Below are positions 1 through 64,000 of a stretch of 64,000 nucleotides of DNA, in pieces (positions within the stretch are counted from its first letter, which is position 1; the number at the start of each line of letters is the position of its first letter). The stretch lies in contig NZ_CP049905.1 of NCBI RefSeq assembly GCF_011305535.1, forward strand, positions 4,462,001 through 4,526,000. The letters run 5' to 3'. The notes beneath the pieces are model-generated. The model was given only the letters and a program-made list of their open reading frames with translations, had not been told where the DNA came from and did no database searches. A program made the translations under genes and the position numbers. The DNA comes from Diaphorobacter sp. HDW4B. Lineage in GTDB: Bacteria > Pseudomonadota > Gammaproteobacteria > Burkholderiales > Burkholderiaceae_C.

Positions 1-2
1 TG

Positions 3-482
3 AAGGGCAGTTACCAGTACCAACAGTACGTGCCGCTGAACAAGAAGTTCACGCTGGCATTCAACGGTGAACTGGGTCTGGGCAAGGGCCTGAACGGTCA
101 GCCGTTCCCCGTGTTCAAGAATTACTACTCCGGTGGTCTGGGATCGGTGCGCGGCTTCGAGCAAGGTACGCTCGGCCCTCGCGACATCACCGGCTCCGTG
201 CTGGGTGGCCCGAAGAAGGTCACTCTGAATGCTGAATTGATTGCGCCATTCCCGGGCGCAGGCAATGACCGTACGCTGCGCGTCTTCGGCTTCGTCGACG
301 TCGGCAATGTGTACGGTGAAAAAGAAAATTGGGAGTTGAGTGAAATGCGCGTGTCGACAGGTTTGGGGTTGAGCTGGATTTCCCCTCTTGGTCCATTGCG
401 TCTTGCTTTTGCGCAGCCCGTGCGAAAATTCGCCGGCGATAGAATCCAGAAATTGCAATTCCAGATCGGAACATCTTTCTAA
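3..482 (+). CDS. bamA: BamA, outer-membrane protein assembly factor (C-terminal fragment)
   Basis: Only the last 159 codons are inside the window; the reading frame is open from base 3. The fragment carries the end of the Omp85 beta-barrel, including the VRGF motif (GSVRGFEQGTLGPRD) of the conserved L6 loop region, and it ends in the amphipathic strand LQFQIGTSF with a terminal Phe, the usual signal recognised by the BAM complex. BamA inserts beta-barrel proteins in the outer membrane. The stop shares one base with the start of the periplasmic chaperone gene skp (TAATG), so the two are translationally coupled, and the lipid A genes follow. Assignment rests on the barrel end plus the classic bamA-skp-lpxD-fabZ-lpxA order. 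Confidence 0.95.
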   Translation, partial: KGSYQYQQYVPLNKKFTLAFNGELGLGKGLNGQPFPVFKNYYSGGLGSVRGFEQGTLGPRDITGSVLGGPKKVTLNAELIAPFPGAGNDRTLRVFGFVDVGNVYGEKENWELSEMRVSTGLGLSWISPLGPLRLAFAQPVRKFAGDRIQKLQFQIGTSF

Positions 483-1000
483 TGACATCCCTTTCCCGTC
501 ATCTTCCCTTGGTCGTTTTGCTGGGCAGCATGGCTGCCGCAGTGCCAGCGCAAGCTCAGGACTTCAAGGCCGGCTTCGTCAACACCGATCGCGTGTTCCG
601 CGAAGCCAATTCCGCCAAGGCTGCTCAAACCAAGCTGGAGCAGGAATTCTCCAAGCGTGAAAAAGAGCTGGTCGATCTTGGCAATACGCTGAAGAGCGCC
701 ACCGACAAGTTCGAACGTGAAGCGCCCACCCTGTCCGAAAGCCAACGTGCCTCCAAGCAACGTGCTCTGGCTGATCAGGACCGTGACTTCCAGCGCAAGC
801 GTCGTGAGTTCCAGGAAGACCTGAGCTCGCGCAAGAGCGAAGAGCTGGCAACCGTGCTCGATCGTGCCAACAAGGTGGTCAAGCAAGTCGCCGAAGCCGA
901 AAAGTACGACGTGATCCTGCAGGAAGCCGTGTACATCAACCCCAAGCTGGACATCACCGACAAGGTGATCAAGGCCATGAACGCTGGCAACGGCAAGTAA
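482..1000 (+). CDS. skp: Skp/OmpH periplasmic chaperone
   Basis: 172 residues with a cleavable signal peptide ending near AQAQD (about residues 1-25), then a long, charged, heptad-like helical stretch (about 45-130, rich in K/E/R/Q) that would form the coiled-coil tentacles of the Skp trimer. Skp binds unfolded outer-membrane proteins in the periplasm and delivers them to BamA, encoded immediately upstream with a one-base overlap. The start is fixed by that overlap. Length and layout are normal for the OmpH family. The next gene, lpxD, begins 30 bases downstream in the same operon. Confidence 0.95.
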   Translation: MTSLSRHLPLVVLLGSMAAAVPAQAQDFKAGFVNTDRVFREANSAKAAQTKLEQEFSKREKELVDLGNTLKSATDKFEREAPTLSESQRASKQRALADQDRDFQRKRREFQEDLSSRKSEELATVLDRANKVVKQVAEAEKYDVILQEAVYINPKLDITDKVIKAMNAGNGK

Positions 1001-1030
1001 TGTGATCCATCTGGTAGCGACAGGTATTGC

Positions 1031-2014
1031 GTGAGCTTGCGTCTAGGACAGATCATCAATGAACTGGGAGGCAGTCTTGAGGGAGCAAGTGCAGAGGTGG
1101 AAATCTCTCGCATCGCACCCCTTGAGACAGCCGGGCCCGGCGAACTGGCCTTTCTGAACAACCCGCGCTACCAGAGCCAACTGGCCGCCTCACGGGCGGC
1201 CTGCGTCATTGTGGCTCCTGCGATGCGCGATGCCGCGCTCGCGCGCGGCGCGTGCATCGTCACGCCCGATCCGTATGTTTATTTCGCGCGCGTCACACAA
1301 CTGTGGAAGCGCGAGCATGCGACCGGCGACAAGCACGGCATTCACCCGAGCGCCGTGGTCGATCCCGAGGCCTTTGTCGATCCCACCGCCTTCATCGGTC
1401 CGCTCTGCGTGGTGGAGCGGGGTGCGCGCATCGGCGCGAACACCGTGCTCAAGGCCCGCGTGAATGTGGGCGAGCGTTGCGTCATCGGGGACCGTTGCAT
1501 TCTCCATCCGGGTGTCGTGATCGGTGCCGACGGCTTTGGCTTTGCGCCCGAGCGCGGCGACTGGGTCAAGATCGAGCAACTGGGCGCGGTCCGCATCGGC
1601 AACGACGTGGAAATCGGCGCCAACACCTGCATCGACCGTGGTGCGCTCGAAGACACCGTGATCGAGGACAGCGTCAAGCTCGACAACCTCATTCAGATCG
1701 CGCACAACGTGCACATCGGCCATCACACGGCCATGGCGGGGTGCACAGCGGTGGCCGGAAGCACGAAAATCGGTGCCCATTGCATGATCGCGGGCGCGGC
1801 TTCGATCATCGGGCACCTGCAGATAGCGGACAATGTGCACATTTCCACGAACACCGTGGTCATGCGCTCGATTCCGCGCGCTGGGCACTACACGGGAGTT
1901 TTCCCGTTCGACGACAATGCGAACTGGGAAAAGAACGCGGCCACGCTGCGCCAGCTCTACAAGCTGCGCGAACGGGTCAAGGCTCTGGAACAAACAATCA
2001 AAAACGACGGTTAG
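1031..2014 (+). CDS. lpxD: LpxD, UDP-3-O-(3-hydroxyacyl)glucosamine N-acyltransferase
   Basis: 327 residues with a GTG start. Residues 1-100 form the N-terminal uridine-binding domain; about 105-300 are hexapeptide repeats of the left-handed beta-helix type ([20 protein letters not shown] and on), followed by a short C-terminal helix ([18 protein letters not shown]). The catalytic-type His lies in the [11 protein letters not shown] segment (about H225 to H232). The enzyme adds the second 3-hydroxyacyl chain to UDP-3-O-acyl-glucosamine in lipid A synthesis. It sits between skp and fabZ, with only 12 bases to fabZ, so co-transcription is very likely. Confidence 0.97.
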
Positions 2015-2026
2015 ACCGCTGAAAAC

Positions 2027-2467
2027 ATGATGGACATTCACCAAATCCTCAAGCTGCTTCCACACCGCTACCCCTTTCTGTTGGTAGACCGTGTGGTCGA
2101 GCTCGAGCGCGGCAAGCATATTCAGGCGATCAAGAACGTCACCATCAACGAGCCTTTCTTTACTGGCCACTTTCCGGCACGCCCTGTCATGCCTGGCGTG
2201 CTGATGCTAGAAGCGCTGGCGCAAGCCGCTGGCCTGCTGTCGTTCGACATGATGGGCGAAGCCCCCGGCGACGACAAGGTGTTCTACTTCGTCGGCATCG
2301 ATGGCGCGCGCTTCAAGCGTCCGGTCGAGCCGGGTGATCAGCTGATCCTCGAAATCGATCTCGACCGCATCAAGGGCGGCATCTACAAGTTCAAGGGCGT
2401 GGCGCGCGTGGGCGACAGCATCGCCTGCGAAGCCGAGATCATGTGCACCATGCGTACCGTGGCCTGA
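2027..2467 (+). CDS. fabZ: FabZ, 3-hydroxyacyl-ACP dehydratase
   Basis: 146-residue hot-dog fold protein. The signature [21 protein letters not shown] contains His48 and Glu62, the catalytic pair of the family. FabZ dehydrates 3-hydroxyacyl-ACP in fatty acid elongation and competes with LpxA/LpxD for the same pool of 3-hydroxyacyl-ACP, which explains its place between lpxD and lpxA. Two consecutive ATG codons (2027 and 2030) could start translation; the second would give the more usual [17 protein letters not shown]-terminus. Ends 22 bases before lpxA. Confidence 0.97.
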
Positions 2468-2489
2468 CTTTTTTCTCGAAGGTCGGCCC

Positions 2490-3278
2490 GTGTCCAATAT
2501 TCATTCCACTGCCATTGTCGATCCTGCTGCGCAACTCGACAGCACGGTGACGGTGGGACCGTATGCGGTCATCGGCGCGCATGTGCGCATCGGCGCACGC
2601 ACCAGCATCGGGCCGCACTGCGTGATCGAAGGTCACACCAGCATCGGCGAAGACAACCGGATCTTCCAGTTCGCATCGCTGGGCGGCGTGCCGCAGGACA
2701 AGAAATACGCGGGCGAGCCCACGCGTCTTGAAATCGGCAATCGCAACACGGTCCGCGAGTTCTGCACCTTCAATCTCGGAACCGTGCAGGATCGGGGCGT
2801 CACCAGCATCGGCGACGACAACTGGATCATGGCCTATGTCCACATCGCGCACGACTGCGTGGTGGGCAACCAGACCATCCTCGCCAACAACGCGACGCTC
2901 GCCGGCCATGTGCAACTGGGCGACTGGGTGATCGTCGGTGGATTGACGGGCGTGCACCAGTTCTCGCGCATCGGCGCGCATGCGATGGCCGGCTTCGCCA
3001 GTCATATCTCGCAGGACGTGCCGCCGTTCATGATGGTGGACGGCAATCCGCTGGCCGTGCGCGGGCTCAACGCCGAAGGCCTGCGCCGCCGTGGTTTCTC
3101 TGCCGAGCGCATCGCCGCGATCAAGCAGGCCTACCGCGTGCTGTATCGCCAGGGCCTGACGCTGGAAGCATCGATCAACGCCCTGAGTGCGCTGATCGAA
3201 GAGCACCCCAGCGCCGCAGCCGACATCGCGTTGCTGCGTGACTTTGTCGCCGCCTCGCAGCGCGGCATTGCACGCTGA
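2490..3278 (+). CDS. lpxA: LpxA, UDP-N-acetylglucosamine 3-O-acyltransferase
   Basis: 262 residues, GTG start, normal family length. Residues 1-185 are hexapeptide repeats of a left-handed beta-helix ([20 protein letters not shown] and following); the remainder is the helical C-terminal domain ([19 protein letters not shown]). The catalytic His region is [12 protein letters not shown] (H118 and H121). The enzyme performs the first step of lipid A synthesis, acylating UDP-GlcNAc at O3 from 3-hydroxyacyl-ACP in the cytoplasm. It is followed after 9 bases by lpxB, so the pair is translationally close. Confidence 0.97.
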
Positions 3279-3287
3279 CGGAAAGCC

Positions 3288-4475
3288 GTGTCGTCAAAGC
3301 CTCCCATGCCTGCCAAAAGCAGTCCCCAAGTAGCCATGGTCGCCGGAGAAACCTCCGGCGATTTGCTTGCTGGGTTGCTGCTCGATGGTCTGCGCGACAA
3401 ATGGCCCGAGGTCCAATCCTTCGGCATCGGCGGCCCGCAGATGCAGGAGCGCGGCTTTGATGCGTGGTGGCAGAGCGAACGCCTTGCGGTGCATGGCTAC
3501 AGCCTCGAGTTGCTGCAGAAAATTCTCGGCCTCTTCAGACTGCGCGCGGAGTTGCGCGACAAGCTGATCGCCCAACCTCCCAGCGTCTTCATCGGTGTCG
3601 ATGCACCCGATTTCAATCTGGGCCTCGAGCAAAAGCTGCGTGAGGCTGGCATCAAGACCGTGCATTTCGTCTGCCCGTCGATCTGGGCCTGGCGAGCGAA
3701 CCGCGTCGACAAGATCCGCGCGAGCGCCGATCACGTGCTGTGCATCTTCCCGTTCGAGCCCGAACTGCTGGCCAAGCATGGCATCGCAGCCACTTACGTG
3801 GGTCATCCGCTCGCGCGTGTGATTCCGATGGTGGCCGACAAGCAGGCTGCGCGCGCGCAACTGGGTCTGTCTGCTGATGACGAAGTGCTCGCCATCCTGC
3901 CGGGCAGCCGCTCGGCCGAGGTCAAGTTCATCGCCAAGCCGTTCTTTCAGGCGGCTGCGATTCTGCTCAAGCAGCGCCCAAGGCTCAAGGCCGTCGTGCC
4001 CGCCGTGCCCAAGCAACGAGAAAAAATCGAAGCCATGGCGCGCGAATGCGGCGTGGCAGATCGTCTGCAGATCGTCACCGGCCAATCGCACGCGGTGCTG
4101 GCCGCCTGCGACTGCACGTTGATTGCCAGCGGTACGGCCACGCTCGAAGCGGCGCTGTACAAGCGACCAATGGTGATCTCGTATCACATGCATCCGATCA
4201 GCTGGCGGCTCATGAAGCGCAAGCAACTGCAGCCCTGGGTCGGTTTGCCCAATATTCTGTGCGGCGAATTCGTCGTGCCCGAACTGCTGCAGGATGCGGC
4301 CACGCCCGAGGCGCTGGCGGCTGCCGTTGCTCAGTGGCTGGACGCGTATTCGCAGCAACCCCAAAACATTCTCACGCTTGAAAAGCGCTTCACCGAGCTT
4401 CACGAGAGCTTGCTGCGCGATACACCGAAACTGGCCGCTGATGCGATCGAAAAAATCCTTGTTGCCAAGGGCTGA
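3288..4475 (+). CDS. lpxB: LpxB, lipid-A-disaccharide synthase
   Basis: 395-residue GT19-family glycosyltransferase with GTG start. The N-terminal signature [12 protein letters not shown] and the middle segments VCPSIWAWR and YVGHPLAR, followed by [10 protein letters not shown], are diagnostic. It condenses UDP-2,3-diacylglucosamine with 2,3-diacylglucosamine-1-phosphate to give the lipid A disaccharide at the inner face of the membrane. Its last 35 bases overlap the chosen start of rnhB, a common arrangement in proteobacteria. LpxH and the later lipid A genes are not in this window. Confidence 0.97.
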
Positions 4476-5076
4476 ACAGGCCAGCTTTGACTGGCATCCA
4501 CCGGGTCTGATTGCAGGCGTCGACGAAGCGGGGCGCGGTCCATTGGCCGGCCCTGTGGTGACCGCTGCCGTCATCCTGGACGACATGCACCCGATTGCAG
4601 GCCTTGCCGACTCCAAGGTGCTCACCGCCGCCAAACGCGAAAAGCTCTTCGACGAAATCCGCGCCAAGGCGCTGTGCTTTTGCATCGCCGAAGCGTCCGT
4701 GCAGGAGATCGACGAAATCAATATCCTGCAAGCCACGATGCTGGCCATGCGCCGCGCGGTGATGGGCCTGCGCCTCAAGCCCGTGCGTGTACTGGTCGAC
4801 GGCAATCGCTTGCCGCAACTCGACGTTCCGGCCGAGGCCATCGTCAAGGGCGATGCGCTGGTGCAGGCGATCTCCGCAGCGTCGATTCTCGCCAAGGTCA
4901 CACGTGATCGTTGGTGCGAGCAACTGCACCAGCAGTATCCGCAATACGGTTTCGACGCGCACAAGGGTTACGGCACGGCAGTGCATCTGGCGGCGCTGCA
5001 GGAATTTGGTGCATGCCCCGAGCATCGCCGCAGTTTTGCGCCCGTGGCGCAGGCCTGCACGCCGCGCGACGTGTGA
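4441..5076 (+). CDS. rnhB: RNase HII
   Basis: 211 residues if started at the ATG at 4441, which lies inside the end of lpxB; TTG codons at 4459 and 4462 are shorter alternatives. The motif [15 protein letters not shown] holds the first two metal-binding acidic residues (D28, E29), VLVDGN supplies the third Asp, and the C-terminal region [14 protein letters not shown] matches the family. It cleaves the RNA strand of RNA-DNA hybrids, including single ribonucleotides left in DNA. The lpxB-rnhB-methyltransferase order is usual in Burkholderiales. Confidence 0.95.
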
Positions 5077-5152
5077 TCAATGAGCGCGCGGGACTCGTTT
5101 CCCCACCCGGTGTAAGCTGAGCGCTGCACCCGTTTTTTTGGATTGAAGTGAC

Positions 5153-5929
5153 ATGGCAGCAGCAACCCCCTTGGTGATCCAATCGCGCGACAACGCGCTG
5201 CTCAAGGACCTGCGCCGCCTGTCGCAGGACAGCACCGCCTACCGCAAGCAGGGCCGCGTCTGGCTGGAGGGCGATCATCTTTGCAGCGCCGCGTTGGTGC
5301 GCGGCATGCAGCCGCAGATTGCGGTGTTTGCCGAATCGTTCTGGCCTTTTGCGCCTACTGAACTCAAGCAGGCTGCCGAGAAAAACGTGCTGATCGCCGA
5401 TGCACTCTGGCGCGACATCAGCGGCTTGGAGTCGCCCGCACAAATGGGCTTTGTGATGGCGCTGCCCGACGCCAATGCGCTGGATGTCAACGCCCCCACC
5501 GTGGTGCTCGATCGCCTGCAGGATGCTGGCAATGTCGGCTCCGTGCTGCGCAGCGCATCGGCCTTCGGTTTCGTGCAGATCGCAGCCATCAAGGGCACGG
5601 CAGCGCTGTGGAGCGCCAAGGTCCTGCGCGCCGGCATGGGTGCGCACTTTGCGCTTCGGTTGGTCGAAGGCCTGAGCGAAGAAGACATCTCCACGCTCCA
5701 GGTTCCGCTTCTGGTCACCAGCTCGCATCGCGGTGACTTTCTCCACCAGGCCCAACTTCCATGGCCCTGCGCCTGGGTCATGGGGCATGAAGGACAGGGC
5801 GTCTCACCCGCACTGGAAGAGCGCGCTACAGCACACATTCGCATTGCCCAGCCGGGCGGCGAGGAGTCGCTGAACGTGGCGGCTGCAGCGGCGATCTGCC
5901 TGCATGCCAGTGGAGCAGCACGAAGCTGA
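5153..5929 (+). CDS. SpoU/TrmH-family RNA 2'-O-ribose methyltransferase
   Basis: 258 residues. The three SPOUT motifs are present in order: LQDAGNVGSVLRSASAFG (about 121-138), VMGHEGQGVS (about 205) and QPGGEESLNVAAAAAICLH near the end, which build the trefoil knot that binds S-adenosylmethionine. The N-terminal part (VIQSRDNALLKDLRRL) resembles the L30e-like substrate-binding domain of 23S rRNA methyltransferases of the RlmB/TsnR type. Exact substrate (rRNA versus tRNA) cannot be read from sequence. It is 76 bases after rnhB and ends the lipid A operon strand run; the next gene is convergent. Confidence 0.88.
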   Translation: MAAATPLVIQSRDNALLKDLRRLSQDSTAYRKQGRVWLEGDHLCSAALVRGMQPQIAVFAESFWPFAPTELKQAAEKNVLIADALWRDISGLESPAQMGFVMALPDANALDVNAPTVVLDRLQDAGNVGSVLRSASAFGFVQIAAIKGTAALWSAKVLRAGMGAHFALRLVEGLSEEDISTLQVPLLVTSSHRGDFLHQAQLPWPCAWVMGHEGQGVSPALEERATAHIRIAQPGGEESLNVAAAAAICLHASGAARS

Positions 5930-6006
5930 ACCCCGCCGCAGGTGAGCAGTGCCGCGATTTGCACTGGCCGTTTGCTTGGCTTCCCGTTTGTTTTGCGTGG
6001 GCTCGC

Positions 6007-7638
6007 TCAGTGCGCTCCGGCCGCCTCCGCTCCACCGCCGCCATGTGGTGCGGGTCGCTTGGTCAGCCAGATCAGCACGATCAGCGACAGGAACAGGAAC
6101 GATGATGCGAGGAAGATGTCATCGGCTGCGCGTGTGTAGGCCTGTTGGTCGATCAGTCGGTTGATCTGCGCGAGCGCCTGTTCCTGGGACAGACCTGCGG
6201 CCTTCAAGCCTTGCAGCGTGACGCCGAAAACCCCCTGGCCTTGAATCAGCCCTTCGGTCAAATGCGCGTGGTGCATGGCGGCGCGGTTGTCCCACAGGGT
6301 GGTGGCGATCGACGTGCCCATGGCGCCTGCGGTGATCCGCACGAAGTTGCTCAAACCAGCGGCTGCGGGGATGCGGTCGGGCGTGAGTCCAGCCAGCGTG
6401 ATGGTGGTCAGCGGGATGAAGAAGAACGCCATCGCTCCGCCCTGGATCAGCGTCGGGATCAGGATGTGGTTGAAGTCGGTGTCGGTGTTGAAATGCGAGC
6501 GCATCCACAGCACCAGTGCGAACACCATGAACGCGAGCGTCGCCATCTTGCGCGGGTCCCACACGGTGACCTTGCGGCCCACGAGCGGGGTGAGGATGAT
6601 CGCGAAGATGCCCACTGGCGCGAGCGCCATGCCGGCCGTGGTGGAGGTGTAGCCCATCCATTGCTGCAGCCACAGCGGCAGCAGCACGACGTTGCCGAAG
6701 AACACGCCATAGGCAATCGACAGCGCGATGGATCCGGCTGCGAAGTTGCGGCGTTTGAACAGGCGCAGATCGACCACCGGGTGTGCGTCGGTCAGATCCC
6801 AGATGACGAACACCACAAAGCTGATCACGGCGACGACGGCCATGGCGATGATCTCGGTGGAGGCGAACCAGTCGAGTTCCTTGCCCTTGTCGAGCATGAG
6901 TTGCAGCGCACCGACCCAAAGCACGAGAAGCGCCAGCCCGACGGAATCGATGGGCAGCTTCTGCGTGGGCGTTTCGCGCGAGCGGTAGATGTTCCAGGTG
7001 AGGAAGGCCGACAGCAGGCCCACGGGCACGTTGATGTAGAAGATCCACGGCCAGGAGATGTTGTCGGTGATCCAGCCGCCCAGCAGCGGGCCGACCACGG
7101 GCGCGACCAGCGTGGTCATGCCCCAGAGCGAGAGCGCGACACCGGCCTTCGATGCCGGGTAGCTCGACAGCAGCAGCGTCTGCGACAGCGGGATCATCGG
7201 CCCAGCGACCAGGCCTTGCAGCACGCGGAAGACGACGAGCATTTCCAGCGACGAAGCAAAGCCGCACAGCCACGAGGTGAGCACGAACAGCAGCACGCTC
7301 ATGGTGAACAGGCGCACGGCACCGAAGCGCCGCGTGAGCCAGCCGGTGAGCGGCACGGAGATGGCGTTGGCCACGCCGAAGCTGGTGATCACCCAGGTGC
7401 CCTGGCTCGGGCTCACGCCCACATCGCCCGAGATGGCGGGAATGGCGACGTTGGCGATCGAAGAGTCGAGCACGTTCATGAACGTGGCAAGCGACAGGGC
7501 GAGTGTGCCCATCGCCAGCGTTGCGCCGCTCAGCGGTTTGGGTGGCGCAGGCATGGCCGTTGGGGGTGGCAGCGAGGCCGCGACGGCGCTTTTGTCGCTG
7601 TCGTCTGGCATTGCGCCGGAGGTGGTGGAGGCAGTCAT
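6007..7638 (-). CDS. emrB: EmrB/QacA-type MFS drug efflux pump (DHA2 family)
   Basis: 543 residues with about 14 predicted membrane segments and a 45-residue Pro/Ala-rich cytoplasmic N-terminus. The motifs FMNVLDSSIANVAIPAI (motif D1 of 14-TM exporters) and GWLTRRFGAVRLF (motif A) are clear, as is GPLLGGWI (motif C). It is the last gene of a minus-strand operon, 24 bases after the membrane-fusion gene, and should work with that protein and the outer-membrane channel as a tripartite pump driven by the proton gradient. Substrate is unknown; EmrB homologues move hydrophobic drugs and uncouplers. Confidence 0.93.
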   Translation of the reverse strand: MTASTTSGAMPDDSDKSAVAASLPPPTAMPAPPKPLSGATLAMGTLALSLATFMNVLDSSIANVAIPAISGDVGVSPSQGTWVITSFGVANAISVPLTGWLTRRFGAVRLFTMSVLLFVLTSWLCGFASSLEMLVVFRVLQGLVAGPMIPLSQTLLLSSYPASKAGVALSLWGMTTLVAPVVGPLLGGWITDNISWPWIFYINVPVGLLSAFLTWNIYRSRETPTQKLPIDSVGLALLVLWVGALQLMLDKGKELDWFASTEIIAMAVVAVISFVVFVIWDLTDAHPVVDLRLFKRRNFAAGSIALSIAYGVFFGNVVLLPLWLQQWMGYTSTTAGMALAPVGIFAIILTPLVGRKVTVWDPRKMATLAFMVFALVLWMRSHFNTDTDFNHILIPTLIQGGAMAFFFIPLTTITLAGLTPDRIPAAAGLSNFVRITAGAMGTSIATTLWDNRAAMHHAHLTEGLIQGQGVFGVTLQGLKAAGLSQEQALAQINRLIDQQAYTRAADDIFLASSFLFLSLIVLIWLTKRPAPHGGGGAEAAGAH

Positions 7639-7662
7639 GGATGAGGTGCGATGACTGTGGGA

Positions 7663-9009
7663 TTACTTGGAGACTGTGTTGCTGACGACAGTATTTGCCA
7701 CCGCGCTGGCTTGCGCGAGCTTCTCGCTGGCAACGGGCGCGGCGTCGCTGGTGGGCGTCAGCGCAGGCAGGTTGCTGAGCGGTGCCAGACTCTTGCCTGC
7801 AATGATCTGCGCGATGCGCGCTTCGGCTTCCGGCATGGCGTTGCCGTACAGGGAGGTCTGCGCCACCGGCGTCTTGCGTGGATCGGCCGCAAGCGACGCG
7901 CCGTTCTTGTCGCGCACATCGACCTTCACCAGCATCGACAGACCGACGCGCAGCGGATGGTCCTTGAGGTCTTCAGGTGCAAGGCTGATGCGCACGGGCA
8001 CGCGCTGCACGACCTTGATCCAGTTGCCGGTGGCGTTCTGCGCGGGCAGCAGCGAGAACGCAGCGCCCGTGCCAGCGCCGAGGCCGACAATGGTGCCGTG
8101 GTAGGTCACCTTGTCGCCATACACGTCGGCGACGAGTTCGGTCTTCTGGCCGATGCGCAGATCGGCGAGTTGGCTTTCCTTGAAGTTGGCATCGACCCAG
8201 AGATTGTTCAGATCGACCACGGTCATCAGCGGCGCACCCGCAGCCACGCGCTGGCCGAGCTGCACGCCGCGCTTGGCGACAAAGCCTTGCACGGGCGAGA
8301 TCAGGCGCGTGCGCTCCAGCGCCAGATAGGCCTCGCGCACCTTGGCGGAGGCGGCCAGCACAGCGGGGTAGTCGCTCGAATTGCTGCCCTTGGTGGTGGC
8401 CTCGGCGGCGTCGAGCTGCGCGCGCGCGGCGTTCACAGCGGCTTGCGCTGCGACCACGGCGTCCTGCGCCGACTTGGCTTGCGTTTGCGCGTGATGGAAT
8501 TCTTCCTGACCGACCGCGCCTGTCAGCGTGAGCGGACGGCGGCGTGCCACGTCGTCCGCCGTGCGCGAAGCCTCGGCCTTGAGGCGCGAGAGATCGGCTT
8601 CCTTGGCGGCGACCTGCGCCATCAGCGGCGCGTTGTTGGCATACAGCGTGCGGGTCTGGCGCACGATCTGCGCGAGTTGCGATTCGGCCTGCGACAGGGC
8701 GACCAGCGCATCGGCGGTGTCGAGCTGCACGAGCAGCAGGCCAGGCTTCACAAAATCGGTGTCGTCCGCGCCGATGCTGGTCACGGTGCCGCCGACCTGT
8801 GGAGTGATCTGCACCACGTTGCCGCCAACGTAGGCGTTGTCCGTGGTCTGGTAGTTGCTGGAGACCATCCAGTGGTAACCACCCCAGGCGATGGCGGCCA
8901 CGACGACGGCTGCTGCCACGGCGGTCAGGCCCTTCTTGCGGCCTTGTGGATTGGCGGCTGGAGCTGCCGCAGGGGTAGAGGCGTTGGCTGGCTTGGTGTT
9001 GTCGGTCAT
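7663..9009 (-). CDS. emrA: EmrA/HlyD-type membrane fusion protein
   Basis: 448 residues. A short Pro/Ala-rich N-terminus precedes one membrane helix (LTAVAAAVVVAAIAWGGYHW, about 29-48), then a biotinyl-lipoyl half motif (TDNAYVGGNVVQITPQVGG), an alpha-hairpin with coiled-coil character (about 120-235) and the returning beta-barrel part (ISPVQGFVAKRGVQLGQRV). This is the periplasmic adaptor of a tripartite efflux pump. It lies between the outer-membrane channel gene (upstream) and the MFS pump (downstream). The C-terminal 60 residues are an Ala/Ser-rich tail of no evident function. Confidence 0.93.
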   Translation of the reverse strand: MTDNTKPANASTPAAAPAANPQGRKKGLTAVAAAVVVAAIAWGGYHWMVSSNYQTTDNAYVGGNVVQITPQVGGTVTSIGADDTDFVKPGLLLVQLDTADALVALSQAESQLAQIVRQTRTLYANNAPLMAQVAAKEADLSRLKAEASRTADDVARRRPLTLTGAVGQEEFHHAQTQAKSAQDAVVAAQAAVNAARAQLDAAEATTKGSNSSDYPAVLAASAKVREAYLALERTRLISPVQGFVAKRGVQLGQRVAAGAPLMTVVDLNNLWVDANFKESQLADLRIGQKTELVADVYGDKVTYHGTIVGLGAGTGAAFSLLPAQNATGNWIKVVQRVPVRISLAPEDLKDHPLRVGLSMLVKVDVRDKNGASLAADPRKTPVAQTSLYGNAMPEAEARIAQIIAGKSLAPLSNLPALTPTSDAAPVASEKLAQASAVANTVVSNTVSK

Positions 9010-9095
9010 GGTGTTCGGCGCTCTGTTATTCGTTGAAATTGGTTTTGCTGCCTGGGGCTGTGTCGTTCTTCAGCCGGAGGATGGATCTGGATGGC

Positions 9096-10565
9096 TTATG
9101 GCTGCTTGCTGACTTGCACGCTGGCGGTGTCGTACTGCCAGCCGCCGCCAAGGGCGGCCATCAGCGCGACGCGGGTGTCGAGTTCGCGTGCACGCAGATC
9201 GACGGCCAAGCGGCGCTGGTTGATCACCTGACCTTCGGTGTTCAGCACCACGATCTGGCTGGCGAGACCTGCCTTGTATCGCTGCACCGCAAATTCATAG
9301 GCACGCTCGGCCTTGATGAGCGATTCGCTTTGCAGCTTCTGCTGCCGTTCAAGCGACTGCACCGAAGCAATTGCATCGCCCGCCGACTTGACCGCGTCGA
9401 GCACCGTGCCGTTGTATTGCGCGATGGCGGTGTCCAGATCGGCTTGCTTGCCGCGCAGTTGTGCGCGCAGTCGTTCGCCGTCAAAGATCGGCAGACGCAA
9501 CGCGGGCGTCACGCCCATCTGGCGCGAGCTGCCTTGAAACAGCTTGTCGAAACCGATGGCGTTCAGACCGATGAAGGCGGTGATGTTGATGTCGGGATAG
9601 AAGTCCGCACGCGCACTGGCGATGCCTTGGGTTGCGGCTTCCACGCGCCAGCGCGCGGCGACCACATCGGGACGACGACCCAGCAGATCGGTGCCGAGCA
9701 CTGTGGGCACTTGCTCAACCTTCAATGCATCGAGCTTGGGCGTGAGACCGTTCTGCGCCTCGGGCGCTTGCGCGCACAGCACGGCAATCGTGCGGCGGGA
9801 GAGGGTGATCTGCTCGCTGAGCATTTCGATCTGTGTACCGGCATCGGGCAGAGCGGCTTCGGCCTGCGTGAGTTCGACCTGGCTGTCGAGGCCCTGACGC
9901 GTGCGTTGCTGGCTCAGGTCGAGCAGCGATTGGCGTTGCGCGAGTGTGCGCTTGGCCACTTCGCGTTGGGCCAGCAAGCGCGCGAGCGTCACATAGCTGC
10001 GCGCGACCTTCTCTGCGATCTGGTTGGCGGCAGCGGCGCTGTCCGCCTTGGCTGCGCGGGCCTGGCCGAGAGCGGCTTCGAGCTCGGCGGCGTAGCGGCC
10101 AAAGAAATCGGGCTTCCAAGATAGACCGGCCTGAATGTCGCCGGTGTTGTAAGTGTGGCCCGCGATTGGCGCGGGGATCATGCCGTTCTCGGTGTAGTGC
10201 TGGCGCGAGCCGCTGGCCGAGACGGTGCCATGAATGTCAGTGGCCGTGCTGCTGGCCTGCGCGAGTGCGGCGGCCTTGTCGAAGCGCGCGTGGCTGGCAG
10301 CCACGCTGGGGCTGCCTTCAAGCGCAGTGTTGATCAGCGCGTCGAGTTGCGGGTCGGCCAATTGCTTCCACCATTGCTGCGCGACCACGGTTTCTGCCTG
10401 CGCGCTCAGGCCCACGTTCTGTGGATCGATCTGCGGGAAGGCTGGATGCTCGGGCCCCTGCGAGGCGCAACCCGCCAACGCGAGTGCGGCGAACAGGACC
10501 GTGGTGGCGGCCGGAAAACGAAGCGCGCCCATCGCGCTCATGGGATTGAAACGAGGGAGTGACAT
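9096..10565 (-). CDS. NodT/OprM-family outer-membrane efflux lipoprotein
   Basis: 489 residues. The signal sequence ends in a lipobox LALAGC with Cys33, so the mature protein should be acylated. Two OEP repeats (about 60-270 and 280-470) give the paired helical hairpins of the TolC-type channel, with LGRRPDVVAARWRVEAA as a recognisable second-repeat motif. It provides the outer-membrane exit for the EmrAB-type pump encoded downstream and follows the MarR regulator by 40 bases, giving the order marR-channel-adaptor-pump. Confidence 0.93.
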   Translation of the reverse strand: MSLPRFNPMSAMGALRFPAATTVLFAALALAGCASQGPEHPAFPQIDPQNVGLSAQAETVVAQQWWKQLADPQLDALINTALEGSPSVAASHARFDKAAALAQASSTATDIHGTVSASGSRQHYTENGMIPAPIAGHTYNTGDIQAGLSWKPDFFGRYAAELEAALGQARAAKADSAAAANQIAEKVARSYVTLARLLAQREVAKRTLAQRQSLLDLSQQRTRQGLDSQVELTQAEAALPDAGTQIEMLSEQITLSRRTIAVLCAQAPEAQNGLTPKLDALKVEQVPTVLGTDLLGRRPDVVAARWRVEAATQGIASARADFYPDINITAFIGLNAIGFDKLFQGSSRQMGVTPALRLPIFDGERLRAQLRGKQADLDTAIAQYNGTVLDAVKSAGDAIASVQSLERQQKLQSESLIKAERAYEFAVQRYKAGLASQIVVLNTEGQVINQRRLAVDLRARELDTRVALMAALGGGWQYDTASVQVSKQP

Positions 10566-10605
10566 GATCTTGTTGTGCGTTGGTATGTCTGTCGAAACGG
10601 GAATC

Positions 10606-11190
10606 TCAGCGTGGCGCCACGCGATGGGTTGCCGGATGGATGAGGCAGTCGGGTGCGGGCTTCATGCCCTCGTCGGTGAGCGGTCGTGTGCGCATGGCGT
10701 CGCCATTGACGATCATGCGTTGCAGCATGGTGACCAGCATCTGGCATTCCTCATGGCTGAACCCGGCCAGATGGCAGTTGAGCACGCGCGAGAGCACGCG
10801 CGGCACGTCGGCGGCAATGCGGCGGCCTTCGTCGGTCAGCACCAGATGCACCACGCGGCGGTCCGAGGTGGAGCGCTCGCGGCGCAGCAGGCCCTTGGCT
10901 TCGATGCGGTCAAGCGCGCGGGTCACGGAAGCCGGGTCCATGCCCAGATCCTTGGCCAATTGCGCATTGGTGGTTTCGGCGCACAGCATCAGTTTGTACA
11001 GCGGCAACCATTGCACATAGGTCAGCCCGTGCACTTCGAGCTGCGCATCCGCCTGCTGGAGGATGGAGCTGAGCACCCGCCGCATCAGAAACCCGGCGCT
11101 TTCGGTGGGTGTGTATTCGTGGGGCTTGTAGAAATAGGTTCGCTCGTCGTCGGGAACCACGACGGAAACTACCGGGCTGTCACTGGGCAT
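10606..11190 (-). CDS. MarR-family regulator of the efflux operon
   Basis: 194 residues, longer than the typical 140-150 because of extensions at both ends. The winged-helix part is about 35-150: LTYVQWLPLYKLMLC, then TNAQLAKDLGMDPASVTRALDRIEAKGLLRRERS (recognition helix) and the wing TSDRRVVHLVLTDEGRR. MarR proteins usually repress the operon they head and release DNA on binding a phenolic or drug ligand. The gene is first in the efflux operon, and a large inverted repeat sits directly upstream of its start (11204-11248), fitting autoregulation. Ligand is not predictable. Confidence 0.92.
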   Translation of the reverse strand: MPSDSPVVSVVVPDDERTYFYKPHEYTPTESAGFLMRRVLSSILQQADAQLEVHGLTYVQWLPLYKLMLCAETTNAQLAKDLGMDPASVTRALDRIEAKGLLRRERSTSDRRVVHLVLTDEGRRIAADVPRVLSRVLNCHLAGFSHEECQMLVTMLQRMIVNGDAMRTRPLTDEGMKPAPDCLIHPATHRVAPR

Positions 11191-11203
11191 GATGAGCTTG
11201 TCT

Positions 11204-11248
11204 GTGCAATAGTTGTCATATCAAATATTTCGGATCGAATTATTGCAC
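11204..11248. promoter_or_regulatory. Inverted repeat upstream of the MarR efflux operon
   Basis: Perfect 8-base arms GTGCAATA (11204-11211) and TATTGCAC (11241-11248) are separated by 29 bases of AT-rich DNA. The repeat begins 14 bases before the start codon of the MarR gene, so it covers the expected promoter or ribosome-binding region. It is a plausible autoregulatory operator, but two half-sites three helical turns apart would be wider than a normal MarR site, so it may instead enclose the true operator. Confidence 0.45.
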
Positions 11249-11409
11249 GGAGCTTTTTCGGCTGCCCGACACTGACGCGATGAGGGTTTTTGGGAGAGAC
11301 AGAGCAGGCTGGAAGACGTTCAGCCGAGAGCGCAGGCGAGGGGCTGGAGAGTGCCCCTGCGAGTGGCGACCGGGCTGCGCGCTGGCCCGGCCGCTGTGGG
11401 AAGCAAGAA

Positions 11410-11883
11410 TCAGCCGAGCGGAAAACGCATGGCGGCGATGATCACCAGACCCAGCGCCAGATTGAAGGCCACCCACTTGCGGATGCTGCCCAGCGCCGCG
11501 CCACCGGCAGCCCAGTCATTGGCCTCGACGGCATTGTTCAGGCGCTTGTAGAGCGCGAAGCGGATGTGACCGAACACGGCCATCATGATCAGGCCCAGCA
11601 CGCTCATCACGATCCACGACAGCGGCATAGTGAACTGCGCGCCCGCCTTGGCGGCCATGCCATGCACCGCGCCGATCAGCCCGATGCCCGAGAGCAGGAC
11701 CAGCAGCACGAGGATCAGCACCACCGAGAAAAACCTGCCGAGCACATCGCGCATCAGCTTGACGCGCACGGGTGCCTCCAGCTCCTGCAGGGCGGGGCGC
11801 AGAAAGAAATGGGCGAAGAACATGCCCCCGACCCAGATGACGATGGAGATCAGGTGGATCAGTTTGAGGATGATGAACAGCAC
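11410..11883 (-). CDS. CopD-like four-helix membrane protein
   Basis: 157 residues from a GTG at 11883 preceded by an AGAAGG ribosome-binding site; the frame stays open further upstream but without a better start. Four hydrophobic segments are visible: ILKLIHLISIVIWVGGMFFA, FFSVVLILVLLVLLSGIGLI, PLSWIVMSVLGLIMMAVFG and WVAFNLALGLVIIAAM. The HLIS..WVGG motif with a conserved His in helix 1 is typical of the CopD/DUF2269-type family sometimes linked to copper or haem handling. No copper genes are nearby, so function is open. Confidence 0.75.
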   Translation of the reverse strand: MLFIILKLIHLISIVIWVGGMFFAHFFLRPALQELEAPVRVKLMRDVLGRFFSVVLILVLLVLLSGIGLIGAVHGMAAKAGAQFTMPLSWIVMSVLGLIMMAVFGHIRFALYKRLNNAVEANDWAAGGAALGSIRKWVAFNLALGLVIIAAMRFPLG

Positions 11884-12146
11884 GGCGTGAGTACCTTCTT
11901 GTGGGTGGATTGAGTTTGTAAGTGGGTGGGCTATTGTCGGCCGATTGATCCGTGTGCGTGTTTTGGGCAGGTTGGTTGCAGGTGATTGCACATTCAGCCG
12001 AACAAAAACGATGACTTGCACGCAGTTGTCAAACTGCATTCACCGAATAGGAGTAGGGGCGCAGTCGGGCATTCCGTCAGCGCGAAGTGCCACTATGAGG
12101 GAAAATCTCCAATAGTGAGTTTTCGCGCGTTCATTCGACCCTTCCC

Positions 12147-12863
12147 GTGCCCATCGCCTTTTCTGCCAAAAAACACGATTCCCTCAATGGAGTCTCGACC
12201 TCCGGTCGCAACGCCCGGACCGGTTCGTCATTCTCGAACGGGATCTTGCTGCTGGGACTTCTGACAGCGCTTCCGCTGGCCACTGTCTTGCCACAGAGCT
12301 GGGGCTGGGAGAACGGGGTGCTGGAAAACTTTCAGGTCGTTATCCTGATGTCGGGTTGCGTGACCGCCATCTGGGCCGCGTTCAAGCAATCGGACGCCGC
12401 GACCCGAGCGGCATGGTGGGCGGCTGCTCTGATCTGGCTGATCCTCGCGGGCCGCGAACTGGCATGGGGTGCCGCATTTCTGCCCCCCTTGGGATTCAAC
12501 GATCACGGCCCCGTCATCAGCTCGCGCGTGCTGTGGTATCGCCCGGCGGTGCCCTGGGTTTGCGCGGGGCTGCTGCTGGTCGGGTTGATTGCGATGTGGA
12601 GGAGCCATGCGTTCAGCCGATTCCTGTTGCGACTGCTGCGCGACCACGTCTGGCCTTGGGGCACGATGGCGTTGATTGCGGCCTGCATGATCCTGTCGGC
12701 CGTTTCCGAAGGACATGGCAAGCTGCATGTGCCGATGTTGGATGTGTCGGCGCTGATCGTGGCGGAAGAGGTGTTCGAGACCTGGGCGTACATAGGCATC
12801 TGGCTGGTCCAACGGCAACTGATTCGCCACACCGCACGCTGGGCCAGATCGCTGTATTACTGA
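12147..12863 (+). CDS. Hypothetical polytopic membrane protein
   Basis: 238 residues from a GTG start. After a polar N-terminus (1-28) there are about six hydrophobic segments: GILLLGLLTALPLATVLP, FQVVILMSGCVTAIWAAF, AAWWAAALIWLILAGRELAW, WVCAGLLLVGLIAMW, WGTMALIAACMILSAVSEG and VAEEVFETWAYIGIWLV. Polar residues inside or next to helices (GRELAW, SEGHGK, EEVFETW) could form a buried site. I do not recognise the family with certainty. It is transcribed alone, convergent with the Hsp15 gene, and the upstream 263 bases show no obvious structure. Confidence 0.6.
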   Translation: MPIAFSAKKHDSLNGVSTSGRNARTGSSFSNGILLLGLLTALPLATVLPQSWGWENGVLENFQVVILMSGCVTAIWAAFKQSDAATRAAWWAAALIWLILAGRELAWGAAFLPPLGFNDHGPVISSRVLWYRPAVPWVCAGLLLVGLIAMWRSHAFSRFLLRLLRDHVWPWGTMALIAACMILSAVSEGHGKLHVPMLDVSALIVAEEVFETWAYIGIWLVQRQLIRHTARWARSLYY

Positions 12864-12956
12864 ATCCCTGAGTTTCTGAATTGCTGAGACTGCGGGCTTC
12901 ATCAATCCCGCTGCCGGAATGATTCGACCGCGCATCGAATGGGGGGCTGCGGCAGA

Positions 12957-13385
12957 CTACTCGTCCAGCGACGCACTCCAGCGGTCACCCCAGCCCGTGC
13001 TGCGCGCCTTGTCGATCTCGCGTCGGTCGCGCTTGGTGGGGCGGCCTTCGGTGAGCGTGTCTGAGGGCTCGGGAGCCAGGCGGCGCTTTTCGGCGGCTTC
13101 GGCACGGGCTTTCTGGCTGGCTTCGGTTTCGGTGTAGAGCTGCTGCGCGACAGGCGCGGGGCCGCGCATGTTGCTGAGCGCCTGCACGAGCACGATGCGC
13201 TCGACCACGCCCTGACGCAGCGTCACAGTGTCACCCACCCGCAGCTCGCGTGCGGCCTTGGCGTTCTGGTTGTTGACGGTGACGCGGCCCTTGCCGATTT
13301 CTTCGACGGCGATGCTGCGGGTCTTGTAGAAGCGGGCGCACCAGAGCCATTTGTCCAGGCGCATCGATTCGAGGGGTTGGTTCAT
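12957..13385 (-). CDS. hslR: Hsp15-like S4-domain RNA-binding heat-shock protein
   Basis: 142 residues from the ATG at 13385; the longer frame upstream is not needed. The S4 domain occupies about 8-65 (MRLDKWLWCARFYKTRSIA, then GKGRVTVNNQNAKAARELRVGD), followed by a basic C-terminal tail, as in Hsp15. Hsp15 binds 50S subunits carrying nascent chains after stalled translation and helps recycle them. It lies 26 bases after the end of the glycosylation gene at 13412 on the same strand, so it may be read through from that operon. Confidence 0.88.
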   Translation of the reverse strand: MNQPLESMRLDKWLWCARFYKTRSIAVEEIGKGRVTVNNQNAKAARELRVGDTVTLRQGVVERIVLVQALSNMRGPAPVAQQLYTETEASQKARAEAAEKRRLAPEPSDTLTEGRPTKRDRREIDKARSTGWGDRWSASLDE

Positions 13386-13411
13386 CGTGTGAATTGTGCC
13401 GCAACGTGCAG

Positions 13412-14944
13412 TCATCGTCTGTCGGATGGATCGGCTTTCAATGCGCACTCGGAACGGTCGATCTGTTGGACGCACCAGCGCGTCGGGGCGGCGAGGATTT
13501 TTTGAATCTCTGCGTCGCACTCTGAGTTGCTGGCGGCGACGCATTGCACGATCACGGTATCGGTGGCATCGAAATTCTTTTGAATGAATGCGCGCGCGCT
13601 TTCCGCATTGCCGATGCCGCGGTAGGTGAGGCCGAACGCAGGTGCGCCGCGCATCATGTCTCTGTGCACGACGGGCCAGACGGTCCAGTAGTCGCCACTG
13701 TAGAAAGTCTGCGACTGCGGCGCGATCTGGTCGGTTTTCTTGTAGATCTCGTAGCTTTGGATTGGCGTGAATGGCCGGTGCAGCGTGCCAATGGCCGCGA
13801 TGCCAAAAGCGATGGCGATGCCGACGCTCGCGGCGCTTCCGACGTGAGCCATGAAGTAACTCAGTTGAATGGCGATCACCGCAGTCATTGCGAATAGGGC
13901 AAAGGTGAAATAGCGCCAGTGGTAAGCATTGCGTTCAACCCAGGTGTGCGCCGAGAAGAATAGTATCCAGGTGACTGCAAAGACAAGCAGCACCACAATG
14001 ACCAAAGCATTGTGGGAAGCGTTTGCCGACGGAGAAATCGTTGGCCTTGCGGGCTTTGAACGGCGGGCGATCAACGAGCCAAAGCCCATGACCATGCTGC
14101 ATGCCAACCAGACCCCGATGCCCATGCCGGTCCACGGCGACTGCATTGCGCCGGTCAGATTGAGCAGCACATGGCGCAGGCCTGTGAAGAGTTGTTGGGG
14201 ATGCACTGCGTAGTAGTCACCTCCACCGTACATGCGCGCGACGAAGTACCAGAACACAAAAGCGACGACTGTGGAACTGCCCAATATCCAGCCACTGATG
14301 CGGATGGCGCGAAGACGCAGCAACATGATCACGACACAGAGCGCTGCGGTGAACAGGGTGGCCGGGTTGATTCCCACACTGAGAAATACAAGGGCAACGG
14401 CAAGAAGACTGCGAGCAAGGGAAGTCTGCCGGGAATGCTTGCTCGTTCTTTGCCAGAGCAGCATCACTGCGCAGCCTTGAAGCAGCAGCGACAGCGTGTA
14501 TTCGGGGTGTCCGATGATCAGGTCAAAAAGCGCGAATGCATGAAAGGCAAGCAGGATCAGCGATGTGAGCGTGACAAAGCATGCGGTCGTGATCCATGCG
14601 CGATGCCGTGAACGTGGCGTTGCCAGCATGCAGGAGAAGTGCGCAAGCATCCACAGCAAAAGCAGAAAGAAAACCGAATTCAGGTAGAGGATGAAATACA
14701 GATTCAGCGCCGGGTCACGGATGAACGAGGCAAGCAGCGCAACCGCATTGAGCAGCCGACTTTGCCCCCAATAGAACAGGGTGACGTTCTGCAGTGACAT
14801 CACCGAATTGAGGATGACGTCGGCGTTCAGCGCTTGAGGCGCAAGGCCGTTGACCGCCGCATGCGCCGCAATGGCGATCCACAGAAGTCCGAGTGCAACT
14901 GGCGCAGTGCTGTGCCAAGGTGTGGGATGGGTGCTGCTTCTCAT
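13412..14944 (-). CDS. Polytopic membrane protein, putative GT-C-type glycosyltransferase
   Basis: 510 residues with roughly 10-11 hydrophobic segments and a C-terminal periplasmic domain of about 110 residues (IQSYEIYKKTDQIAPQSQTF and on) with cysteines near the end. The first loop has NADVILNSVMSLQNVTLFYWGQ, an Asp-containing segment between helices 1 and 2 as in GT-C enzymes that use polyprenyl-phosphate sugars. I do not recognise a named family. Its place after a GtrB/ArnC-like GT2 enzyme and a UDP-glucuronate decarboxylase supports a role as the final periplasmic sugar transferase. That role is inference. Confidence 0.6.
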   Translation of the reverse strand: MRSSTHPTPWHSTAPVALGLLWIAIAAHAAVNGLAPQALNADVILNSVMSLQNVTLFYWGQSRLLNAVALLASFIRDPALNLYFILYLNSVFFLLLLWMLAHFSCMLATPRSRHRAWITTACFVTLTSLILLAFHAFALFDLIIGHPEYTLSLLLQGCAVMLLWQRTSKHSRQTSLARSLLAVALVFLSVGINPATLFTAALCVVIMLLRLRAIRISGWILGSSTVVAFVFWYFVARMYGGGDYYAVHPQQLFTGLRHVLLNLTGAMQSPWTGMGIGVWLACSMVMGFGSLIARRSKPARPTISPSANASHNALVIVVLLVFAVTWILFFSAHTWVERNAYHWRYFTFALFAMTAVIAIQLSYFMAHVGSAASVGIAIAFGIAAIGTLHRPFTPIQSYEIYKKTDQIAPQSQTFYSGDYWTVWPVVHRDMMRGAPAFGLTYRGIGNAESARAFIQKNFDATDTVIVQCVAASNSECDAEIQKILAAPTRWCVQQIDRSECALKADPSDRR

Positions 14945-14953
14945 GGATGCCGT

Positions 14954-15553
14954 TCAGCGGCACAGGTAGTCTGGCGCCGGTGCCGAGTGCGCGAACGGGT
15001 CCACGAGGGCGTCGGAGTAGTTGCCGTTGATGAGCCGTTCTTTCGGCAGAAAATGGCGTCGGAAAAATCGGCTCGATGACGCGAGAAATTCTCCGCGCTG
15101 GGTGAGGCGTATGCATCCATCGGGCCGGATGACGATGGTGCCCGACGCCACTTGCTCCGTCAGGCGGATGTCCATCAAACGGTGCTCGCGCACGTATTCG
15201 TCCTTGAACACCTGATCGATTTTGGAGAGCTGTATGCCACCTCCGCGCTGCTGCAGCTTCTCGATCAGGTAGAACGAGAGCGAGCGATCAATGACCGTCG
15301 GAACGCTGATGGCCAGGGCGTAGCCCGTCAATGCGGCGATGGCGATGTTCTGCAGCTTCTCGAAAGGGGCCAACCCACGAAAGGGTGAAGTGCACAGCAC
15401 CAGCGCGTATGGCACCAGTGCCAGCAGGGCCGCTGCAATGGCCGAATAGAAGACCACATTCACCCGCAGAAGATGGATGTAGAGGTAGTAGCTGAGGATT
15501 GCCAGCACCACATATGCCAAGAGCGCCGCGACAGAAAGAGCAAACTTTTTCAT
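14954..15553 (-). CDS. Hypothetical membrane-anchored protein of the glycosylation operon
   Basis: 199 residues with two or three N-terminal membrane segments (FALSVAALLAYVVLAILSYY, VVFYSAIAAALLALVPYALV, and IAIAALTGYALAISVPTVID) and a soluble C-terminal half (about 105-199) rich in charged residues. It is not GtrA-like (GtrA has four helices and no soluble tail) and I do not recognise it. The gene starts 3 bases after the upstream GT2 stop and ends 9 bases before the GT-C-like gene, so translation is tightly linked. The soluble part could be a partner or acceptor-binding domain of the transferase; this is a guess from context. Confidence 0.6.
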   Translation of the reverse strand: MKKFALSVAALLAYVVLAILSYYLYIHLLRVNVVFYSAIAAALLALVPYALVLCTSPFRGLAPFEKLQNIAIAALTGYALAISVPTVIDRSLSFYLIEKLQQRGGGIQLSKIDQVFKDEYVREHRLMDIRLTEQVASGTIVIRPDGCIRLTQRGEFLASSSRFFRRHFLPKERLINGNYSDALVDPFAHSAPAPDYLCR

Positions 15554-15556
15554 GGC

Positions 15557-16498
15557 CTAAGGGCGGTGCAGAATGGCTTGTGTGTTGTCGACAGAAGTGG
15601 CCGGCGCAGCGACTGGACGACTGGCGCGATGGCGTTGGAGCAGCATGGTCAGTGCCATTGAAATGCCTGCAAGCGCGGTAGCGCAGATCGCCAGACCGGC
15701 AATGACGCGCAGGCTCTCTGATGAAGTCATTGCAAGGAGATGCATGACGCAGAGCAGAAGCGCCGAAATGGTGGCACTGCACAGCAAGGCAAATCTGGAT
15801 CGCGCCACGGCATCCTCAGAGAACACCATGATGGCCTTCAGCCCGTGCTGAACGAGGCGGGAGAAGTTCATCTTCGATTGGCCGTGATAACGCCTGCTGC
15901 GATCCACGGGCAAACGGGTGAGGGGCTGTTGCGACGCCAATGCGGCAGCAGCGACATGGGTCGAAAGCTCCGGCATGCTCGCCAGTTTTTGCGCGGCGCG
16001 GGGTGTCATCGCCATGAAGTTTCCAAAGTTGATGGCGCGGCCCGTGGCCATTCGGAACAGCAGTTTGTAGGCCACATAGAATGTGCGAAATTTCAGAGAC
16101 TCGGAACGCTTGGCACGTTTAGCCACTGCGATGACGGCTTCGTTCTGTGAGTCCAGGTGGGCCAACAGTGCCTGGCATGCCTCGGGCGAGTCTTCGCCAT
16201 CGGAGTCCATGATGATCAGCCGTTGATGCGCTTGCAGTTGAGGGGCGATGAAATGCAGCCCCGTGGCGATGGCCTGCTGGTGTCCGACGTTGCGGCGCAG
16301 GCTGAGGATGCAGGTGTCCGGCGCACCTTCGGGAATATCGGCCAACCGCATCGGCACCTTGGGTGATCCGTCATCCACCGCCACCACCAGAAGCGAGTCG
16401 CCAAATACCTTGCCAAGCTGCTGCAGCAGGATGGCGCAGGCCGGTGCGTCGTCGTAGACCGGTGTGACGATGACGACGCGGTGGCGGTGTTCAAGCAT
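15557..16498 (-). CDS. GT2-family glycosyltransferase, polyprenyl-phosphate type
   Basis: 313 residues from the ATG at 16498, which overlaps the upstream epimerase gene by 8 bases; an in-frame start 15 codons earlier is less likely. GT-A fold: [12 protein letters not shown] at the N-terminus, VDDGS (about 41-45) and the metal-binding DSD at 98-100 in [14 protein letters not shown]. Two C-terminal membrane helices (about 225-285) match the GtrB/ArnC/DPM layout, in which a nucleotide sugar is moved onto polyprenyl phosphate. With a UDP-pentose-forming enzyme just upstream, UDP-xylose is a logical donor, but donor identity is inferred. Confidence 0.82.
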
Positions 16499-17450
16499 CT
16501 TGCGTGAGACCAGCGAAGTAGCGGTGGGTCTGCTCAAGACCATCGTGCAGGGACACGCGCGGTTCCCATTGGAGCAGTCGCTTGGCGAGCGTGATGTCGG
16601 GTCTGCGTTGCTTCGGATCGTCCTGCGGCAGTGGCTCGAAAATCAGCCGGGAATCGCTTTGTGTGCGTGCCAGTATGTCGTTGGCGAGTTCGCGGATGCG
16701 CAGCTCTTCGGGGTTGCCCAGATTTACAGGACCGGTGATCCAGAGGGGACTGTCCATGAGTCGCACCAGTCCTTCGATCAGATCGGAGACATAGCAGAAA
16801 CTGCGTGTTTGCTGGCCGTCGCCATACAGAGTGATGTCGTGCCCCGCCAGCGCCTGCATGAAGAAATTGCTCACCACACGACCATCATCGGGATGCATGT
16901 GGGGGCCGTAGGTGTTGAAGATGCGCGCGACCTTGATCTTCACGCCATATTGGCGGTGGTGATCAAAGAACAGCGTTTCCGCACAGCGCTTGCCTTCGTC
17001 GTAGCAGGAGCGCACGCCGATGGGGCTGACGTTGCCGTTGTAGCTCTCGGGTTGCGGGTGCATCGCAGGGTCCCCATAGACCTCGCTGGTCGATGCCTGC
17101 AGGACTTTGGCGTTGTGGCGTCTGGCGAGGTCCAGCACGTTCAACGCGCCGAGCACATTGGTCTTGACGGTCTGGACCGGGTCGCGCTGGTAATGAATGG
17201 GTGACGCGGGGCAGGCGAGGTTGTAGATCTCATCGACCTTCATGGTGAGGGGACTGGTGACGTCCTGCTCGATCAGTTCAAAGTTCGGGTGCTGCAGCAG
17301 CGCGAGCACATTGTTTCTGGAACTGCTGTAGAAGTTGTCCAGACAGATGACTTCATGGCCGTCCTGCAGCAGGCGTGCGCACAGGTGAGAGCCCAGAAAA
17401 CCAGCCCCTCCCGTCACCAGTACGCGATTTTTAGTATGGATTGTTGGCAT
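16491..17450 (-). CDS. UDP-glucuronate decarboxylase (UDP-xylose synthase) family
   Basis: 319 residues from the ATG at 17450. Extended SDR: NAD-binding [14 protein letters not shown] (11-24), catalytic T/S in ASTSEVYGD (about 119-127) and Tyr150-x3-Lys154 in SCYDEGK. The segments [19 protein letters not shown] and [20 protein letters not shown] are hallmarks of the UXS branch rather than of GalE or RmlB. It converts UDP-glucuronate to UDP-xylose. First gene of a four-gene minus-strand operon with overlaps or gaps of a few bases, which suggests a pentose (xylose or derivative) is put on a lipid carrier by the downstream proteins. Confidence 0.88.
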
Positions 17451-17563
17451 TTTTCGACGATCCCCCCGCTGGAAACCGTCAGGATGGCGGAACGCAGTCG
17501 AGATGTGTATCTGATTGTGCACCGGATCGCAAAACAAGGGCATCAAAAGCCGCGTGGAGGAGG

Positions 17564-18997
17564 TCAGGGGGCGAACAGCGGCAAGATCACCAGTGCATCC
17601 AAGCCCACCACATTCTTGTCATTGCCGAGTCGATTGCGCAGCGCGATGCTTCCGCCCAGTGCCTGCACGATCTGCTGGCAGATGGCGAGGCCCAGGCCCG
17701 ATCCGGCGCGCACGTCGCCTGCGGAGAACGGCTGGAACAGTCGGGTGGCGAGTTCGTCGTCGATGCCGGGGCCGGTGTCTGCGATGGTGAGCACGGCGTC
17801 GTAGTCCTCAATCTGCAGCGTGACGTTGAGTGCGCCGTGCTCGGGTGTGTGGCGGATGGCGTTGTGCAGCAGGTTGCGGCAGAGTTCGCGCAGCATCCAT
17901 TCGTGGGCGAGCACGGGCGCGCTGTCGGTCTGGATGCCGAAGTCGAGGTCGTTTTGCGCGATGAGCGGCGAGATGTCGAGCGCCACGTCGCGCAGCACTT
18001 CGTCCCAGCGCACTTCGGTGGGCTGGCTTTGCTGGCGCAGTTGTTCGACCTTGGCGAGCGCCAGCATCTGGTTGGCGAGCTGCGTCGCACGTTCGACGGT
18101 GCCGCCGATTTCTTCGAGCGCCTGCCGGTGCGGCAGGTCGTCGCGCAGGGCCGATTGCACCTGCGTCTTGAGCACGGCGAGCGGTGTGCGCAACTGGTGC
18201 GAGGCGTCGCGCACAAAGCGCTGCTGGTGTTCGAGCAGATGCGACAGGCGCTGCATCACGTCGTTGGTGGCGTCGATCAGCGGTTGCAGCTCGCGCGGGG
18301 CCGATGCGCCGTCGATGGGCGAGAGGTCGTCTTCGTTGCGTGCCTGAATCGTCTGGCTGAGCTTGCGCACCGGGCGCGTGGCGCGTTGCACGACGAGCAC
18401 GACGATGAGCGCGATCATGGCGATGAGCATGAGTTGACGCGCAATCGTGTCCCACAGAATCTGCAGCGCTGCGGCCTGGCGCAGTTCCAGTGTTTCCGCG
18501 ACCTGGATGATGGCCATGCCGCGACCTTCGGGGCTGGAGACCGGCTGGAGCAGCACGGCGACGCGCACGGGAGCGCCGCGGAACTGGTCGTCGTAGAAAT
18601 CGACCAGCGCTGCATAGGGCGGACGTGCGGGAATGGTTCCGCGCCACACCGGCAGTTCGGCAAACCCTGAAATCAGCTCGCCCTGCAGATTGGAAATGCG
18701 GTAGAAAAGACGGCTCTGGTTGTCGGTTTCGAAGGCCTCTTGGGCGGCGTAGGGCACGGTGGCTCGCAGCTCGGCCAGTTCGTCGTAGCCGGTCACGTCC
18801 AATTCTTCGCTGATGCTTTTGGCGGAGGCGAGCAGCGTGCGGTCATAGGCCGTGTTGAGTGCCACCAGCGCTTTGCCGTGCAGGCTCCAGGTGTTGAAGC
18901 AGATCACCAGCAGCGTCGGCACCAGAATGCCGACCAGCAACTGGCGTCTGAGCGACCAGGAGCGCCACGCGGTCTTGGCCCTGCGCCGCAGTTTCAC
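17564..18997 (-). CDS. tctE: TctE-like sensor histidine kinase
   Basis: 477 residues. N-terminal membrane helix about 20-40, a periplasmic sensor domain to about 180, second helix ([15 protein letters not shown]), HAMP-like linker, H-box [20 protein letters not shown] with the phosphorylated His, N-box [15 protein letters not shown], then DTGPGI and [12 protein letters not shown] of the ATPase domain. It shares a 4-base overlap with the response regulator. Family members sense tri- or dicarboxylates and activate the adjacent tct transporter, here encoded divergently from 19818. The true ligand is not predictable. Confidence 0.88.
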
Positions 18998-19680
18998 TGA
19001 TCGACCTTGAGCAGATAACCCAGCCCGCGCAGCGTCATGAGCGACACGCCGGTGTCGGCGAGCTTCTTGCGCAGGCGGTAGACCACGACTTCGATGGCTT
19101 CGTATTGCACATCGGGTTGACCGGGGAACACGGCTTCGTAGAGCCGCTCTTTGCTGAGCGCGCGACCGGGATGCGGCAGCAGCGCGCGCAGCAGGGCCTG
19201 CTCGCGCGGCGTCACTTCCATGGGCTCGCCCTTGAGATAGAAGATGCCGCTGTCCTTGTCGTAACGCAGTGCGCCCAGCGTGATCTGTGAAGGGGCTGTG
19301 GGCTGGCCTTCCTGCTGGTCGGCGGCGCGGCGCACGAGGGCGCGCAGGCGGGCTTCAAGTTCGTCGAGGTCGAAGGGCTTGGGCAGGTAGTCGTCGGCAC
19401 CGGCGTTGAGACCGCGCACGCGGTCGCCCACGGTGCCGCGTGCGGTGAGCACCAGCACGGGCGTGCGCAGGCCGCGCGAACGGGCCTGCTGCAGCACTTG
19501 AAGACCATCGAGGCCGGGCAGGGTGAGGTCGAGAATCACCGCATCGTGCGGTCTGGCGATCATTTCGGCGAGCGCGGACGCACCATCGCCGAGCGCGGTG
19601 ACCTGAAACCCGCGCCTTGCCAGCGAGCGCTGCAGCGTGGTGCGCATCGTGGCGTCGTCTTCTACCAATAGCAATTGCAT
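18994..19680 (-). CDS. tctD: TctD-like OmpR-family response regulator
   Basis: 228 residues from the ATG at 19680. Receiver domain 1-115: acidic pair in LLLVEDDA, phosphoacceptor Asp51 in VILDLTLPGLDGL, and the conserved K in YLPKPFDLDEL. The DNA-binding winged helix (about 135-225) ends in VVVYRLRKKLADTGVSLMTLRGLGYLL. Overlaps the sensor kinase gene by four bases. Divergent from tctC with 137 bases between starts, where it probably binds to switch on the transporter. Confidence 0.9.
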   Translation of the reverse strand: MQLLLVEDDATMRTTLQRSLARRGFQVTALGDGASALAEMIARPHDAVILDLTLPGLDGLQVLQQARSRGLRTPVLVLTARGTVGDRVRGLNAGADDYLPKPFDLDELEARLRALVRRAADQQEGQPTAPSQITLGALRYDKDSGIFYLKGEPMEVTPREQALLRALLPHPGRALSKERLYEAVFPGQPDVQYEAIEVVVYRLRKKLADTGVSLMTLRGLGYLLKVDQ

Positions 19681-19757
19681 GGACGGCACCTTAGCAGCTT
19701 GGAAACGTGGCTTGACGGCCTGTGTATCCGTGTTATCCCTGATGTCGAGGACAGCGG

Positions 19758-19764
19758 TTTGACA
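19758..19764 (+). promoter_or_regulatory. Possible -35 element of tctCBA
   Basis: The divergent tctD/tctC spacer contains a consensus TTGACA (19759-19764), but the hexamers at 16-17 base spacing (TACTGG / ACTGGT) are poor -10 elements. A weak -10 is what one expects of a promoter that needs activation by a response regulator. No clear direct repeats for TctD binding were found by eye. Confidence 0.3.
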
Positions 19765-19817
19765 GTTTGATTTAGCATCATACTGGTGCAGTTTCCCAAT
19801 AAACAGGAGTGAGACAC

Positions 19818-20777
19818 ATGCGTCGAGACACCTTTCTGAAATCTCTGGCAGCGCTGGCTGCTGTCGGCAGCCTGCCACTTTCCGCGCGCGCTGCTGTCGC
19901 CGTGAAAATGATGTTGCCCGCCAACCCCGGCGGCGGCTGGGACACCACCGGTCGCGCGCTTGGCAAGGCGCTGCAGGACGCAGGTGTGGCTTCGTCCGTC
20001 ACCTATGACAACAAGGGCGGCGCGGCCGGTGCCATCGGTCTGGCCCAGTTCGTCAACGGCTCCAAGGGCGACCCGAATGCACTGATGGTGATGGGCGCCG
20101 TGATGCTGGGCGGCATCATCACCGGCAAGCCACCTGTCAACCTGAACCAGGCCACGCCGATTGCGCGCCTGACCAGCGAATACAACGTCTTCGTGCTGCC
20201 TTCCAACTCGCCTTTCAAGAACATGGCCGACGTGGTCGCCCAGCTCAAGAAAGACCCCGGCAGCGTGAAGTGGGGCGGCGGCTCGCGCGGCTCCACAGAG
20301 CACATTGCAGCAGCGATGATTGCGCGCGAAGTGGGCGTCGATCCCGCCAAGATCAACTATGTGGCTTTCCGTGGGGGTGGTGAGGCAACGGCCGCCATTC
20401 TGGGTGGCAACGTCACCGTGGGCGGCAGCGGCTACAGCGAGTTCGCCGAGTACATCACCGCCGGCAAGATGAAGCCCATTGGCGTGACCTCCGCCAAGCG
20501 CCTGCAGGGTCTGGATATCCCCACGCTCAAGGAGCAGGGCATCAATGTCGAGATCGGAAACTGGCGCGGTGTGTACGGCGCGCCCGGCATCACGCCCGAA
20601 CAGCGCAAGGCACTGGTGGCTGCGGTCGAAAAGGCTGTCAAGAGCAAGGCCTGGGCCGAGGCCATGGACAAAAACGGCTGGACACCTGCATGGCTGGCTG
20701 GCGACGAGTTCGGCAACTTCGTGGATCAGGAATTCGCCAGCCTGCGCGCCACGATGGTCAAGTCCGGCATGGTTTGA
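19818..20777 (+). CDS. tctC: TctC, periplasmic tricarboxylate-binding receptor
   Basis: 319 residues from the ATG at 19818, which has AGGAG eight bases upstream; a GTG three codons earlier is less good. Signal peptide MRRDTFLKSLAALAAVGSLPLSARA, then a Bug-type periplasmic receptor with the pyrophosphate-like loop ANPGGGWDTTGRALGKAL and the later GGAAGAIGLAQF motif that contacts a carboxylate. It captures the substrate for the TctAB permease. A strong hairpin follows the gene (20817-20846), so more receptor than permease mRNA is expected. Confidence 0.92.
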   Translation: MRRDTFLKSLAALAAVGSLPLSARAAVAVKMMLPANPGGGWDTTGRALGKALQDAGVASSVTYDNKGGAAGAIGLAQFVNGSKGDPNALMVMGAVMLGGIITGKPPVNLNQATPIARLTSEYNVFVLPSNSPFKNMADVVAQLKKDPGSVKWGGGSRGSTEHIAAAMIAREVGVDPAKINYVAFRGGGEATAAILGGNVTVGGSGYSEFAEYITAGKMKPIGVTSAKRLQGLDIPTLKEQGINVEIGNWRGVYGAPGITPEQRKALVAAVEKAVKSKAWAEAMDKNGWTPAWLAGDEFGNFVDQEFASLRATMVKSGMV

Positions 20778-20816
20778 CGTTGGAGTGCCGGGTCATTGAT
20801 CCGGCCAGAGCCCCGA

Positions 20817-20850
20817 GCAAGGGCGTCATGTTGCGCACGCCCTTGCTTTC
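20817..20850 (+). terminator. Hairpin between tctC and tctB (attenuator-like)
   Basis: A perfect 9-base stem GCAAGGGCG (20817-20825) / CGCCCTTGC (20838-20846) with a 12-base loop is followed by TTTCTTTC. It sits 40 bases after tctC and 131 bases before tctB. This fits a partial terminator or a 3'-end stabilising hairpin that raises receptor over permease expression. Confidence 0.7.
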
Positions 20851-20980
20851 TTTCACAAATCGATAGTAAATCGCCCCTGAAGGCAGAGGGCGCAGGGTGA
20901 CTGTTCCCTGATCACGAGCGTTGCGCGTGTGAGGCCGGATTCATTGCTCAACAACCACACATAGCAAGGGCAAAAACAAC

Positions 20981-21541
20981 ATGACCACAGATGCTGTATC
21001 CCAACCGCCAGCGGCCAGTCCGCTGGAAGAGTTGTCCATCCCATCACCCAAATGGCAGGCGGCAGTCGGCGTGGGTGTCGTGGGCGTTGCGGCTGTCATG
21101 GCCTTCGGTGCCATAGGCATTCCGGGTGATTCCGGCTACGGCGGCGTGGGCCCCAATTTTCTGCCGTGGGCTTGTGCGGTCGTGCTGGCTTTGTGTGGTG
21201 GTCTGCTGATCTGGGAGGCGCTCACGGGCGGCTACCGTCAGGCGGGCGATCCCGGTGGCTCCAAGCACGCGCATCTGGTGCCGTTTGCATGGGTGTCTGC
21301 CGGGCTGCTGCTGAACGCAGCGCTCATCACGCACATTGGCTTCATCTTTGGCTGCACCATGTGCTATGCGCTGGCGGTGCAAGGCCTGCGTCGCGGTGAG
21401 GGCCAAACCGGCCTGCTGTCTCCACGCAATCTGGCCATCGACATCTTCACTGGCCTGGCGATCTCGGCGCCGGTGTTCTGGGCATTCACACAATTCCTGG
21501 CGATCAGCTTGCCAGGACTGACGGATACAGGGTGGCTGTGA
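20981..21541 (+). CDS. tctB: TctB, small permease subunit
   Basis: 186 residues with about four membrane segments (AVGVGVVGVAAVMAFGAIGI, FLPWACAVVLALCGGLLIW, FAWVSAGLLLNAALITHI and the C-terminal pair). The cytoplasmic N-terminus is about 25 residues. Motif GYGGVGPNFLPW after the first helix is typical of TctB. It is the small integral subunit of the tripartite tricarboxylate transporter and its stop codon overlaps the tctA start by one base (TGATG). Confidence 0.9.
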   Translation: MTTDAVSQPPAASPLEELSIPSPKWQAAVGVGVVGVAAVMAFGAIGIPGDSGYGGVGPNFLPWACAVVLALCGGLLIWEALTGGYRQAGDPGGSKHAHLVPFAWVSAGLLLNAALITHIGFIFGCTMCYALAVQGLRRGEGQTGLLSPRNLAIDIFTGLAISAPVFWAFTQFLAISLPGLTDTGWL

Positions 21542-23058
21542 TGGATATTTTCAACGCTTTGATGCAGGGCTTTGCCACAGCCATTACCCCTGCCAATCTC
21601 TTGTGGGCACTGGTTGGCTGTGCCCTTGGAACGGCCGTCGGCGTTCTGCCCGGCATTGGCCCCGCAGTGGCCGTGGCCATGTTGCTGCCCATCACCGCCA
21701 AGGTGGAAGTGACAGCTTCGATGATTTTCTTTGCCGGTATTTATTACGGCGCGATGTACGGCGGATCGACCACCTCGATTCTGCTGAACACGCCCGGGGA
21801 AACGGCGAGTATGGTGACGGCGATGGAGGGCAACAAGATGGCCAAGAGCGGGCGCGCGGGTGCGGCGCTGGCGACTTCGGCCATCGGATCGTTTTTCGCG
21901 GGTACTGTGGCCACAGTCGTGGTCACGCTCTTCGCTCCCACCGTGGCCGACTTCGCCGTGAAGCTCGGTCCGCCGGAATACTTCATGCTGATGGTGCTGG
22001 CCTTCACCACCGTGAGCGCGGTGCTCGGTCAAAGCAGCCTGCGCGGCATGACGGCGCTGTTCCTCGGTCTGGCCCTCGGCTGCATCGGCATGGACCAACT
22101 CTCGGGCGCGGCGCGTTACACCGCAGGCCAGATGGAACTGCTGGACGGCGTGGACATCGTGCTGGTGGCGGTCGGTTTGTTTGCTGTGGCAGAAGTGCTC
22201 TACAACGCGCTCTACGAAGGCAAGGTCGACGAATCGCAGAACAAGCTCAACCGCGTCTACATGACCAAGCGCGACTGGAAGCGCTCGATCCCCGCATGGA
22301 TTCGCGGCACGCTCATCGGTACACCGTTCGGTTGCATCCCCGCTGGCGGCACCGAGATCCCCACATTCCTTTCCTACGCGACCGAAAAGAAGCTGGCCAA
22401 GGGTGAAGACAAGGCCGAGTTCGGCACCACCGGCGCCATCGAAGGCGTGGCAGGCCCCGAAGCCGCCAACAACGCCACCGTGACCGCTGCGCTGATTCCG
22501 CTGCTCACGCTGGGCATTCCGACCAGCAACACGACCGCCGTGCTGTTGGGCGCGTTCCAGAACTACGGCATCAACCCCGGTCCGCAACTGTTCACCAGTT
22601 CCGCCGCTCTGGTCTGGGCGCTGATCGCGTCGCTGTACATCGGCAACATCATGCTGCTGGTGCTGAACCTGCCGATGGTCGGCATGTGGGTGAAGCTGCT
22701 GAAGATCCCTCGTCCGCAGCTCTACGCCGGCATTCTGATCTTCGCAACAGTGGGTGCCTACGGCATGCGCCAGAGCACATTCGACCTGTTCCTGCTGTAC
22801 TTCATCGGCCTGCTGGGTGTGCTGATGCGCCGTTATGACTTCCCGACAGCGCCCGTCGTCGTCGGCATGATCCTCGGCCCACTCGCCGAAGCACAGATGC
22901 GCAACGCGGTGTCGATCGGCGAAGGCAGCTGGATGATCTTCCTGCAACGCCCCATGTCGCTGACCCTGATCATCATCGTGCTGATGGTGCTGTTCATCCC
23001 ACGTTTCATGCGCTGGATGGGCAATCGCAAGGGGCCGCAAATGGTGGAAGCCGCGTAA
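21541..23058 (+). CDS. tctA: TctA, large permease subunit
   Basis: 505 residues from the ATG at 21541 (a GTG at 21532 is an alternative). About 11-12 membrane segments. Signature stretches are [39 protein letters not shown] and, in the second half, [30 protein letters not shown], the two glycine-rich inverted-repeat motifs of the TctA family. It moves the substrate delivered by TctC, probably with cation symport. A strong terminator follows at 23086. Confidence 0.94.
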
Positions 23059-23085
23059 AGTTTCTTGAATCTGTTTGACTGCGAC

Positions 23086-23128
23086 AAGGAGCCGCATGCC
23101 CGAAAGGGCGTGCGGCTCCTTACTTTTT
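23086..23128 (+). terminator. Terminator of tctCBA
   Basis: A 15-base stem starting AAGGAGCCGCATGCC (23086-23100) and closing GGCGTGCGGCTCCTT (23107-23121), with one G-T pair, a short CGAAAG loop, and the T-rich tail ACTTTTTG. Intrinsic terminator 28 bases after tctA. Confidence 0.9.
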
Positions 23129-23432
23129 GCAATATCGACGCGGATTGTTGCAGCGCCATCATCAAAATTACAGAACTACCAATATGATGACAACTTGATC
23201 AGATCGGATGTTGTTGCGTGCAAACATGTGTTTGCGCTTTAATCAGAGGGCATTGATTCACAACAGATGTGGCAGATTCCAGCTCTGTGCGTGGTGAGGT
23301 AGTGAACCTACACTTTTCTTCATGTCTATACGCAAGAACTGGCCGCAATCGCGCCGCAGTCAATATGTCGCTGATTTCGGCAAGTATTCCACTAGCCGCC
23401 AGCTGTTGCAAAACCCAATGCAGGAGCCTTCC
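23129..23432. other. Non-coding upstream region of the ArsR-family gene
   Basis: About 300 bases without a convincing gene. It is AT-richer than its surroundings (CAATATCGACG, CCAATATGATGACAACTTGATC) and contains single AATAT half-sites at about 23130, 23180 and 23364, but not the complete AATAT-N12-ATATT palindrome found elsewhere. The reading frame of the ArsR protein is open back to an ATG at 23322. No clear -35/-10 pair was identified. Confidence 0.4.
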
Positions 23433-23738
23433 ATGGATGCAGAAGTGATCGACGACGACAGTGTTTATGAAAATGCCGCAGAGCTGTTCCGCGCCATGGC
23501 CGCACCCATGCGCCTGCGCATCATCAGCGCGCTGTGCAACGGGGAAAAGAACGTCTCGGAGCTGCTGTCATCCATCGACACCACGCAGCCCAACATGTCG
23601 CAGCACCTGAACACGCTCTACCAGGCGGGCATTCTCGGCCGCCGCCGTGAAGGCGTCAGCATCTACTACTTCATCACCAACGAGAAGGTGGTGCAGATGT
23701 GCCGCAGCGTCTGCCTGCAGATGGCGATCGACGACTGA
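23433..23738 (+). CDS. ArsR/SmtB-family regulator, likely sulfur-responsive (SoxR/SqrR/BigR-like)
   Basis: 101 residues from the ATG at 23433, which has AGGAG eight bases upstream; ATGs at 23418 and 23322 extend the frame. Winged helix: AAPMRLRIISALCNGEKNV, then VSELLSSIDTTQPNMSQHLNTLYQAGIL (recognition helix) and wing RRREGVSIYYF. Cysteines at 35 (helix 2) and 90/94 (last helix) occupy about the positions used by persulfide-sensing SqrR and BigR to form a tetrasulfide bridge, and no ArsR-type metal-site CxC is present. It is the only local regulator next to the sox genes. Dithiol sensing is inference. Confidence 0.8.
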   Translation: MDAEVIDDDSVYENAAELFRAMAAPMRLRIISALCNGEKNVSELLSSIDTTQPNMSQHLNTLYQAGILGRRREGVSIYYFITNEKVVQMCRSVCLQMAIDD

Positions 23739-23812
23739 TTTCCAGAGGGTCGGTAGAGGGGTTACGCAGAGGTTTTGATTAGAGCATCTTTGGCTTTTGA
23801 TGCTCGACTCCA

Positions 23813-23846
23813 GCAAAAAGGGCAGCCGTTTGGCTGCCCTTTTTGC
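23813..23846. terminator. Bidirectional terminator between arsR-like and dsrE-like genes
   Basis: Perfect 15-base stem GCAAAAAGGGCAGCC (23813-23827) / GGCTGCCCTTTTTGC (23832-23846) with a four-base loop. A-tract on one side and T-tract on the other let it end transcripts from both convergent genes. Confidence 0.92.
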
Positions 23847-23873
23847 GTTTGACGACATGAGCGTCCAAGCCAT

Positions 23874-24290
23874 TCAGGGCTTGAGATACACGTAGCCTTC
23901 CTTGGCTTGCAGGCGCGCCACTTCGGCCACGCCAGAGGGGACGATGGAGGTCTCCATCAAAAGCTTGCCGGGATCGATGCTGCGCGATTGCAGCGTGTTG
24001 TTGCACACGCGGAACTCCACGCCTTTGGCGGCCAGTCCACTCACCTGACCGCTGAATTCGCGGCCCTTGCTGTCCTTGGCGTCGCTCAGCAGAAAGTCGA
24101 TGCCGGGGCCATGCGTCACCACGACGATCTTGTCCTTGGGGGCGGCATTCAGATGGTTGTTGATGTTGTTGAGAATCGCGGCAGCCGTTTCGACGCCGGT
24201 GTTCACGTGATAGACCGCCTTGATGTCCTGCGCGAAGGAAACGCTGGCCATCAGAGTGAGGAAGAAAGCGAGAAAAACGCGCTTCAGCAT
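23874..24290 (-). CDS. Periplasmic DsrE-family protein
   Basis: 138 residues with a signal peptide (MLKRVFLAFFLTLMASVSFAQ) and a good AAGGAG ribosome-binding site. The mature part is one DsrE/DsrF-like domain (IKAVYHVNTGVETAAAILNN, VVVTHGPGIDFLLSD, GVEFRVCNNTLQ) with a Cys in the last motif, at the place where DsrE/TusD carry the persulfide-accepting residue. Such proteins transfer sulfane sulfur or bind sulfur carriers. It is divergent from the SoxH-like gene and shares its 149-base promoter region, which contains the 22-bp palindrome at 24351. Confidence 0.85.
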   Translation of the reverse strand: MLKRVFLAFFLTLMASVSFAQDIKAVYHVNTGVETAAAILNNINNHLNAAPKDKIVVVTHGPGIDFLLSDAKDSKGREFSGQVSGLAAKGVEFRVCNNTLQSRSIDPGKLLMETSIVPSGVAEVARLQAKEGYVYLKP

Positions 24291-24350
24291 GTTGGGCTCC
24301 TTGTATTACTTGGGTTGCGTTGGTTGTATTGGTTCTAATCCCAGCCCCAA

Positions 24351-24372
24351 AATATCGCTGGTGGCTTATATT
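24351..24372. promoter_or_regulatory. 22-bp palindrome AATAT-N12-ATATT (site 1)
   Basis: Perfect 5-base arms separated by 12 bases, located between the divergent dsrE-like (start 24290) and soxH-like (start 24440) genes. A copy with the same arms and spacing, matching at 16 of 22 positions, is present at 45478-45499 upstream of the rhodanese-YedE operon. The size, symmetry and AT-rich arms suit an ArsR/SmtB-type dimer. Binding by the protein at 23433 is inference. Confidence 0.6.
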
Positions 24373-24439
24373 AGCACTGGCACCGCGTGTGTCATGTGCT
24401 GGTTGATACCAGTCAAAACACATACAGGAGACGTTGAGG

Positions 24440-25456
24440 ATGTTAGTTCAAGGAGTGCGTTGGGCGGCAGGCGTTGTCATGTTGACAGGCATGCAGATTT
24501 CGGCGTTTGCGCATGGCGACCATGGCGCGGTCATGCAGGTCGCTCAAGCGGCAGTGGCGACGACGGCCCCGGAAGCGGCCTCGGTGAAGATGGAGGTCAA
24601 GAGCGTTGCGCCCAACGTCTACTACGTTCAGGGCGTGTCGGCGCTCGGCTCGCCAGCCAACCAGAACTTCATCTCGAACGCGGGCTTTGTGGTCACCGAC
24701 GACAGCGTGGTCGTGATCGACGCGCTGGGTTCGCCCGCATTGGCCGAGGAGTTGGTCGCCAAGATCAAGCAGATCACGCCCAAGCCGATCAGCACGGTGA
24801 TCCTCACGCACTACCACGCGGACCATATCTACGGCCTGCAAGTGTTCAAGGCACTGGGCGCCAAGATCGTCGCCAATGGGCTGGCCAAGGAATACATCAA
24901 CTCCGAGACGGCGCGTTTGCGTCTCGAAGCCTCGCGCACCGAGCTCGCGCCGTGGATCAACGCCGACACGAAAATGGTCAACGCCGACCAATGGATCGCT
25001 CAGGACGCGGTTCCGTTGAGCGTCGGTGGAACGGATTTTGTCCTGCAACACATGGGCCCCGCGCACACGCCTGAGGACACGGCGGTGTTCCTGCCGCAGA
25101 CCGGTGTACTGTTCATCGGCGACGTGGTGTTCCGCAACCGCATTCCCTATGTCGGTCAGGCCGACAGCCGCCACTGGATCACAGCGCTCGATGCCTTGCT
25201 CAAGCTGCCCGTGAAAGTGATGGTGCCCGGTCACGGCCCGGCATCCGATGAGCCCAGAAAGGACATGCAGATGACGCGCGACTACCTGGAGTTTCTGCGC
25301 ACATCCATGGCCAAGGCTGCGCAAAATCTCGACCCATTCGACGACGCCTACAAGGCCACCGATTGGTCGCGCTTCGAGGGCTATCCGCTGTTCAAGGAAG
25401 CCAACCGCATGAACGCCTACAACACCTATCTGCTGATGGAGCAGGAAAAGCCATGA
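24440..25456 (+). CDS. soxH: SoxH-like periplasmic metallo-beta-lactamase-fold hydrolase
   Basis: 338 residues from the ATG at 24440 with AGGAG nine bases upstream. Signal peptide to about residue 24 (QISAFAHG). Metal motif H124-x-H126-x-D128-H129 in ILTHYHADHIYG, with later ligands in MGPAHTPEDT and FIGDVVF and the C-terminal VPGHGP. This is the glyoxalase-II-like fold of SoxH and related sox-linked hydrolases; a thiol-ester or thiosulfonate-type substrate has been proposed for relatives but not settled. It overlaps the SoxW gene by four bases (ATGA). Confidence 0.82.
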   Translation: MLVQGVRWAAGVVMLTGMQISAFAHGDHGAVMQVAQAAVATTAPEAASVKMEVKSVAPNVYYVQGVSALGSPANQNFISNAGFVVTDDSVVVIDALGSPALAEELVAKIKQITPKPISTVILTHYHADHIYGLQVFKALGAKIVANGLAKEYINSETARLRLEASRTELAPWINADTKMVNADQWIAQDAVPLSVGGTDFVLQHMGPAHTPEDTAVFLPQTGVLFIGDVVFRNRIPYVGQADSRHWITALDALLKLPVKVMVPGHGPASDEPRKDMQMTRDYLEFLRTSMAKAAQNLDPFDDAYKATDWSRFEGYPLFKEANRMNAYNTYLLMEQEKP

Positions 25457-25938
25457 AGTCCTTGGACCGCCGTGCAGCACTGCTGGGACTGGCAAGCGCG
25501 CCCTGGCTGATGCCGTCGGCAATGGCCGCTCCGCAGGATGCGTCGGAGCGCCTTTTGCCGACCACTACTGACCTGCGCGCCAGCCTTGCGCAGGCGCTCG
25601 CACGCGGCGAGCCCTTGATCGTGCTGGCCACGTTGCACGGCTGCCCGTTCTGCAAGGTGGCGCGCGAGAACTATCTGGTGTCGGAACTGAAGGCGGGCCG
25701 TGCGGTCACACAGATCCAATTCCTCTCGCGCGATCCTGTGCGCGACTTGCAGGGCAACGAGACTACGCACGGTCAACTGGTCAAACAATTGCAGATCGAA
25801 GCGGCTCCGACCCTGCTTTTCTACGGCCCAGCCGCGAAGGAAGTCGCTCCACGATTGGTGGGCGGCTCCACCTCGGACTTCTACGCCGCGTATCTCGACG
25901 AGCGAGTCGCGCAGGCGAGGGCCGCCGTGCGCGGCTGA
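25453..25938 (+). CDS. soxW: SoxW-like periplasmic thioredoxin
   Basis: 161 residues. Signal sequence with a twin-arginine-like start (LDRRAALLGLASAPW) and cleavage near AMAA. Thioredoxin fold with redox site C64-P-F-C67 in LHGCPFCKVARENYL and the cis-Pro segment EAAPTLLFYG. SoxW normally receives electrons from the membrane protein SoxV and keeps the SoxY cysteine reduced. No soxV is present in the window, so an electron donor must be encoded elsewhere. The start overlaps the SoxH-like stop, and a terminator follows at 25950. Confidence 0.85.
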   Translation: MKSLDRRAALLGLASAPWLMPSAMAAPQDASERLLPTTTDLRASLAQALARGEPLIVLATLHGCPFCKVARENYLVSELKAGRAVTQIQFLSRDPVRDLQGNETTHGQLVKQLQIEAAPTLLFYGPAAKEVAPRLVGGSTSDFYAAYLDERVAQARAAVRG

Positions 25939-25949
25939 CCCATGAAAAA

Positions 25950-25985
25950 GGGGCATGAAGTTCATCACTTCATGCCCCCCATTTC
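25950..25985. terminator. Terminator after soxW
   Basis: Stem GGGGCATGAAGT (25950-25961) / ACTTCATGCCCC (25967-25978), perfect over 12 bases with a five-base loop, preceded by five A and followed by CCATTTC. The A-run upstream makes it more effective for the minus-strand IPTL gene that ends at 26022. Confidence 0.8.
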
Positions 25986-26021
25986 ATTGGAGCCTCATTT
26001 GAGCTTCATTGGCGCTTCGGA

Positions 26022-28586
26022 TCAGCTTTGTTGACGCTGGCGGCGTACGCCCATCAAGGCAAAGCCGCCAAGCAGCGCGGACAGCAGCCACAGCGCCCAT
26101 TCGCCCAGCGTCGGCACCGCGGCGGGATCGCTTGCCGCAGGCGTCAGCGTCTTGGCGACGTTGTTGGTCGGCACCGGGTCGGTGGTGGTGCTGCCTGCCG
26201 TGGTCGTGATGGTGACGATCGCCGCATCCTTGGGCGTGAACTTGGTCTCGCAGGTGATGCTTGCTCCCACCGCGAGGCTGGTCACGGGCGACGCTGGTGT
26301 GCAGATGGTGGTTGCACCGGTTGGCGCACCGGTGACCGTGCAGGTTGCATTGTCGGCAACGCTTGGGCCTGCATTCGTGCAGGTGCTGACGAGGGTGGCT
26401 TCCACGCCGGGTGTGCTCATCAATCCTGGAGGCGAGCTAGCCTGCATGTCCGCCATCGGTGGTGTCGTGATCACCGGGGTCTGTCCGACATTGTTGCTTG
26501 GATCAGGATCGGTCGTGGTGCTTGTGGCGGTGGTCACCAGCGTCACTGTGCCGGGTGTGGTGGGCGTGAACGTGGTCTCGCAGGAGATGACTCCGGTGCC
26601 CACAGCCAGTGCGGTCACGGGCGGCGTGGGTGTGCAGATGGTTGTGGCTCCGGTGGGCGCGCCCGTCACCTTGCAGTCGGCTGCTTCTGCGACATCGGGG
26701 CCTGCGTTCGTGCAGGTGCTGGTCACCTTCACGGGCGTGCCGACCGTTGTGGTGATGGTCGTCGGTGTGCTCACCTGCATGTCGGCCAGCGGACGCACAT
26801 ACAGCAGTGTGGGGGCAGCGTCATTGCTCGGGTTGGTGTCCAGCGAACCTGTGGTTGCGGCGGTGGTCGTCAGTGTGACCACTCCTGGTGTGACAGGCAC
26901 GAATGAGGTGGTGCACGAGATCACGCTGTTTGGAGCGAGGTCGGTGGGCGAGGGCGCGCAACTGGTGCTCACGCCCGTCGCATCGGTCGGAATGCCGGTG
27001 ACCGCACAGGTGGCACCGAGCGCCATGTCCGGGCCATCGTTCGTGCACGAGGTGTGGAAAGTGACCGGCGTGCCCTTGCTGACGGATTGCGATGTGGTGC
27101 CTGTGCCGATCAGGTCGACTGCTGGCAGCACGGTCACTTGTGCGGTGCCGGGTGGATTGAGCGCAAAAGTCTCCGTTGTTCCGGGTGTTCCGGCTGTGCC
27201 AGAGCCAAGTGGGCCATTGGTCAACGTTTGCGACGCGTTCATGGGCGCGGGTGCAGACACCTTGACGTCGAGCGACACCGTGCACGAGGCGGTGTTGGCA
27301 GGAAGGTCACCGGCTGTCACTGAAATTTTGTTGCCTCCCAAAGTCGCATTGGCCGTGGTGCTCGCGCCGCAATTGGTCGTGGGTGCGGATGCGACGGTCA
27401 TGCCTGTGGGTAGCGTGTCGGTGAACGTCCAGCCGGTCTTCTGCGCCAGCTCGGTCGTGTTCGTGATGGTGAAGGTCAGAGTGGTTGTCTTGCCATTGGC
27501 CAGTTGTGCGTCGGCAAAGGACTTGTCGAGTTGCGGCGTCAGGTCAAGAATTTTCAGATTGTCGAACGCGCCATCGTTGCCATTGGTTCCCGAAGAGTTG
27601 TTCACGAACTGCATGGCGACTCTGTCGCGCGTGTAGAGAACCGGCTTGTCGCCATAAATCTGCGCTCCGGAGATGACGCCCGAAGCAGGGGCGGTCGCCG
27701 GACACGGGTTGGCGGACTGGCTGTTGAGCTTGGTCAGGTTGGCGTTGCCTGTGCTCAGATCGGTCTTGTCGCCTGTCACATCGTGGATGAGATAGAAATC
27801 GATGTTCGCGTCAACCGGCGAGTGCGCTCCGCCTGCTGTGTATTTGCAGCTCGTCGTGGCCATGGCCACCGAGAACGTGATGAACCGGCCGCCTGCAGGA
27901 ATGGGGATCGGTTGTGTCATCTGCAACTGCACCAAGGGCTTCATCGGCGTATCCCGATTGGTTCGCGTGACGGTGTACGCCGCGATCACATGGTTGCCGG
28001 CGTTGGCTGCCTCGGTACCACCATTGACAAGCACACCGAGTGACTTGGCCAGACGCTGCAATTGGCCCCATGCATTGTTGAGTTTGCCGCCGAACCCGCC
28101 CATGCAGTAGGCAAGGTCATAACCATCGGTGTTGCCGGTACCGTTGGGGTCGTATTCGGCGGCAAGCAAAGCGCCCGTGGGGGCCACTTTGGTGGAGTCC
28201 AGCCACATCCCGTTGCAGAAGTTCTTGTTGAGCCAGAAGGGCACGTTCGGTGGATCGGGACGGGCAATGGCTGCGATTGCGGGAGTCCCCGTATAGGCAA
28301 CGCCCGCTGCCGTGTACTGGAGCGGATCGCCGTTCACATCCAAGGTAGCACTCTTGTACTCGCCGAGCGAGAGTGCTTGGCCTGCAGCAGGAGCGGTTTG
28401 TGGGTTCTCGAAATCCTCTTTGAAGATAGGAGGGTTGTCCGTCGGTATGCCGGGACTGCCCGCCGCAGCCTGTGCAGCCGTCATGCCCAGTGCGAGCATC
28501 ACCCCCAAGCTGGATTGCGTCAGCGTGAACCGAAACCCTGATGTGTCGAGCAGCGCTGTTTTTTTGTTTTTCATTGCATAAGTCAT
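26022..28586 (-). CDS. Large secreted IPTL-CTERM protein with DUF11-like repeats
   Basis: 854 residues. Extended signal peptide (about 1-42, ALGMTAAQAAA). A cysteine-containing N-terminal domain (43-350) of unknown family is followed by a domain starting LDKSFADAQLANGKTTTLTF (about 355-475) and three roughly 105-residue DUF11-type repeats, each with CTNxGPxxAxxAxCxVTGxPT and a closing TTxTDPxPSNN-like end. The C-terminus is an IPTL-CTERM tail: VPTLGEWALWLLSALLGG, then a basic end RRQRQQS. It is probably sorted to and anchored at the cell surface. It points opposite to the sox genes, which it splits; no sulfur role is evident. Confidence 0.85.
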   Translation of the reverse strand: MTYAMKNKKTALLDTSGFRFTLTQSSLGVMLALGMTAAQAAAGSPGIPTDNPPIFKEDFENPQTAPAAGQALSLGEYKSATLDVNGDPLQYTAAGVAYTGTPAIAAIARPDPPNVPFWLNKNFCNGMWLDSTKVAPTGALLAAEYDPNGTGNTDGYDLAYCMGGFGGKLNNAWGQLQRLAKSLGVLVNGGTEAANAGNHVIAAYTVTRTNRDTPMKPLVQLQMTQPIPIPAGGRFITFSVAMATTSCKYTAGGAHSPVDANIDFYLIHDVTGDKTDLSTGNANLTKLNSQSANPCPATAPASGVISGAQIYGDKPVLYTRDRVAMQFVNNSSGTNGNDGAFDNLKILDLTPQLDKSFADAQLANGKTTTLTFTITNTTELAQKTGWTFTDTLPTGMTVASAPTTNCGASTTANATLGGNKISVTAGDLPANTASCTVSLDVKVSAPAPMNASQTLTNGPLGSGTAGTPGTTETFALNPPGTAQVTVLPAVDLIGTGTTSQSVSKGTPVTFHTSCTNDGPDMALGATCAVTGIPTDATGVSTSCAPSPTDLAPNSVISCTTSFVPVTPGVVTLTTTAATTGSLDTNPSNDAAPTLLYVRPLADMQVSTPTTITTTVGTPVKVTSTCTNAGPDVAEAADCKVTGAPTGATTICTPTPPVTALAVGTGVISCETTFTPTTPGTVTLVTTATSTTTDPDPSNNVGQTPVITTPPMADMQASSPPGLMSTPGVEATLVSTCTNAGPSVADNATCTVTGAPTGATTICTPASPVTSLAVGASITCETKFTPKDAAIVTITTTAGSTTTDPVPTNNVAKTLTPAASDPAAVPTLGEWALWLLSALLGGFALMGVRRQRQQS

Positions 28587-28913
28587 AAATGATTACAACA
28601 AACAAGAATAGTTGGTTGTCGATCAGATGTGATGAATTAGTGCACACGCATTGTCAACTGTTGTTATTTTTGCACGATTGTCCATGTGTACGAGTCGTTA
28701 TTGGTGAGCGCTGAGTGTGGTGCGGAGATTCGCATGGCTTACCAGGCAGTCGAATGTCAACTCGGGTAGGCGCGAGAAGGTCATCGGTGGGTGCTTCGTC
28801 AGCCGCTATTCGTTGAATGAATAACGGGGGAAAACCCGTTGGATTTTGATCCATCTCACAGAACATAATCCAACACATAAATACATGCTTATATGTAGAT
28901 AAAGGACAAGACG
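28587..28913. other. Divergent intergenic region, IPTL protein / sox cytochrome
   Basis: 327 bases without a convincing gene, clearly AT-richer than neighbours. Near the sox side there is TACAT-N6-ATGTA (28882-28897), inside a looser CACAT-N12-ATATG arrangement that resembles the 22-bp palindrome found at 24351 and 45478. The sox transcript probably starts here because soxC and later genes have only short gaps. Exact promoter elements could not be assigned by eye. Confidence 0.4.
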
Positions 28914-29240
28914 ATGAAGCAGATTCGCAAGTACTTCGTGGCCGCAGCCTGTGTGATGGGTGGTTTGACAGTGGCAGCTCCGAGCTGGGCCAATCTGGCT
29001 TTGGCGCAGAAAAATGCCTGCATGGCCTGCCACACGGTCGACAAGAAGCTGGTCGGCCCTGCCTATCAGGACGTGGCCAAGAAGTACGCGGGTCAGGCCG
29101 ATGCGCAAGCTGCGCTGGCCAAGAGCATCAAAGCGGGTGGCTCAGGCAAGTGGGGCCCTGTGCCCATGCCTCCTCAGGCAGCACTCAGCGATGCCGATGC
29201 GAGCACGCTGGCTGCGTGGATTCTGGGTGGCTCCAAGTAA
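28914..29240 (+). CDS. Periplasmic class I cytochrome c (c551/c8 type) of the sox operon
   Basis: 108 residues: signal peptide to about ASWAN (residue 26), then one haem site C36-M-A-C-H40 and a likely Met ligand in GPVPMPPQ. The mature sequence is closely similar to the second haem domain of SoxD encoded 2 kb downstream (shared KNACxACH, VGPxxxDxAKKxAGQ, GGSGxWGxVPMPPQ), so one looks like a duplicate of the other. A natural role is electron acceptor for SoxCD or SoxAX. Gap to soxC is 72 bases. Confidence 0.9.
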   Translation: MKQIRKYFVAAACVMGGLTVAAPSWANLALAQKNACMACHTVDKKLVGPAYQDVAKKYAGQADAQAALAKSIKAGGSGKWGPVPMPPQAALSDADASTLAAWILGGSK

Positions 29241-29312
29241 TCCCATCAGCGCCAGTCCGAAGCAGCTTTGTTCTTTCTTCGTGACGGGCTTGTGAAGACC
29301 TGAGGAAAACTC

Positions 29313-30665
29313 ATGCATAACCAAATGACAGGTCGGGTGCGAAAGGCACCGGAAAATTTTGTCCAGGGAGACGGCGTCGCCAAAGTGTTTGCCGAGGCGA
29401 AGGCAGGGCGTCGCAGCTTCATCCGCAGTGCGTTTGCGGCGGCTGCGGCGGGCGCTGCCACGACGGCGTTTGCGCAGAACGGCCAGAACGTGGGCGAGGG
29501 CGATCCGAACATTCTGGAATTGCCCGCGCATACCAAGGGGCTGGGCCAGCCCGTCGCGGCAGAAGGTTACGGCAAGCCGTCGAAATACGAGGTCAATGTG
29601 CAGCGTCGCCCAAGCCCGGGTCTGACGCAGACACGTCAGGCATCGGTGTCGTTCGCGCCGCTGCAGTCGCTGTTCGGCATCGTCACGCCGAGCGGTCTGC
29701 ACTTCGAGCGTCACCATCAGGGCTGGTGGGACATCGATCCGTCCAAGCATCGCCTCATGGTGAACGGCCTCGTGAAGAACCCCAAGGTGTTCACGATGGA
29801 CGAACTGATGCGCTTGCCATCGGTGTCGCGCTTTCACTTCATCGAATGCGGTGCCAACACCGGCATGGAATGGGGCAACGTGGCCGTGCCTACCGTGCAG
29901 TACACGCACGGCATGATTTCGTGCAGCGAGTTCACCGGTGTGCCGCTGATCACGTTGCTGGAGATGGCCGGTGCTGATCTGAAGAAGGGCAAGTTCATTC
30001 TGGCCGAAGGTGCGGACGGCTCGTCGATGACGCGCACGATTCCGATCGAGCTGATCACGTCGGGCGAGGTGATCGTCGCCTACGGTCAGAACGGCGAGAT
30101 GCTGCGGCCCGAGCAAGGCTATCCGCTGCGTCTGGTGGTGCCGGGCGTGCAGGGCGTGAGCTGGGTGAAGTATCTGCGCCGCATCGAAGTGGGTGATGCG
30201 CCGTATGCGGCCAAGGATGAGGCGGTGCACTACATCGACCTGATGCCGGATGGCCAGCATCGCCAATATTCGAGCATTCAGGAATGCAAGAGCGTGGTGA
30301 CCACGCCTTCGGGCGGGCAGATGCTGCTGGACAAGGGCTTCTACAACATCACGGGGCTGGCGTGGTCCGGTTGTGGCAAGGTCAAGCGTGTGGATGTGAG
30401 TGTGGACGGCGGTCGCAACTGGCGCACCGCGCGCCTCGAAGGTCCGGTGATGAGCAAATGCCTCACGCGCTTCAACATCGACTGGGTGTGGGACGGCAAG
30501 CCCGCCATCATCCAGAGCCGCGCGATGGACGAGACCGGCTACGTGCAGCCGACGTATCAGCAGATGCGTGCGGTGCGCGGCACGCGTTCGATCTATCACA
30601 ACAACTCGATTCAGTCCTGGGCGCTGCGTGAGGACGGGGAGGTGGTCAATGTCCAGCTCGCGTAA
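29313..30665 (+). CDS. soxC: SoxC, molybdenum subunit of sulfane dehydrogenase
   Basis: 450 residues. Twin-arginine signal around AGRRSFIRSAF (R33-R34) with a hydrophobic stretch to about 54, fitting export of a folded molybdenum protein. Sulfite-oxidase fold with the molybdenum-ligand Cys179 in HFIECGANTGMEW; the dimerisation domain follows (LAWSGCGKVKRVDVSVDGG). With SoxD it removes six electrons from the SoxY-bound sulfane sulfur, which allows thiosulfate oxidation without sulfur globules. soxD starts 17 bases before its end. Confidence 0.96.
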   Translation: MHNQMTGRVRKAPENFVQGDGVAKVFAEAKAGRRSFIRSAFAAAAAGAATTAFAQNGQNVGEGDPNILELPAHTKGLGQPVAAEGYGKPSKYEVNVQRRPSPGLTQTRQASVSFAPLQSLFGIVTPSGLHFERHHQGWWDIDPSKHRLMVNGLVKNPKVFTMDELMRLPSVSRFHFIECGANTGMEWGNVAVPTVQYTHGMISCSEFTGVPLITLLEMAGADLKKGKFILAEGADGSSMTRTIPIELITSGEVIVAYGQNGEMLRPEQGYPLRLVVPGVQGVSWVKYLRRIEVGDAPYAAKDEAVHYIDLMPDGQHRQYSSIQECKSVVTTPSGGQMLLDKGFYNITGLAWSGCGKVKRVDVSVDGGRNWRTARLEGPVMSKCLTRFNIDWVWDGKPAIIQSRAMDETGYVQPTYQQMRAVRGTRSIYHNNSIQSWALREDGEVVNVQLA

Positions 30666-31737
30666 AGCCATGATGATGAAGACCGCTGTTGCAGCATCTC
30701 TGTCGGGATTGTTGGTTGCAGGCGCGTGGGCGCAAGGCGCTTCTGCCGAGAAGTTTCCGGGCGTGGGCCGCAATGCGACGGCCAAGGAAGTGCAGGCCTG
30801 GGACATCGACGTGCGCCCCGATTTCAAGGGTCTGCCCAAGGGTTCGGGCTCGGTCGAAAAGGGACAGGACGTATGGGAGGCCAAGTGCGCTTCGTGTCAC
30901 GGCGTGTTCGGTGAGTCCAACGAAGTGTTCTCGCCGCTGATCGGCGGAACCACCAAGGACGACATCAAGACCGGCAACGTCGCGCGTCTGAAGGATGCAT
31001 CGTTCCCCGGTCGCACGACCTTCATGAAGGTGCCGACGATCTCGACCGTTTGGGATTACATCAACCGCGCCATGCCGTGGAATGCGCCCAAGTCGCTGTC
31101 GCACGATGAGGTGTATGCGGTTACCGCCTACATGCTGAATTTGGCCGATATCGTGCCGCCGGACTTCACGCTCTCCGACAAGAACATTGCCGAGGTGCAG
31201 GCCCGCATGCCCAATCGCAACGGCATGACGACCGAACATGCGATGTGGCCCGGCACCGAGTTCACCCAGAAGGCCGTCAAGCCCGATGTGAAGGCAGTCG
31301 CTTGCATGAGCAACTGCGGGCCTGAGCCGCAGGTGCGCTCCAAGCTCCCCGATCACGCCAGCAACAACCACGGCAATCTGGCGGACCAGAATCGCCCCGT
31401 GGGTGCGCAGCATGGCGTGCAGACCGATTCAGCGGCCAAGCCCGCTGCGGCAGCGGCTCCTGCCATCAAAGCGGCAACGGGTGGTGCGGGTGGCGCGCCT
31501 ACAGCGCTGCTGGAGAAGAACGCCTGCATCGCTTGTCACGGCATGGACCAGAAGATCGTCGGTCCGAGCTTTGGCGACATCGCCAAGAAGCATGCGGGGC
31601 AGGTTGACTATCTGGTCGGCAAGATCAAGAACGGCGGCTCGGGCGTGTGGGGCAATGTCCCAATGCCCCCACAGCCTGGTATGAGTGATGATGAGGCCAA
31701 GTCCATCGCGAACTGGCTGGCTGGTTCAGCCAAGTAA
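30649..31737 (+). CDS. soxD: SoxD, dihaem cytochrome c subunit of sulfane dehydrogenase
   Basis: 362 residues from the ATG at 30649 (GGAGG six bases upstream); the ATG cluster at 30670 is an alternative. Signal peptide to about residue 33. First haem C80-A-S-C-H84 in the SoxD-specific domain, conserved CMSNC (219-223), an Ala/Pro-rich hinge (about 261-286), then a second haem domain with C293-I-A-C-H297. The second domain is closely related to the free cytochrome at 28914. Accepts electrons from SoxC. The start lies inside soxC, so the two are translationally coupled. Confidence 0.95.
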   Translation: MSSSRKAMMMKTAVAASLSGLLVAGAWAQGASAEKFPGVGRNATAKEVQAWDIDVRPDFKGLPKGSGSVEKGQDVWEAKCASCHGVFGESNEVFSPLIGGTTKDDIKTGNVARLKDASFPGRTTFMKVPTISTVWDYINRAMPWNAPKSLSHDEVYAVTAYMLNLADIVPPDFTLSDKNIAEVQARMPNRNGMTTEHAMWPGTEFTQKAVKPDVKAVACMSNCGPEPQVRSKLPDHASNNHGNLADQNRPVGAQHGVQTDSAAKPAAAAAPAIKAATGGAGGAPTALLEKNACIACHGMDQKIVGPSFGDIAKKHAGQVDYLVGKIKNGGSGVWGNVPMPPQPGMSDDEAKSIANWLAGSAK

Positions 31738-31778
31738 GTGAAAAGCGGTTGGACGAGGTTTCAGGAATTTTTGAGTCG

Positions 31779-31803
31779 TTTGAATTTTTTGAATCTTTTG
31801 AAT
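31779..31803. repeat. Three direct TTTGAAT repeats with 9-base period
   Basis: TTTGAAT occurs at 31779-31785, 31788-31794 and 31797-31803, exactly nine bases apart, in the 105-base gap between soxD and soxY. The surrounding bases are T-rich. It may be a regulator-binding array, an AU-rich RNA processing site or slippage. Confidence 0.5.
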
Positions 31804-31842
31804 ACGCAACGAATCCACATACGAATTGCAAGGAGAGAAGAC

Positions 31843-32298
31843 ATGATTTCACGTAGACAAGCAGTGAAGAACTCCGCCGCGGTGACGGGCATGCTGCTCG
31901 CCGCAGGCATGTTGCCGCAGTCGGCTTTCGCCTTCAACAAGGCGGCGTTCGACGCCAAGACCGTGGCCGACGTGATGAAGGCCATGGGCGCGGGCGCACC
32001 CACCGAGAGCAAGGACGTGACGCTGACCGCGCCCGACATCGCCGAAAACGGCGCGGTCGTGCCGCTGGGTGCCGCCACGTCGCTGGCCGGTGTGAAGCAC
32101 ATGCTCATTCTGGTCGAGAAGAACCCCAACACCATGGTGGCGTCGTTCGACGTGAGCGATGCGGTGGATGCCAACTTCCTCACGCGCGCCAAGCTCGGTC
32201 AGACCTCCGACGTGTACGCGGTTGCCATCACCAACGATGGCAAGGCGCTGTATGCGAAGAAGGAAGTCAAGGTCACTCTGGGTGGCTGCGGCGGCTGA
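31843..32298 (+). CDS. soxY: SoxY, sulfur-carrier subunit
   Basis: 151 residues from the ATG at 31843 with AAGGAG eight bases upstream. Twin-arginine signal MISRRQAVKNSAAVTG, cleavage near FAF (about residue 31). The chain ends in the swinging-arm motif GGCGG, where the Cys carries the thiosulfate-derived intermediates. SoxY has no other Cys in its mature part. It pairs with SoxZ, encoded 51 bases downstream, and the complex is probably exported together through Tat because SoxZ lacks a signal. Confidence 0.97.
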   Translation: MISRRQAVKNSAAVTGMLLAAGMLPQSAFAFNKAAFDAKTVADVMKAMGAGAPTESKDVTLTAPDIAENGAVVPLGAATSLAGVKHMLILVEKNPNTMVASFDVSDAVDANFLTRAKLGQTSDVYAVAITNDGKALYAKKEVKVTLGGCGG

Positions 32299-32349
32299 TG
32301 CGCGCACCGGAACATATCCACACTGAATTGAAAAATCAAGGAGAAGAAC

Positions 32350-32661
32350 ATGCCTGATCCGATGCGCATTCGTGCCCAAGCTGCTGGCGACAAAGTCACC
32401 GTCCGCGTTCTGATGTCCCATGAAATGGAAACCGGTCAACGCAAGGACGCGAGTGGCCAGGTGATCCCTGCCTGGTACATCCAGGACGTGAGTGCTTCGC
32501 TCAACGGCAAGCCGGTTTTCCGCGCCGAATGGGGTCCCGCTGTTTCCAAGAATCCGTTCCTGCAGTTCAATCTGAAGGGCGCGAAAGCGGGCGACAAGCT
32601 GTCTGTTACCTGGAAGGACAACAAGGGCGAAACCCGCACCGACGAAGCGACGGTGAGTTAA
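32350..32661 (+). CDS. soxZ: SoxZ, partner of the sulfur carrier
   Basis: 103 residues, no signal peptide, beta-sandwich protein of normal family length (MPDPMRIRAQAAGDKVTVRV, then LMSHEMETGQRKDASGQVIP and FISW-type end replaced by LSVTWKDNKGETRTDEATVS). It forms the heterodimer with SoxY that presents the Cys arm to SoxAX, SoxB and SoxCD. Ribosome-binding site AAGGAG is well placed. A hairpin lies just after the stop (32668). Confidence 0.96.
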   Translation: MPDPMRIRAQAAGDKVTVRVLMSHEMETGQRKDASGQVIPAWYIQDVSASLNGKPVFRAEWGPAVSKNPFLQFNLKGAKAGDKLSVTWKDNKGETRTDEATVS

Positions 32662-32667
32662 GCCTTC

Positions 32668-32690
32668 CCCCCTCTCTCTTCGGGAGGGGG
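32668..32690 (+). other. GC-rich hairpin between soxZ and soxA
   Basis: CCCCCTCTC (32668-32676) pairs with GGGAGGGGG (32682-32690) over nine bases (one G-T pair), five-base loop, six bases after the soxZ stop. No T-tract follows, so it is more likely an mRNA processing or stabilising element than a terminator. The 183-base soxZ-soxA gap is the longest inside soxCDYZA and contains no other convincing gene. Confidence 0.55.
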
Positions 32691-32844
32691 AGACCACCGG
32701 CGCGGCGGGGCGGCCCATGCGCGGTGGTTGCTGGCCCAGGGCCGGGCTCTATCAAACGGCATGACGGATCGCAGCATAGCGACGCAGCCATGGACCGAGA
32801 CACAAGCGGTCACCAGATTTCCCACAACAACAACGGAGACACCC

Positions 32845-33666
32845 ATGAGACGCTCAACGAAAGGCCTTGTGCCGTTTGCTGCGGTCGCGACGATGTCGCT
32901 GCTGTGCGCGCTCCAGCCCGCAGCAGCGCAGAAGAGCACGGCGGATGGCATCGCGGAATACCGCGAAATGCTGCAGGACGGCAATCCCGCCGAACTGTTC
33001 GAGATGAAAGGGGAAGAGCTCTGGAAACAGAAGCGCGGCCCCAAGAACGCCTCCATGGAACGCTGCGATCTGGGCAAGGGCCCCGGCGTGGTGAAGGGTG
33101 TCTTCGTCGAGCTGCCGCGCTACTTTGCCGATACCAGCAAGGTGCAGGATCTGGAGTCGCGCCTGCTCACCTGCATGGAAACGTTGCAGGGTCTGGATGC
33201 CAAGAAGATTGCCGCAACGCCTTTCGGCAAGGACGAGCAGAAGAACATGGAAGGGTTGGTGGCCTGGATTTCTGCCGAATCCAAGGGATTGAAGTTCAAT
33301 CTCTCGCAAGCCCATCCGCAAGAAAAACAGATGTATGAAGTGGGCAAGCGCATGTTCTACATGCGCGGCGGCCCGCATGATTTTGCGTGTGCCACATGCC
33401 ATGCGGCGGACGACAAGCGCATCCGCCTGCAGGACCTTCCCAACCTCACCAAGAACCCGGGCGCGGCCGCGGGCTTTGGTGCTTGGCCTGCGTATCGTGT
33501 TTCGTCCGGAGAGCTTTGGAGCATGCAGCGTCGTTTGAATGACTGCTTCCGCCAACAGCGCTTTCCATACCCCGGTTATGCGAGCGACGCCACGATTGCG
33601 CTGGGCGTGTTTCTGGGCGTGAACGGCAAGGGCGGCGAAGCTACGGCTCCGTCCATCAAGCGATAA
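32845..33666 (+). CDS. soxA: SoxA, thiosulfate-binding cytochrome c subunit (single-haem type)
   Basis: 273 residues from the ATG at 32845. Signal peptide to about residue 28 (LQPAAAQ). The first cytochrome-like domain has lost its haem motif but keeps C74 and C110, a likely disulfide; the second has C182-A-T-C-H186. Arg230-x3-Cys234 in SMQRRLNDCFRQQR matches the Arg-Cys pair of the active site in which the Cys is both haem ligand and sulfur acceptor. With SoxX it couples thiosulfate to SoxY. soxX follows after 15 bases. Confidence 0.95.
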   Translation: MRRSTKGLVPFAAVATMSLLCALQPAAAQKSTADGIAEYREMLQDGNPAELFEMKGEELWKQKRGPKNASMERCDLGKGPGVVKGVFVELPRYFADTSKVQDLESRLLTCMETLQGLDAKKIAATPFGKDEQKNMEGLVAWISAESKGLKFNLSQAHPQEKQMYEVGKRMFYMRGGPHDFACATCHAADDKRIRLQDLPNLTKNPGAAAGFGAWPAYRVSSGELWSMQRRLNDCFRQQRFPYPGYASDATIALGVFLGVNGKGGEATAPSIKR

Positions 33667-33681
33667 GGCAGGAGAAGCACT

Positions 33682-34338
33682 ATGCAAAAACGCAATCACT
33701 GGCTGCCTGTTCTGGGCGTTGCCTCTTCGCTTATCGTGCTGGGCTGTGCTTCGGTGGACAGCTCTGCCGACATCGACAAACTCACGCAGCAGATCGTGAC
33801 CGCATCGTTTCGCGACCAAGGCATTGCCAAGGTCGATCGCTTGAAGCAGGACGAATCGAATGCTGCCTGCAGCGCTGCCGATGTGGCCGGAAAACCCATC
33901 GATGCCAAACTCAGCGCCAAGATCGAGGCCGACAACCTCAAGACCGTGCAATGGCCCGCAGGCGGCAAGTTCGTGGGCGACTGGAAAGAAGGCGAGAAGC
34001 TCGCGCAGAACGGTCGCGGCATGACCTGGACCGACAAGATCGGCGACGCCAATGGCGGCAACTGCTACAACTGCCACCAGATCAGCAAGCAGGAAATCTC
34101 CTTCGGCACGCTGGGCCCCAGCCTTTACAACTACGGCAAGATCCGCGGCATCACCGATCCGAACAGTCCAGAGGCCAAAGCCATCGTCGAATACACCTGG
34201 GGCAAGATATGGAATGCCAAGGCCTACAACGCCTGCTCCGGCATGCCAAGATTCGGACATGAAAAAATCCTGACCGAAAAACAGGTGCAGGATCTGCTCG
34301 CGTTGCTGGTGGATCCCAACTCACCAGTCAACAAGTAG
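33682..34338 (+). CDS. soxX: SoxX, monohaem cytochrome c subunit, predicted lipoprotein
   Basis: 218 residues. The signal sequence ends in SLIVLGCAS with Cys22 in a lipobox, so this SoxX should be membrane-anchored, unlike the soluble form in Paracoccus. About 90 residues precede the haem domain and contain a free Cys63; the haem site is C128-Y-N-C-H132 and the likely Met ligand is in CSGMPRFG (M188). SoxX pairs with SoxA. Long N-terminal extensions occur in some SoxX subfamilies. Operon position between soxA and soxB is regular. Confidence 0.93.
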   Translation: MQKRNHWLPVLGVASSLIVLGCASVDSSADIDKLTQQIVTASFRDQGIAKVDRLKQDESNAACSAADVAGKPIDAKLSAKIEADNLKTVQWPAGGKFVGDWKEGEKLAQNGRGMTWTDKIGDANGGNCYNCHQISKQEISFGTLGPSLYNYGKIRGITDPNSPEAKAIVEYTWGKIWNAKAYNACSGMPRFGHEKILTEKQVQDLLALLVDPNSPVNK

Positions 34339-34566
34339 CTAGGTCTTTGATTCCCGCCGAAGGCGCAACACACAACGAAGCGTTAACCCAAGCAGGAATC
34401 AACCCCCACAACGCCAAGACAGCCCTTCAGACGCGACGCGAAGCCGCAGACAGTATGTTCATACGGCAAGGCGTCGCAACAAAGTATGAAGGGCTGTATT
34501 GGCGCCTCAAAACGAATGACCAATCGAAGCCGCAAGGCTTCGCAACAAGCAAAGAAAAGAAGAAAA

Positions 34567-36306
34567 ATGAGCCTCTCCAAACGCGAATTCATGCAGGTTC
34601 TGGCGGCGGCTGGAGTCGCTGGAATGGGCTTGCAACGTTATGCCCATGCCGATGGAAAAACGGCAGATGCCGCGCTGTACGACGTTCCAAAATTCGGCAA
34701 CGTCAGCTTCCTGCACATGACCGACTGCCACGCGCAGTTGAACCCCATCTACTTTCGCGAACCCAATGTGAATCTGGGTATCGGTGCGATGAAGAACCAG
34801 CGCCCGCATCTGGTGGGCGAGCACCTGCTCAAATCCGTTGGCGTGCGTCCCGGCACCGCATCAGCCTACGCGTTCAGTTATCTCGATTTTGAAAGCGCCG
34901 CGAAGCGCTATGGCAAGGTGGGCGGTTTTGCCCATCTGTCCACACTGGTCAAACGCATGAAGGCGTCGCGCCCCGGTGCCTTGCTGCTCGATGGTGGCGA
35001 TACCTGGCAAGGCTCGGGCACATCGCTGTGGACCAACGCGCAGGACATGGTCGATGCCTGCAAGCTGCTGGGCGTCGATGTGATGACCGGCCACTGGGAG
35101 TTCACCTATGGCATGGAGCGGGTGAAGGAAATCATCGAAAAAGACTTTGGCAGCAAGCTCGATTTTGTGGCGCAGAACGTCAAGACCACCGACTTTGGCG
35201 ACCCGGTTTTCAAACCTTATGTGATCCGCGAAATGAATGGCGTGCCTTGCGCCATCATCGGGCAGGCCTTTCCTTACACGCCGATTGCCAATCCGCGCTA
35301 CATGGTGTCTGACTGGAGCTTCGGCATTCAGGACGAGAACCTGCAGGCCATGGTGGACGAGGCGCGCGGCAAGGGCGCAAAAGTCGTCGTTGTGCTCTCG
35401 CACAATGGCATGGACGTGGACATCAAGATGGCCTCGCGCGTGCGCGGCATCGACGCGATTCTGGGTGGGCACACGCATGACGGCATGCCTGTGCCGACCA
35501 TCGTCGAGAACGCTGGTGGCAAGACCATCGTCACCAATGCGGGGTCGAACGGCAAGTTCCTTGGCGTGCTCGATTTCGATGTAAAGAACGGCAAGGTGGC
35601 GGATTTCAAATACCGCCTGCTGCCGATCTTCTCCAACATTCTGCCGGCCGATGCCGACATGCGGGCGCTCATCACCAAGGTGCGCGCGCCATATGAAGCC
35701 AAGCTGGCCGAGGTGCTGGCGCGCACCGATGGCACGCTGTATCGACGCGGCAATTTCAACGGCACGGGCGACCAGTTGCTGCTCGACGCGATGATGGCCG
35801 TGCAGGATTGCCCGATCGCTTTTTCGCCAGGTTTCCGCTGGGGCACGTCGCTGCTGCCGGGACAGGACATCACGCGCGAATGGCTCATGGACATGACGGC
35901 GACGACCTATTCGTATGCCACCGTGACCGAGATGACGGGCGCGACCATCAAGACCGTGCTGGAAGACGTCTGCGACAACCTGTTCAACCCCGATCCGTAT
36001 TACCAGCAGGGCGGCGACATGGTGCGCGTGGGTGGCCTGCAATACAAGTGCGACCCGACCGCCAAGGCGGGTAGCCGCATCACCGAGATGCGCTTGAAGG
36101 GCGAGCTGCTCGACGCCGAGAAAAAATACAAGGTGGCCGGTTGGGCACCTGTGGCCGAAGAGGCCAAGTCGGCGGGCAACAAGCAGATCTGGGAAATCGT
36201 CGAGCCGTGGCTCAAGGACCAGAAGGTGATTGCGCCGCGCAAGCTCAACGAGCCGGGCCTGCTGAACGTGCAGCCCAATCAAGGGATGGAGGGGATAGCC
36301 CAGTAA
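34567..36306 (+). CDS. soxB: SoxB, SoxY-thiocysteine sulfate hydrolase
   Basis: 579 residues from the ATG at 34567; the open frame upstream begins in non-conserved sequence. Export signal SKREFMQVLAAAGVAGMG is Tat-like with KR in place of RR. Dimanganese 5'-nucleotidase fold: MTDCHAQLNP (metal ligands D and H), LLDGGDTWQGS, TGHWEFTYG and GGHTHDGMP, and a C-terminal domain from about 400. It hydrolyses the SoxY-S-sulfonate to release sulfate. The 228-base gap after soxX holds a GTATG-TT-CATAC palindrome at 34453 but no gene I can support. Confidence 0.96.
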   Translation: MSLSKREFMQVLAAAGVAGMGLQRYAHADGKTADAALYDVPKFGNVSFLHMTDCHAQLNPIYFREPNVNLGIGAMKNQRPHLVGEHLLKSVGVRPGTASAYAFSYLDFESAAKRYGKVGGFAHLSTLVKRMKASRPGALLLDGGDTWQGSGTSLWTNAQDMVDACKLLGVDVMTGHWEFTYGMERVKEIIEKDFGSKLDFVAQNVKTTDFGDPVFKPYVIREMNGVPCAIIGQAFPYTPIANPRYMVSDWSFGIQDENLQAMVDEARGKGAKVVVVLSHNGMDVDIKMASRVRGIDAILGGHTHDGMPVPTIVENAGGKTIVTNAGSNGKFLGVLDFDVKNGKVADFKYRLLPIFSNILPADADMRALITKVRAPYEAKLAEVLARTDGTLYRRGNFNGTGDQLLLDAMMAVQDCPIAFSPGFRWGTSLLPGQDITREWLMDMTATTYSYATVTEMTGATIKTVLEDVCDNLFNPDPYYQQGGDMVRVGGLQYKCDPTAKAGSRITEMRLKGELLDAEKKYKVAGWAPVAEEAKSAGNKQIWEIVEPWLKDQKVIAPRKLNEPGLLNVQPNQGMEGIAQ

Positions 36307-36369
36307 GCGCTTAGGGACTTAGGGGCTTCCGCATTGCGCAGATGGGAGTGAACCGCTCCAATACGCGCC

Positions 36370-37488
36370 ATGAGTGTTTCCGAGTTCGATTCGTTGGTCG
36401 CCACCGTTCTGGTGGCCGTTTTTTTGTTGGCCGCCGTGCTGGGTGCCGTCATGCGCGAGACGCGTTTTTGCACCATGGGGGCCATCAGCGATGTGGTCTA
36501 TGTGGGCGACTGGATGCGCATGCGCCAGTGGCTGCTCGCCATTGGCGTGGCGATGATCGGCTTTGCGCTGCTGGCGAACATCGGCTGGGTCCAGCCCGCC
36601 GACACCATCTACGCCATGCGCCGCGTGCTGTGGCTCTCGTCCATCGTGGGTGGGGTGATGTTCGGCATCGGCATGGTGATGGCGTCGGGCTGCGGTGCGC
36701 GCAATCTCACGCGCGTGGGGGGCGGCAGTCTCAAGTCGCTGGTGGTGCTGATCGTGATGGCTGTGGCCGGGTTTGCGACGCTCAAAGGCATCACCTCGGT
36801 GCCGCGTGCGCGTTGGCTGGAGAGCGTTTTCGTCGAAATGCCGCACATCACGCTGCTGCCCGAATGGCTGGCGGCTTCGGGCGTGGCATCGCTCGATGTG
36901 CTGCGGCTGGTGCTGGGTTGCGGTGTGGGTGCAGTGCTGGTGCTCGTCGGCTTTGGCGGGCCACGCAGTCAGCGTGACTGGCATGTGCTGATCGGCGGTC
37001 TGCTGGTGGGCGCGGCGGTGGCCGCAGCATGGGCGCTGAGCGGCCATATGGGCGAAGTGCAGGAGCATCCCGAGACGCTGGAGCACATGTATGCCACGAC
37101 TTACACGGGCCGCATCGAGGCCTTCAGCTTTGTGGCGCCGGTGGCCCATGTGCTGGATTGGCTGCTGTTCTTCAGTGACCGCGCCAAGGTGCTGACATGG
37201 GGCGCGGTGGCAGTGTTCGGCATGGTGTTCGGTGCCCTCGTGCAGTCGCTCATTCGCCGCGAATTCCGCTGGCAGGGTTTTGCCGACACGGCTGATCTGG
37301 CCAGGCATCTGATCGGCGCAACGCTCATGGGCGTGGGCGGTGTGGTTGCGATGGGCTGCACTGTAGGACAGGGCCTGAGCGCGATCTCGATGTTGCAGAT
37401 CGGCAGCTTCCTCTCGGTGGCGGCGATTGTGGCGGGCGCGGTGATCGCTCTGCGTGTGCAGCAGTGGGCGTTGGAGCGCAGTGCCTGA
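36370..37488 (+). CDS. YeeE/YedE-family (TsuA-like) thiosulfate or sulfur transporter
   Basis: 372 residues with about 9-10 membrane segments. The pseudo-symmetric cysteine motifs are present: RFCTMGAISD near the N-terminus, MASGCGARN in the first half and MGCTVGQGLSA in the second, which in TsuA relay thiosulfate through the membrane by S-S contacts. It is co-directional with soxB, 63 bases downstream. It may import thiosulfate or export sulfur species linked to Sox activity. It differs from the second YedE protein at 43182, which has a distinct arrangement (GCGSGTL, GCNVGAMFSG). Confidence 0.88.
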   Translation: MSVSEFDSLVATVLVAVFLLAAVLGAVMRETRFCTMGAISDVVYVGDWMRMRQWLLAIGVAMIGFALLANIGWVQPADTIYAMRRVLWLSSIVGGVMFGIGMVMASGCGARNLTRVGGGSLKSLVVLIVMAVAGFATLKGITSVPRARWLESVFVEMPHITLLPEWLAASGVASLDVLRLVLGCGVGAVLVLVGFGGPRSQRDWHVLIGGLLVGAAVAAAWALSGHMGEVQEHPETLEHMYATTYTGRIEAFSFVAPVAHVLDWLLFFSDRAKVLTWGAVAVFGMVFGALVQSLIRREFRWQGFADTADLARHLIGATLMGVGGVVAMGCTVGQGLSAISMLQIGSFLSVAAIVAGAVIALRVQQWALERSA

Positions 37489-37652
37489 TCGGCATGAGGG
37501 TTTTCGTTTAGGTGCGTTTGCGTATGCGGGTTTTCGTTGAGTGATCTGCCCGATTTTGTTTCTCACAATGCTTTGCCGGTGATCCTGCTGGCCTCGCAAC
37601 AGTGGACACGTCCATGGCTTGAGCGTGTCAGAACAAGTCGGGAGACAAAAGA

Positions 37653-39842
37653 ATGCACGTGAGATCAAAGAGGAAGACCCTTGCCGCGTTCCAGTGGAGC
37701 GGCGTCGCATTGGCGTGCGCCACGCTGGCAGCCTGCGGAAGCTCGGACCGTGTTCACAACGAGTTGCCCTCGGGCGTCACCGAGCTCAGCACCACGCAAT
37801 ACCCCGCAACCGCCGTCAGCACCGGAGCGACTGCGGCTCAGCAGGATTTGCTCACGGGCGGCATCGGCAAGACGGGCCTGGGTGGCGCAGCGCCCGCATA
37901 TGCCGATCCGGCCAACCCCACCGTGGCTGAGCTGCGTCGCAATGCGCTGTTCTCCAACTACCGCGGCATTCTCGATCCGCTCGCGGCGGGTGGCTACGGC
38001 TCGCTCTACGGCCCCAATGTGACGGCGGCGGGTGTCGTCACGCAAGGCGAGGGGCTGATTCCGGGACGTGAATACATCGCCGTGCTCGACGATGGCTCGG
38101 GCCGCAAGCAGACCGTGATGGCGGTGCAGGTGCCTGACAGTTTCGATGCCAAGAGCCCGTGCGTCGTGCTCGGCCCATCGTCGGGCTCGCGCGGCGTGTA
38201 TGGCGCGATCGGAACGGCGGGCGAATGGGGCTTGAAGAAGGGCTGCGCCGTGGCCTTCACCGACGCGGGCAAGGGCGTGGGTCTGCACAATCTGTCGGAC
38301 GACACGGTGCACAAGATCGACGGCTCGCGCGCCACCAAAGCGGCTGCGGGCAAGCTCAGTTTCTTCTCGGCCAATCTGACGGATGCGGCGCGCGCGGCCT
38401 ACAACGCGGCCTTCCCCAATCGCATCGCCATCAAGCATGCGCAGTCGCAGCAGAACCCTGAAAAAGACTGGGGAACGGACACGCTGACCGCAGCGAAGTA
38501 CGCGCTCTACGTGCTCAATGCGCAGTTCGGCAAGGCTGACAATCCCGTGCCCTTCACCAAGAGCAACACGCTGATCATCGGCGGCTCTGCATCCAACGGC
38601 GGCGCGGCCGTGCTGCGTGCAGCGGAGCAGGATGCGGATGGGCTGATCGACGGCGTGGTCGCATCCGAGCCCATGGTCGAGCTGCCCACGACCACCGGCT
38701 ACGGCGTGCAGTTCGGCGATGCGGCGGTGAGCAGCTATGGCCGCCTGCTGGCCGACTACACCACCTACGGCAACATCTACCAGCCGTGTGCGGCGCTCGC
38801 GCCCGATGCGGCGATCAGCGAAACGTCGATCTTCAACTACATCACCCTCACCGCCATGACGGCGCGTGCCACGGCGCGTTGCGACGGTCTTGCAGCCAAG
38901 GGTCTGGTGAGCGGCGCGACTACGGCGGAACGTGCGACGAATGCGCTGGGCAAGCTGCGTGCCTACGGCTGGACCAAGGACAACGACCAGATGCACAACG
39001 CGCACTACGCGCTGGGCAACGGACCGATTCTGTCCGCGATGTACACCATGGCGTATGGTCGCTTCGGCGCGGATGCGAATCTGTGCAACGCGAGCTTTGG
39101 CGCGGCCAGCGCAACGGGCGATGTGGTGGCCGTCGCTCCCGCAGCGCTTGCGCAAAGCTTTGCCACGGCCAACGGCACCTCCAACGGAACGCCCGCCACG
39201 GTGATCTACAACGACTCGGTGGGTGGAGCCAAGTCCTGGCCGTTTGCGGTGTCGCCATCGACCGGCGTGGCCGATCTGGGTCTGGACAATGCGCTGTGCC
39301 AGCACGCACTGGTCTCGGGCGTCGATCCCGTCTCGGGTCTGGCACTGACGGCTGACAGCAAGCCGACGAAAGCGCAAAGCGATGCCGTGCGTTCGGGGCT
39401 GAGCGAAGTGCGCCACAGCGCGAATCTCAAGGCCAAGCCAGTGATCATCGTCGCCGGTCGCAGCGACGCGCTGATCCCGGTGAACCACAACGCGCGTGCC
39501 TACACGGCGCTCAACCAGACGCTCGAAGGCTCCAAGTCCAACCTGCGCTACATCGAAGTGACGAACGCGCAGCACTTCGACGCCTTCTTGCTGTTCGCGG
39601 GCTTCGACACACGCTTTGTGCCGCTGCATCCGTACTTCAATCAGGCCATGGATGCGATGTGGAACCACCTGCAATCCAAGGCCGCGCTGCCCGCCAGCCA
39701 AGTCGTGCGCACCACGCCGCGCGGCGGCACACCGGGTGCGGCCACGGCGATCACGGCAGCCAACGTGCCGGGCTTCAAGACGACGCCTGCCGCAGCCGAC
39801 CAGATCGGTTTTGCGGGCACCTCCATCAAGGTGCCGCAGTGA
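37653..39842 (+). CDS. D-(-)-3-hydroxybutyrate oligomer hydrolase, predicted lipoprotein
   Basis: 729 residues, GGGAG eight bases before the ATG. Signal ends in TLAACGS with lipobox Cys28. The family core is clear: VVLGPSSGSRGVYGAIG, FFSANLTDAARAAYNAAFPN and the nucleophile region IIGGSASNGG (Ser312/Ser314), with PVIIVAGRSDALIPVNHNARAY and YIEVTNAQHFDAF near the end giving Asp and His. It degrades 3-hydroxybutyrate oligomers released from polyhydroxybutyrate. Transcribed alone; the 164-base upstream gap shows GGGTTTTCGTT twice but no clear promoter. Confidence 0.9.
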   Translation: MHVRSKRKTLAAFQWSGVALACATLAACGSSDRVHNELPSGVTELSTTQYPATAVSTGATAAQQDLLTGGIGKTGLGGAAPAYADPANPTVAELRRNALFSNYRGILDPLAAGGYGSLYGPNVTAAGVVTQGEGLIPGREYIAVLDDGSGRKQTVMAVQVPDSFDAKSPCVVLGPSSGSRGVYGAIGTAGEWGLKKGCAVAFTDAGKGVGLHNLSDDTVHKIDGSRATKAAAGKLSFFSANLTDAARAAYNAAFPNRIAIKHAQSQQNPEKDWGTDTLTAAKYALYVLNAQFGKADNPVPFTKSNTLIIGGSASNGGAAVLRAAEQDADGLIDGVVASEPMVELPTTTGYGVQFGDAAVSSYGRLLADYTTYGNIYQPCAALAPDAAISETSIFNYITLTAMTARATARCDGLAAKGLVSGATTAERATNALGKLRAYGWTKDNDQMHNAHYALGNGPILSAMYTMAYGRFGADANLCNASFGAASATGDVVAVAPAALAQSFATANGTSNGTPATVIYNDSVGGAKSWPFAVSPSTGVADLGLDNALCQHALVSGVDPVSGLALTADSKPTKAQSDAVRSGLSEVRHSANLKAKPVIIVAGRSDALIPVNHNARAYTALNQTLEGSKSNLRYIEVTNAQHFDAFLLFAGFDTRFVPLHPYFNQAMDAMWNHLQSKAALPASQVVRTTPRGGTPGAATAITAANVPGFKTTPAAADQIGFAGTSIKVPQ

Positions 39843-39884
39843 TGACGGCCATGCCGCGATGATCTGAGCACATGGCACACTGCC

Positions 39885-39926
39885 AACCGGCCCACGGACA
39901 GTCTGGCTGTTCGTGGGCCGGTTTTT
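39885..39926 (+). terminator. Terminator after the oligomer hydrolase
   Basis: 17-base stem AACCGGCCCACGGACAG (39885-39901) / CTGTTCGTGGGCCGGTT (39906-39922) with one G-T pair, four-base loop and TTTT tail. Confidence 0.92.
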
Positions 39927-39958
39927 CATTGAATTGAACACACGTCTCCACGATCACC

Positions 39959-40843
39959 ATGTCTGCAGTTTCTTCCGCTGTCCCTGTTTCCCGTTATGTG
40001 TCCTGCGCCGGATACGAACTGCATTGCATGGATTGGGGCGCGCCGGATGCGCCCGCTGTCATCGCATGGCACGGGCTGGCACGCACCGGGCGCGACATGG
40101 ATGCGCTCGCGCAGTTCCTCGTGGACAACGGTTTTCGCGTGATCTGCCCCGACACCATTGGCCGTGGCTTCAGCCAGTGGAGCAGGGCACCCAAGGCGGA
40201 ATACTGCCTGCGCTTTTATGCGCGATTGGCGCGCGAACTGTTCGATGCGCTGGGCATCCAACGCGCGCACTGGGTGGGCACGTCGATGGGCGGTGCCATC
40301 GGCACGGTCTGTGCGTCCGGCCTGTTCGAGCCATCCCTGCGCGAGCGCATCGCCACGCTGGTGCTCAACGACAACGCGCCGCAACTCGCGCAAGCGGCCA
40401 TCGAACGCATCAAGGCTTATGCGGGCAAACCGCCGGTGTTCGATTCCATGGCCGAGCTGGAGCATTTTTTCCGCACGGCTTACGCGCCGTTTGGCTGGCT
40501 CAGCGATGCCGAATGGCGCAAGCTCACCGAGACCAGCACGCGCCGCCTGGTCGATGGCCGCGTCACGCCGCATTACGACCCGTCCATCGTCATGCAGTTC
40601 ACCGAGCATGCCGACGACTACCTGATCTGGCCGCATTACGATGCGCTCGATCTGCCCGTGCTGTTGCTGCGTGGCGAGGCGTCCGATCTAGTGCTGGAGC
40701 CCACAGCGCGCGAAATGCAGACGCGCGGGCCGGGTGCGAAGGGACTGCTTGAATGGATCGAGGTGCCGGGCTGCGGCCATGCGCCGGCGCTCAATGTGCC
40801 CGATCAGTTCGAGGCGGTGTTGCGCTGTCTGCGCCGTGCTTGA
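39959..40843 (+). CDS. Alpha/beta hydrolase
   Basis: 294 residues, no signal peptide. Oxyanion HG in AWHGLARTG, nucleophile Ser109 in VGTSMGGAIG, acid in LLLRGEASDLV and catalytic His in VPGCGHAPALN. Typical of the broad hydrolase-1 family (esterases, C-C hydrolases). Neighbourhood after a polyhydroxybutyrate-degrading enzyme might suggest an ester substrate, but the strong terminator between them argues for separate expression. Confidence 0.85.
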   Translation: MSAVSSAVPVSRYVSCAGYELHCMDWGAPDAPAVIAWHGLARTGRDMDALAQFLVDNGFRVICPDTIGRGFSQWSRAPKAEYCLRFYARLARELFDALGIQRAHWVGTSMGGAIGTVCASGLFEPSLRERIATLVLNDNAPQLAQAAIERIKAYAGKPPVFDSMAELEHFFRTAYAPFGWLSDAEWRKLTETSTRRLVDGRVTPHYDPSIVMQFTEHADDYLIWPHYDALDLPVLLLRGEASDLVLEPTAREMQTRGPGAKGLLEWIEVPGCGHAPALNVPDQFEAVLRCLRRA

Positions 40844-40982
40844 ACGGGCGGTGATCAACCCCGGCGTGGCAAGGTCACTGGCTCGAAGTTAGCATCTCCT
40901 CATCGGATGCCCCCACGCTGCAGAGCGTGGATTCGCAGCCCGATCCGGCTTCATTCCCCACCTCTAACGGAGTGCCTGCATC

Positions 40983-41984
40983 ATGGCCTGGCTGGTCGAT
41001 CTCATCCGCGAATTCGGCTTTGGAATCGTGTTTCTCAACGTGCTGATCGAGCAGTTGGGCGCGCCGATTCCGGCCTATCCTGTGCTGGTGATCACGGGCG
41101 CGCTGGAGGGCGCGAGCATCGTGCGGCTGCTGATGCTGGTGGGCATTGCCGTCTTCGCGGCGCTGATTGCGGATGTGATCTGGTACCGCGCGGGCAAGGC
41201 CTATGGCGGTGCAGTGCTGGGGCGCATCTGCCGCATTTCACTTTCGCCGGATGCTTGCATTCGCCAGACGGAATCGGTCTATGGCCGCTGGGGCCCCAAG
41301 TCGCTGTTGATCGCCAAGTTCGTGCCCGGCTTTGCCTCGATTGCCAGCGCGTTGGCGGGCACGGTGGGCACGCCGCTCTCGACCTTTGTGCTGTTCGACA
41401 CGCTGGGCGCGCTCATCTGGGTGGGCTCGGCCGTGTTCCTTGGCTCGCTGTTCAGCAGTACCGTGCAGGATCTGCTCGACGTGCTCACGGCGCTCGGCAA
41501 ATGGGGCCTGCTGCTGGTGCTGTTCGTGTTCGCGATTTTTCTGCTGCGCAAATGGTGGCAGCGCACGCGCACCCTGCGTTCGCTGAAGATGCCGCGCATT
41601 TCCGTGCCGGAACTGGCGGGCCTGTTCACTCAGGGACTGATGCCGACCGTGATCGACGTGCGCGATGCCACGCAGTACAAGCGCGGCCACATTCCCGGTG
41701 CCAACCTGTGGAGCGTGCGCTCGCGCCAGGGTGATAAGGCGCACGACTTTCTGCTGCCGCAGCAGGCGCATCCCAATGGGCTGGTGGTGTATTGCGACTG
41801 CCCGCATGAAATCTCCGCCGCACGCATCGCCAAGCAATTGCAGCGTGCAGGCTTCACCAACGTGAGGCCGTTGGTCGGCGGGCTGCAAGCCTGGTCGGCA
41901 GCGGGGCTGGACGTGGCCAAACCGCCTGTGGATGAGTCGCCAGAGGGTGAATCGACCAAGGCGGAAGCACCGTTGATTCCTTGA
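40983..41984 (+). CDS. DedA-rhodanese fusion protein
   Basis: 333 residues. DedA (SNARE-associated) membrane domain about 1-190: ENVLIEQ-type start LNVLIEQLGAPIPAYP, FVPGFASIASALAG and helices to about 188. A cytoplasmic rhodanese domain follows (200-315): VIDVRDATQYKRGHIPGA and an active-site loop VVYCDCPHEISAARIA with Cys271 and Cys273. DedA proteins are polyprenyl-phosphate or phospholipid flippases; the rhodanese binds persulfide. The fusion recurs in Burkholderiales. Its place between two sulfur modules suggests a sulfur link, unproven. Confidence 0.9.
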   Translation: MAWLVDLIREFGFGIVFLNVLIEQLGAPIPAYPVLVITGALEGASIVRLLMLVGIAVFAALIADVIWYRAGKAYGGAVLGRICRISLSPDACIRQTESVYGRWGPKSLLIAKFVPGFASIASALAGTVGTPLSTFVLFDTLGALIWVGSAVFLGSLFSSTVQDLLDVLTALGKWGLLLVLFVFAIFLLRKWWQRTRTLRSLKMPRISVPELAGLFTQGLMPTVIDVRDATQYKRGHIPGANLWSVRSRQGDKAHDFLLPQQAHPNGLVVYCDCPHEISAARIAKQLQRAGFTNVRPLVGGLQAWSAAGLDVAKPPVDESPEGESTKAEAPLIP

Positions 41985-42039
41985 ATGGCGCAGATTCAAA
42001 CGGTGGTTTGAAGGCTTGCTTGGGGCACACCGCAAAAAC

Positions 42040-42069
42040 AAAGGCCGCCCGGTTGCCCGAGCGGCCTTT
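42040..42069. terminator. Terminator between DedA-rhodanese and SYLF genes
   Basis: AAAGGCCGC (42040-42048) / GCGGCCTTT (42061-42069) with a 12-base loop. The upstream A-rich run (AAAAACA) gives the minus strand the better U-tract, so it mainly serves the SYLF gene ending at 42121. Confidence 0.8.
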
Positions 42070-42120
42070 GCTTATTCATGGAGTTTGAAGAACCGTGGGC
42101 TCTTCAAACCCTCACAGCGA

Positions 42121-42705
42121 TCACTCCACGATGCGCGAGATCTTCGAGCCGTTGAGCGAGACGCCAGCTTCCAGACCCACGTTGGTCAGCACATAGCTCA
42201 CCACAGGGTCTTGCGCGGTCGTAGTATCGATGGAGCTGTTCGCGCCCACGCGACCCACCGTCACCTGAGCGTCGGCACCGGCGGTCCAGCCGTTGCTTGC
42301 CTTGAATTTGGCGAGCGCTTCGTCGGTGTTGAACACATAGATCACAGCCTTGGATTGGCCGCCGATCTGCCAGCCGATGGAAGCGCCTGTGGTGCTGTAG
42401 AACGCGGTGTTCTTGCCGTGCTCACGCAGCACGCCACGGCCGTGTTCCACACCCACCACGAAACTGCCGCCCACCACCGATGGGAAAATCAGCACGCCCT
42501 TGGACTTGGCGATCATTTCCTTGGAGCCGGGAGCGTTGGTGTACAGGCGCTCGAGCGCTGCATTGGCGCGGGTGTTCACGGTAGTGCTGTCCATGCGCGG
42601 CGCTTCGGCCGTCTTGGTGTTGGTGGTCGTGCAGGCCACCATGGTCATGCTGCCAGCGGCAACGGCAGCAGCGATCACAACAGCACGCAGAGTAATAGTA
42701 CGCAT
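42121..42705 (-). CDS. YSC84/SYLF-domain lipoprotein
   Basis: 194 residues. Signal with lipobox TMVAC (Cys25). The SYLF lipid-binding domain covers about 45-190: AKSKGVLIFPSVVGGSFVVGVEHGRGVL, STTGASIGWQIGGQSKAVIYVF and the closing NVGLEAGVSLNGSKISRIVE. Bacterial members are cell-envelope proteins of unknown exact function, thought to bind lipids. It is expressed on its own; the region upstream to 42983 has a 7-base hairpin (42911-42930) and no other gene. Confidence 0.88.
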   Translation of the reverse strand: MRTITLRAVVIAAAVAAGSMTMVACTTTNTKTAEAPRMDSTTVNTRANAALERLYTNAPGSKEMIAKSKGVLIFPSVVGGSFVVGVEHGRGVLREHGKNTAFYSTTGASIGWQIGGQSKAVIYVFNTDEALAKFKASNGWTAGADAQVTVGRVGANSSIDTTTAQDPVVSYVLTNVGLEAGVSLNGSKISRIVE

Positions 42706-42983
42706 AACAGTCCTTCCTTTGTGTTTAGAGATACGCCCATCGAAAAGTGAAGTAGGCGCATGTCCTTATTTTGAGGAAGCGAGTCGACGCGTGCCATCAC
42801 GGTCGTCAACGACGCTGCCTAAATCAGGATGCAGCCATCGTATTGACTGTTGGCGCTTTTGTACTGAGCAGCACATGAGGATGCGCCCTTGGCCTACAAG
42901 ATCAGTTGTCCGCCAACATGTGGGTTGGCGACAGAGTTGCAGGTGTTTAGGCTCGTTGGTGTGGTGCTTGCGTTGGTGTCTGC

Positions 42984-43160
42984 TTACTTGCCAGCGGGCA
43001 TGGAGCAATGGCCGCCATGCGTGGCCTGGCCGGAACCGGCTGCGATCAGGGGTGCTTCAAAGCGCAGATCGACCTTGGGCGAGGCGGCATAGTCCCAGGC
43101 CAGAAAGGCCAGCAGTGCGATCCAGAAAGCGGCGCGCAGGGTGCGTTGTGGTGTGGTCAT
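42984..43160 (-). CDS. 58-residue single-span membrane protein of the rhodanese-YedE module
   Basis: ATG at 43160, TAA at 42984. A basic N-terminus (MTTPQRTLRA) leads into one membrane helix (AAFWIALLAFLAWDYA, about 10-25), and the short exported or soluble tail ends THGGHCSMPAGK with two His and one Cys. It begins 21 bases after the YedE stop on the same strand, with codon use like its neighbours, so it is probably the third gene of that operon. The ribosome-binding site is weak (AAAGAA). I know no family; the His-His-Cys-Met tail could bind metal or sulfur. Confidence 0.6.
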   Translation of the reverse strand: MTTPQRTLRAAFWIALLAFLAWDYAASPKVDLRFEAPLIAAGSGQATHGGHCSMPAGK

Positions 43161-43181
43161 GTTCGAGTTCTTTGTGTTCGC

Positions 43182-44342
43182 TCACATGCCGAAGTGGCGA
43201 CGAATGCGCAGGCCGAAGATGGTGCCCGCGAATGCGAGCGGCACCCAGATCCAACCGTGGATGCTGCCGGTGGAGATGCCCGAGAACATCGCGCCCACAT
43301 TGCAGCCAAAGGCCAGACGCGAGCTGTAGCCAAGGATCAGACCGGCGACGAGCGCAACCACCCATTGCTTGCCGGTGAGCGCTTTGGCAGACACGGGCTT
43401 GGCCGCAGCCACCCAGAGTGCGCCGCCGAGAATGCCGATGTTGGTGATGCTGGTGACATCGAGCAGCACGGTCTCGCTCAGACGCGCGGCGTTGCCGGGC
43501 TGGCTCCAGAACCAGTTCTGCGACAGATCGATGGCGCCTGTGGCGTTGGCGACCTTCGCAGCCCACAGGCCAAAGCCGTAGACCACGCCCCATGGCTGGC
43601 CCGCGATGATGAGGTTCAGCGTGGCGAGAATCGCCAGCAGCACGGCACCGACCAGCCACTTGCGCACGAACAGCGGCTTCGCTGGACGGTTGAGTTTGGC
43701 GTTGGCGCTGCGCGTGTAGAGCGTGACGCCGACAGCGACCACGGCCAGTGCTGCGAGCGTGCCGACGAGTGCGTATTGCCAGCCCCATGCAGTCACCAGA
43801 CCGACGGGTTGCAGTGCGCCCAGATCGAGCCACCAGCCGAGGCTCAGGCTGCCCAGAAAACTGCCGATCGCGAACATCGGCAGGATGGCCGTGTTCATCG
43901 GAATGCCCATGCCAGCCTTGTACAGCGTGCCGCTGCCGCAGCCGTCAGCAATCTGCATGCACAGGCCGAAGACGAATGCGCCGACCAGCAGGCTGATGCT
44001 GGGCGGGCCGAGCGCGGCGGTCAGTTCGGGGAAGTGGCCGAGCAGCGGCATGGCCATCGCGGCGGCCAATGCGAGCAGCAGCAATTGGCCGAAGACACCG
44101 CTGGCATCTTTGTTTTCCACCAGCATGCGCCAGCCGGTGGTGAAACCAAAGCGCTTGCCCGCCAGCACCGCGCCAAGACCCAAGCCAATCGCGAAGAGGG
44201 CAGCCTGACGGACCGAGACGCTCCACAGCAGCCAGCCGAAGAAGACGAGAAAGAGCAGGGCAAGCGGCAGTCGATTGCTGCCGTTCGTTGAAGTGGTGGC
44301 GGTGCCTTGCGAGGCGGTTGCCGTGGTGGTGGCCGTGTTCAT
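43182..44342 (-). CDS. YeeE/YedE-family sulfur transporter
   Basis: 386 residues, Thr/Ser-rich N-terminus (about 1-25) and about 10 membrane segments. Cysteine motifs CMQIADGCGSGTLYKAGMG in the first half and LAFGCNVGAMFSGISTGS in the second, the latter being the textbook YeeE signature, ahead of HGWIWVPLAFAGTIFGL. Relatives import thiosulfate or sulfane sulfur. It lies 64 bases downstream of the periplasmic rhodanese gene and 21 bases before the 58-residue protein, forming a three-gene sulfur module. Confidence 0.9.
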   Translation of the reverse strand: MNTATTTATASQGTATTSTNGSNRLPLALLFLVFFGWLLWSVSVRQAALFAIGLGLGAVLAGKRFGFTTGWRMLVENKDASGVFGQLLLLALAAAMAMPLLGHFPELTAALGPPSISLLVGAFVFGLCMQIADGCGSGTLYKAGMGIPMNTAILPMFAIGSFLGSLSLGWWLDLGALQPVGLVTAWGWQYALVGTLAALAVVAVGVTLYTRSANAKLNRPAKPLFVRKWLVGAVLLAILATLNLIIAGQPWGVVYGFGLWAAKVANATGAIDLSQNWFWSQPGNAARLSETVLLDVTSITNIGILGGALWVAAAKPVSAKALTGKQWVVALVAGLILGYSSRLAFGCNVGAMFSGISTGSIHGWIWVPLAFAGTIFGLRIRRHFGM

Positions 44343-44406
44343 GCTGGATGAATCTTCTGTTCTGTGTTGGACTTGAAAAAGCGGGTGCGTTCAGCGGATC
44401 GGTCGA

Positions 44407-45348
44407 TCACTTGAACGTGCGCTTCCACCATTGCTGTGCGTCGTAGGCCAGCGATTCGGCGCGGGTCGGCTGATTGGCCATCTGCGGTGCGTCCTTGGAC
44501 TGGGTCCAGTCGACCATCGATCCGGCATACAGCTTCACGGCAGGCAGGCCTGCAACTTCCGACAGGCCGAACCAGTCGGTCGCAGCCCAGTGGCCGGTGT
44601 TGCAGAAGGCGACCGTGTCCGTGCCGTTCTCGCGTTTGATCTTCGCGGCGATCTGCTTGGCCTTGTCGGCATTCACAAACTGCGAGGTGCCGGGCTCGAA
44701 CCATTGGTTGAAGTCGAGTTGCTGTGCGCCGGGCAGGGTGCCGGAGACCTTGGCCGCAGGCGCGCGCGTCTTGCCCTGATAGAACGCATCGGGGCGCGAA
44801 TCGACCAGCGCGGCATTGCTCAGGTCGAGATGCTTGCGCACATCGGCGCGCGTGGCGAGCCACTGCGCATCGAACTTGGGCGCAAAGCTGCTGGGCGTGA
44901 TTTGAATGGCGGTGTGGGAGGTTGGCTCATCGGCCATTTCCCAGGCGTGCATGCCGCCGTTGACGATGGAAAGCTCCTTCAGGCCAAGGCTCTTGAGCGT
45001 CCAGTAGACGCGCGCCATGGCGCCGAAATCCGTGGCATCGACGCCGTTCGAGACCACGACGGCGTGCGTCTGAGCGGTCAGGCCGAGCGACTGCACGAGC
45101 TTGACCAGTTTGTCCTGATCGGGCAGGTCGCCGGGGTTGGTGGCCGGGCCGCGCCACTTGCCGTAAGGCGCGTTCACGGCACCTTCGATATGGCCGAGCT
45201 CGAAGCTCTTGGGGTCGCGAATGTCGATCACGCGAACGTGGGCCTGCGCCAGCAGCGGCTTGAGTTCCTGCGGCGTGAGAAGAGGCTGGGCGGACCACGC
45301 GAACTGGCTTGCAGTCAACGTGGCCGCAAAGGCGAGGATGGCTTTCAT
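44407..45348 (-). CDS. Periplasmic two-domain rhodanese (thiosulfate sulfurtransferase)
   Basis: 313 residues from the ATG at 45348. Signal peptide MKAILAFAATLTASQFAWSA. First rhodanese domain (about 22-145, VIDIRDPKSFELGHIEGAVN) is inactive: the loop VVVSNG has Ser100 in place of Cys. The second (about 160-295, LVDSRPDAFYQGK) carries catalytic Cys249 in VAFCNTGHWAAT. Exported location plus the YedE transporter downstream suggests it transfers sulfur from thiosulfate before or after membrane passage. The 22-bp palindrome is 130 bases upstream of the start. Confidence 0.92.
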   Translation of the reverse strand: MKAILAFAATLTASQFAWSAQPLLTPQELKPLLAQAHVRVIDIRDPKSFELGHIEGAVNAPYGKWRGPATNPGDLPDQDKLVKLVQSLGLTAQTHAVVVSNGVDATDFGAMARVYWTLKSLGLKELSIVNGGMHAWEMADEPTSHTAIQITPSSFAPKFDAQWLATRADVRKHLDLSNAALVDSRPDAFYQGKTRAPAAKVSGTLPGAQQLDFNQWFEPGTSQFVNADKAKQIAAKIKRENGTDTVAFCNTGHWAATDWFGLSEVAGLPAVKLYAGSMVDWTQSKDAPQMANQPTRAESLAYDAQQWWKRTFK

Positions 45349-45477
45349 GGTGGGCTGTTGGGTCGTGTTCGATGCATGAGATCGCAGACGACACCGGAGC
45401 AACCTGTGTGGCCGATCTCTATATATCGTCATTGTCTTATTTATGCTTTCCAAACCAAACGAAGGAAAAGCAGTTTC

Positions 45478-45499
45478 AATATGCTTGTTTGGTTATATT
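45478..45499. promoter_or_regulatory. 22-bp palindrome AATAT-N12-ATATT (site 2)
   Basis: Same arms and same 12-base spacer as site 1 at 24351-24372; 16 of 22 bases match when aligned without gaps. It lies in the 252-base region upstream of the rhodanese start (45348). Overlapping it is a further inverted repeat AACCAAAC (45453-45460) / GTTTGGTT (45487-45494). Likely an operator or promoter-overlapping site for the rhodanese-YedE operon. Confidence 0.6.
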
Positions 45500-45550
45500 G
45501 AATGACGAATGGAATGATGGTTGAAGTCGCATGGGCGGGCCATGCCCCTC

Positions 45551-45606
45551 CATCAATACATCAATACATCAACACATCAACACATCAACACATCAATACA
45601 TCAATA
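45551..45606. repeat. Octanucleotide tandem repeat (CATCAAYA)x7
   Basis: Seven consecutive 8-base units: CATCAATA twice, CATCAACA three times, CATCAATA twice. The array ends inside the last codons of the pilus tip gene (stop at 45601-45603) and otherwise lies in the spacer upstream of the rhodanese promoter. Perfect 8-base periodicity suggests slippage-prone sequence. Confidence 0.9.
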
Positions 45607-46653
45607 CACCAGCGTGACCGTGACCGCGTCGCTGTAGTTGCCGGAGGTGGGCTGCGTCTGGATCGGCACCTGGCCGTAGACGGTGATCACGGTGGGGTTG
45701 GTTTGCGCCGCGCCCGAGCCGTTCACGGTGTCGGTGCCGCCCGTGGTGTCGTTGCCCCAGCGCTGGGTGCGCGCGCTGTTGCGGTACAGCTCGTAGTTGA
45801 TGTAGTTGGCGGTGGCGCTGTGCTTCATGCGGCGCTGTGTGCCGCTGGCATAGGTGCCGTTGCTCAGGCCCATCTTCCAGGTGGTCGATCCGGGGCAGGA
45901 GACGCTGATGGCGGTCGTGCTGTTCTGCACACTGCCGAGCGAGCTGACGCTGCCGAAGTCCAGATCGGAGATGGTTTTGCCCAGCGAGATCTGGCAACTG
46001 CCGGAGACCGTGGCCGTCGTGCCGTTGTAGCCGATGATGACGGTGCCCGTGCCGGCGTCGGAGCCGCCGCCTGAGTTGCAGTTGGACGGCGTGCCTTTGT
46101 TGCTCCACGCGTATTTCAACGTGACGTTGCTGAACTGCGCCTGATAGCTGCCCGCCGTGGTGCTGCTGGGCAAGGTCGGGATGAATGCATAGACGGGTAC
46201 GCTGCCTGCGGGGCTGGACCAGCCGCCCGGCACCATGAAATCCCATGTGTAGTCGGGGTAGCCCGCACTGCTGGGCGGCGGGCCGATGATCTTGGTGAAG
46301 GCCGCATCGGAGTACAGGTTGTAGGCAATCTCGTGACCGTTGTAGTCCGTCATGCGGCGTGGGTTGATGCCGCTGGTGGCGGCGATGTTGCCCTCGGGAA
46401 TCATCAGGCAGAGCTTGTAGTAGGTGTTGCTCGCGTTGGATTGGCAGTTGTACGGAACCGAGCCAACGGTGCTCGCACTTGCGTTGATGTAGACCGTGCC
46501 GAAGGCAATGCCAAAGCCGCTCGAATTGCATTGCTGCGACCAGCCCGCCAGCGGCGAGAGCAGCAGCAAGGCCACGCACATCCGCATCACGCATGGCATG
46601 AAGTGATTGCGGCGAGGAAGTGACTGGAGCTGCATGTTGAATCGAATCCTCAT
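45601..46653 (-). CDS. Two-domain spore-coat-U pilus tip protein (CsuE-like)
   Basis: 350 residues; start ATG overlaps the usher stop by four bases. Signal peptide to about GWSQQ (about residue 40). Two SCPU domains: about 41-195 and 215-350, the second with GSCQISLGKTISDLDFGSVSSLG and an ending VTLVY typical of a donor-strand-accepting pilin C-terminus. By position (last gene) and double domain it corresponds to the tip adhesin of archaic chaperone-usher pili. The first domain has its own cysteine pair pattern (QQCNSSGFGIAFGTVY). Surface target unknown. Confidence 0.87.
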   Translation of the reverse strand: MRIRFNMQLQSLPRRNHFMPCVMRMCVALLLLSPLAGWSQQCNSSGFGIAFGTVYINASASTVGSVPYNCQSNASNTYYKLCLMIPEGNIAATSGINPRRMTDYNGHEIAYNLYSDAAFTKIIGPPPSSAGYPDYTWDFMVPGGWSSPAGSVPVYAFIPTLPSSTTAGSYQAQFSNVTLKYAWSNKGTPSNCNSGGGSDAGTGTVIIGYNGTTATVSGSCQISLGKTISDLDFGSVSSLGSVQNSTTAISVSCPGSTTWKMGLSNGTYASGTQRRMKHSATANYINYELYRNSARTQRWGNDTTGGTDTVNGSGAAQTNPTVITVYGQVPIQTQPTSGNYSDAVTVTLVY

Positions 46654-49109
46654 GGTACGTCGCGGCAGATGAGTTCGCCAAGGTCTTTCCAGCCTGCAGC
46701 GGCGGCATCTGCTGGCAGTTGCGCGACGCAGTCCTTGCCGCTGTCGGTGCGGGCGCGCAGGCGTGCATTGGCGGGCGCGTCTTCCACATAGACCAGTCCG
46801 TCGTAGCCGATCATCAGGGTCTTCCGTTCGGCGGCGTTGTCGCTTTCCAGCAGCACGTCGCCACCAGCGGGCAGGAAGGCCCCACGCTGGTCTTTCAGCG
46901 TGATCTGCAGATTGCTCACGCGCCGCATCGCAAAGTGCGCGAGCACGCCGTTCTGCGACTGCGGCACGGCGTCGAGCTGCACGCGGTCGATCTTCAGATC
47001 AGGTGCGAGCTTCAGCGTGTCGATGGAGATCTGATTGCGCTGGTAGGCGTTCAGGCGATCGAGCAGCAGATAGCCCTTGTCGTTGGTCTCGCCGATCAGG
47101 CGGTTCTCCAGTCGCACCGGCACGTTGGCGATGCCATCGGTGGTGACCAGCGCAAAGCCATCGGTCGCCGTGCGCATGGGGTAGAGCTGGTTCTGCGTCC
47201 ACAGCAGGCCGCCATTGGCGCTGGCGTAGGCGGTGCTGGTGTTGTTGCTGCCGCCCGATCCCAACTGGTGCATCACGCCTGCGGTCCATTGACCGTAGTT
47301 GCCCAGGTGGTTGATCTGCGCCTGCGCGTAGCGGCCATCGCCCACGCTGGCCTCGGTGCGCCAACCCCAGCCGCCGGTGTCGGACGAGGCGGACTGGTTC
47401 GCGCCGACGACGGCGGTGTTCTGGTCCTTGCTGTGCCGCGCCGTGGTGCTGACGGAGAGAAAACGTTCCAGCGAAATCGTCATCGACACATACAGCGAAG
47501 TGCCGCTCCTGCCTTCGAGATCGCGCATCGCGTTCACGTTCAGATTGATGTCGCGGCGCAGTTGGCTCGACCACGACAGATTGGCGTAGCGCGCGCGTGT
47601 GCCGTCGGTATTGGTCTGGCTGACCAGACCCGCGCCGAAGCTGCCCCAGTCGGTGTTGGCGCCAAGAAAAATCTGGTCGCTGCCGCGCGACAGCAGCGTC
47701 TTGCCGTCCATGGCCGCCACGTCACGAAACGCAGCATCGCGGCGCATGGAGTTGATGCCGAGGCTCCACAGCGGTGAGCTCCATTGGTAGCCGATGGTGG
47801 CTTGTTGACCGGTCTGGCCCGCATGCTGGCTGGCCGCGAGCGCACCGCTCACGATGCCGCCTTGCGTGCCCAGCAGCCACGCGCCACCGGCACCCAGCAT
47901 GCGCACGTGCGAGTCGGCTTCGGCGTGGCCTTCGAGGGTGAAACGGTCGCTCACGCCGTAGCGGCCACTGGCGCTCAGCATGGGGCTGTCGCGGTAGGCA
48001 AAAGAGCGGATGCCGTAGTCCTCGCGCACGCTGCCAAGTTCAAGCGACCAATCGGCCAAGCCCTTTTGCAGCAACTGCGAAGCGCCATACAGCGGCAGGC
48101 TCACCGTGCGCTGCTGGCCCGTGATGTCGGTGATCACCATCTGCGCATTGCCCAGTCCCGACAGGGTGGGAATGCTGTTCAGCGTGAACTGACCCGGCTG
48201 CACCTGCTGCGTGCTTTGGCGCAGGCCGTTCAGGTACAGATCGACGGTGGAGGGCAGAGCGGCCTCGCCTTGGATCTGCGCAAGCGGCGTGGTGACGCGA
48301 TACGGCTGCAACGCAAAATTGCGCGACAGCCGAATGCCGCCGATGTGCGTGGGACGCGTCCATGACAGGCCGCCGGTGACGGTGTCGCCCACGGTCAGCG
48401 AGGTCATCGTGTCCTGAAAGTTGCGCTGCCATTGCGTATCCAGCCGCACGGTGCCGCGTTGCGAATTGCTTGCCGCGTCACCGCCAAGGCCGGTCACCGA
48501 GCGCGTGATCATGGTGTTGCCCAGATTGCCGGAACCCATGCCCATGAGCCGCATTTCCGTCATCGCACTGAGCGAAGTGACGTTGCGATCCGCGCGCATC
48601 TGTTGTGCGTAGAGATCGTAGTTGACGACCAGACCGCGCAATTGGTCTTCGGGGCGAACCTGAGCCGCGCGCGTGGGTGGAACTTCCACTTGCGTGGGGG
48701 CTGCGCCGAGCAGTGCGACAGACGCTTGCAGCATCACGCGCTGGGTGCGTGGGTTGTAGTCCACCGCCAGTCCGGGAATGCTGGAAAGCGCCAGCATCTG
48801 CGGCGTTGCAGCGTCCGCGTTGGGTACACGCAGGCCGATGTCCTTCAGCGTGGCGGTGTCGCTCCAGAGCTGCTGGTCGCGCACTTCAAAACGTGCGACC
48901 TTGCCGGTGCGAACGCGGTTGAGCACGACGTCCAGATACAGCTCTTGCGCGGCAGCCGGTTCAGTATTCGTCTCCACGCGAGCCCACGCCTGTGCGCTGG
49001 CCGGTGTCTGCACTGCTTGGGCATGCGAGAGATCGGGCCAGATCGCAAAGGCGCTCGCAAGACTACTTGCCAGCAGGGACTTGCAAAAGCGTCTGGGATT
49101 GCGTGTCAT
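46650..49109 (-). CDS. Outer-membrane usher of archaic chaperone-usher pilus (CsuD-like)
   Basis: 819 residues from the ATG at 49109; alternative starts reach 49136, all overlapping the chaperone end. Signal peptide LLASSLASAFAIWPDLSHAQA. N-terminal domain (ELYLDVVLNRVRTGKVARFEV), 24-strand beta-barrel with middle plug around LPSTVDLYLNGLRQSTQQVQPG and IPTLSGLGNAQMVITDITG, and C-terminal domains ending in SGKDCVAQLP. It exports and orders pilin subunits delivered by the chaperone upstream. Overlaps the tip gene by four bases. Confidence 0.9.
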   Translation of the reverse strand: MTRNPRRFCKSLLASSLASAFAIWPDLSHAQAVQTPASAQAWARVETNTEPAAAQELYLDVVLNRVRTGKVARFEVRDQQLWSDTATLKDIGLRVPNADAATPQMLALSSIPGLAVDYNPRTQRVMLQASVALLGAAPTQVEVPPTRAAQVRPEDQLRGLVVNYDLYAQQMRADRNVTSLSAMTEMRLMGMGSGNLGNTMITRSVTGLGGDAASNSQRGTVRLDTQWQRNFQDTMTSLTVGDTVTGGLSWTRPTHIGGIRLSRNFALQPYRVTTPLAQIQGEAALPSTVDLYLNGLRQSTQQVQPGQFTLNSIPTLSGLGNAQMVITDITGQQRTVSLPLYGASQLLQKGLADWSLELGSVREDYGIRSFAYRDSPMLSASGRYGVSDRFTLEGHAEADSHVRMLGAGGAWLLGTQGGIVSGALAASQHAGQTGQQATIGYQWSSPLWSLGINSMRRDAAFRDVAAMDGKTLLSRGSDQIFLGANTDWGSFGAGLVSQTNTDGTRARYANLSWSSQLRRDINLNVNAMRDLEGRSGTSLYVSMTISLERFLSVSTTARHSKDQNTAVVGANQSASSDTGGWGWRTEASVGDGRYAQAQINHLGNYGQWTAGVMHQLGSGGSNNTSTAYASANGGLLWTQNQLYPMRTATDGFALVTTDGIANVPVRLENRLIGETNDKGYLLLDRLNAYQRNQISIDTLKLAPDLKIDRVQLDAVPQSQNGVLAHFAMRRVSNLQITLKDQRGAFLPAGGDVLLESDNAAERKTLMIGYDGLVYVEDAPANARLRARTDSGKDCVAQLPADAAAAGWKDLGELICRDVP

Positions 49110-49860
49110 CGTTGAGACGCACATCGATGCGACCACCGGTTTGGCGCATGGATGCGGGCAGCGGGAGTTGCCACTTCATGGTCTGGCCGGTCAGCACATA
49201 ACCGAGCAGGCCCGGCATCAGCATGCTGGACTTGCCGTTCGCATCGACAAACTCGACGCGGCTGATGCGCACGCGCTGCTTGCCCACGTTCTGCATCTGC
49301 AGCGTGGACGAATCGGTGGCTTGCGTGTCGAGTTGACTGGTGTAGGGCTGCAGGCTGGTCGTGCCGTGGCGCGCGCCCAGCGTCTGTCCATCCTGCGGAA
49401 TCACGAACACGGGGATGGAGTGCTGGATCAGCAACTGCACGCCTTTGGATGCACCCGTGGCGGCGGCGCTGCCCGCATTGGGCGGTAGCTCGCTCACCAT
49501 CAGGCGGTAGGCTTGCTCGGTTTGCGGATCGCCCTTTTGCAGACGCACCACACGCACGAACTGGCGCTCGCCAGGTGCGATTTCCACCAGAGGCGGGCTG
49601 GCCGTCAGCATGGTGGACGCCGTCAGTTGATCGCCATTGGTGCTGTCCTGTGTCCATTGCAACACGCGCGATTGCGCACGCAGTGGCGTTTCCCCTTCGT
49701 TGCTCAGCCATAGGCCTTGCGCGGTGTCCGTTTGTGGCAGTTCGAGCAGGACATTGGAGACCTGCAGACTGCCCGCTGCGATGGCGCAGGTGGCTGTCAG
49801 CAAGCCGCTTGAAACCAAAGCGACGAGATGGCTGAAACGACAACGAAACACAGGAGTCAC
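49063..49860 (-). CDS. Periplasmic pilus chaperone (CsuC-like)
   Basis: 265 residues. Signal peptide to about CAIAA (residue 28), two immunoglobulin-like domains: about 30-165 with LWLSNEGETPLRAQSRVLQWTQ and the conserved VVRLQ plus YRLMVSELP strand (G1/F1 region), then 165-265 (RISRVEFVDANGK). PapD-like fold that caps SCPU subunits by donor-strand complementation. It starts 10 bases after the pilin gene ends and overlaps the usher by 47 bases, so the operon is tight. Confidence 0.9.
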   Translation of the reverse strand: MTPVFRCRFSHLVALVSSGLLTATCAIAAGSLQVSNVLLELPQTDTAQGLWLSNEGETPLRAQSRVLQWTQDSTNGDQLTASTMLTASPPLVEIAPGERQFVRVVRLQKGDPQTEQAYRLMVSELPPNAGSAAATGASKGVQLLIQHSIPVFVIPQDGQTLGARHGTTSLQPYTSQLDTQATDSSTLQMQNVGKQRVRISRVEFVDANGKSSMLMPGLLGYVLTGQTMKWQLPLPASMRQTGGRIDVRLNDDTQSQTLLQVPAGK

Positions 49861-49870
49861 CCAAAGTCGA

Positions 49871-50362
49871 TCAATAGGACAGCGTGGCAGTCACGGTGTC
49901 GATGTAGCTGCCAGCGGGGACATTGGTTGCACCAGTCGAGATGCGGCCGTAGACGGGCAGGTTGACGCCATTGCCGGTTCCTGTGCCCGAGAAGAGTGCG
50001 GTGCCGGCGCTGCCCCATGCGTCGGTGCGACCTGCGTCCTTGTAGAGCGCGTAGGGAATCTGATTGGTGCCCAAGATCATGGTGCGCAGCGTGCCGTTGT
50101 AGTTCGCTCCGTTGTTCAGCCCCACGGTGTAGGGGGTGCCACTCGAGCAGATGACCACCAGATTGCCTTGAGCGTCAGGTGCGGTATTGCTGCGGACGAC
50201 AGAGCCAAAGTCCACATCACTTGCTGCGAGACCCGTGATGGTGCAGTTGTCGGTGATGGTGATCTTGACGTTGAAAGTCGTGGTTTCAGATCCTGCATGA
50301 GCAGACATGACGAAACCGAGAGCCATGGCGGTAGCCACGCCCATTTGCTTGAAATTGAACAT
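49871..50362 (-). CDS. Spore-coat-U major pilin (CsuA/B-like)
   Basis: 163 residues. Signal peptide MFNFKQMGVATAMALGFVMSAHA, then a single SCPU domain: TFNVKITITDNCTITG at the N-terminus, VDFGSVVR, LVVICSSGTPYTVGLNNG with the second Cys, GTNQIPYALYKDA and an ending YIDTVTATLSY. These are the marks of the Csu-type pilin that polymerises into the rod. First gene of a four-gene pilin-chaperone-usher-tip operon. Only one small pilin is present, where Acinetobacter Csu has three, so the pilus is a simplified version. Confidence 0.88.
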   Translation of the reverse strand: MFNFKQMGVATAMALGFVMSAHAGSETTTFNVKITITDNCTITGLAASDVDFGSVVRSNTAPDAQGNLVVICSSGTPYTVGLNNGANYNGTLRTMILGTNQIPYALYKDAGRTDAWGSAGTALFSGTGTGNGVNLPVYGRISTGATNVPAGSYIDTVTATLSY

Positions 50363-50435
50363 GATGTGAAGAGATTCCGAGAATGGAGGGAATGGTATCG
50401 ACTTGGGAAAAGTCTTAGGGTTTGTACTGAATTGT

Positions 50436-50461
50436 TACAGTTTTGTGATAGTCAAACTGTA
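50436..50461. promoter_or_regulatory. Palindrome upstream of the pilus operon
   Basis: Perfect 8-base arms TACAGTTT (50436-50443) and AAACTGTA (50454-50461), 10-base spacer, centred about 87 bases upstream of the pilin start in very AT-rich DNA. Operator-like size for a dimeric regulator; the regulator is not encoded next to it. Confidence 0.5.
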
Positions 50462-50590
50462 TCTTTTATTATTGAAAAATCACAATTAGTTACGCAAGCG
50501 GTTTTACAAAGACGGGGTTTTGGCTGACACAGCGACGTTGCTTTTGTGCGATCCGTCAATCTGATTTACCGAGACGATAGCAGTCTATAA

Positions 50591-50620
50591 AAAAGGCCGC
50601 TGCGCAATGCACAGCGGCCC
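50591..50620 (-). terminator. Terminator after the GST-like gene
   Basis: GGCCGCTG (50595-50602) / CAGCGGCC (50612-50619) with a nine-base loop; on the minus strand it is followed by six U residues (AAAAAA at 50589-50594 on the plus strand). It ends the hemH-GST transcript. Confidence 0.88.
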
Positions 50621-50644
50621 TTGTCGGGGAGGAGCGGCGATTCG

Positions 50645-51361
50645 TCAGACCACAGGCGCAGCCGGAATCAGCAGCCCGCGCTGAACGGCGGGGCGTTGGA
50701 GGAAGCGGTCCAGCGCACGGCCCAGGTGTTTGAAGTCCTTGAAGCCGACCAGCTCGCCCGCTTCGTAGAAGCCGTTGATGTTGCGCACCCACGGCAGGAT
50801 GGCGATGTCGGCAATCGTGTACTCATTGCCCGCCACCCATTCGTGCTGGGCGTATTGCTTGTCCAGCACGCCGAGCAGGCGGCGCGATTCGCCCACGTAG
50901 CGCTCCAGCGGGCGCTTGTCTTCGATGGCCTTGCCGGCGAACTTGTTGAAGAAGCCCACCTGGCCAAACATCGGGCCGACGCCGCCCATCTGGAACATCA
51001 GCCATTGCAGCGTCTGGAACTTGCCTGCGTCGTCCTTGGGCATGAACTGGCCGCTCTTGCCCGCAAGGTAGACCAGAATCGCGCCCGATTCGAACAGTGC
51101 CAACGGCTTGCCGTCCGGACCATGGGGGTCCAGGATCGCGGGGATCTTGTTGTTCGGGTTGAGCGACAGGAACTCGGGCGACATCTGGTCGTTGGAGTCG
51201 AACGCCACGCGATGCACCTCGTAGGGCAGGCCCATTTCCTCCAGCATGATCGACACCTTCACGCCGTTGGGCGTGGGCAGCGAGTAGAGCTGCAGTCGCT
51301 CGGGATGCTGGGCGGGCCACTTTTGGGTGATCGGAAAGGCGTCGAGGCGGGATGTTGTCAT
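50645..51361 (-). CDS. GST-family disulfide-bond oxidoreductase (YfcG/YghU-like)
   Basis: 238 residues from the ATG at 51361. N-terminal thioredoxin-like domain with LQLYSLPTPNGVKVSIMLEE, where Thr and Asn of TPNG replace the usual catalytic Tyr or Ser, then LNPNNKIPAI (cis-Pro) and ALFESGAILVYLA (glutathione site). The helical C-terminal domain follows (about 110-238). This is the Nu-class pattern of YfcG and YghU, which act as glutathione-dependent disulfide reductases. It lies 38 bases after hemH on the same strand. Confidence 0.88.
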   Translation of the reverse strand: MTTSRLDAFPITQKWPAQHPERLQLYSLPTPNGVKVSIMLEEMGLPYEVHRVAFDSNDQMSPEFLSLNPNNKIPAILDPHGPDGKPLALFESGAILVYLAGKSGQFMPKDDAGKFQTLQWLMFQMGGVGPMFGQVGFFNKFAGKAIEDKRPLERYVGESRRLLGVLDKQYAQHEWVAGNEYTIADIAILPWVRNINGFYEAGELVGFKDFKHLGRALDRFLQRPAVQRGLLIPAAPVV

Positions 51362-51399
51362 GGTGGTTCTTTGCTCGCGTGAGAGAAGAGAAGGAAAAG

Positions 51400-52446
51400 T
51401 CAGCGCACGGGCCAGCCGCTCAGGTGCTCCTGTGCAATGGTGCTGAGGGCGGTGATCCATGCGTTGTTGTCGTTCAGGCAGGGAATGTAGCGAAACTCCT
51501 TGCCCCCTGCATGAATAAAAGCTTCGCGCGCTTCCATGTTGATTTCTTCCAGCGTTTCCAGGCAGTCGCCGGTGAAGCCGGGGCACATCACATCGACCGT
51601 GCCAACGCCTTGCTTGGCCAGCTCGATCAACGTCGGTTCGGTGTAGGGCGTGAGCCATTCGGCCTTGCCGAAACGCGATTGGAACGTGACTTGGCAGCGC
51701 TCGGGCGCATGGCCCAATTCGGCGGCCAGCAGGCGCGCCGTCGTGCGGCATTCGTCGGCATACGGGTCGCCCAGCTTCACATTGCGCGCGGGAATGCCGT
51801 GAAAGCTCATCACCAGCTTGTCGGCCGGGCCGCCTTGCTTGCTCCAGTGATCACGCACGCTTTTTGCCAGCGCCTTGATGTAGGCGGGATGGTCGTGGTA
51901 ACTGTTCACAAAACGCAGCTCCGGCATGCGGCGCTGCTTGCCCAGCCACGCATACACATCATCGACGACGCTGGCCGTCGTGGTGCTCGAATACTGCGGA
52001 TAGAGCGGCAGCACCAGCACGCGGTCCACGCCTTGCTGTTGCAGCATGGCGAGCTGCGAAGAGATGGACGGGTTGCCGTAGCGCATCGCGTACGCCACCT
52101 GCACCGAGCGCACGCCCGCTTCGCCCAGCCAGCCGCGCAGCAGCGTGGTCTGCCTGGCGGTCCACACGGCCAGCGGCGAGCCTTCCTTCATCCAGATCGA
52201 CGCGTATTTGGTGGCCGACTTGGCAGGGCGGGTGCGCAGGATGATGCCGTGCAGGACGGGCAACCACGCCACGCGCGGAATCTCCACCACGCGCGGGTCG
52301 CCCAGAAACTGCGCCAGATAGCGCCGGAGCGCCGGTGCCGTGGGCTCGTCGGGGGTGCCCAGGTTGACCAGCAAGACCGCGCAGCGTGCGGTGGATGTTG
52401 TGACAGTGGATGATGCGGGAGAAATGGCGTCTTGTGGCGATGGCAT
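51400..52446 (-). CDS. hemH: Ferrochelatase
   Basis: 348 residues from the ATG at 52446; the frame continues upstream without conservation. Core motifs: CAVLLVNLGTPDEPTAPALRR near the N-terminus, VLVLPLYPQYSSTTTASV, MSFHGIPARN with the metal-ligand His, and VMCPGFTGDCLETLEEI with the conserved Glu pair. It inserts iron into protoporphyrin IX to make haem. Divergent from the haem enzyme katG with 262 bases between starts, and followed by the GST-like gene. An N-terminal 20-residue Ser/Thr-rich extension is not conserved. Confidence 0.96.
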   Translation of the reverse strand: MPSPQDAISPASSTVTTSTARCAVLLVNLGTPDEPTAPALRRYLAQFLGDPRVVEIPRVAWLPVLHGIILRTRPAKSATKYASIWMKEGSPLAVWTARQTTLLRGWLGEAGVRSVQVAYAMRYGNPSISSQLAMLQQQGVDRVLVLPLYPQYSSTTTASVVDDVYAWLGKQRRMPELRFVNSYHDHPAYIKALAKSVRDHWSKQGGPADKLVMSFHGIPARNVKLGDPYADECRTTARLLAAELGHAPERCQVTFQSRFGKAEWLTPYTEPTLIELAKQGVGTVDVMCPGFTGDCLETLEEINMEAREAFIHAGGKEFRYIPCLNDNNAWITALSTIAQEHLSGWPVR

Positions 52447-52693
52447 GTGTTCATTGTCGCAGGCTCGTGAGCGCATCGAATCGATGCTGCATCGCTGACG
52501 ATGCTTGGCAGAAAGCGTCTGCGTCCGACGAGGGTTTGCGTGACTTTTCCCTATGATGGACTTGCGTATATTCAATCGCCAAAAGCGCGCGAAATGGGCT
52601 TGTCACCCACATAATTTATAGCAATCGCTCAAGAGTTGTTAATTGTTTTATCGCCGCTGGTGCCGCAAGGCAAACAGTGCTCTGTTAGTTTGA

Positions 52694-54913
<2,220 letters not shown>

Positions 54914-54941
54914 TGCCCTGATCCTTCTTCACGGCTGACGA

Positions 54942-54970
54942 CAAAAGCGCCCAAGTGGCGCTTTTGTCTT
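54942..54970 (+). terminator. Terminator after katG
   Basis: CAAAAGCGCC (54942-54951) / GGCGCTTTTG (54957-54966), perfect 10-base stem, five-base loop, then TCTTT. Begins 28 bases after the katG stop. Confidence 0.88.
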
Positions 54971-55011
54971 TGGGGCCTTGTTGTCTTGCTTGCTCGGTTA
55001 TTCTCGGACGC

Positions 55012-55713
55012 ATGCACGAACTAGACACCTCCCGCATCAAAGCCATCACCATCGATCTGGACGACACCCTCTGGCCCGTGTGGCCGACGATCACTCGCGC
55101 GGAGGAGGTGCTCGCTGAATGGCTCAAGCACCACGCACCTGCCACGGCGGCGGCCTATCCGGATTCGCGTTCGCTGCGCAAGATTCGCGAGCGCATCGAG
55201 CTGGAGCGGCCCGAGCTGCGGATGGATCTGAGCGCGATGCGGCGCGAGTCGATTCGTGCGGCGCTTGCGGAAAGTGGTGACGATCCGGCGTTGGCGGAAC
55301 CTGCATTCGAGCTGTTCTTCGACGAGCGCCAGAAGGTGGTGCTGTTCGATGACGCGCTCGACACGCTGGAGTTTCTGGCGTCACGCTATCCGGTGGTCGC
55401 GATTTCCAACGGCAATGCGGATGTGCATCGCGTGGGCATCGGGCGCTTTTTCAAGGCGTCGCTCAGTGCGCAGAATTTCGGCATCGCCAAGCCCGATGTG
55501 CGCATCTTTCACGCGGGTGCGAAGCAGGCGGGGCATGCTTCGGGTGCGGTGCTGCACATCGGTGATGACGCCAAGCTCGATGTGGTCGGCGCGCTTGATG
55601 CGGGCATGCAGACGGCTTGGTTGAACATGAAAGAAAAAGCGTGGGAGCTGGATTCGACCAGACCCCACGCCACGGTGACCTCGCTGGCCGAGCTGCGCAC
55701 CATTCTGAGTTGA
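55012..55713 (+). CDS. HAD-family hydrolase (YigB/FMN phosphatase-like)
   Basis: 233 residues from the ATG at 55012. HAD motif I ITIDLDDTLWPVWP with nucleophile Asp15 and general acid Asp17; motif II VVAISNGNAD; motif III Lys in GIAKPDVRIFHAG; motif IV HIGDDAKLDVVGA. An alpha-helical cap lies between motif I and II. The DDTLWPVWP variant and length match the YigB subgroup, which acts on FMN and sugar phosphates. The substrate here is not fixed by sequence. Confidence 0.85.
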   Translation: MHELDTSRIKAITIDLDDTLWPVWPTITRAEEVLAEWLKHHAPATAAAYPDSRSLRKIRERIELERPELRMDLSAMRRESIRAALAESGDDPALAEPAFELFFDERQKVVLFDDALDTLEFLASRYPVVAISNGNADVHRVGIGRFFKASLSAQNFGIAKPDVRIFHAGAKQAGHASGAVLHIGDDAKLDVVGALDAGMQTAWLNMKEKAWELDSTRPHATVTSLAELRTILS

Positions 55714-55734
55714 AGGTGCGCTGACCAAGGGGGC

Positions 55735-56772
55735 TCAGTCCGGCTTCACCCCCGCACGCTTGAGCACCTTCTGCCAGCGCTGTTGCTCGGTCGAAATGAA
55801 TTGCGCAAACTGCGCTGGCGTGCCGCCGATGGCTTCGGCTGCGTCGCCTTGCAGGCGCTTTTGCGAGTCGGGGGCCTTCACGGCCTTGGCGCATTCGACG
55901 GCGAGTTTGTCGATGTATTCCTGCTTCATGGTGGATGGCGCGAGTATGCCGTACCACTGGGTCATTTCAAAGCCGGGGAAGCCTTGTTCGGCCACGGTCG
56001 GCACGTCTGGGATCTGCGGCAGGCGCTGGGTGGAGCCCGTTGCGATGCAGCGCACTTTGCCCGATTTGATGAACGGGAGCAGGGCGGCAGCGCCCACGGA
56101 TGCGGCGTCGAGACGACCCGCGAGCAGGTCCTGCATCATCGGGCCGGTGCCGCGATAGGGCACGTGCAGCATGAAGAAGTCGGCCGTCATCTTGAGGTAC
56201 TCGAACGCGAGGTGACCCGCGCTGCCATTGCCTGCCGAGCCGTAGCTGAGCTTGCCGGGGTTCTTCTTGGCGTAGGCGATCAGCTCGCGCAGGTTCTTGA
56301 CGGGCACGTCGGGATGCACGACATAGAGGCTCGGCACCTTGGCGAGCAGCGAGACGGGCTTGAAGTCCTTGTTCGCGTCGTAGGGCAGTTTCTCGAAGAT
56401 GTAGGGGTTCACCGCCAGCGTGCCGATGTGGCCGAGGATGACGGTGTGTTGATCGTCCGCGCGCGCGACTTCCTGCATGGCGATGTTGCCTGCCGCACCG
56501 GGTTTGTTGTCCACGTAGACGCTTTGGCCGAGTTGCTTGGTCAGCTCGGCAGCAGTGGAGCGCGCCACGATTTCGGAGCTTCCTCCGGGCGCGAACGGCA
56601 CGACGAAGCGCACCGATTTGCTGGGCCAGGCGGTTTCTGCATGCGCCCCGGCAGGAAGCAGCCCGGCCAACGTGGAGCCACCTGCCAGGGCCAATAGGTG
56701 GCGGCGGTTCAGCTTGCTCAGCGAAAGGGCGCGAACGCGGTCGCGCAGCAGTTGGTCGGGAGTGATCATCAT
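55735..56772 (-). CDS. Bug/TctC-family periplasmic solute receptor (orphan)
   Basis: 345 residues from the ATG pair at 56772/56769. N-terminal export region with LNRRHLLALAGGSTLAGLLPAGAHA, possibly Tat. Receptor core: VRFVVPFAPGGSSEIVARSTAAEL, DNKPGAAGNIAMQEVARA, LSYGSAGNGSAGHLAFEY and DVPTVAEQGFPGFEM. These receptors are hugely expanded in Comamonadaceae and Bordetella, mostly without adjacent permease genes, as here. Ligand unknown, usually a carboxylate. Confidence 0.92.
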   Translation of the reverse strand: MMITPDQLLRDRVRALSLSKLNRRHLLALAGGSTLAGLLPAGAHAETAWPSKSVRFVVPFAPGGSSEIVARSTAAELTKQLGQSVYVDNKPGAAGNIAMQEVARADDQHTVILGHIGTLAVNPYIFEKLPYDANKDFKPVSLLAKVPSLYVVHPDVPVKNLRELIAYAKKNPGKLSYGSAGNGSAGHLAFEYLKMTADFFMLHVPYRGTGPMMQDLLAGRLDAASVGAAALLPFIKSGKVRCIATGSTQRLPQIPDVPTVAEQGFPGFEMTQWYGILAPSTMKQEYIDKLAVECAKAVKAPDSQKRLQGDAAEAIGGTPAQFAQFISTEQQRWQKVLKRAGVKPD

Positions 56773-56885
56773 TTTTGTCCCCAATGGAAAGTACGGGAGC
56801 ACTGTTGTCTATAGATAGGCCCCATCTTGCCGTCTCAGGCTGTCGATTGGCTGTCAGAAAGATACGGGTTTTCGCGGGGGGATGA

Positions 56886-57215
56886 TCAGAATGTGATCTT
56901 GCCGGTCAACATGTCCCGCCACATCACCCAGTCGCCGCGAAAGCTGAACAGAGGGCGCTTGAAGCTGGCGGGGCGGTTTTTCTCGAAGACGAAATGTCCG
57001 ATCCATGCAAAGCCGTAGCCGCTCACGATGGCTGCGATGAGATACCAGATGTGGCCGGTAACGACGAGGCCGATCAGAAACAGCAGGGAGAGCGAGGTGC
57101 CGATGAAATGCAGTCGCCGGCAGGTGCGGTTGCTGTGCTCCTGCAGGTAGAACGGGTAGAACTCGGCGAAGGTCTTGAACGTGCGTGGGTCTACCGATGA
57201 GGACGGTGGAGACAT
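56886..57215 (-). CDS. DUF962/Mpo1-like membrane protein
   Basis: 109 residues. Motif FAEFYPFYLQEHSNRTCRRLHFIGT at the start includes the conserved H-x-N and H of the family, followed by two membrane segments (LSLLFLIGLVVTGHIWYLI, IVSGYGFAWIGHFVFEKNRPA) with a second conserved His. Mpo1, the yeast homologue, is an iron-dependent dioxygenase acting on 2-hydroxy fatty acids. Bacterial function is untested. Transcribed between a Bug receptor and an alpha/beta hydrolase on the same strand with gaps of about 110 bases. Confidence 0.85.
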   Translation of the reverse strand: MSPPSSSVDPRTFKTFAEFYPFYLQEHSNRTCRRLHFIGTSLSLLFLIGLVVTGHIWYLIAAIVSGYGFAWIGHFVFEKNRPASFKRPLFSFRGDWVMWRDMLTGKITF

Positions 57216-57327
57216 GATGGACTCCTTTCAGCCAAGAGCCATGGGTCTCCAGAGTTATACGCCCGGCTTGGCGAAAGGCCTAAACCGGACGTGTTTCAGG
57301 GGATTGGACGAACGCAGTGAGGCTCGT

Positions 57328-58137
57328 TCAACGCGCCAGAAAGTCGCGGATGGCGAACAGCGTCTGGTCGGGCGCTTCGGTCATCTGGTTGTGGCCGCTG
57401 GAGAGCTTGGCGACGCTGATCTGTTTGCCTGCGGCTTTGGCGGCGTCCATCAAACCCTTGGCAGCCTTGGGCGGCGTCATCTGGTCCTGATCGCCGAGCG
57501 CGAACAGCACCGGGCAGGTGAGTGCGGCCATCGCCGCTTCGCCGCCTGCGTAGGTGTCGCAGGCGTTGAAGCCGGTGTAGAGCAGATTGGTGTCGGCATT
57601 GCTTGCCAGCACGCGTTTGCCGAGGGCCACGCCCGCGCCGAACACCCAACTGCCAGCGCCATTGGGCGGTGACAGCGTGGCGCGCGAGAACACGTTGATC
57701 ATGTTGATGGCCTGATCGGGCGCTTTCACGGCGGATTCGAGCAGCGCGGGCGAGACCTTCATGGGATAAGCCGTGCCGACCAGCACCAGATGGCTCACGC
57801 GCTCCTTGAGTTGCGCGGCGGCCTGCATGGCGATCAGGCTGCCCCAGCTGTGGCCGATGAGCGCCGCTTTTTCCAGACCTTGGGCGTCCATCAACTGGCC
57901 GATGAAGGTGGCCGCTTCTTCCACACTGGTCGGTGCTTTGCCGCCACTCTTGCGGTGGCCGGGCAGGTCAATGGCGAGCACATTCCAGCCGTGGTTGGCC
58001 ATGTAGCGGCTTTGCAGCGCCCACACACTGTGGTCGCACAGCACGCCGTGGATGAAGATGGCGGTGGGCTTGGCGGCGTCGAAGGACTTGCCGCCGGTGT
58101 AGGCGTAAATTGGGGCGCCATGGACGTCGATGTTCAT
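57328..58137 (-). CDS. Alpha/beta hydrolase
   Basis: 269 residues. HG oxyanion motif FIHGVLCDHSVW (about 29-40), nucleophile Ser97 in LIGHSWGSLIA, acid in FALGDQDQMTP, and catalytic His in LSSGHNQMTEAP. No signal peptide. The gene overlaps the GNAT gene by four bases (ATGA), and the O-acetylhomoserine sulfhydrylase precedes, so the three form an operon metY-GNAT-hydrolase. An activity toward an acetylated amino acid derivative is possible from that context but unproven. Confidence 0.87.
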   Translation of the reverse strand: MNIDVHGAPIYAYTGGKSFDAAKPTAIFIHGVLCDHSVWALQSRYMANHGWNVLAIDLPGHRKSGGKAPTSVEEAATFIGQLMDAQGLEKAALIGHSWGSLIAMQAAAQLKERVSHLVLVGTAYPMKVSPALLESAVKAPDQAINMINVFSRATLSPPNGAGSWVFGAGVALGKRVLASNADTNLLYTGFNACDTYAGGEAAMAALTCPVLFALGDQDQMTPPKAAKGLMDAAKAAGKQISVAKLSSGHNQMTEAPDQTLFAIRDFLAR

Positions 58138-58613
58138 GCGCGTGTCTCCTGAGAAATAGGTGTTGGGTGGGGGGCCGCCGCTGCCTGTGCTGGCAGATCG
58201 GGAATCAGCCGTTTGCCGAGCGAGACCGTGTGATCGTTGGTGTAGCCAATGCGTTCGTAGAAGGCGATCACCGCGTCGTTGCCGCTGCGGATCTGCAGGC
58301 TCAGCTTGGGGCAGCCGCGCTCGGTGAGCATGGCTTCGCCGCGCTGCATCAGCGTGCGCGCATGGCCCTTGCGTTGGTGCGCGGGATGCACGGCCAGGTA
58401 ATTCACCCAGCCGCGATGGCCCTCGTAGCCGAACATCACGCTGGCGATGATCTCGCCGCCGTCATCGACGCCGACAAGAAACATCTCGGGTTGCACCGAC
58501 AGCTTGCGCTCGATGTCCTTGTACGGATTGTTCCAGAGACGTGTGAGCCCGCAGTCGTTCCACAGCTGGACGACGGCTTGCGTATCCGCAATGGCAAACG
58601 CGCGAATCTGCAT
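58134..58613 (-). CDS. GNAT-family acetyltransferase (YpeA-like)
   Basis: 159 residues from the ATG at 58613. GNAT fold with MQIRAFAIADTQAVVQLWNDCGL at the start and the acetyl-CoA loop VHPAHQRKGHARTLM (Q/R-x-x-G-x-A type), then FYERIGYTNDHTVSLGKRL. The layout is that of YpeA, an uncharacterised acetyltransferase of many proteobacteria. It sits 5 bases after the sulfhydrylase stop and overlaps the hydrolase start. The C-terminal 20 residues are Ala/Pro-rich and variable. Confidence 0.88.
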   Translation of the reverse strand: MQIRAFAIADTQAVVQLWNDCGLTRLWNNPYKDIERKLSVQPEMFLVGVDDGGEIIASVMFGYEGHRGWVNYLAVHPAHQRKGHARTLMQRGEAMLTERGCPKLSLQIRSGNDAVIAFYERIGYTNDHTVSLGKRLIPDLPAQAAAAPHPTPISQETRA

Positions 58614-58618
58614 GGCGA

Positions 58619-59917
<1,299 letters not shown>

Positions 59918-59989
59918 TCATGTCTCCAAGATGATCAAATTGCCTGCAATTGTGGGCTATATTTCCGAAAGATTCGGTCTGCGGCGGCT

Positions 59990-60022
59990 CTTAGGTGACA
60001 GTCGTCCGTAGCAGACCCTAAG
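59990..60022 (+). promoter_or_regulatory. Inverted repeat covering the ribosome-binding site of the CBS gene
   Basis: CTTAGG (59990-59995) pairs with CCTAAG (60017-60022); the second arm overlaps the AAGGAG ribosome-binding site of the gene at 60033. Folding would hide the site. The 21-base loop is long, so stability is uncertain. Confidence 0.3.
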
Positions 60023-60032
60023 GAGATACCCC

Positions 60033-60482
60033 ATGAAAGTCAGCGACATCCTGCGTGTCAAGGGCAATACGCTCTATACCGCGACCCCCGACGAACCCCT
60101 TGCGCAGGCGGTGGCAGTCATGTCCGAAAAAGACATTGGCTCGCTCGTCGTGATGGAGCACGGCGACTTGGTCGGCATGCTCACGTTCCGCGAAGTGATT
60201 CAGGCGTTGCAGAAGAACGGCGGCAGCGTCGGAACCATGCTGGTGCGCTCGTCGATGGACGACGCGCCGCTGACCTGCACGCTGGAAACCGACATGGACG
60301 AGGTGCGTCGGATGATGCTCAACCAACATGCGCGCTACATGCCTGTGATGGACAAGCGGATGTTGATGGGGGTGATCAGTTTTTATGACGTGGCGAAGGC
60401 TGTGGTGGACAGTCAGAACTTTGAGAACAAGTTGCTCAAGGCTTATATCCGGGATTGGCCTGAGCAGAATCAGTCGGTCTGA
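60033..60482 (+). CDS. Twin-CBS-domain protein
   Basis: 149 residues consisting of two CBS motifs (about 8-66: DILRVKGNTLYTATPDEPLAQAV; 75-135: MDDAPLTCTLETDMDEVRRMM). Such stand-alone pairs bind adenosine nucleotides and regulate partners. AAGGAG is eight bases before the ATG. Divergent from metY with 115 bases between starts. No partner is evident. Confidence 0.92.
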   Translation: MKVSDILRVKGNTLYTATPDEPLAQAVAVMSEKDIGSLVVMEHGDLVGMLTFREVIQALQKNGGSVGTMLVRSSMDDAPLTCTLETDMDEVRRMMLNQHARYMPVMDKRMLMGVISFYDVAKAVVDSQNFENKLLKAYIRDWPEQNQSV

Positions 60483-60528
60483 TTCTTTGTTCTTGGGCCT
60501 TGCGCTTTTTGGAGGGCGGGTGCCGGGT

Positions 60529-60570
60529 CTCGCCCCGGCGGGCGAGTCACTTTTGCTTGCGCGCAAAAGT
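60529..60570. repeat. Dispersed hairpin repeat element downstream of the CBS gene
   Basis: Two adjacent hairpins: CTCGCC (60529-60534) / GGCGAG (60541-60546), and ACTTTTGC (60549-60556) / GCAAAAGT (60563-60570) with a TTGCGC loop. The block GGGCGGGTGCCGGGTCTCGCC... followed by the ACTTTTGC hairpin and AAAAGTAACCAAAA resembles a repeat I recall from many intergenic regions of Comamonadaceae and other proteobacteria. The rest of the 240-base gap to 60723 has no gene. Confidence 0.6.
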
Positions 60571-60722
60571 AACCAAAACGCGCTTTGAATACCTGCGGCA
60601 AAACTCACTTCGCACCGTAGGCGCTCCGTTCAGACAGCTTGCCGCAAGTCAGTTTAGAAGAGGTGTGTTTCGGCACTTCGCTTTGCTCGTGCCTGGTTCT
60701 CGCGACTTCGCGAGATTTGGGG

Positions 60723-61877
60723 TCAGGTGGGGGTGGCTCCGGAGCCTGAAAACTCGGGCTTTTTTCGTTTGTCTGTCCAGTTCATCAAGCCATTTCGCAC
60801 ACGCTTTGAAAGCGGTGCTTCCACTGCGTAGTGGAACAGCGCACCCGTGCAGACGCCGCACACCAGGTAGACCACGAACTCCATCCAGTCCAGTGCGTTG
60901 GCGTTGTGGATGCTCAGCCACGACATGATCTGCGCTGCGGCCATGAAGCCGAGTTTGTGGGTAAGGTAGATCGAGTACGAGATCGTGCCCAGCCACACCA
61001 GCCAGCGGGCGACGGGGAGCTGGATCGTTTTGCTGGCCAGCGCGATCAGCAGGAAGATCGCGAAGACGGTGAGGCCACCGTTTTCGATGGTGGGGCCGTA
61101 GAGCGTGGGCGTGTGTGTTTCGGGGACGGTGGCGAAGGCGATGGATGCGGCGAGCAGCATGGCGATGGCCAGTGGGCGCTTGGGTTGGCTCCAGTCGCGG
61201 GTGTAGAGCCAGCCGGCAAACAGGCCGAACACGAATTCCCAGACCATGGGGTTGACCAGCAGCGCCAGATAGTGGCTGCCGCTGACCGCTGGCTGGTGGT
61301 AGAACGACAGATTCCATTCCTGCTGGAGCAACGGGTAGAGCACCAGTCCCGGTGCGAGCAGGGCGGCGACGATCCACCAGCGCCATTTTTTCGAGAACAG
61401 CGAAATGGCGATCACCACGTAGAAATAGGCCTCGAAGCAAAGCGTCCAGGCCACGTCCACGGGCAGCAGGAAGAATTCGGATGCCTTGGCGCTGACTGGG
61501 CGGAAGACGAGCTGGCTCACGACCTCGGCGAAGTAGGCGGCAGGAAATTCTCCCGCCTTCATCCACGCCATGCCCAGATAGATCAGGCTCACCACCAGAA
61601 ACAGCGGCCAGATGCGGGCAAAGCGCTTGATCCCGAAGTCAGCCACGTAACGGCGTGAGCCGTCGCAGTTCTGCGTGGTCAAGTACATGATGAAGCCGCT
61701 GATCACGAAGAACAGGTCTACGCCCAGTGCGCCGTGGGCGAAGTATTTCCACGCAAGCTCTTTGTGGGCCGGTTGCGAAAGAGTCCAACCGGCATGCGTG
61801 ACGACGACAAAGACCGCGGCGAAGCCGCGCAAGGCTTGCAACCAATCGATGGTTGCCCCTTGACGAGGGTGAGACAT
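60723..61877 (-). CDS. Acyltransferase 3 family membrane protein
   Basis: 384 residues with about 10 membrane segments. N-terminal WLQALRGFAAVFVVVTHAGWTL contains the catalytic His of the family (R-G-x..H), followed by LGVDLFFVISGFIMY and RFARIWPLFLVVSLIY. These enzymes O-acetylate sugars of exopolysaccharide, LPS or peptidoglycan at the membrane. No polysaccharide cluster is adjacent, so the acceptor is unknown. The 261 bases upstream contain a short AGCGA-CCAT-TCGCT hairpin near 62060 and no supported gene. Confidence 0.9.
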   Translation of the reverse strand: MSHPRQGATIDWLQALRGFAAVFVVVTHAGWTLSQPAHKELAWKYFAHGALGVDLFFVISGFIMYLTTQNCDGSRRYVADFGIKRFARIWPLFLVVSLIYLGMAWMKAGEFPAAYFAEVVSQLVFRPVSAKASEFFLLPVDVAWTLCFEAYFYVVIAISLFSKKWRWWIVAALLAPGLVLYPLLQQEWNLSFYHQPAVSGSHYLALLVNPMVWEFVFGLFAGWLYTRDWSQPKRPLAIAMLLAASIAFATVPETHTPTLYGPTIENGGLTVFAIFLLIALASKTIQLPVARWLVWLGTISYSIYLTHKLGFMAAAQIMSWLSIHNANALDWMEFVVYLVCGVCTGALFHYAVEAPLSKRVRNGLMNWTDKRKKPEFSGSGATPT

Positions 61878-62138
61878 GGGTGCGGCGGGGAGGTGGCTTG
61901 TTGCGGCGGTGTTGGGCTACGGACAGCTTCTTGCGCAACAGGACGGAGAGGCAGCGTTCTGCAAGGGCTCGTTCAAAACAGCGGCTGTCTGTCAGGCACG
62001 AGCCTTGTGGCGAAAGGCGTGAAGGGAGCGCGAACTGAAAAGGCTCAAGAAATAAAGTCAGCGACCATTCGCTGGTCCGACGATTATCCGTGTAAATGTA
62101 AGCGGTGTACGAAAAAAATTCAGTCAACCACCTTGCTT

Positions 62139-63419
62139 TCAGCGGAAGCGCACGAGCCTTCGCGTGGCGTCATGTGTGCTTGTTCCCGGTGGTGATGAAA
62201 CGTGCTCATCCTCCACCGGGTAGACAGCCCGAGGCCGAATCAACTGGCCGCTGGCGACCTGTTCCTGAGCGTGCGCCATCCAGCCGACGGATCGGCCCAG
62301 CGCGAACAAAACGAAGGCCGTGCCACGCGGCAGTTGCAGGCTGCGCTGGATGGCGACGAGGGCGTAGTCGAGGCTGGGATGGAGGCCCGTCAGTTCAAGC
62401 ACCTTGGCCGTGAGACTTTGCACTTCCGGCTGCGTGGGCATGGCGGCGAGCAAGGCACTGCTGCGCGGATCACCCTGCGGGTAGAGCGGGTGCCCAAAGC
62501 CAGCGCAGTAGCTGGGTGTTTGTCCGATCTGAGTTTCGTGCAGAAGCCTTTGCAGACTGCTGGCCAGCCCACCGGTGTCGCGACTGCTTGCGTGCCAGTC
62601 GTCCCAATGCTGATCGATCAGCGCGGCCATTCCGCCATGCTTGGGGCCGGACAGTGCGGCAAGGCCCGCGCCCAGGCTGGCGTGCAGACTCGCTCCGGTC
62701 GATGCCACCACGCGCACGGCGAAGGTCGAGGCGTTGAGTTCGTGATCCGCGCAGAGCACGAGTGCGCGGCGCAACAGGTCGGCGGCGTCATCGGTCAACT
62801 GCCAATGTTGCTGCAAGCGCTGGTGAATCGGCGTGGCGCAGTCTTCAGAAGAAAACGGCTGGCCGAGCAGGGCGGAGCACATGGCATGGACATACGGCAT
62901 CTGTGCTTCGCAAGTCGCAGTCGCGTCTTTTGCAAGTGACGTGGCCATGTCAAACCAGCGGGTCAGCACCTGGCTTGCATTGGGCAGTGGTTCGCCGCTG
63001 CGTGGAGAGACTGGTGGCTTGATTTGTTTGGGCGCCCGCATTGGTTCGCATTGCCAAAGCAGCGCGGCCACGTCTTCCAGCGATGCGTGTTCGGCTAGTT
63101 CCACCGCGTTGCGTCCCCGGTAGAAGAATTGCCCGTCCGAGACCCGCGTGATCGCAGACGGCAGCACGGCCTGTCCCCAGTCGAGGGCTGACTGCGCCAC
63201 CTTGGCGGGATTGCGTATGGCGGCGCGCTGACGGGCCAGCCGCGTCACGTCGGACAGCAGATAGCTGCTGCCCTTTTGTTGGGGCAAACGCTGGGCGCGC
63301 AAGAGTCCACGGCTGACATAGCTGTACAAGCTGGCGCGCTTCACGCCCAGCAAGGTGGCCGCTTCTTCGGCGGAAATCCATGGGGAATCTGGAGGTGTTG
63401 CGGGCTTGCTGGAAGGCAT
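62139..63419 (-). CDS. Citrate synthase-family protein with N-terminal HTH domain
   Basis: 426 residues. Residues 14-62 look like a MerR/excisionase-type helix-turn-helix (ISAEEAATLLGVKRASLYSYV, then SRGLLRAQR and YLLSDVTRLARQR). The rest is a citrate synthase fold with the catalytic set: H226 in CADHELNASTFAVRV, H261 in GPKHGG, and H310 / D317 in FGHPLYPQGDPR. So it may still be an enzyme with a DNA-binding arm. It starts 106 bases from a divergent CoA-transferase gene. Substrate unknown; the compact length and extra domain separate it from GltA. Confidence 0.87.
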   Translation of the reverse strand: MPSSKPATPPDSPWISAEEAATLLGVKRASLYSYVSRGLLRAQRLPQQKGSSYLLSDVTRLARQRAAIRNPAKVAQSALDWGQAVLPSAITRVSDGQFFYRGRNAVELAEHASLEDVAALLWQCEPMRAPKQIKPPVSPRSGEPLPNASQVLTRWFDMATSLAKDATATCEAQMPYVHAMCSALLGQPFSSEDCATPIHQRLQQHWQLTDDAADLLRRALVLCADHELNASTFAVRVVASTGASLHASLGAGLAALSGPKHGGMAALIDQHWDDWHASSRDTGGLASSLQRLLHETQIGQTPSYCAGFGHPLYPQGDPRSSALLAAMPTQPEVQSLTAKVLELTGLHPSLDYALVAIQRSLQLPRGTAFVLFALGRSVGWMAHAQEQVASGQLIRPRAVYPVEDEHVSSPPGTSTHDATRRLVRFR

Positions 63420-63525
63420 GCCGCATTATCTGGCGTGCGGTGTGGATTGGCCCGATCAAGATTGACCGATGCGGGTCGCGCTGCTGCAATGCGCCCCATG
63501 AACAGCCTGTTGTGGAGCGTTGAAG

Positions 63526-64000
63526 ATGAGCGATGAAGCAGTTTCTGTGGCGAGCGATGTTCTCGCTGACCTTTGGCAGAAGGCCGGATTGCCGATGGAT
63601 GCATTGCAGCGCGCCAGCCTTCATGGAGCAGCGCATGGCTTTGATAGCAGCTTTGCCGTGGATGTCGCCGCGCAATCGGCCATTGCGGCGGCGGCGTTGG
63701 CTGCGACCGAGATCGATCTGTGGCGCACGCCCGATGTGCCACCTCAGCAGGTGAGCATCGACGTGCAGCACGCGCTTGCCGAAACCACGGCCTATTTCAC
63801 GTTGAACGGCGAACGGCCGCCCATCTGGGCAGCGGTATCAGGACTGTATGCCTGCGGCGGCAGTATCAGCAGCGACAGCGGCCAGCCGGGCCATGTGCGA
63901 ATCCACGCCAACTTTGCGCACCATCGCGATGGTGCTTTGCGTTTGCTGGGTTTGCCCGAGGGTGAGGGCACGAGCCGCGCGCAGGTGCAGCAGGCGCTCC
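63526..64000 (+). CDS. CaiB/BaiF-type CoA-transferase (N-terminal part, runs off the window)
   Basis: 158 codons visible from the ATG at 63526 (GGAG eight bases upstream). The segment FTLNGERPPIWAAVSGLYACG followed by PGHVRIHANFAHHRDGALRLLG matches the start of class III CoA-transferases of the larger Burkholderiales type, in which the catalytic Asp comes later, outside this window. Divergent from the HTH-citrate synthase gene with 106 bases between starts. Family assignment is from memory of the HANFxHHRDGxLRLL motif. Confidence 0.75.
   Translation, partial: MSDEAVSVASDVLADLWQKAGLPMDALQRASLHGAAHGFDSSFAVDVAAQSAIAAAALAATEIDLWRTPDVPPQQVSIDVQHALAETTAYFTLNGERPPIWAAVSGLYACGGSISSDSGQPGHVRIHANFAHHRDGALRLLGLPEGEGTSRAQVQQAL

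Follow-up and report, generated by a model that had tools for sequence, protein, structure and literature searches.

As far as the accessible portions of the cited reports go, SoxR from Hyphomicrobium denitrificans is an ArsR-type protein that responds to sulfane sulfur, with Cys50 and Cys116 forming the sensing bridge (PMC10451225), and in the known relatives a sulfur bridge between two cysteines likewise leads to release from DNA (PMC10451225, PMC12423496). For the operator of this SoxR, the accessible portion of the study reports repeats and EMSA probes, with no consensus found there (PMC10451225). Moreover, a YeeE-type transporter serves this protein as a partner in signalling (PMC11582611, accessible portion). 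SoxR-type control of sox genes is, in the source portions consulted, described in Alphaproteobacteria, and our literature search, with subscription papers and regulon databases outside its scope, found neither the present operator nor the present regulator described in Comamonadaceae.

Here, the window (the whole 64-kb stretch of Diaphorobacter sp. HDW4B DNA that was analysed) is like the H. denitrificans SoxR system, as portrayed in the accessible part of its description, in that an ArsR-type gene neighbours a sox cluster accompanied by YeeE-type transporters, and in that there are several candidate intergenic targets beyond the core sox operon (PMC10451225). By the same analogy, a SoxR–YeeE partnership would fit the two YeeE-type transporters of this window, and the regulator would work like SoxR; we propose it as a putative sulfane-sulfur-responsive repressor. 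Unlike the two-cysteine SoxR of H. denitrificans, however, it has three conserved cysteines, none of which aligns with the helix-2 cysteine of SqrR. With respect to SqrR (Rhodobacter capsulatus) and YgaV (E. coli), the SqrR site given in the accessible part of the source is ATTC-N8-GAAT (PMC9774250), which is unlike the TATATnAGY-N4-RCTnATATA site described below. The window holds four exact copies of ATTC-N8-GAAT (at 4254, 13574, 38058, and 41259; 0.50 expected, with none of 100 shuffles reaching four), each of which falls within a long open reading frame and away from the sulfur promoters of the window. As for BigR (Xylella, Agrobacterium, and Acinetobacter), the regulator scores 63.3 bits with the NCBIfam equivalog NF040642, below its curated cut-off of 155. 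Since the first position of the defining cysteine pair is not kept, we do not file the regulator as a proven member of the SoxR/SqrR/BigR group.

The sulfur genes and their candidate ArsR-family regulator

The gene for a DsrE/F-family protein (23874–24290, minus strand; PF02635, 42.4 bits) stands next to that for a SoxH-like metallo-hydrolase with a metallo-beta-lactamase fold (24440–25456, plus strand; PF00753), for which the SoxH-related models fell below their cut-offs, and a thioredoxin-like gene follows (25453–25938, plus strand; PF13098, 25.1 bits, slightly below the cut-off of 27). Farther along the plus strand, a small c-type cytochrome gene (28914–29240; PF00034) precedes soxC, a soxD-like cytochrome gene, soxY, soxZ, soxA, soxX, and soxB (29313–36306), and then a YeeE/YedE-type sulfur transporter gene (36370–37488; PF04143, 211 bits, with TsuA models below cut-off). 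SoxC, SoxY, SoxZ, SoxA, SoxX, and SoxB match NCBIfam equivalogs above cut-off, and the soxD label is based on gene position and weak cytochrome matches. On the minus strand are a gene for a two-domain rhodanese protein (44407–45348; PF00581, two stretches) and, downstream of it, that for a second YeeE/YedE-type transporter (43182–44342; PF04143, 138 bits). A repeat-containing open reading frame of 854 residues (26022–28586) lies between the thioredoxin-like and cytochrome genes, and is present in one of four other genus stretches compared, at 42% identity.

The regulator gene (probably 23322–23738, plus strand), a SoxR-like candidate, encodes a winged helix-turn-helix protein that scores 45.6 bits with PF01022 (HTH_5; cut-off 22), and has as its best match the NCBIfam metalloregulator subfamily model NF033788 (81–82 bits, cut-off 55). 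The preliminary description had this as a 101-residue ArsR-family protein starting at ATG 23433. The family assignment stands, but the start is probably ATG 23322, giving 138 residues, and the N-terminal extension, beginning MSIRKNWPQSRR, is open with a similar peptide in all six genus sequences. The predicted structural model contains helices and a wing (pLDDT 81), and its top structural matches are ArsR-family proteins, with CzrA and a mycobacterial SmtB matching about as well as SqrR; as ArsR proteins in general match this fold, the fold alone cannot pick SoxR over metal sensors. Across 66 aligned rows, Cys35 is conserved in 62, Cys90 in 66, and Cys94 in 65 (numbering of the 101-residue form). 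The helix-2 cysteine of SqrR, the first of the Cys41/Cys107 pair (Cys50/Cys116 in SoxR), aligns with Ser32 and thus differs in position from these three; the alignment covers this first position and ends just before the second SqrR cysteine. With the three cysteines offset from the SqrR/SoxR pair, the sensed ligand is an inference, and DNA binding and the direction of control are likewise putative. In two loci (L120 and L121), a pair of close regulator copies occurs within one 20-kb stretch (66% and 70%; 65% and 57%), and these duplicates are reminiscent of SoxR and sHdrR in Hyphomicrobium.

At E 1e-34, 99 of 299 family genomes, four of them in the genus, contain an ortholog of the regulator, and stretches of 5–20 kb were taken for 52 of the 95 other ortholog-bearing genomes. 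Sox structural genes lie within the stretch at 30 of these 52 non-genus loci. The remaining 22 comprise 15 with soxH-like and/or transporter genes, one (L104) with only a thioredoxin-like gene, one (L124) with only a cytochrome gene, and five with none of the genes sought. Such neighbourhoods speak against a metal or metalloid ligand bound by Cys35, Cys90, and Cys94, as in arsenic-type ArsR sensors, with the operator and the ArsR protein otherwise the same and the sulfur genes controlled through that ligand, though this gene-context argument is one-sided, coming from a screen of the neighbourhoods for sulfur-type genes only. A metal ligand would agree with the above-cut-off match to the metalloregulator model, with conserved cysteines at positions unlike those of SqrR, and with the comparable fit of CzrA and SmtB to the fold; that model is generic, however, and we regard a metal-sensing role as unlikely.

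Candidate operators in the window and the genus

The palindrome AATAT-N12-ATATT, which the preliminary description had pointed out upstream of two separated sulfur operons, is found in exact form at 24351–24372 and 45478–45499 and nowhere else in the window, and the two copies are identical at 16 of 22 bases, just as had been claimed. When one mismatch at most was allowed, WATAT-N12-ATATW gave five window matches (two overlapping) against 0.10 expected, a count that none of 100 shuffles reached; AATAT-N12-ATATT with up to two mismatches gave six against 2.14 expected, and 2 of 100 shuffles reached six.

When the window was scanned with a matrix trained without genus members, the top three matches were all at sulfur promoters: 45421–45444 (score 20.7), 28873–28896 (20.0), and 24350–24373 (17.2). 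Next come 50457 (13.8), 23164 (13.6), and, in sixth place, 45477–45500 (13.1). Shuffled windows gave a mean best score of 10.9 (95% point 14.2, maximum 17.2), and three matches of at least 17 in 800 kb sampled from the same genome correspond to about 0.24 expected per 64 kb. Own-genome background matches of at least 18 (L155, L149, and L143) were set aside as not lying at evident sulfur promoters, judged by eye from translations. Since matrices with permuted columns averaged a best score of 14.0 and reached up to 22.2, the matrix score alone is no proof. A pattern written to fit the three window sites occurs at 11 places in the six genus genomes, 10 of them at these promoters and one not.

Of the candidate operators, all given without strand, the one at 24351–24372 (rank 3, 17.2) lies between dsrE (minus) and soxH (plus), and is exact in all six genus genomes (the G004 contig ends before soxH is visible), where it sits within a block of about 36 bp that is nearly unchanged against a more variable intergenic background. 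The second, at 28874–28895 (rank 2, 20.0), is directly upstream of the cytochrome c–soxCDYZAXB–sulfur transporter genes and corresponds to a CACAT-N12-ATATG relative that had been described as weaker and placed at 28882. It does exist, in the same register, but 28882 is the start of its inner TACAT-N6-ATGTA, and by score it is among the strongest sites. Moreover, it is kept in all five genus sequences compared (the G004 region being outside the comparison), with the other four scoring 23.3–24.1. A separate conserved palindrome, CGYTATTC-N7-GAATAACG in a by-eye consensus, is also present upstream of the cytochrome–sox genes, at 28805–28826; it contains ATTC-N7-GAAT, is similar in the five genus sequences compared, and is perhaps bound by an activator or by another regulator.

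Upstream of the rhodanese gene, the by-eye statement that no other copy existed holds for exact copies in the window, but a better-scoring site at 45422–45443 (rank 1, 20.7) had been overlooked. It lies 56 bp closer to the rhodanese gene than 45478–45499 and, at 20.7 versus 13.1, is the better candidate for the rhodanese operator. In the rest of the genus, the best matrix match upstream of this gene scores 19.6 in both G003 and G005, 18.4 in G004, and 16.1 in G001, and the same scan of G002 gave no site. The exact palindrome at 45478–45499 (rank 6, 13.1) is a possible weaker auxiliary site, and its conservation is partial, being exact in three of the six genus genomes (G000, G003, and G005 only); the upstream sequence differs in G001 and G002, and the arrangement differs in G004.

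It may also be that the two exact copies are alike by chance, the 24351 site being an operator and the 45478 site not. The low rank of the latter favours this, as do the exact copies found elsewhere by a scan of the whole genome, the check that had been suggested for the pattern. Here, there are three exact places in 6.2 Mb (zero for a reversed control pattern), and the third, at C1:4433407–4433428 (L001), is upstream of a MetQ/NlpA-like gene and scores 11.2 with the matrix. In 15 relatives, the exact pattern occurs at 19 places (six for the reversed pattern), of which five are at dsrE/soxH, two at rhodanese, and 12 away from these two promoters. Two of these 12 (L075 and L067) were inspected and taken as chance copies, one being located between pdxA-like and mscL-like genes and one upstream of an MFS-type gene, with the genes named from translations. 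By itself, then, the exact AATAT-N12-ATATT lacks specificity. Against chance likeness, the arms at 45478 are exact in three of six genus genomes though the spacer varies, and the site is at most 151 bp from the rhodanese start; we find a coincidence plausible for this one copy, while leaning against it. An exact site similar to the third copy was also seen in G005.

A weak candidate operator (23239–23260, score 12.4, in a conserved block) is located upstream of the regulator gene, for which it makes autoregulation possible. Elsewhere, the regulator-upstream site scores 14.7 (L035), 10.2 (L037), 19.4 (L038), and 20.1 (L011), and in L036 it is absent from the top six matrix matches.

The family-wide site and its probable link to the regulator

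Word counts upstream of sulfur-type genes, taken over 53 loci with the window as the single genus member, gave ATATAAG as the top 7-mer (27 loci versus 1.8 expected), AATATAAG as the top 8-mer (17 versus 0.75), and AATATAAGC as the top 9-mer (14 versus 0.1). In 237 non-genus regions, ATAT-N(k)-ATAT with k from 2 to 20 peaks at k = 12, with 17 hits in 17 loci against a shuffled mean of 0.3; k = 14 occurs in seven loci and k = 16 in four, other even spacings give at most four hits, and odd spacings in this range give zero. The 22-bp consensus is TATATnAGY-N4-RCTnATATA, and the palindromic matrix from non-genus regions reads tTATATcAGtAatTaCTgATATAa, with sites upstream of soxC, soxB, soxH, the transporters, the cytochrome, and the regulator gene itself. 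The window pattern thus belongs to a site found across the family. An initial motif search, in which each region could contribute multiple sites, ran off into AT-rich stretches (846 sites versus a shuffle mean of 187) and was replaced by one-site-per-region estimation. As the start matrix was composed after the sites of the window and its relatives had been viewed, the genus is kept out of the matrix at the level of sequence but not of frame; the word count and the spacing histogram are freer of this choice. An Infernal sequence-only model was also discarded, giving weak E-values (best 0.12) and the 24351 site as a partial match only.

In five-fold cross-validation, 33 of the 52 regulator loci score at least 19 and 40 at least 15, compared with 0 and 1.2%, respectively, of 520 shuffles. 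Among 14 sox clusters whose genomes lack a strong ortholog, two pass either threshold (Fisher p 0.0018 at 19 and 3e-5 at 15), a comparison that is suggestive only, since these controls are mostly from other families (10, with four from the same family) and most have less upstream sequence. Three of the 14 carry a more distant ArsR-type gene. One of the two passing controls, L205, carries an ArsR-type gene of its own next to soxC, and ArsR-type genes are also found in the low-scoring L203 (3.3) and L206 (14.4). The other, L202 (genome G035), combines a sox cluster and a strong operator-like sequence ahead of its cytochrome gene; its stretch contains no ArsR-type gene, and its genome gave no match to the regulator at E 1e-12. 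Of 80 GTDB loci, 67 have no 60-mer in common with the training set or the window; among these, 16 show a site of at least 17 no more than about 1 kb away from the regulator gene, versus 0.1% of shuffles, and 51 do not. Because the site recurs beside the same regulator gene in many genera, it is probably the docking site of that regulator.

The site without a regulator in L202 is one reason to consider that the conserved sequences might instead be AT-rich −10 core promoter elements or the sites of another regulator. TATATT is like a −10 hexamer and, given another conserved palindrome upstream of the cytochrome gene, two or more factors may work in that region. However, a 22-bp dyad with a preferred spacing of 12 and conserved inner AGY/RCT letters, the absence, as judged by eye, of a TTGACA-like −35 element at 17 bp, the presence in several genera of sites preceding the regulator's own gene, and the scarcity of sites in the clusters lacking a strong ortholog all argue otherwise, which makes this reading quite improbable.

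Proposed control of the sulfur genes

We favour, with a probability of roughly three in four, the interpretation that the ArsR-family protein encoded at 23322–23738 uses the palindromes as its operators; it would be a SoxR-like repressor of sulfur oxidation. Each subunit of a regulator homodimer would touch one ATATnAGY half-site and, with reduced sulfur absent, the bound dimer would shut the promoter. Sulfane sulfur, as polysulfide or persulfide from thiosulfate, would then modify Cys35 together with Cys90 and/or Cys94, and the modified dimer would let go of the DNA. In this way, three sulfur operons would be induced jointly, and the regulator gene perhaps too, weakly. The single regulon of Sox, sulfur transporters, and rhodanese put forward in the preliminary description is in this respect supported computationally, and no better candidate for its regulator emerged than the ArsR-family protein.

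More broadly, and with not quite even odds in our estimation, Comamonadaceae may possess a separate lineage of sox repressors, having a three-cysteine sulfane-sulfur site (Cys35, Cys90, and Cys94) displaced relative to the SqrR/SoxR pair, an operator of 22 bp (TATATnAGY-N4-RCTnATATA), and one regulon that takes in Sox, DsrE/SoxH, two YeeE-type transporters, and rhodanese. This points to a sensor whose cysteine layout differs from those described for SoxR-type regulators in the accessible portions of the literature cited above. The regulator is carried by records named Comamonas, Delftia, Variovorax, Ramlibacter, Limnohabitans, and others, and the analysis provides a testable operator and a short list of targets through which thiosulfate oxidation may be controlled in a large bacterial group.
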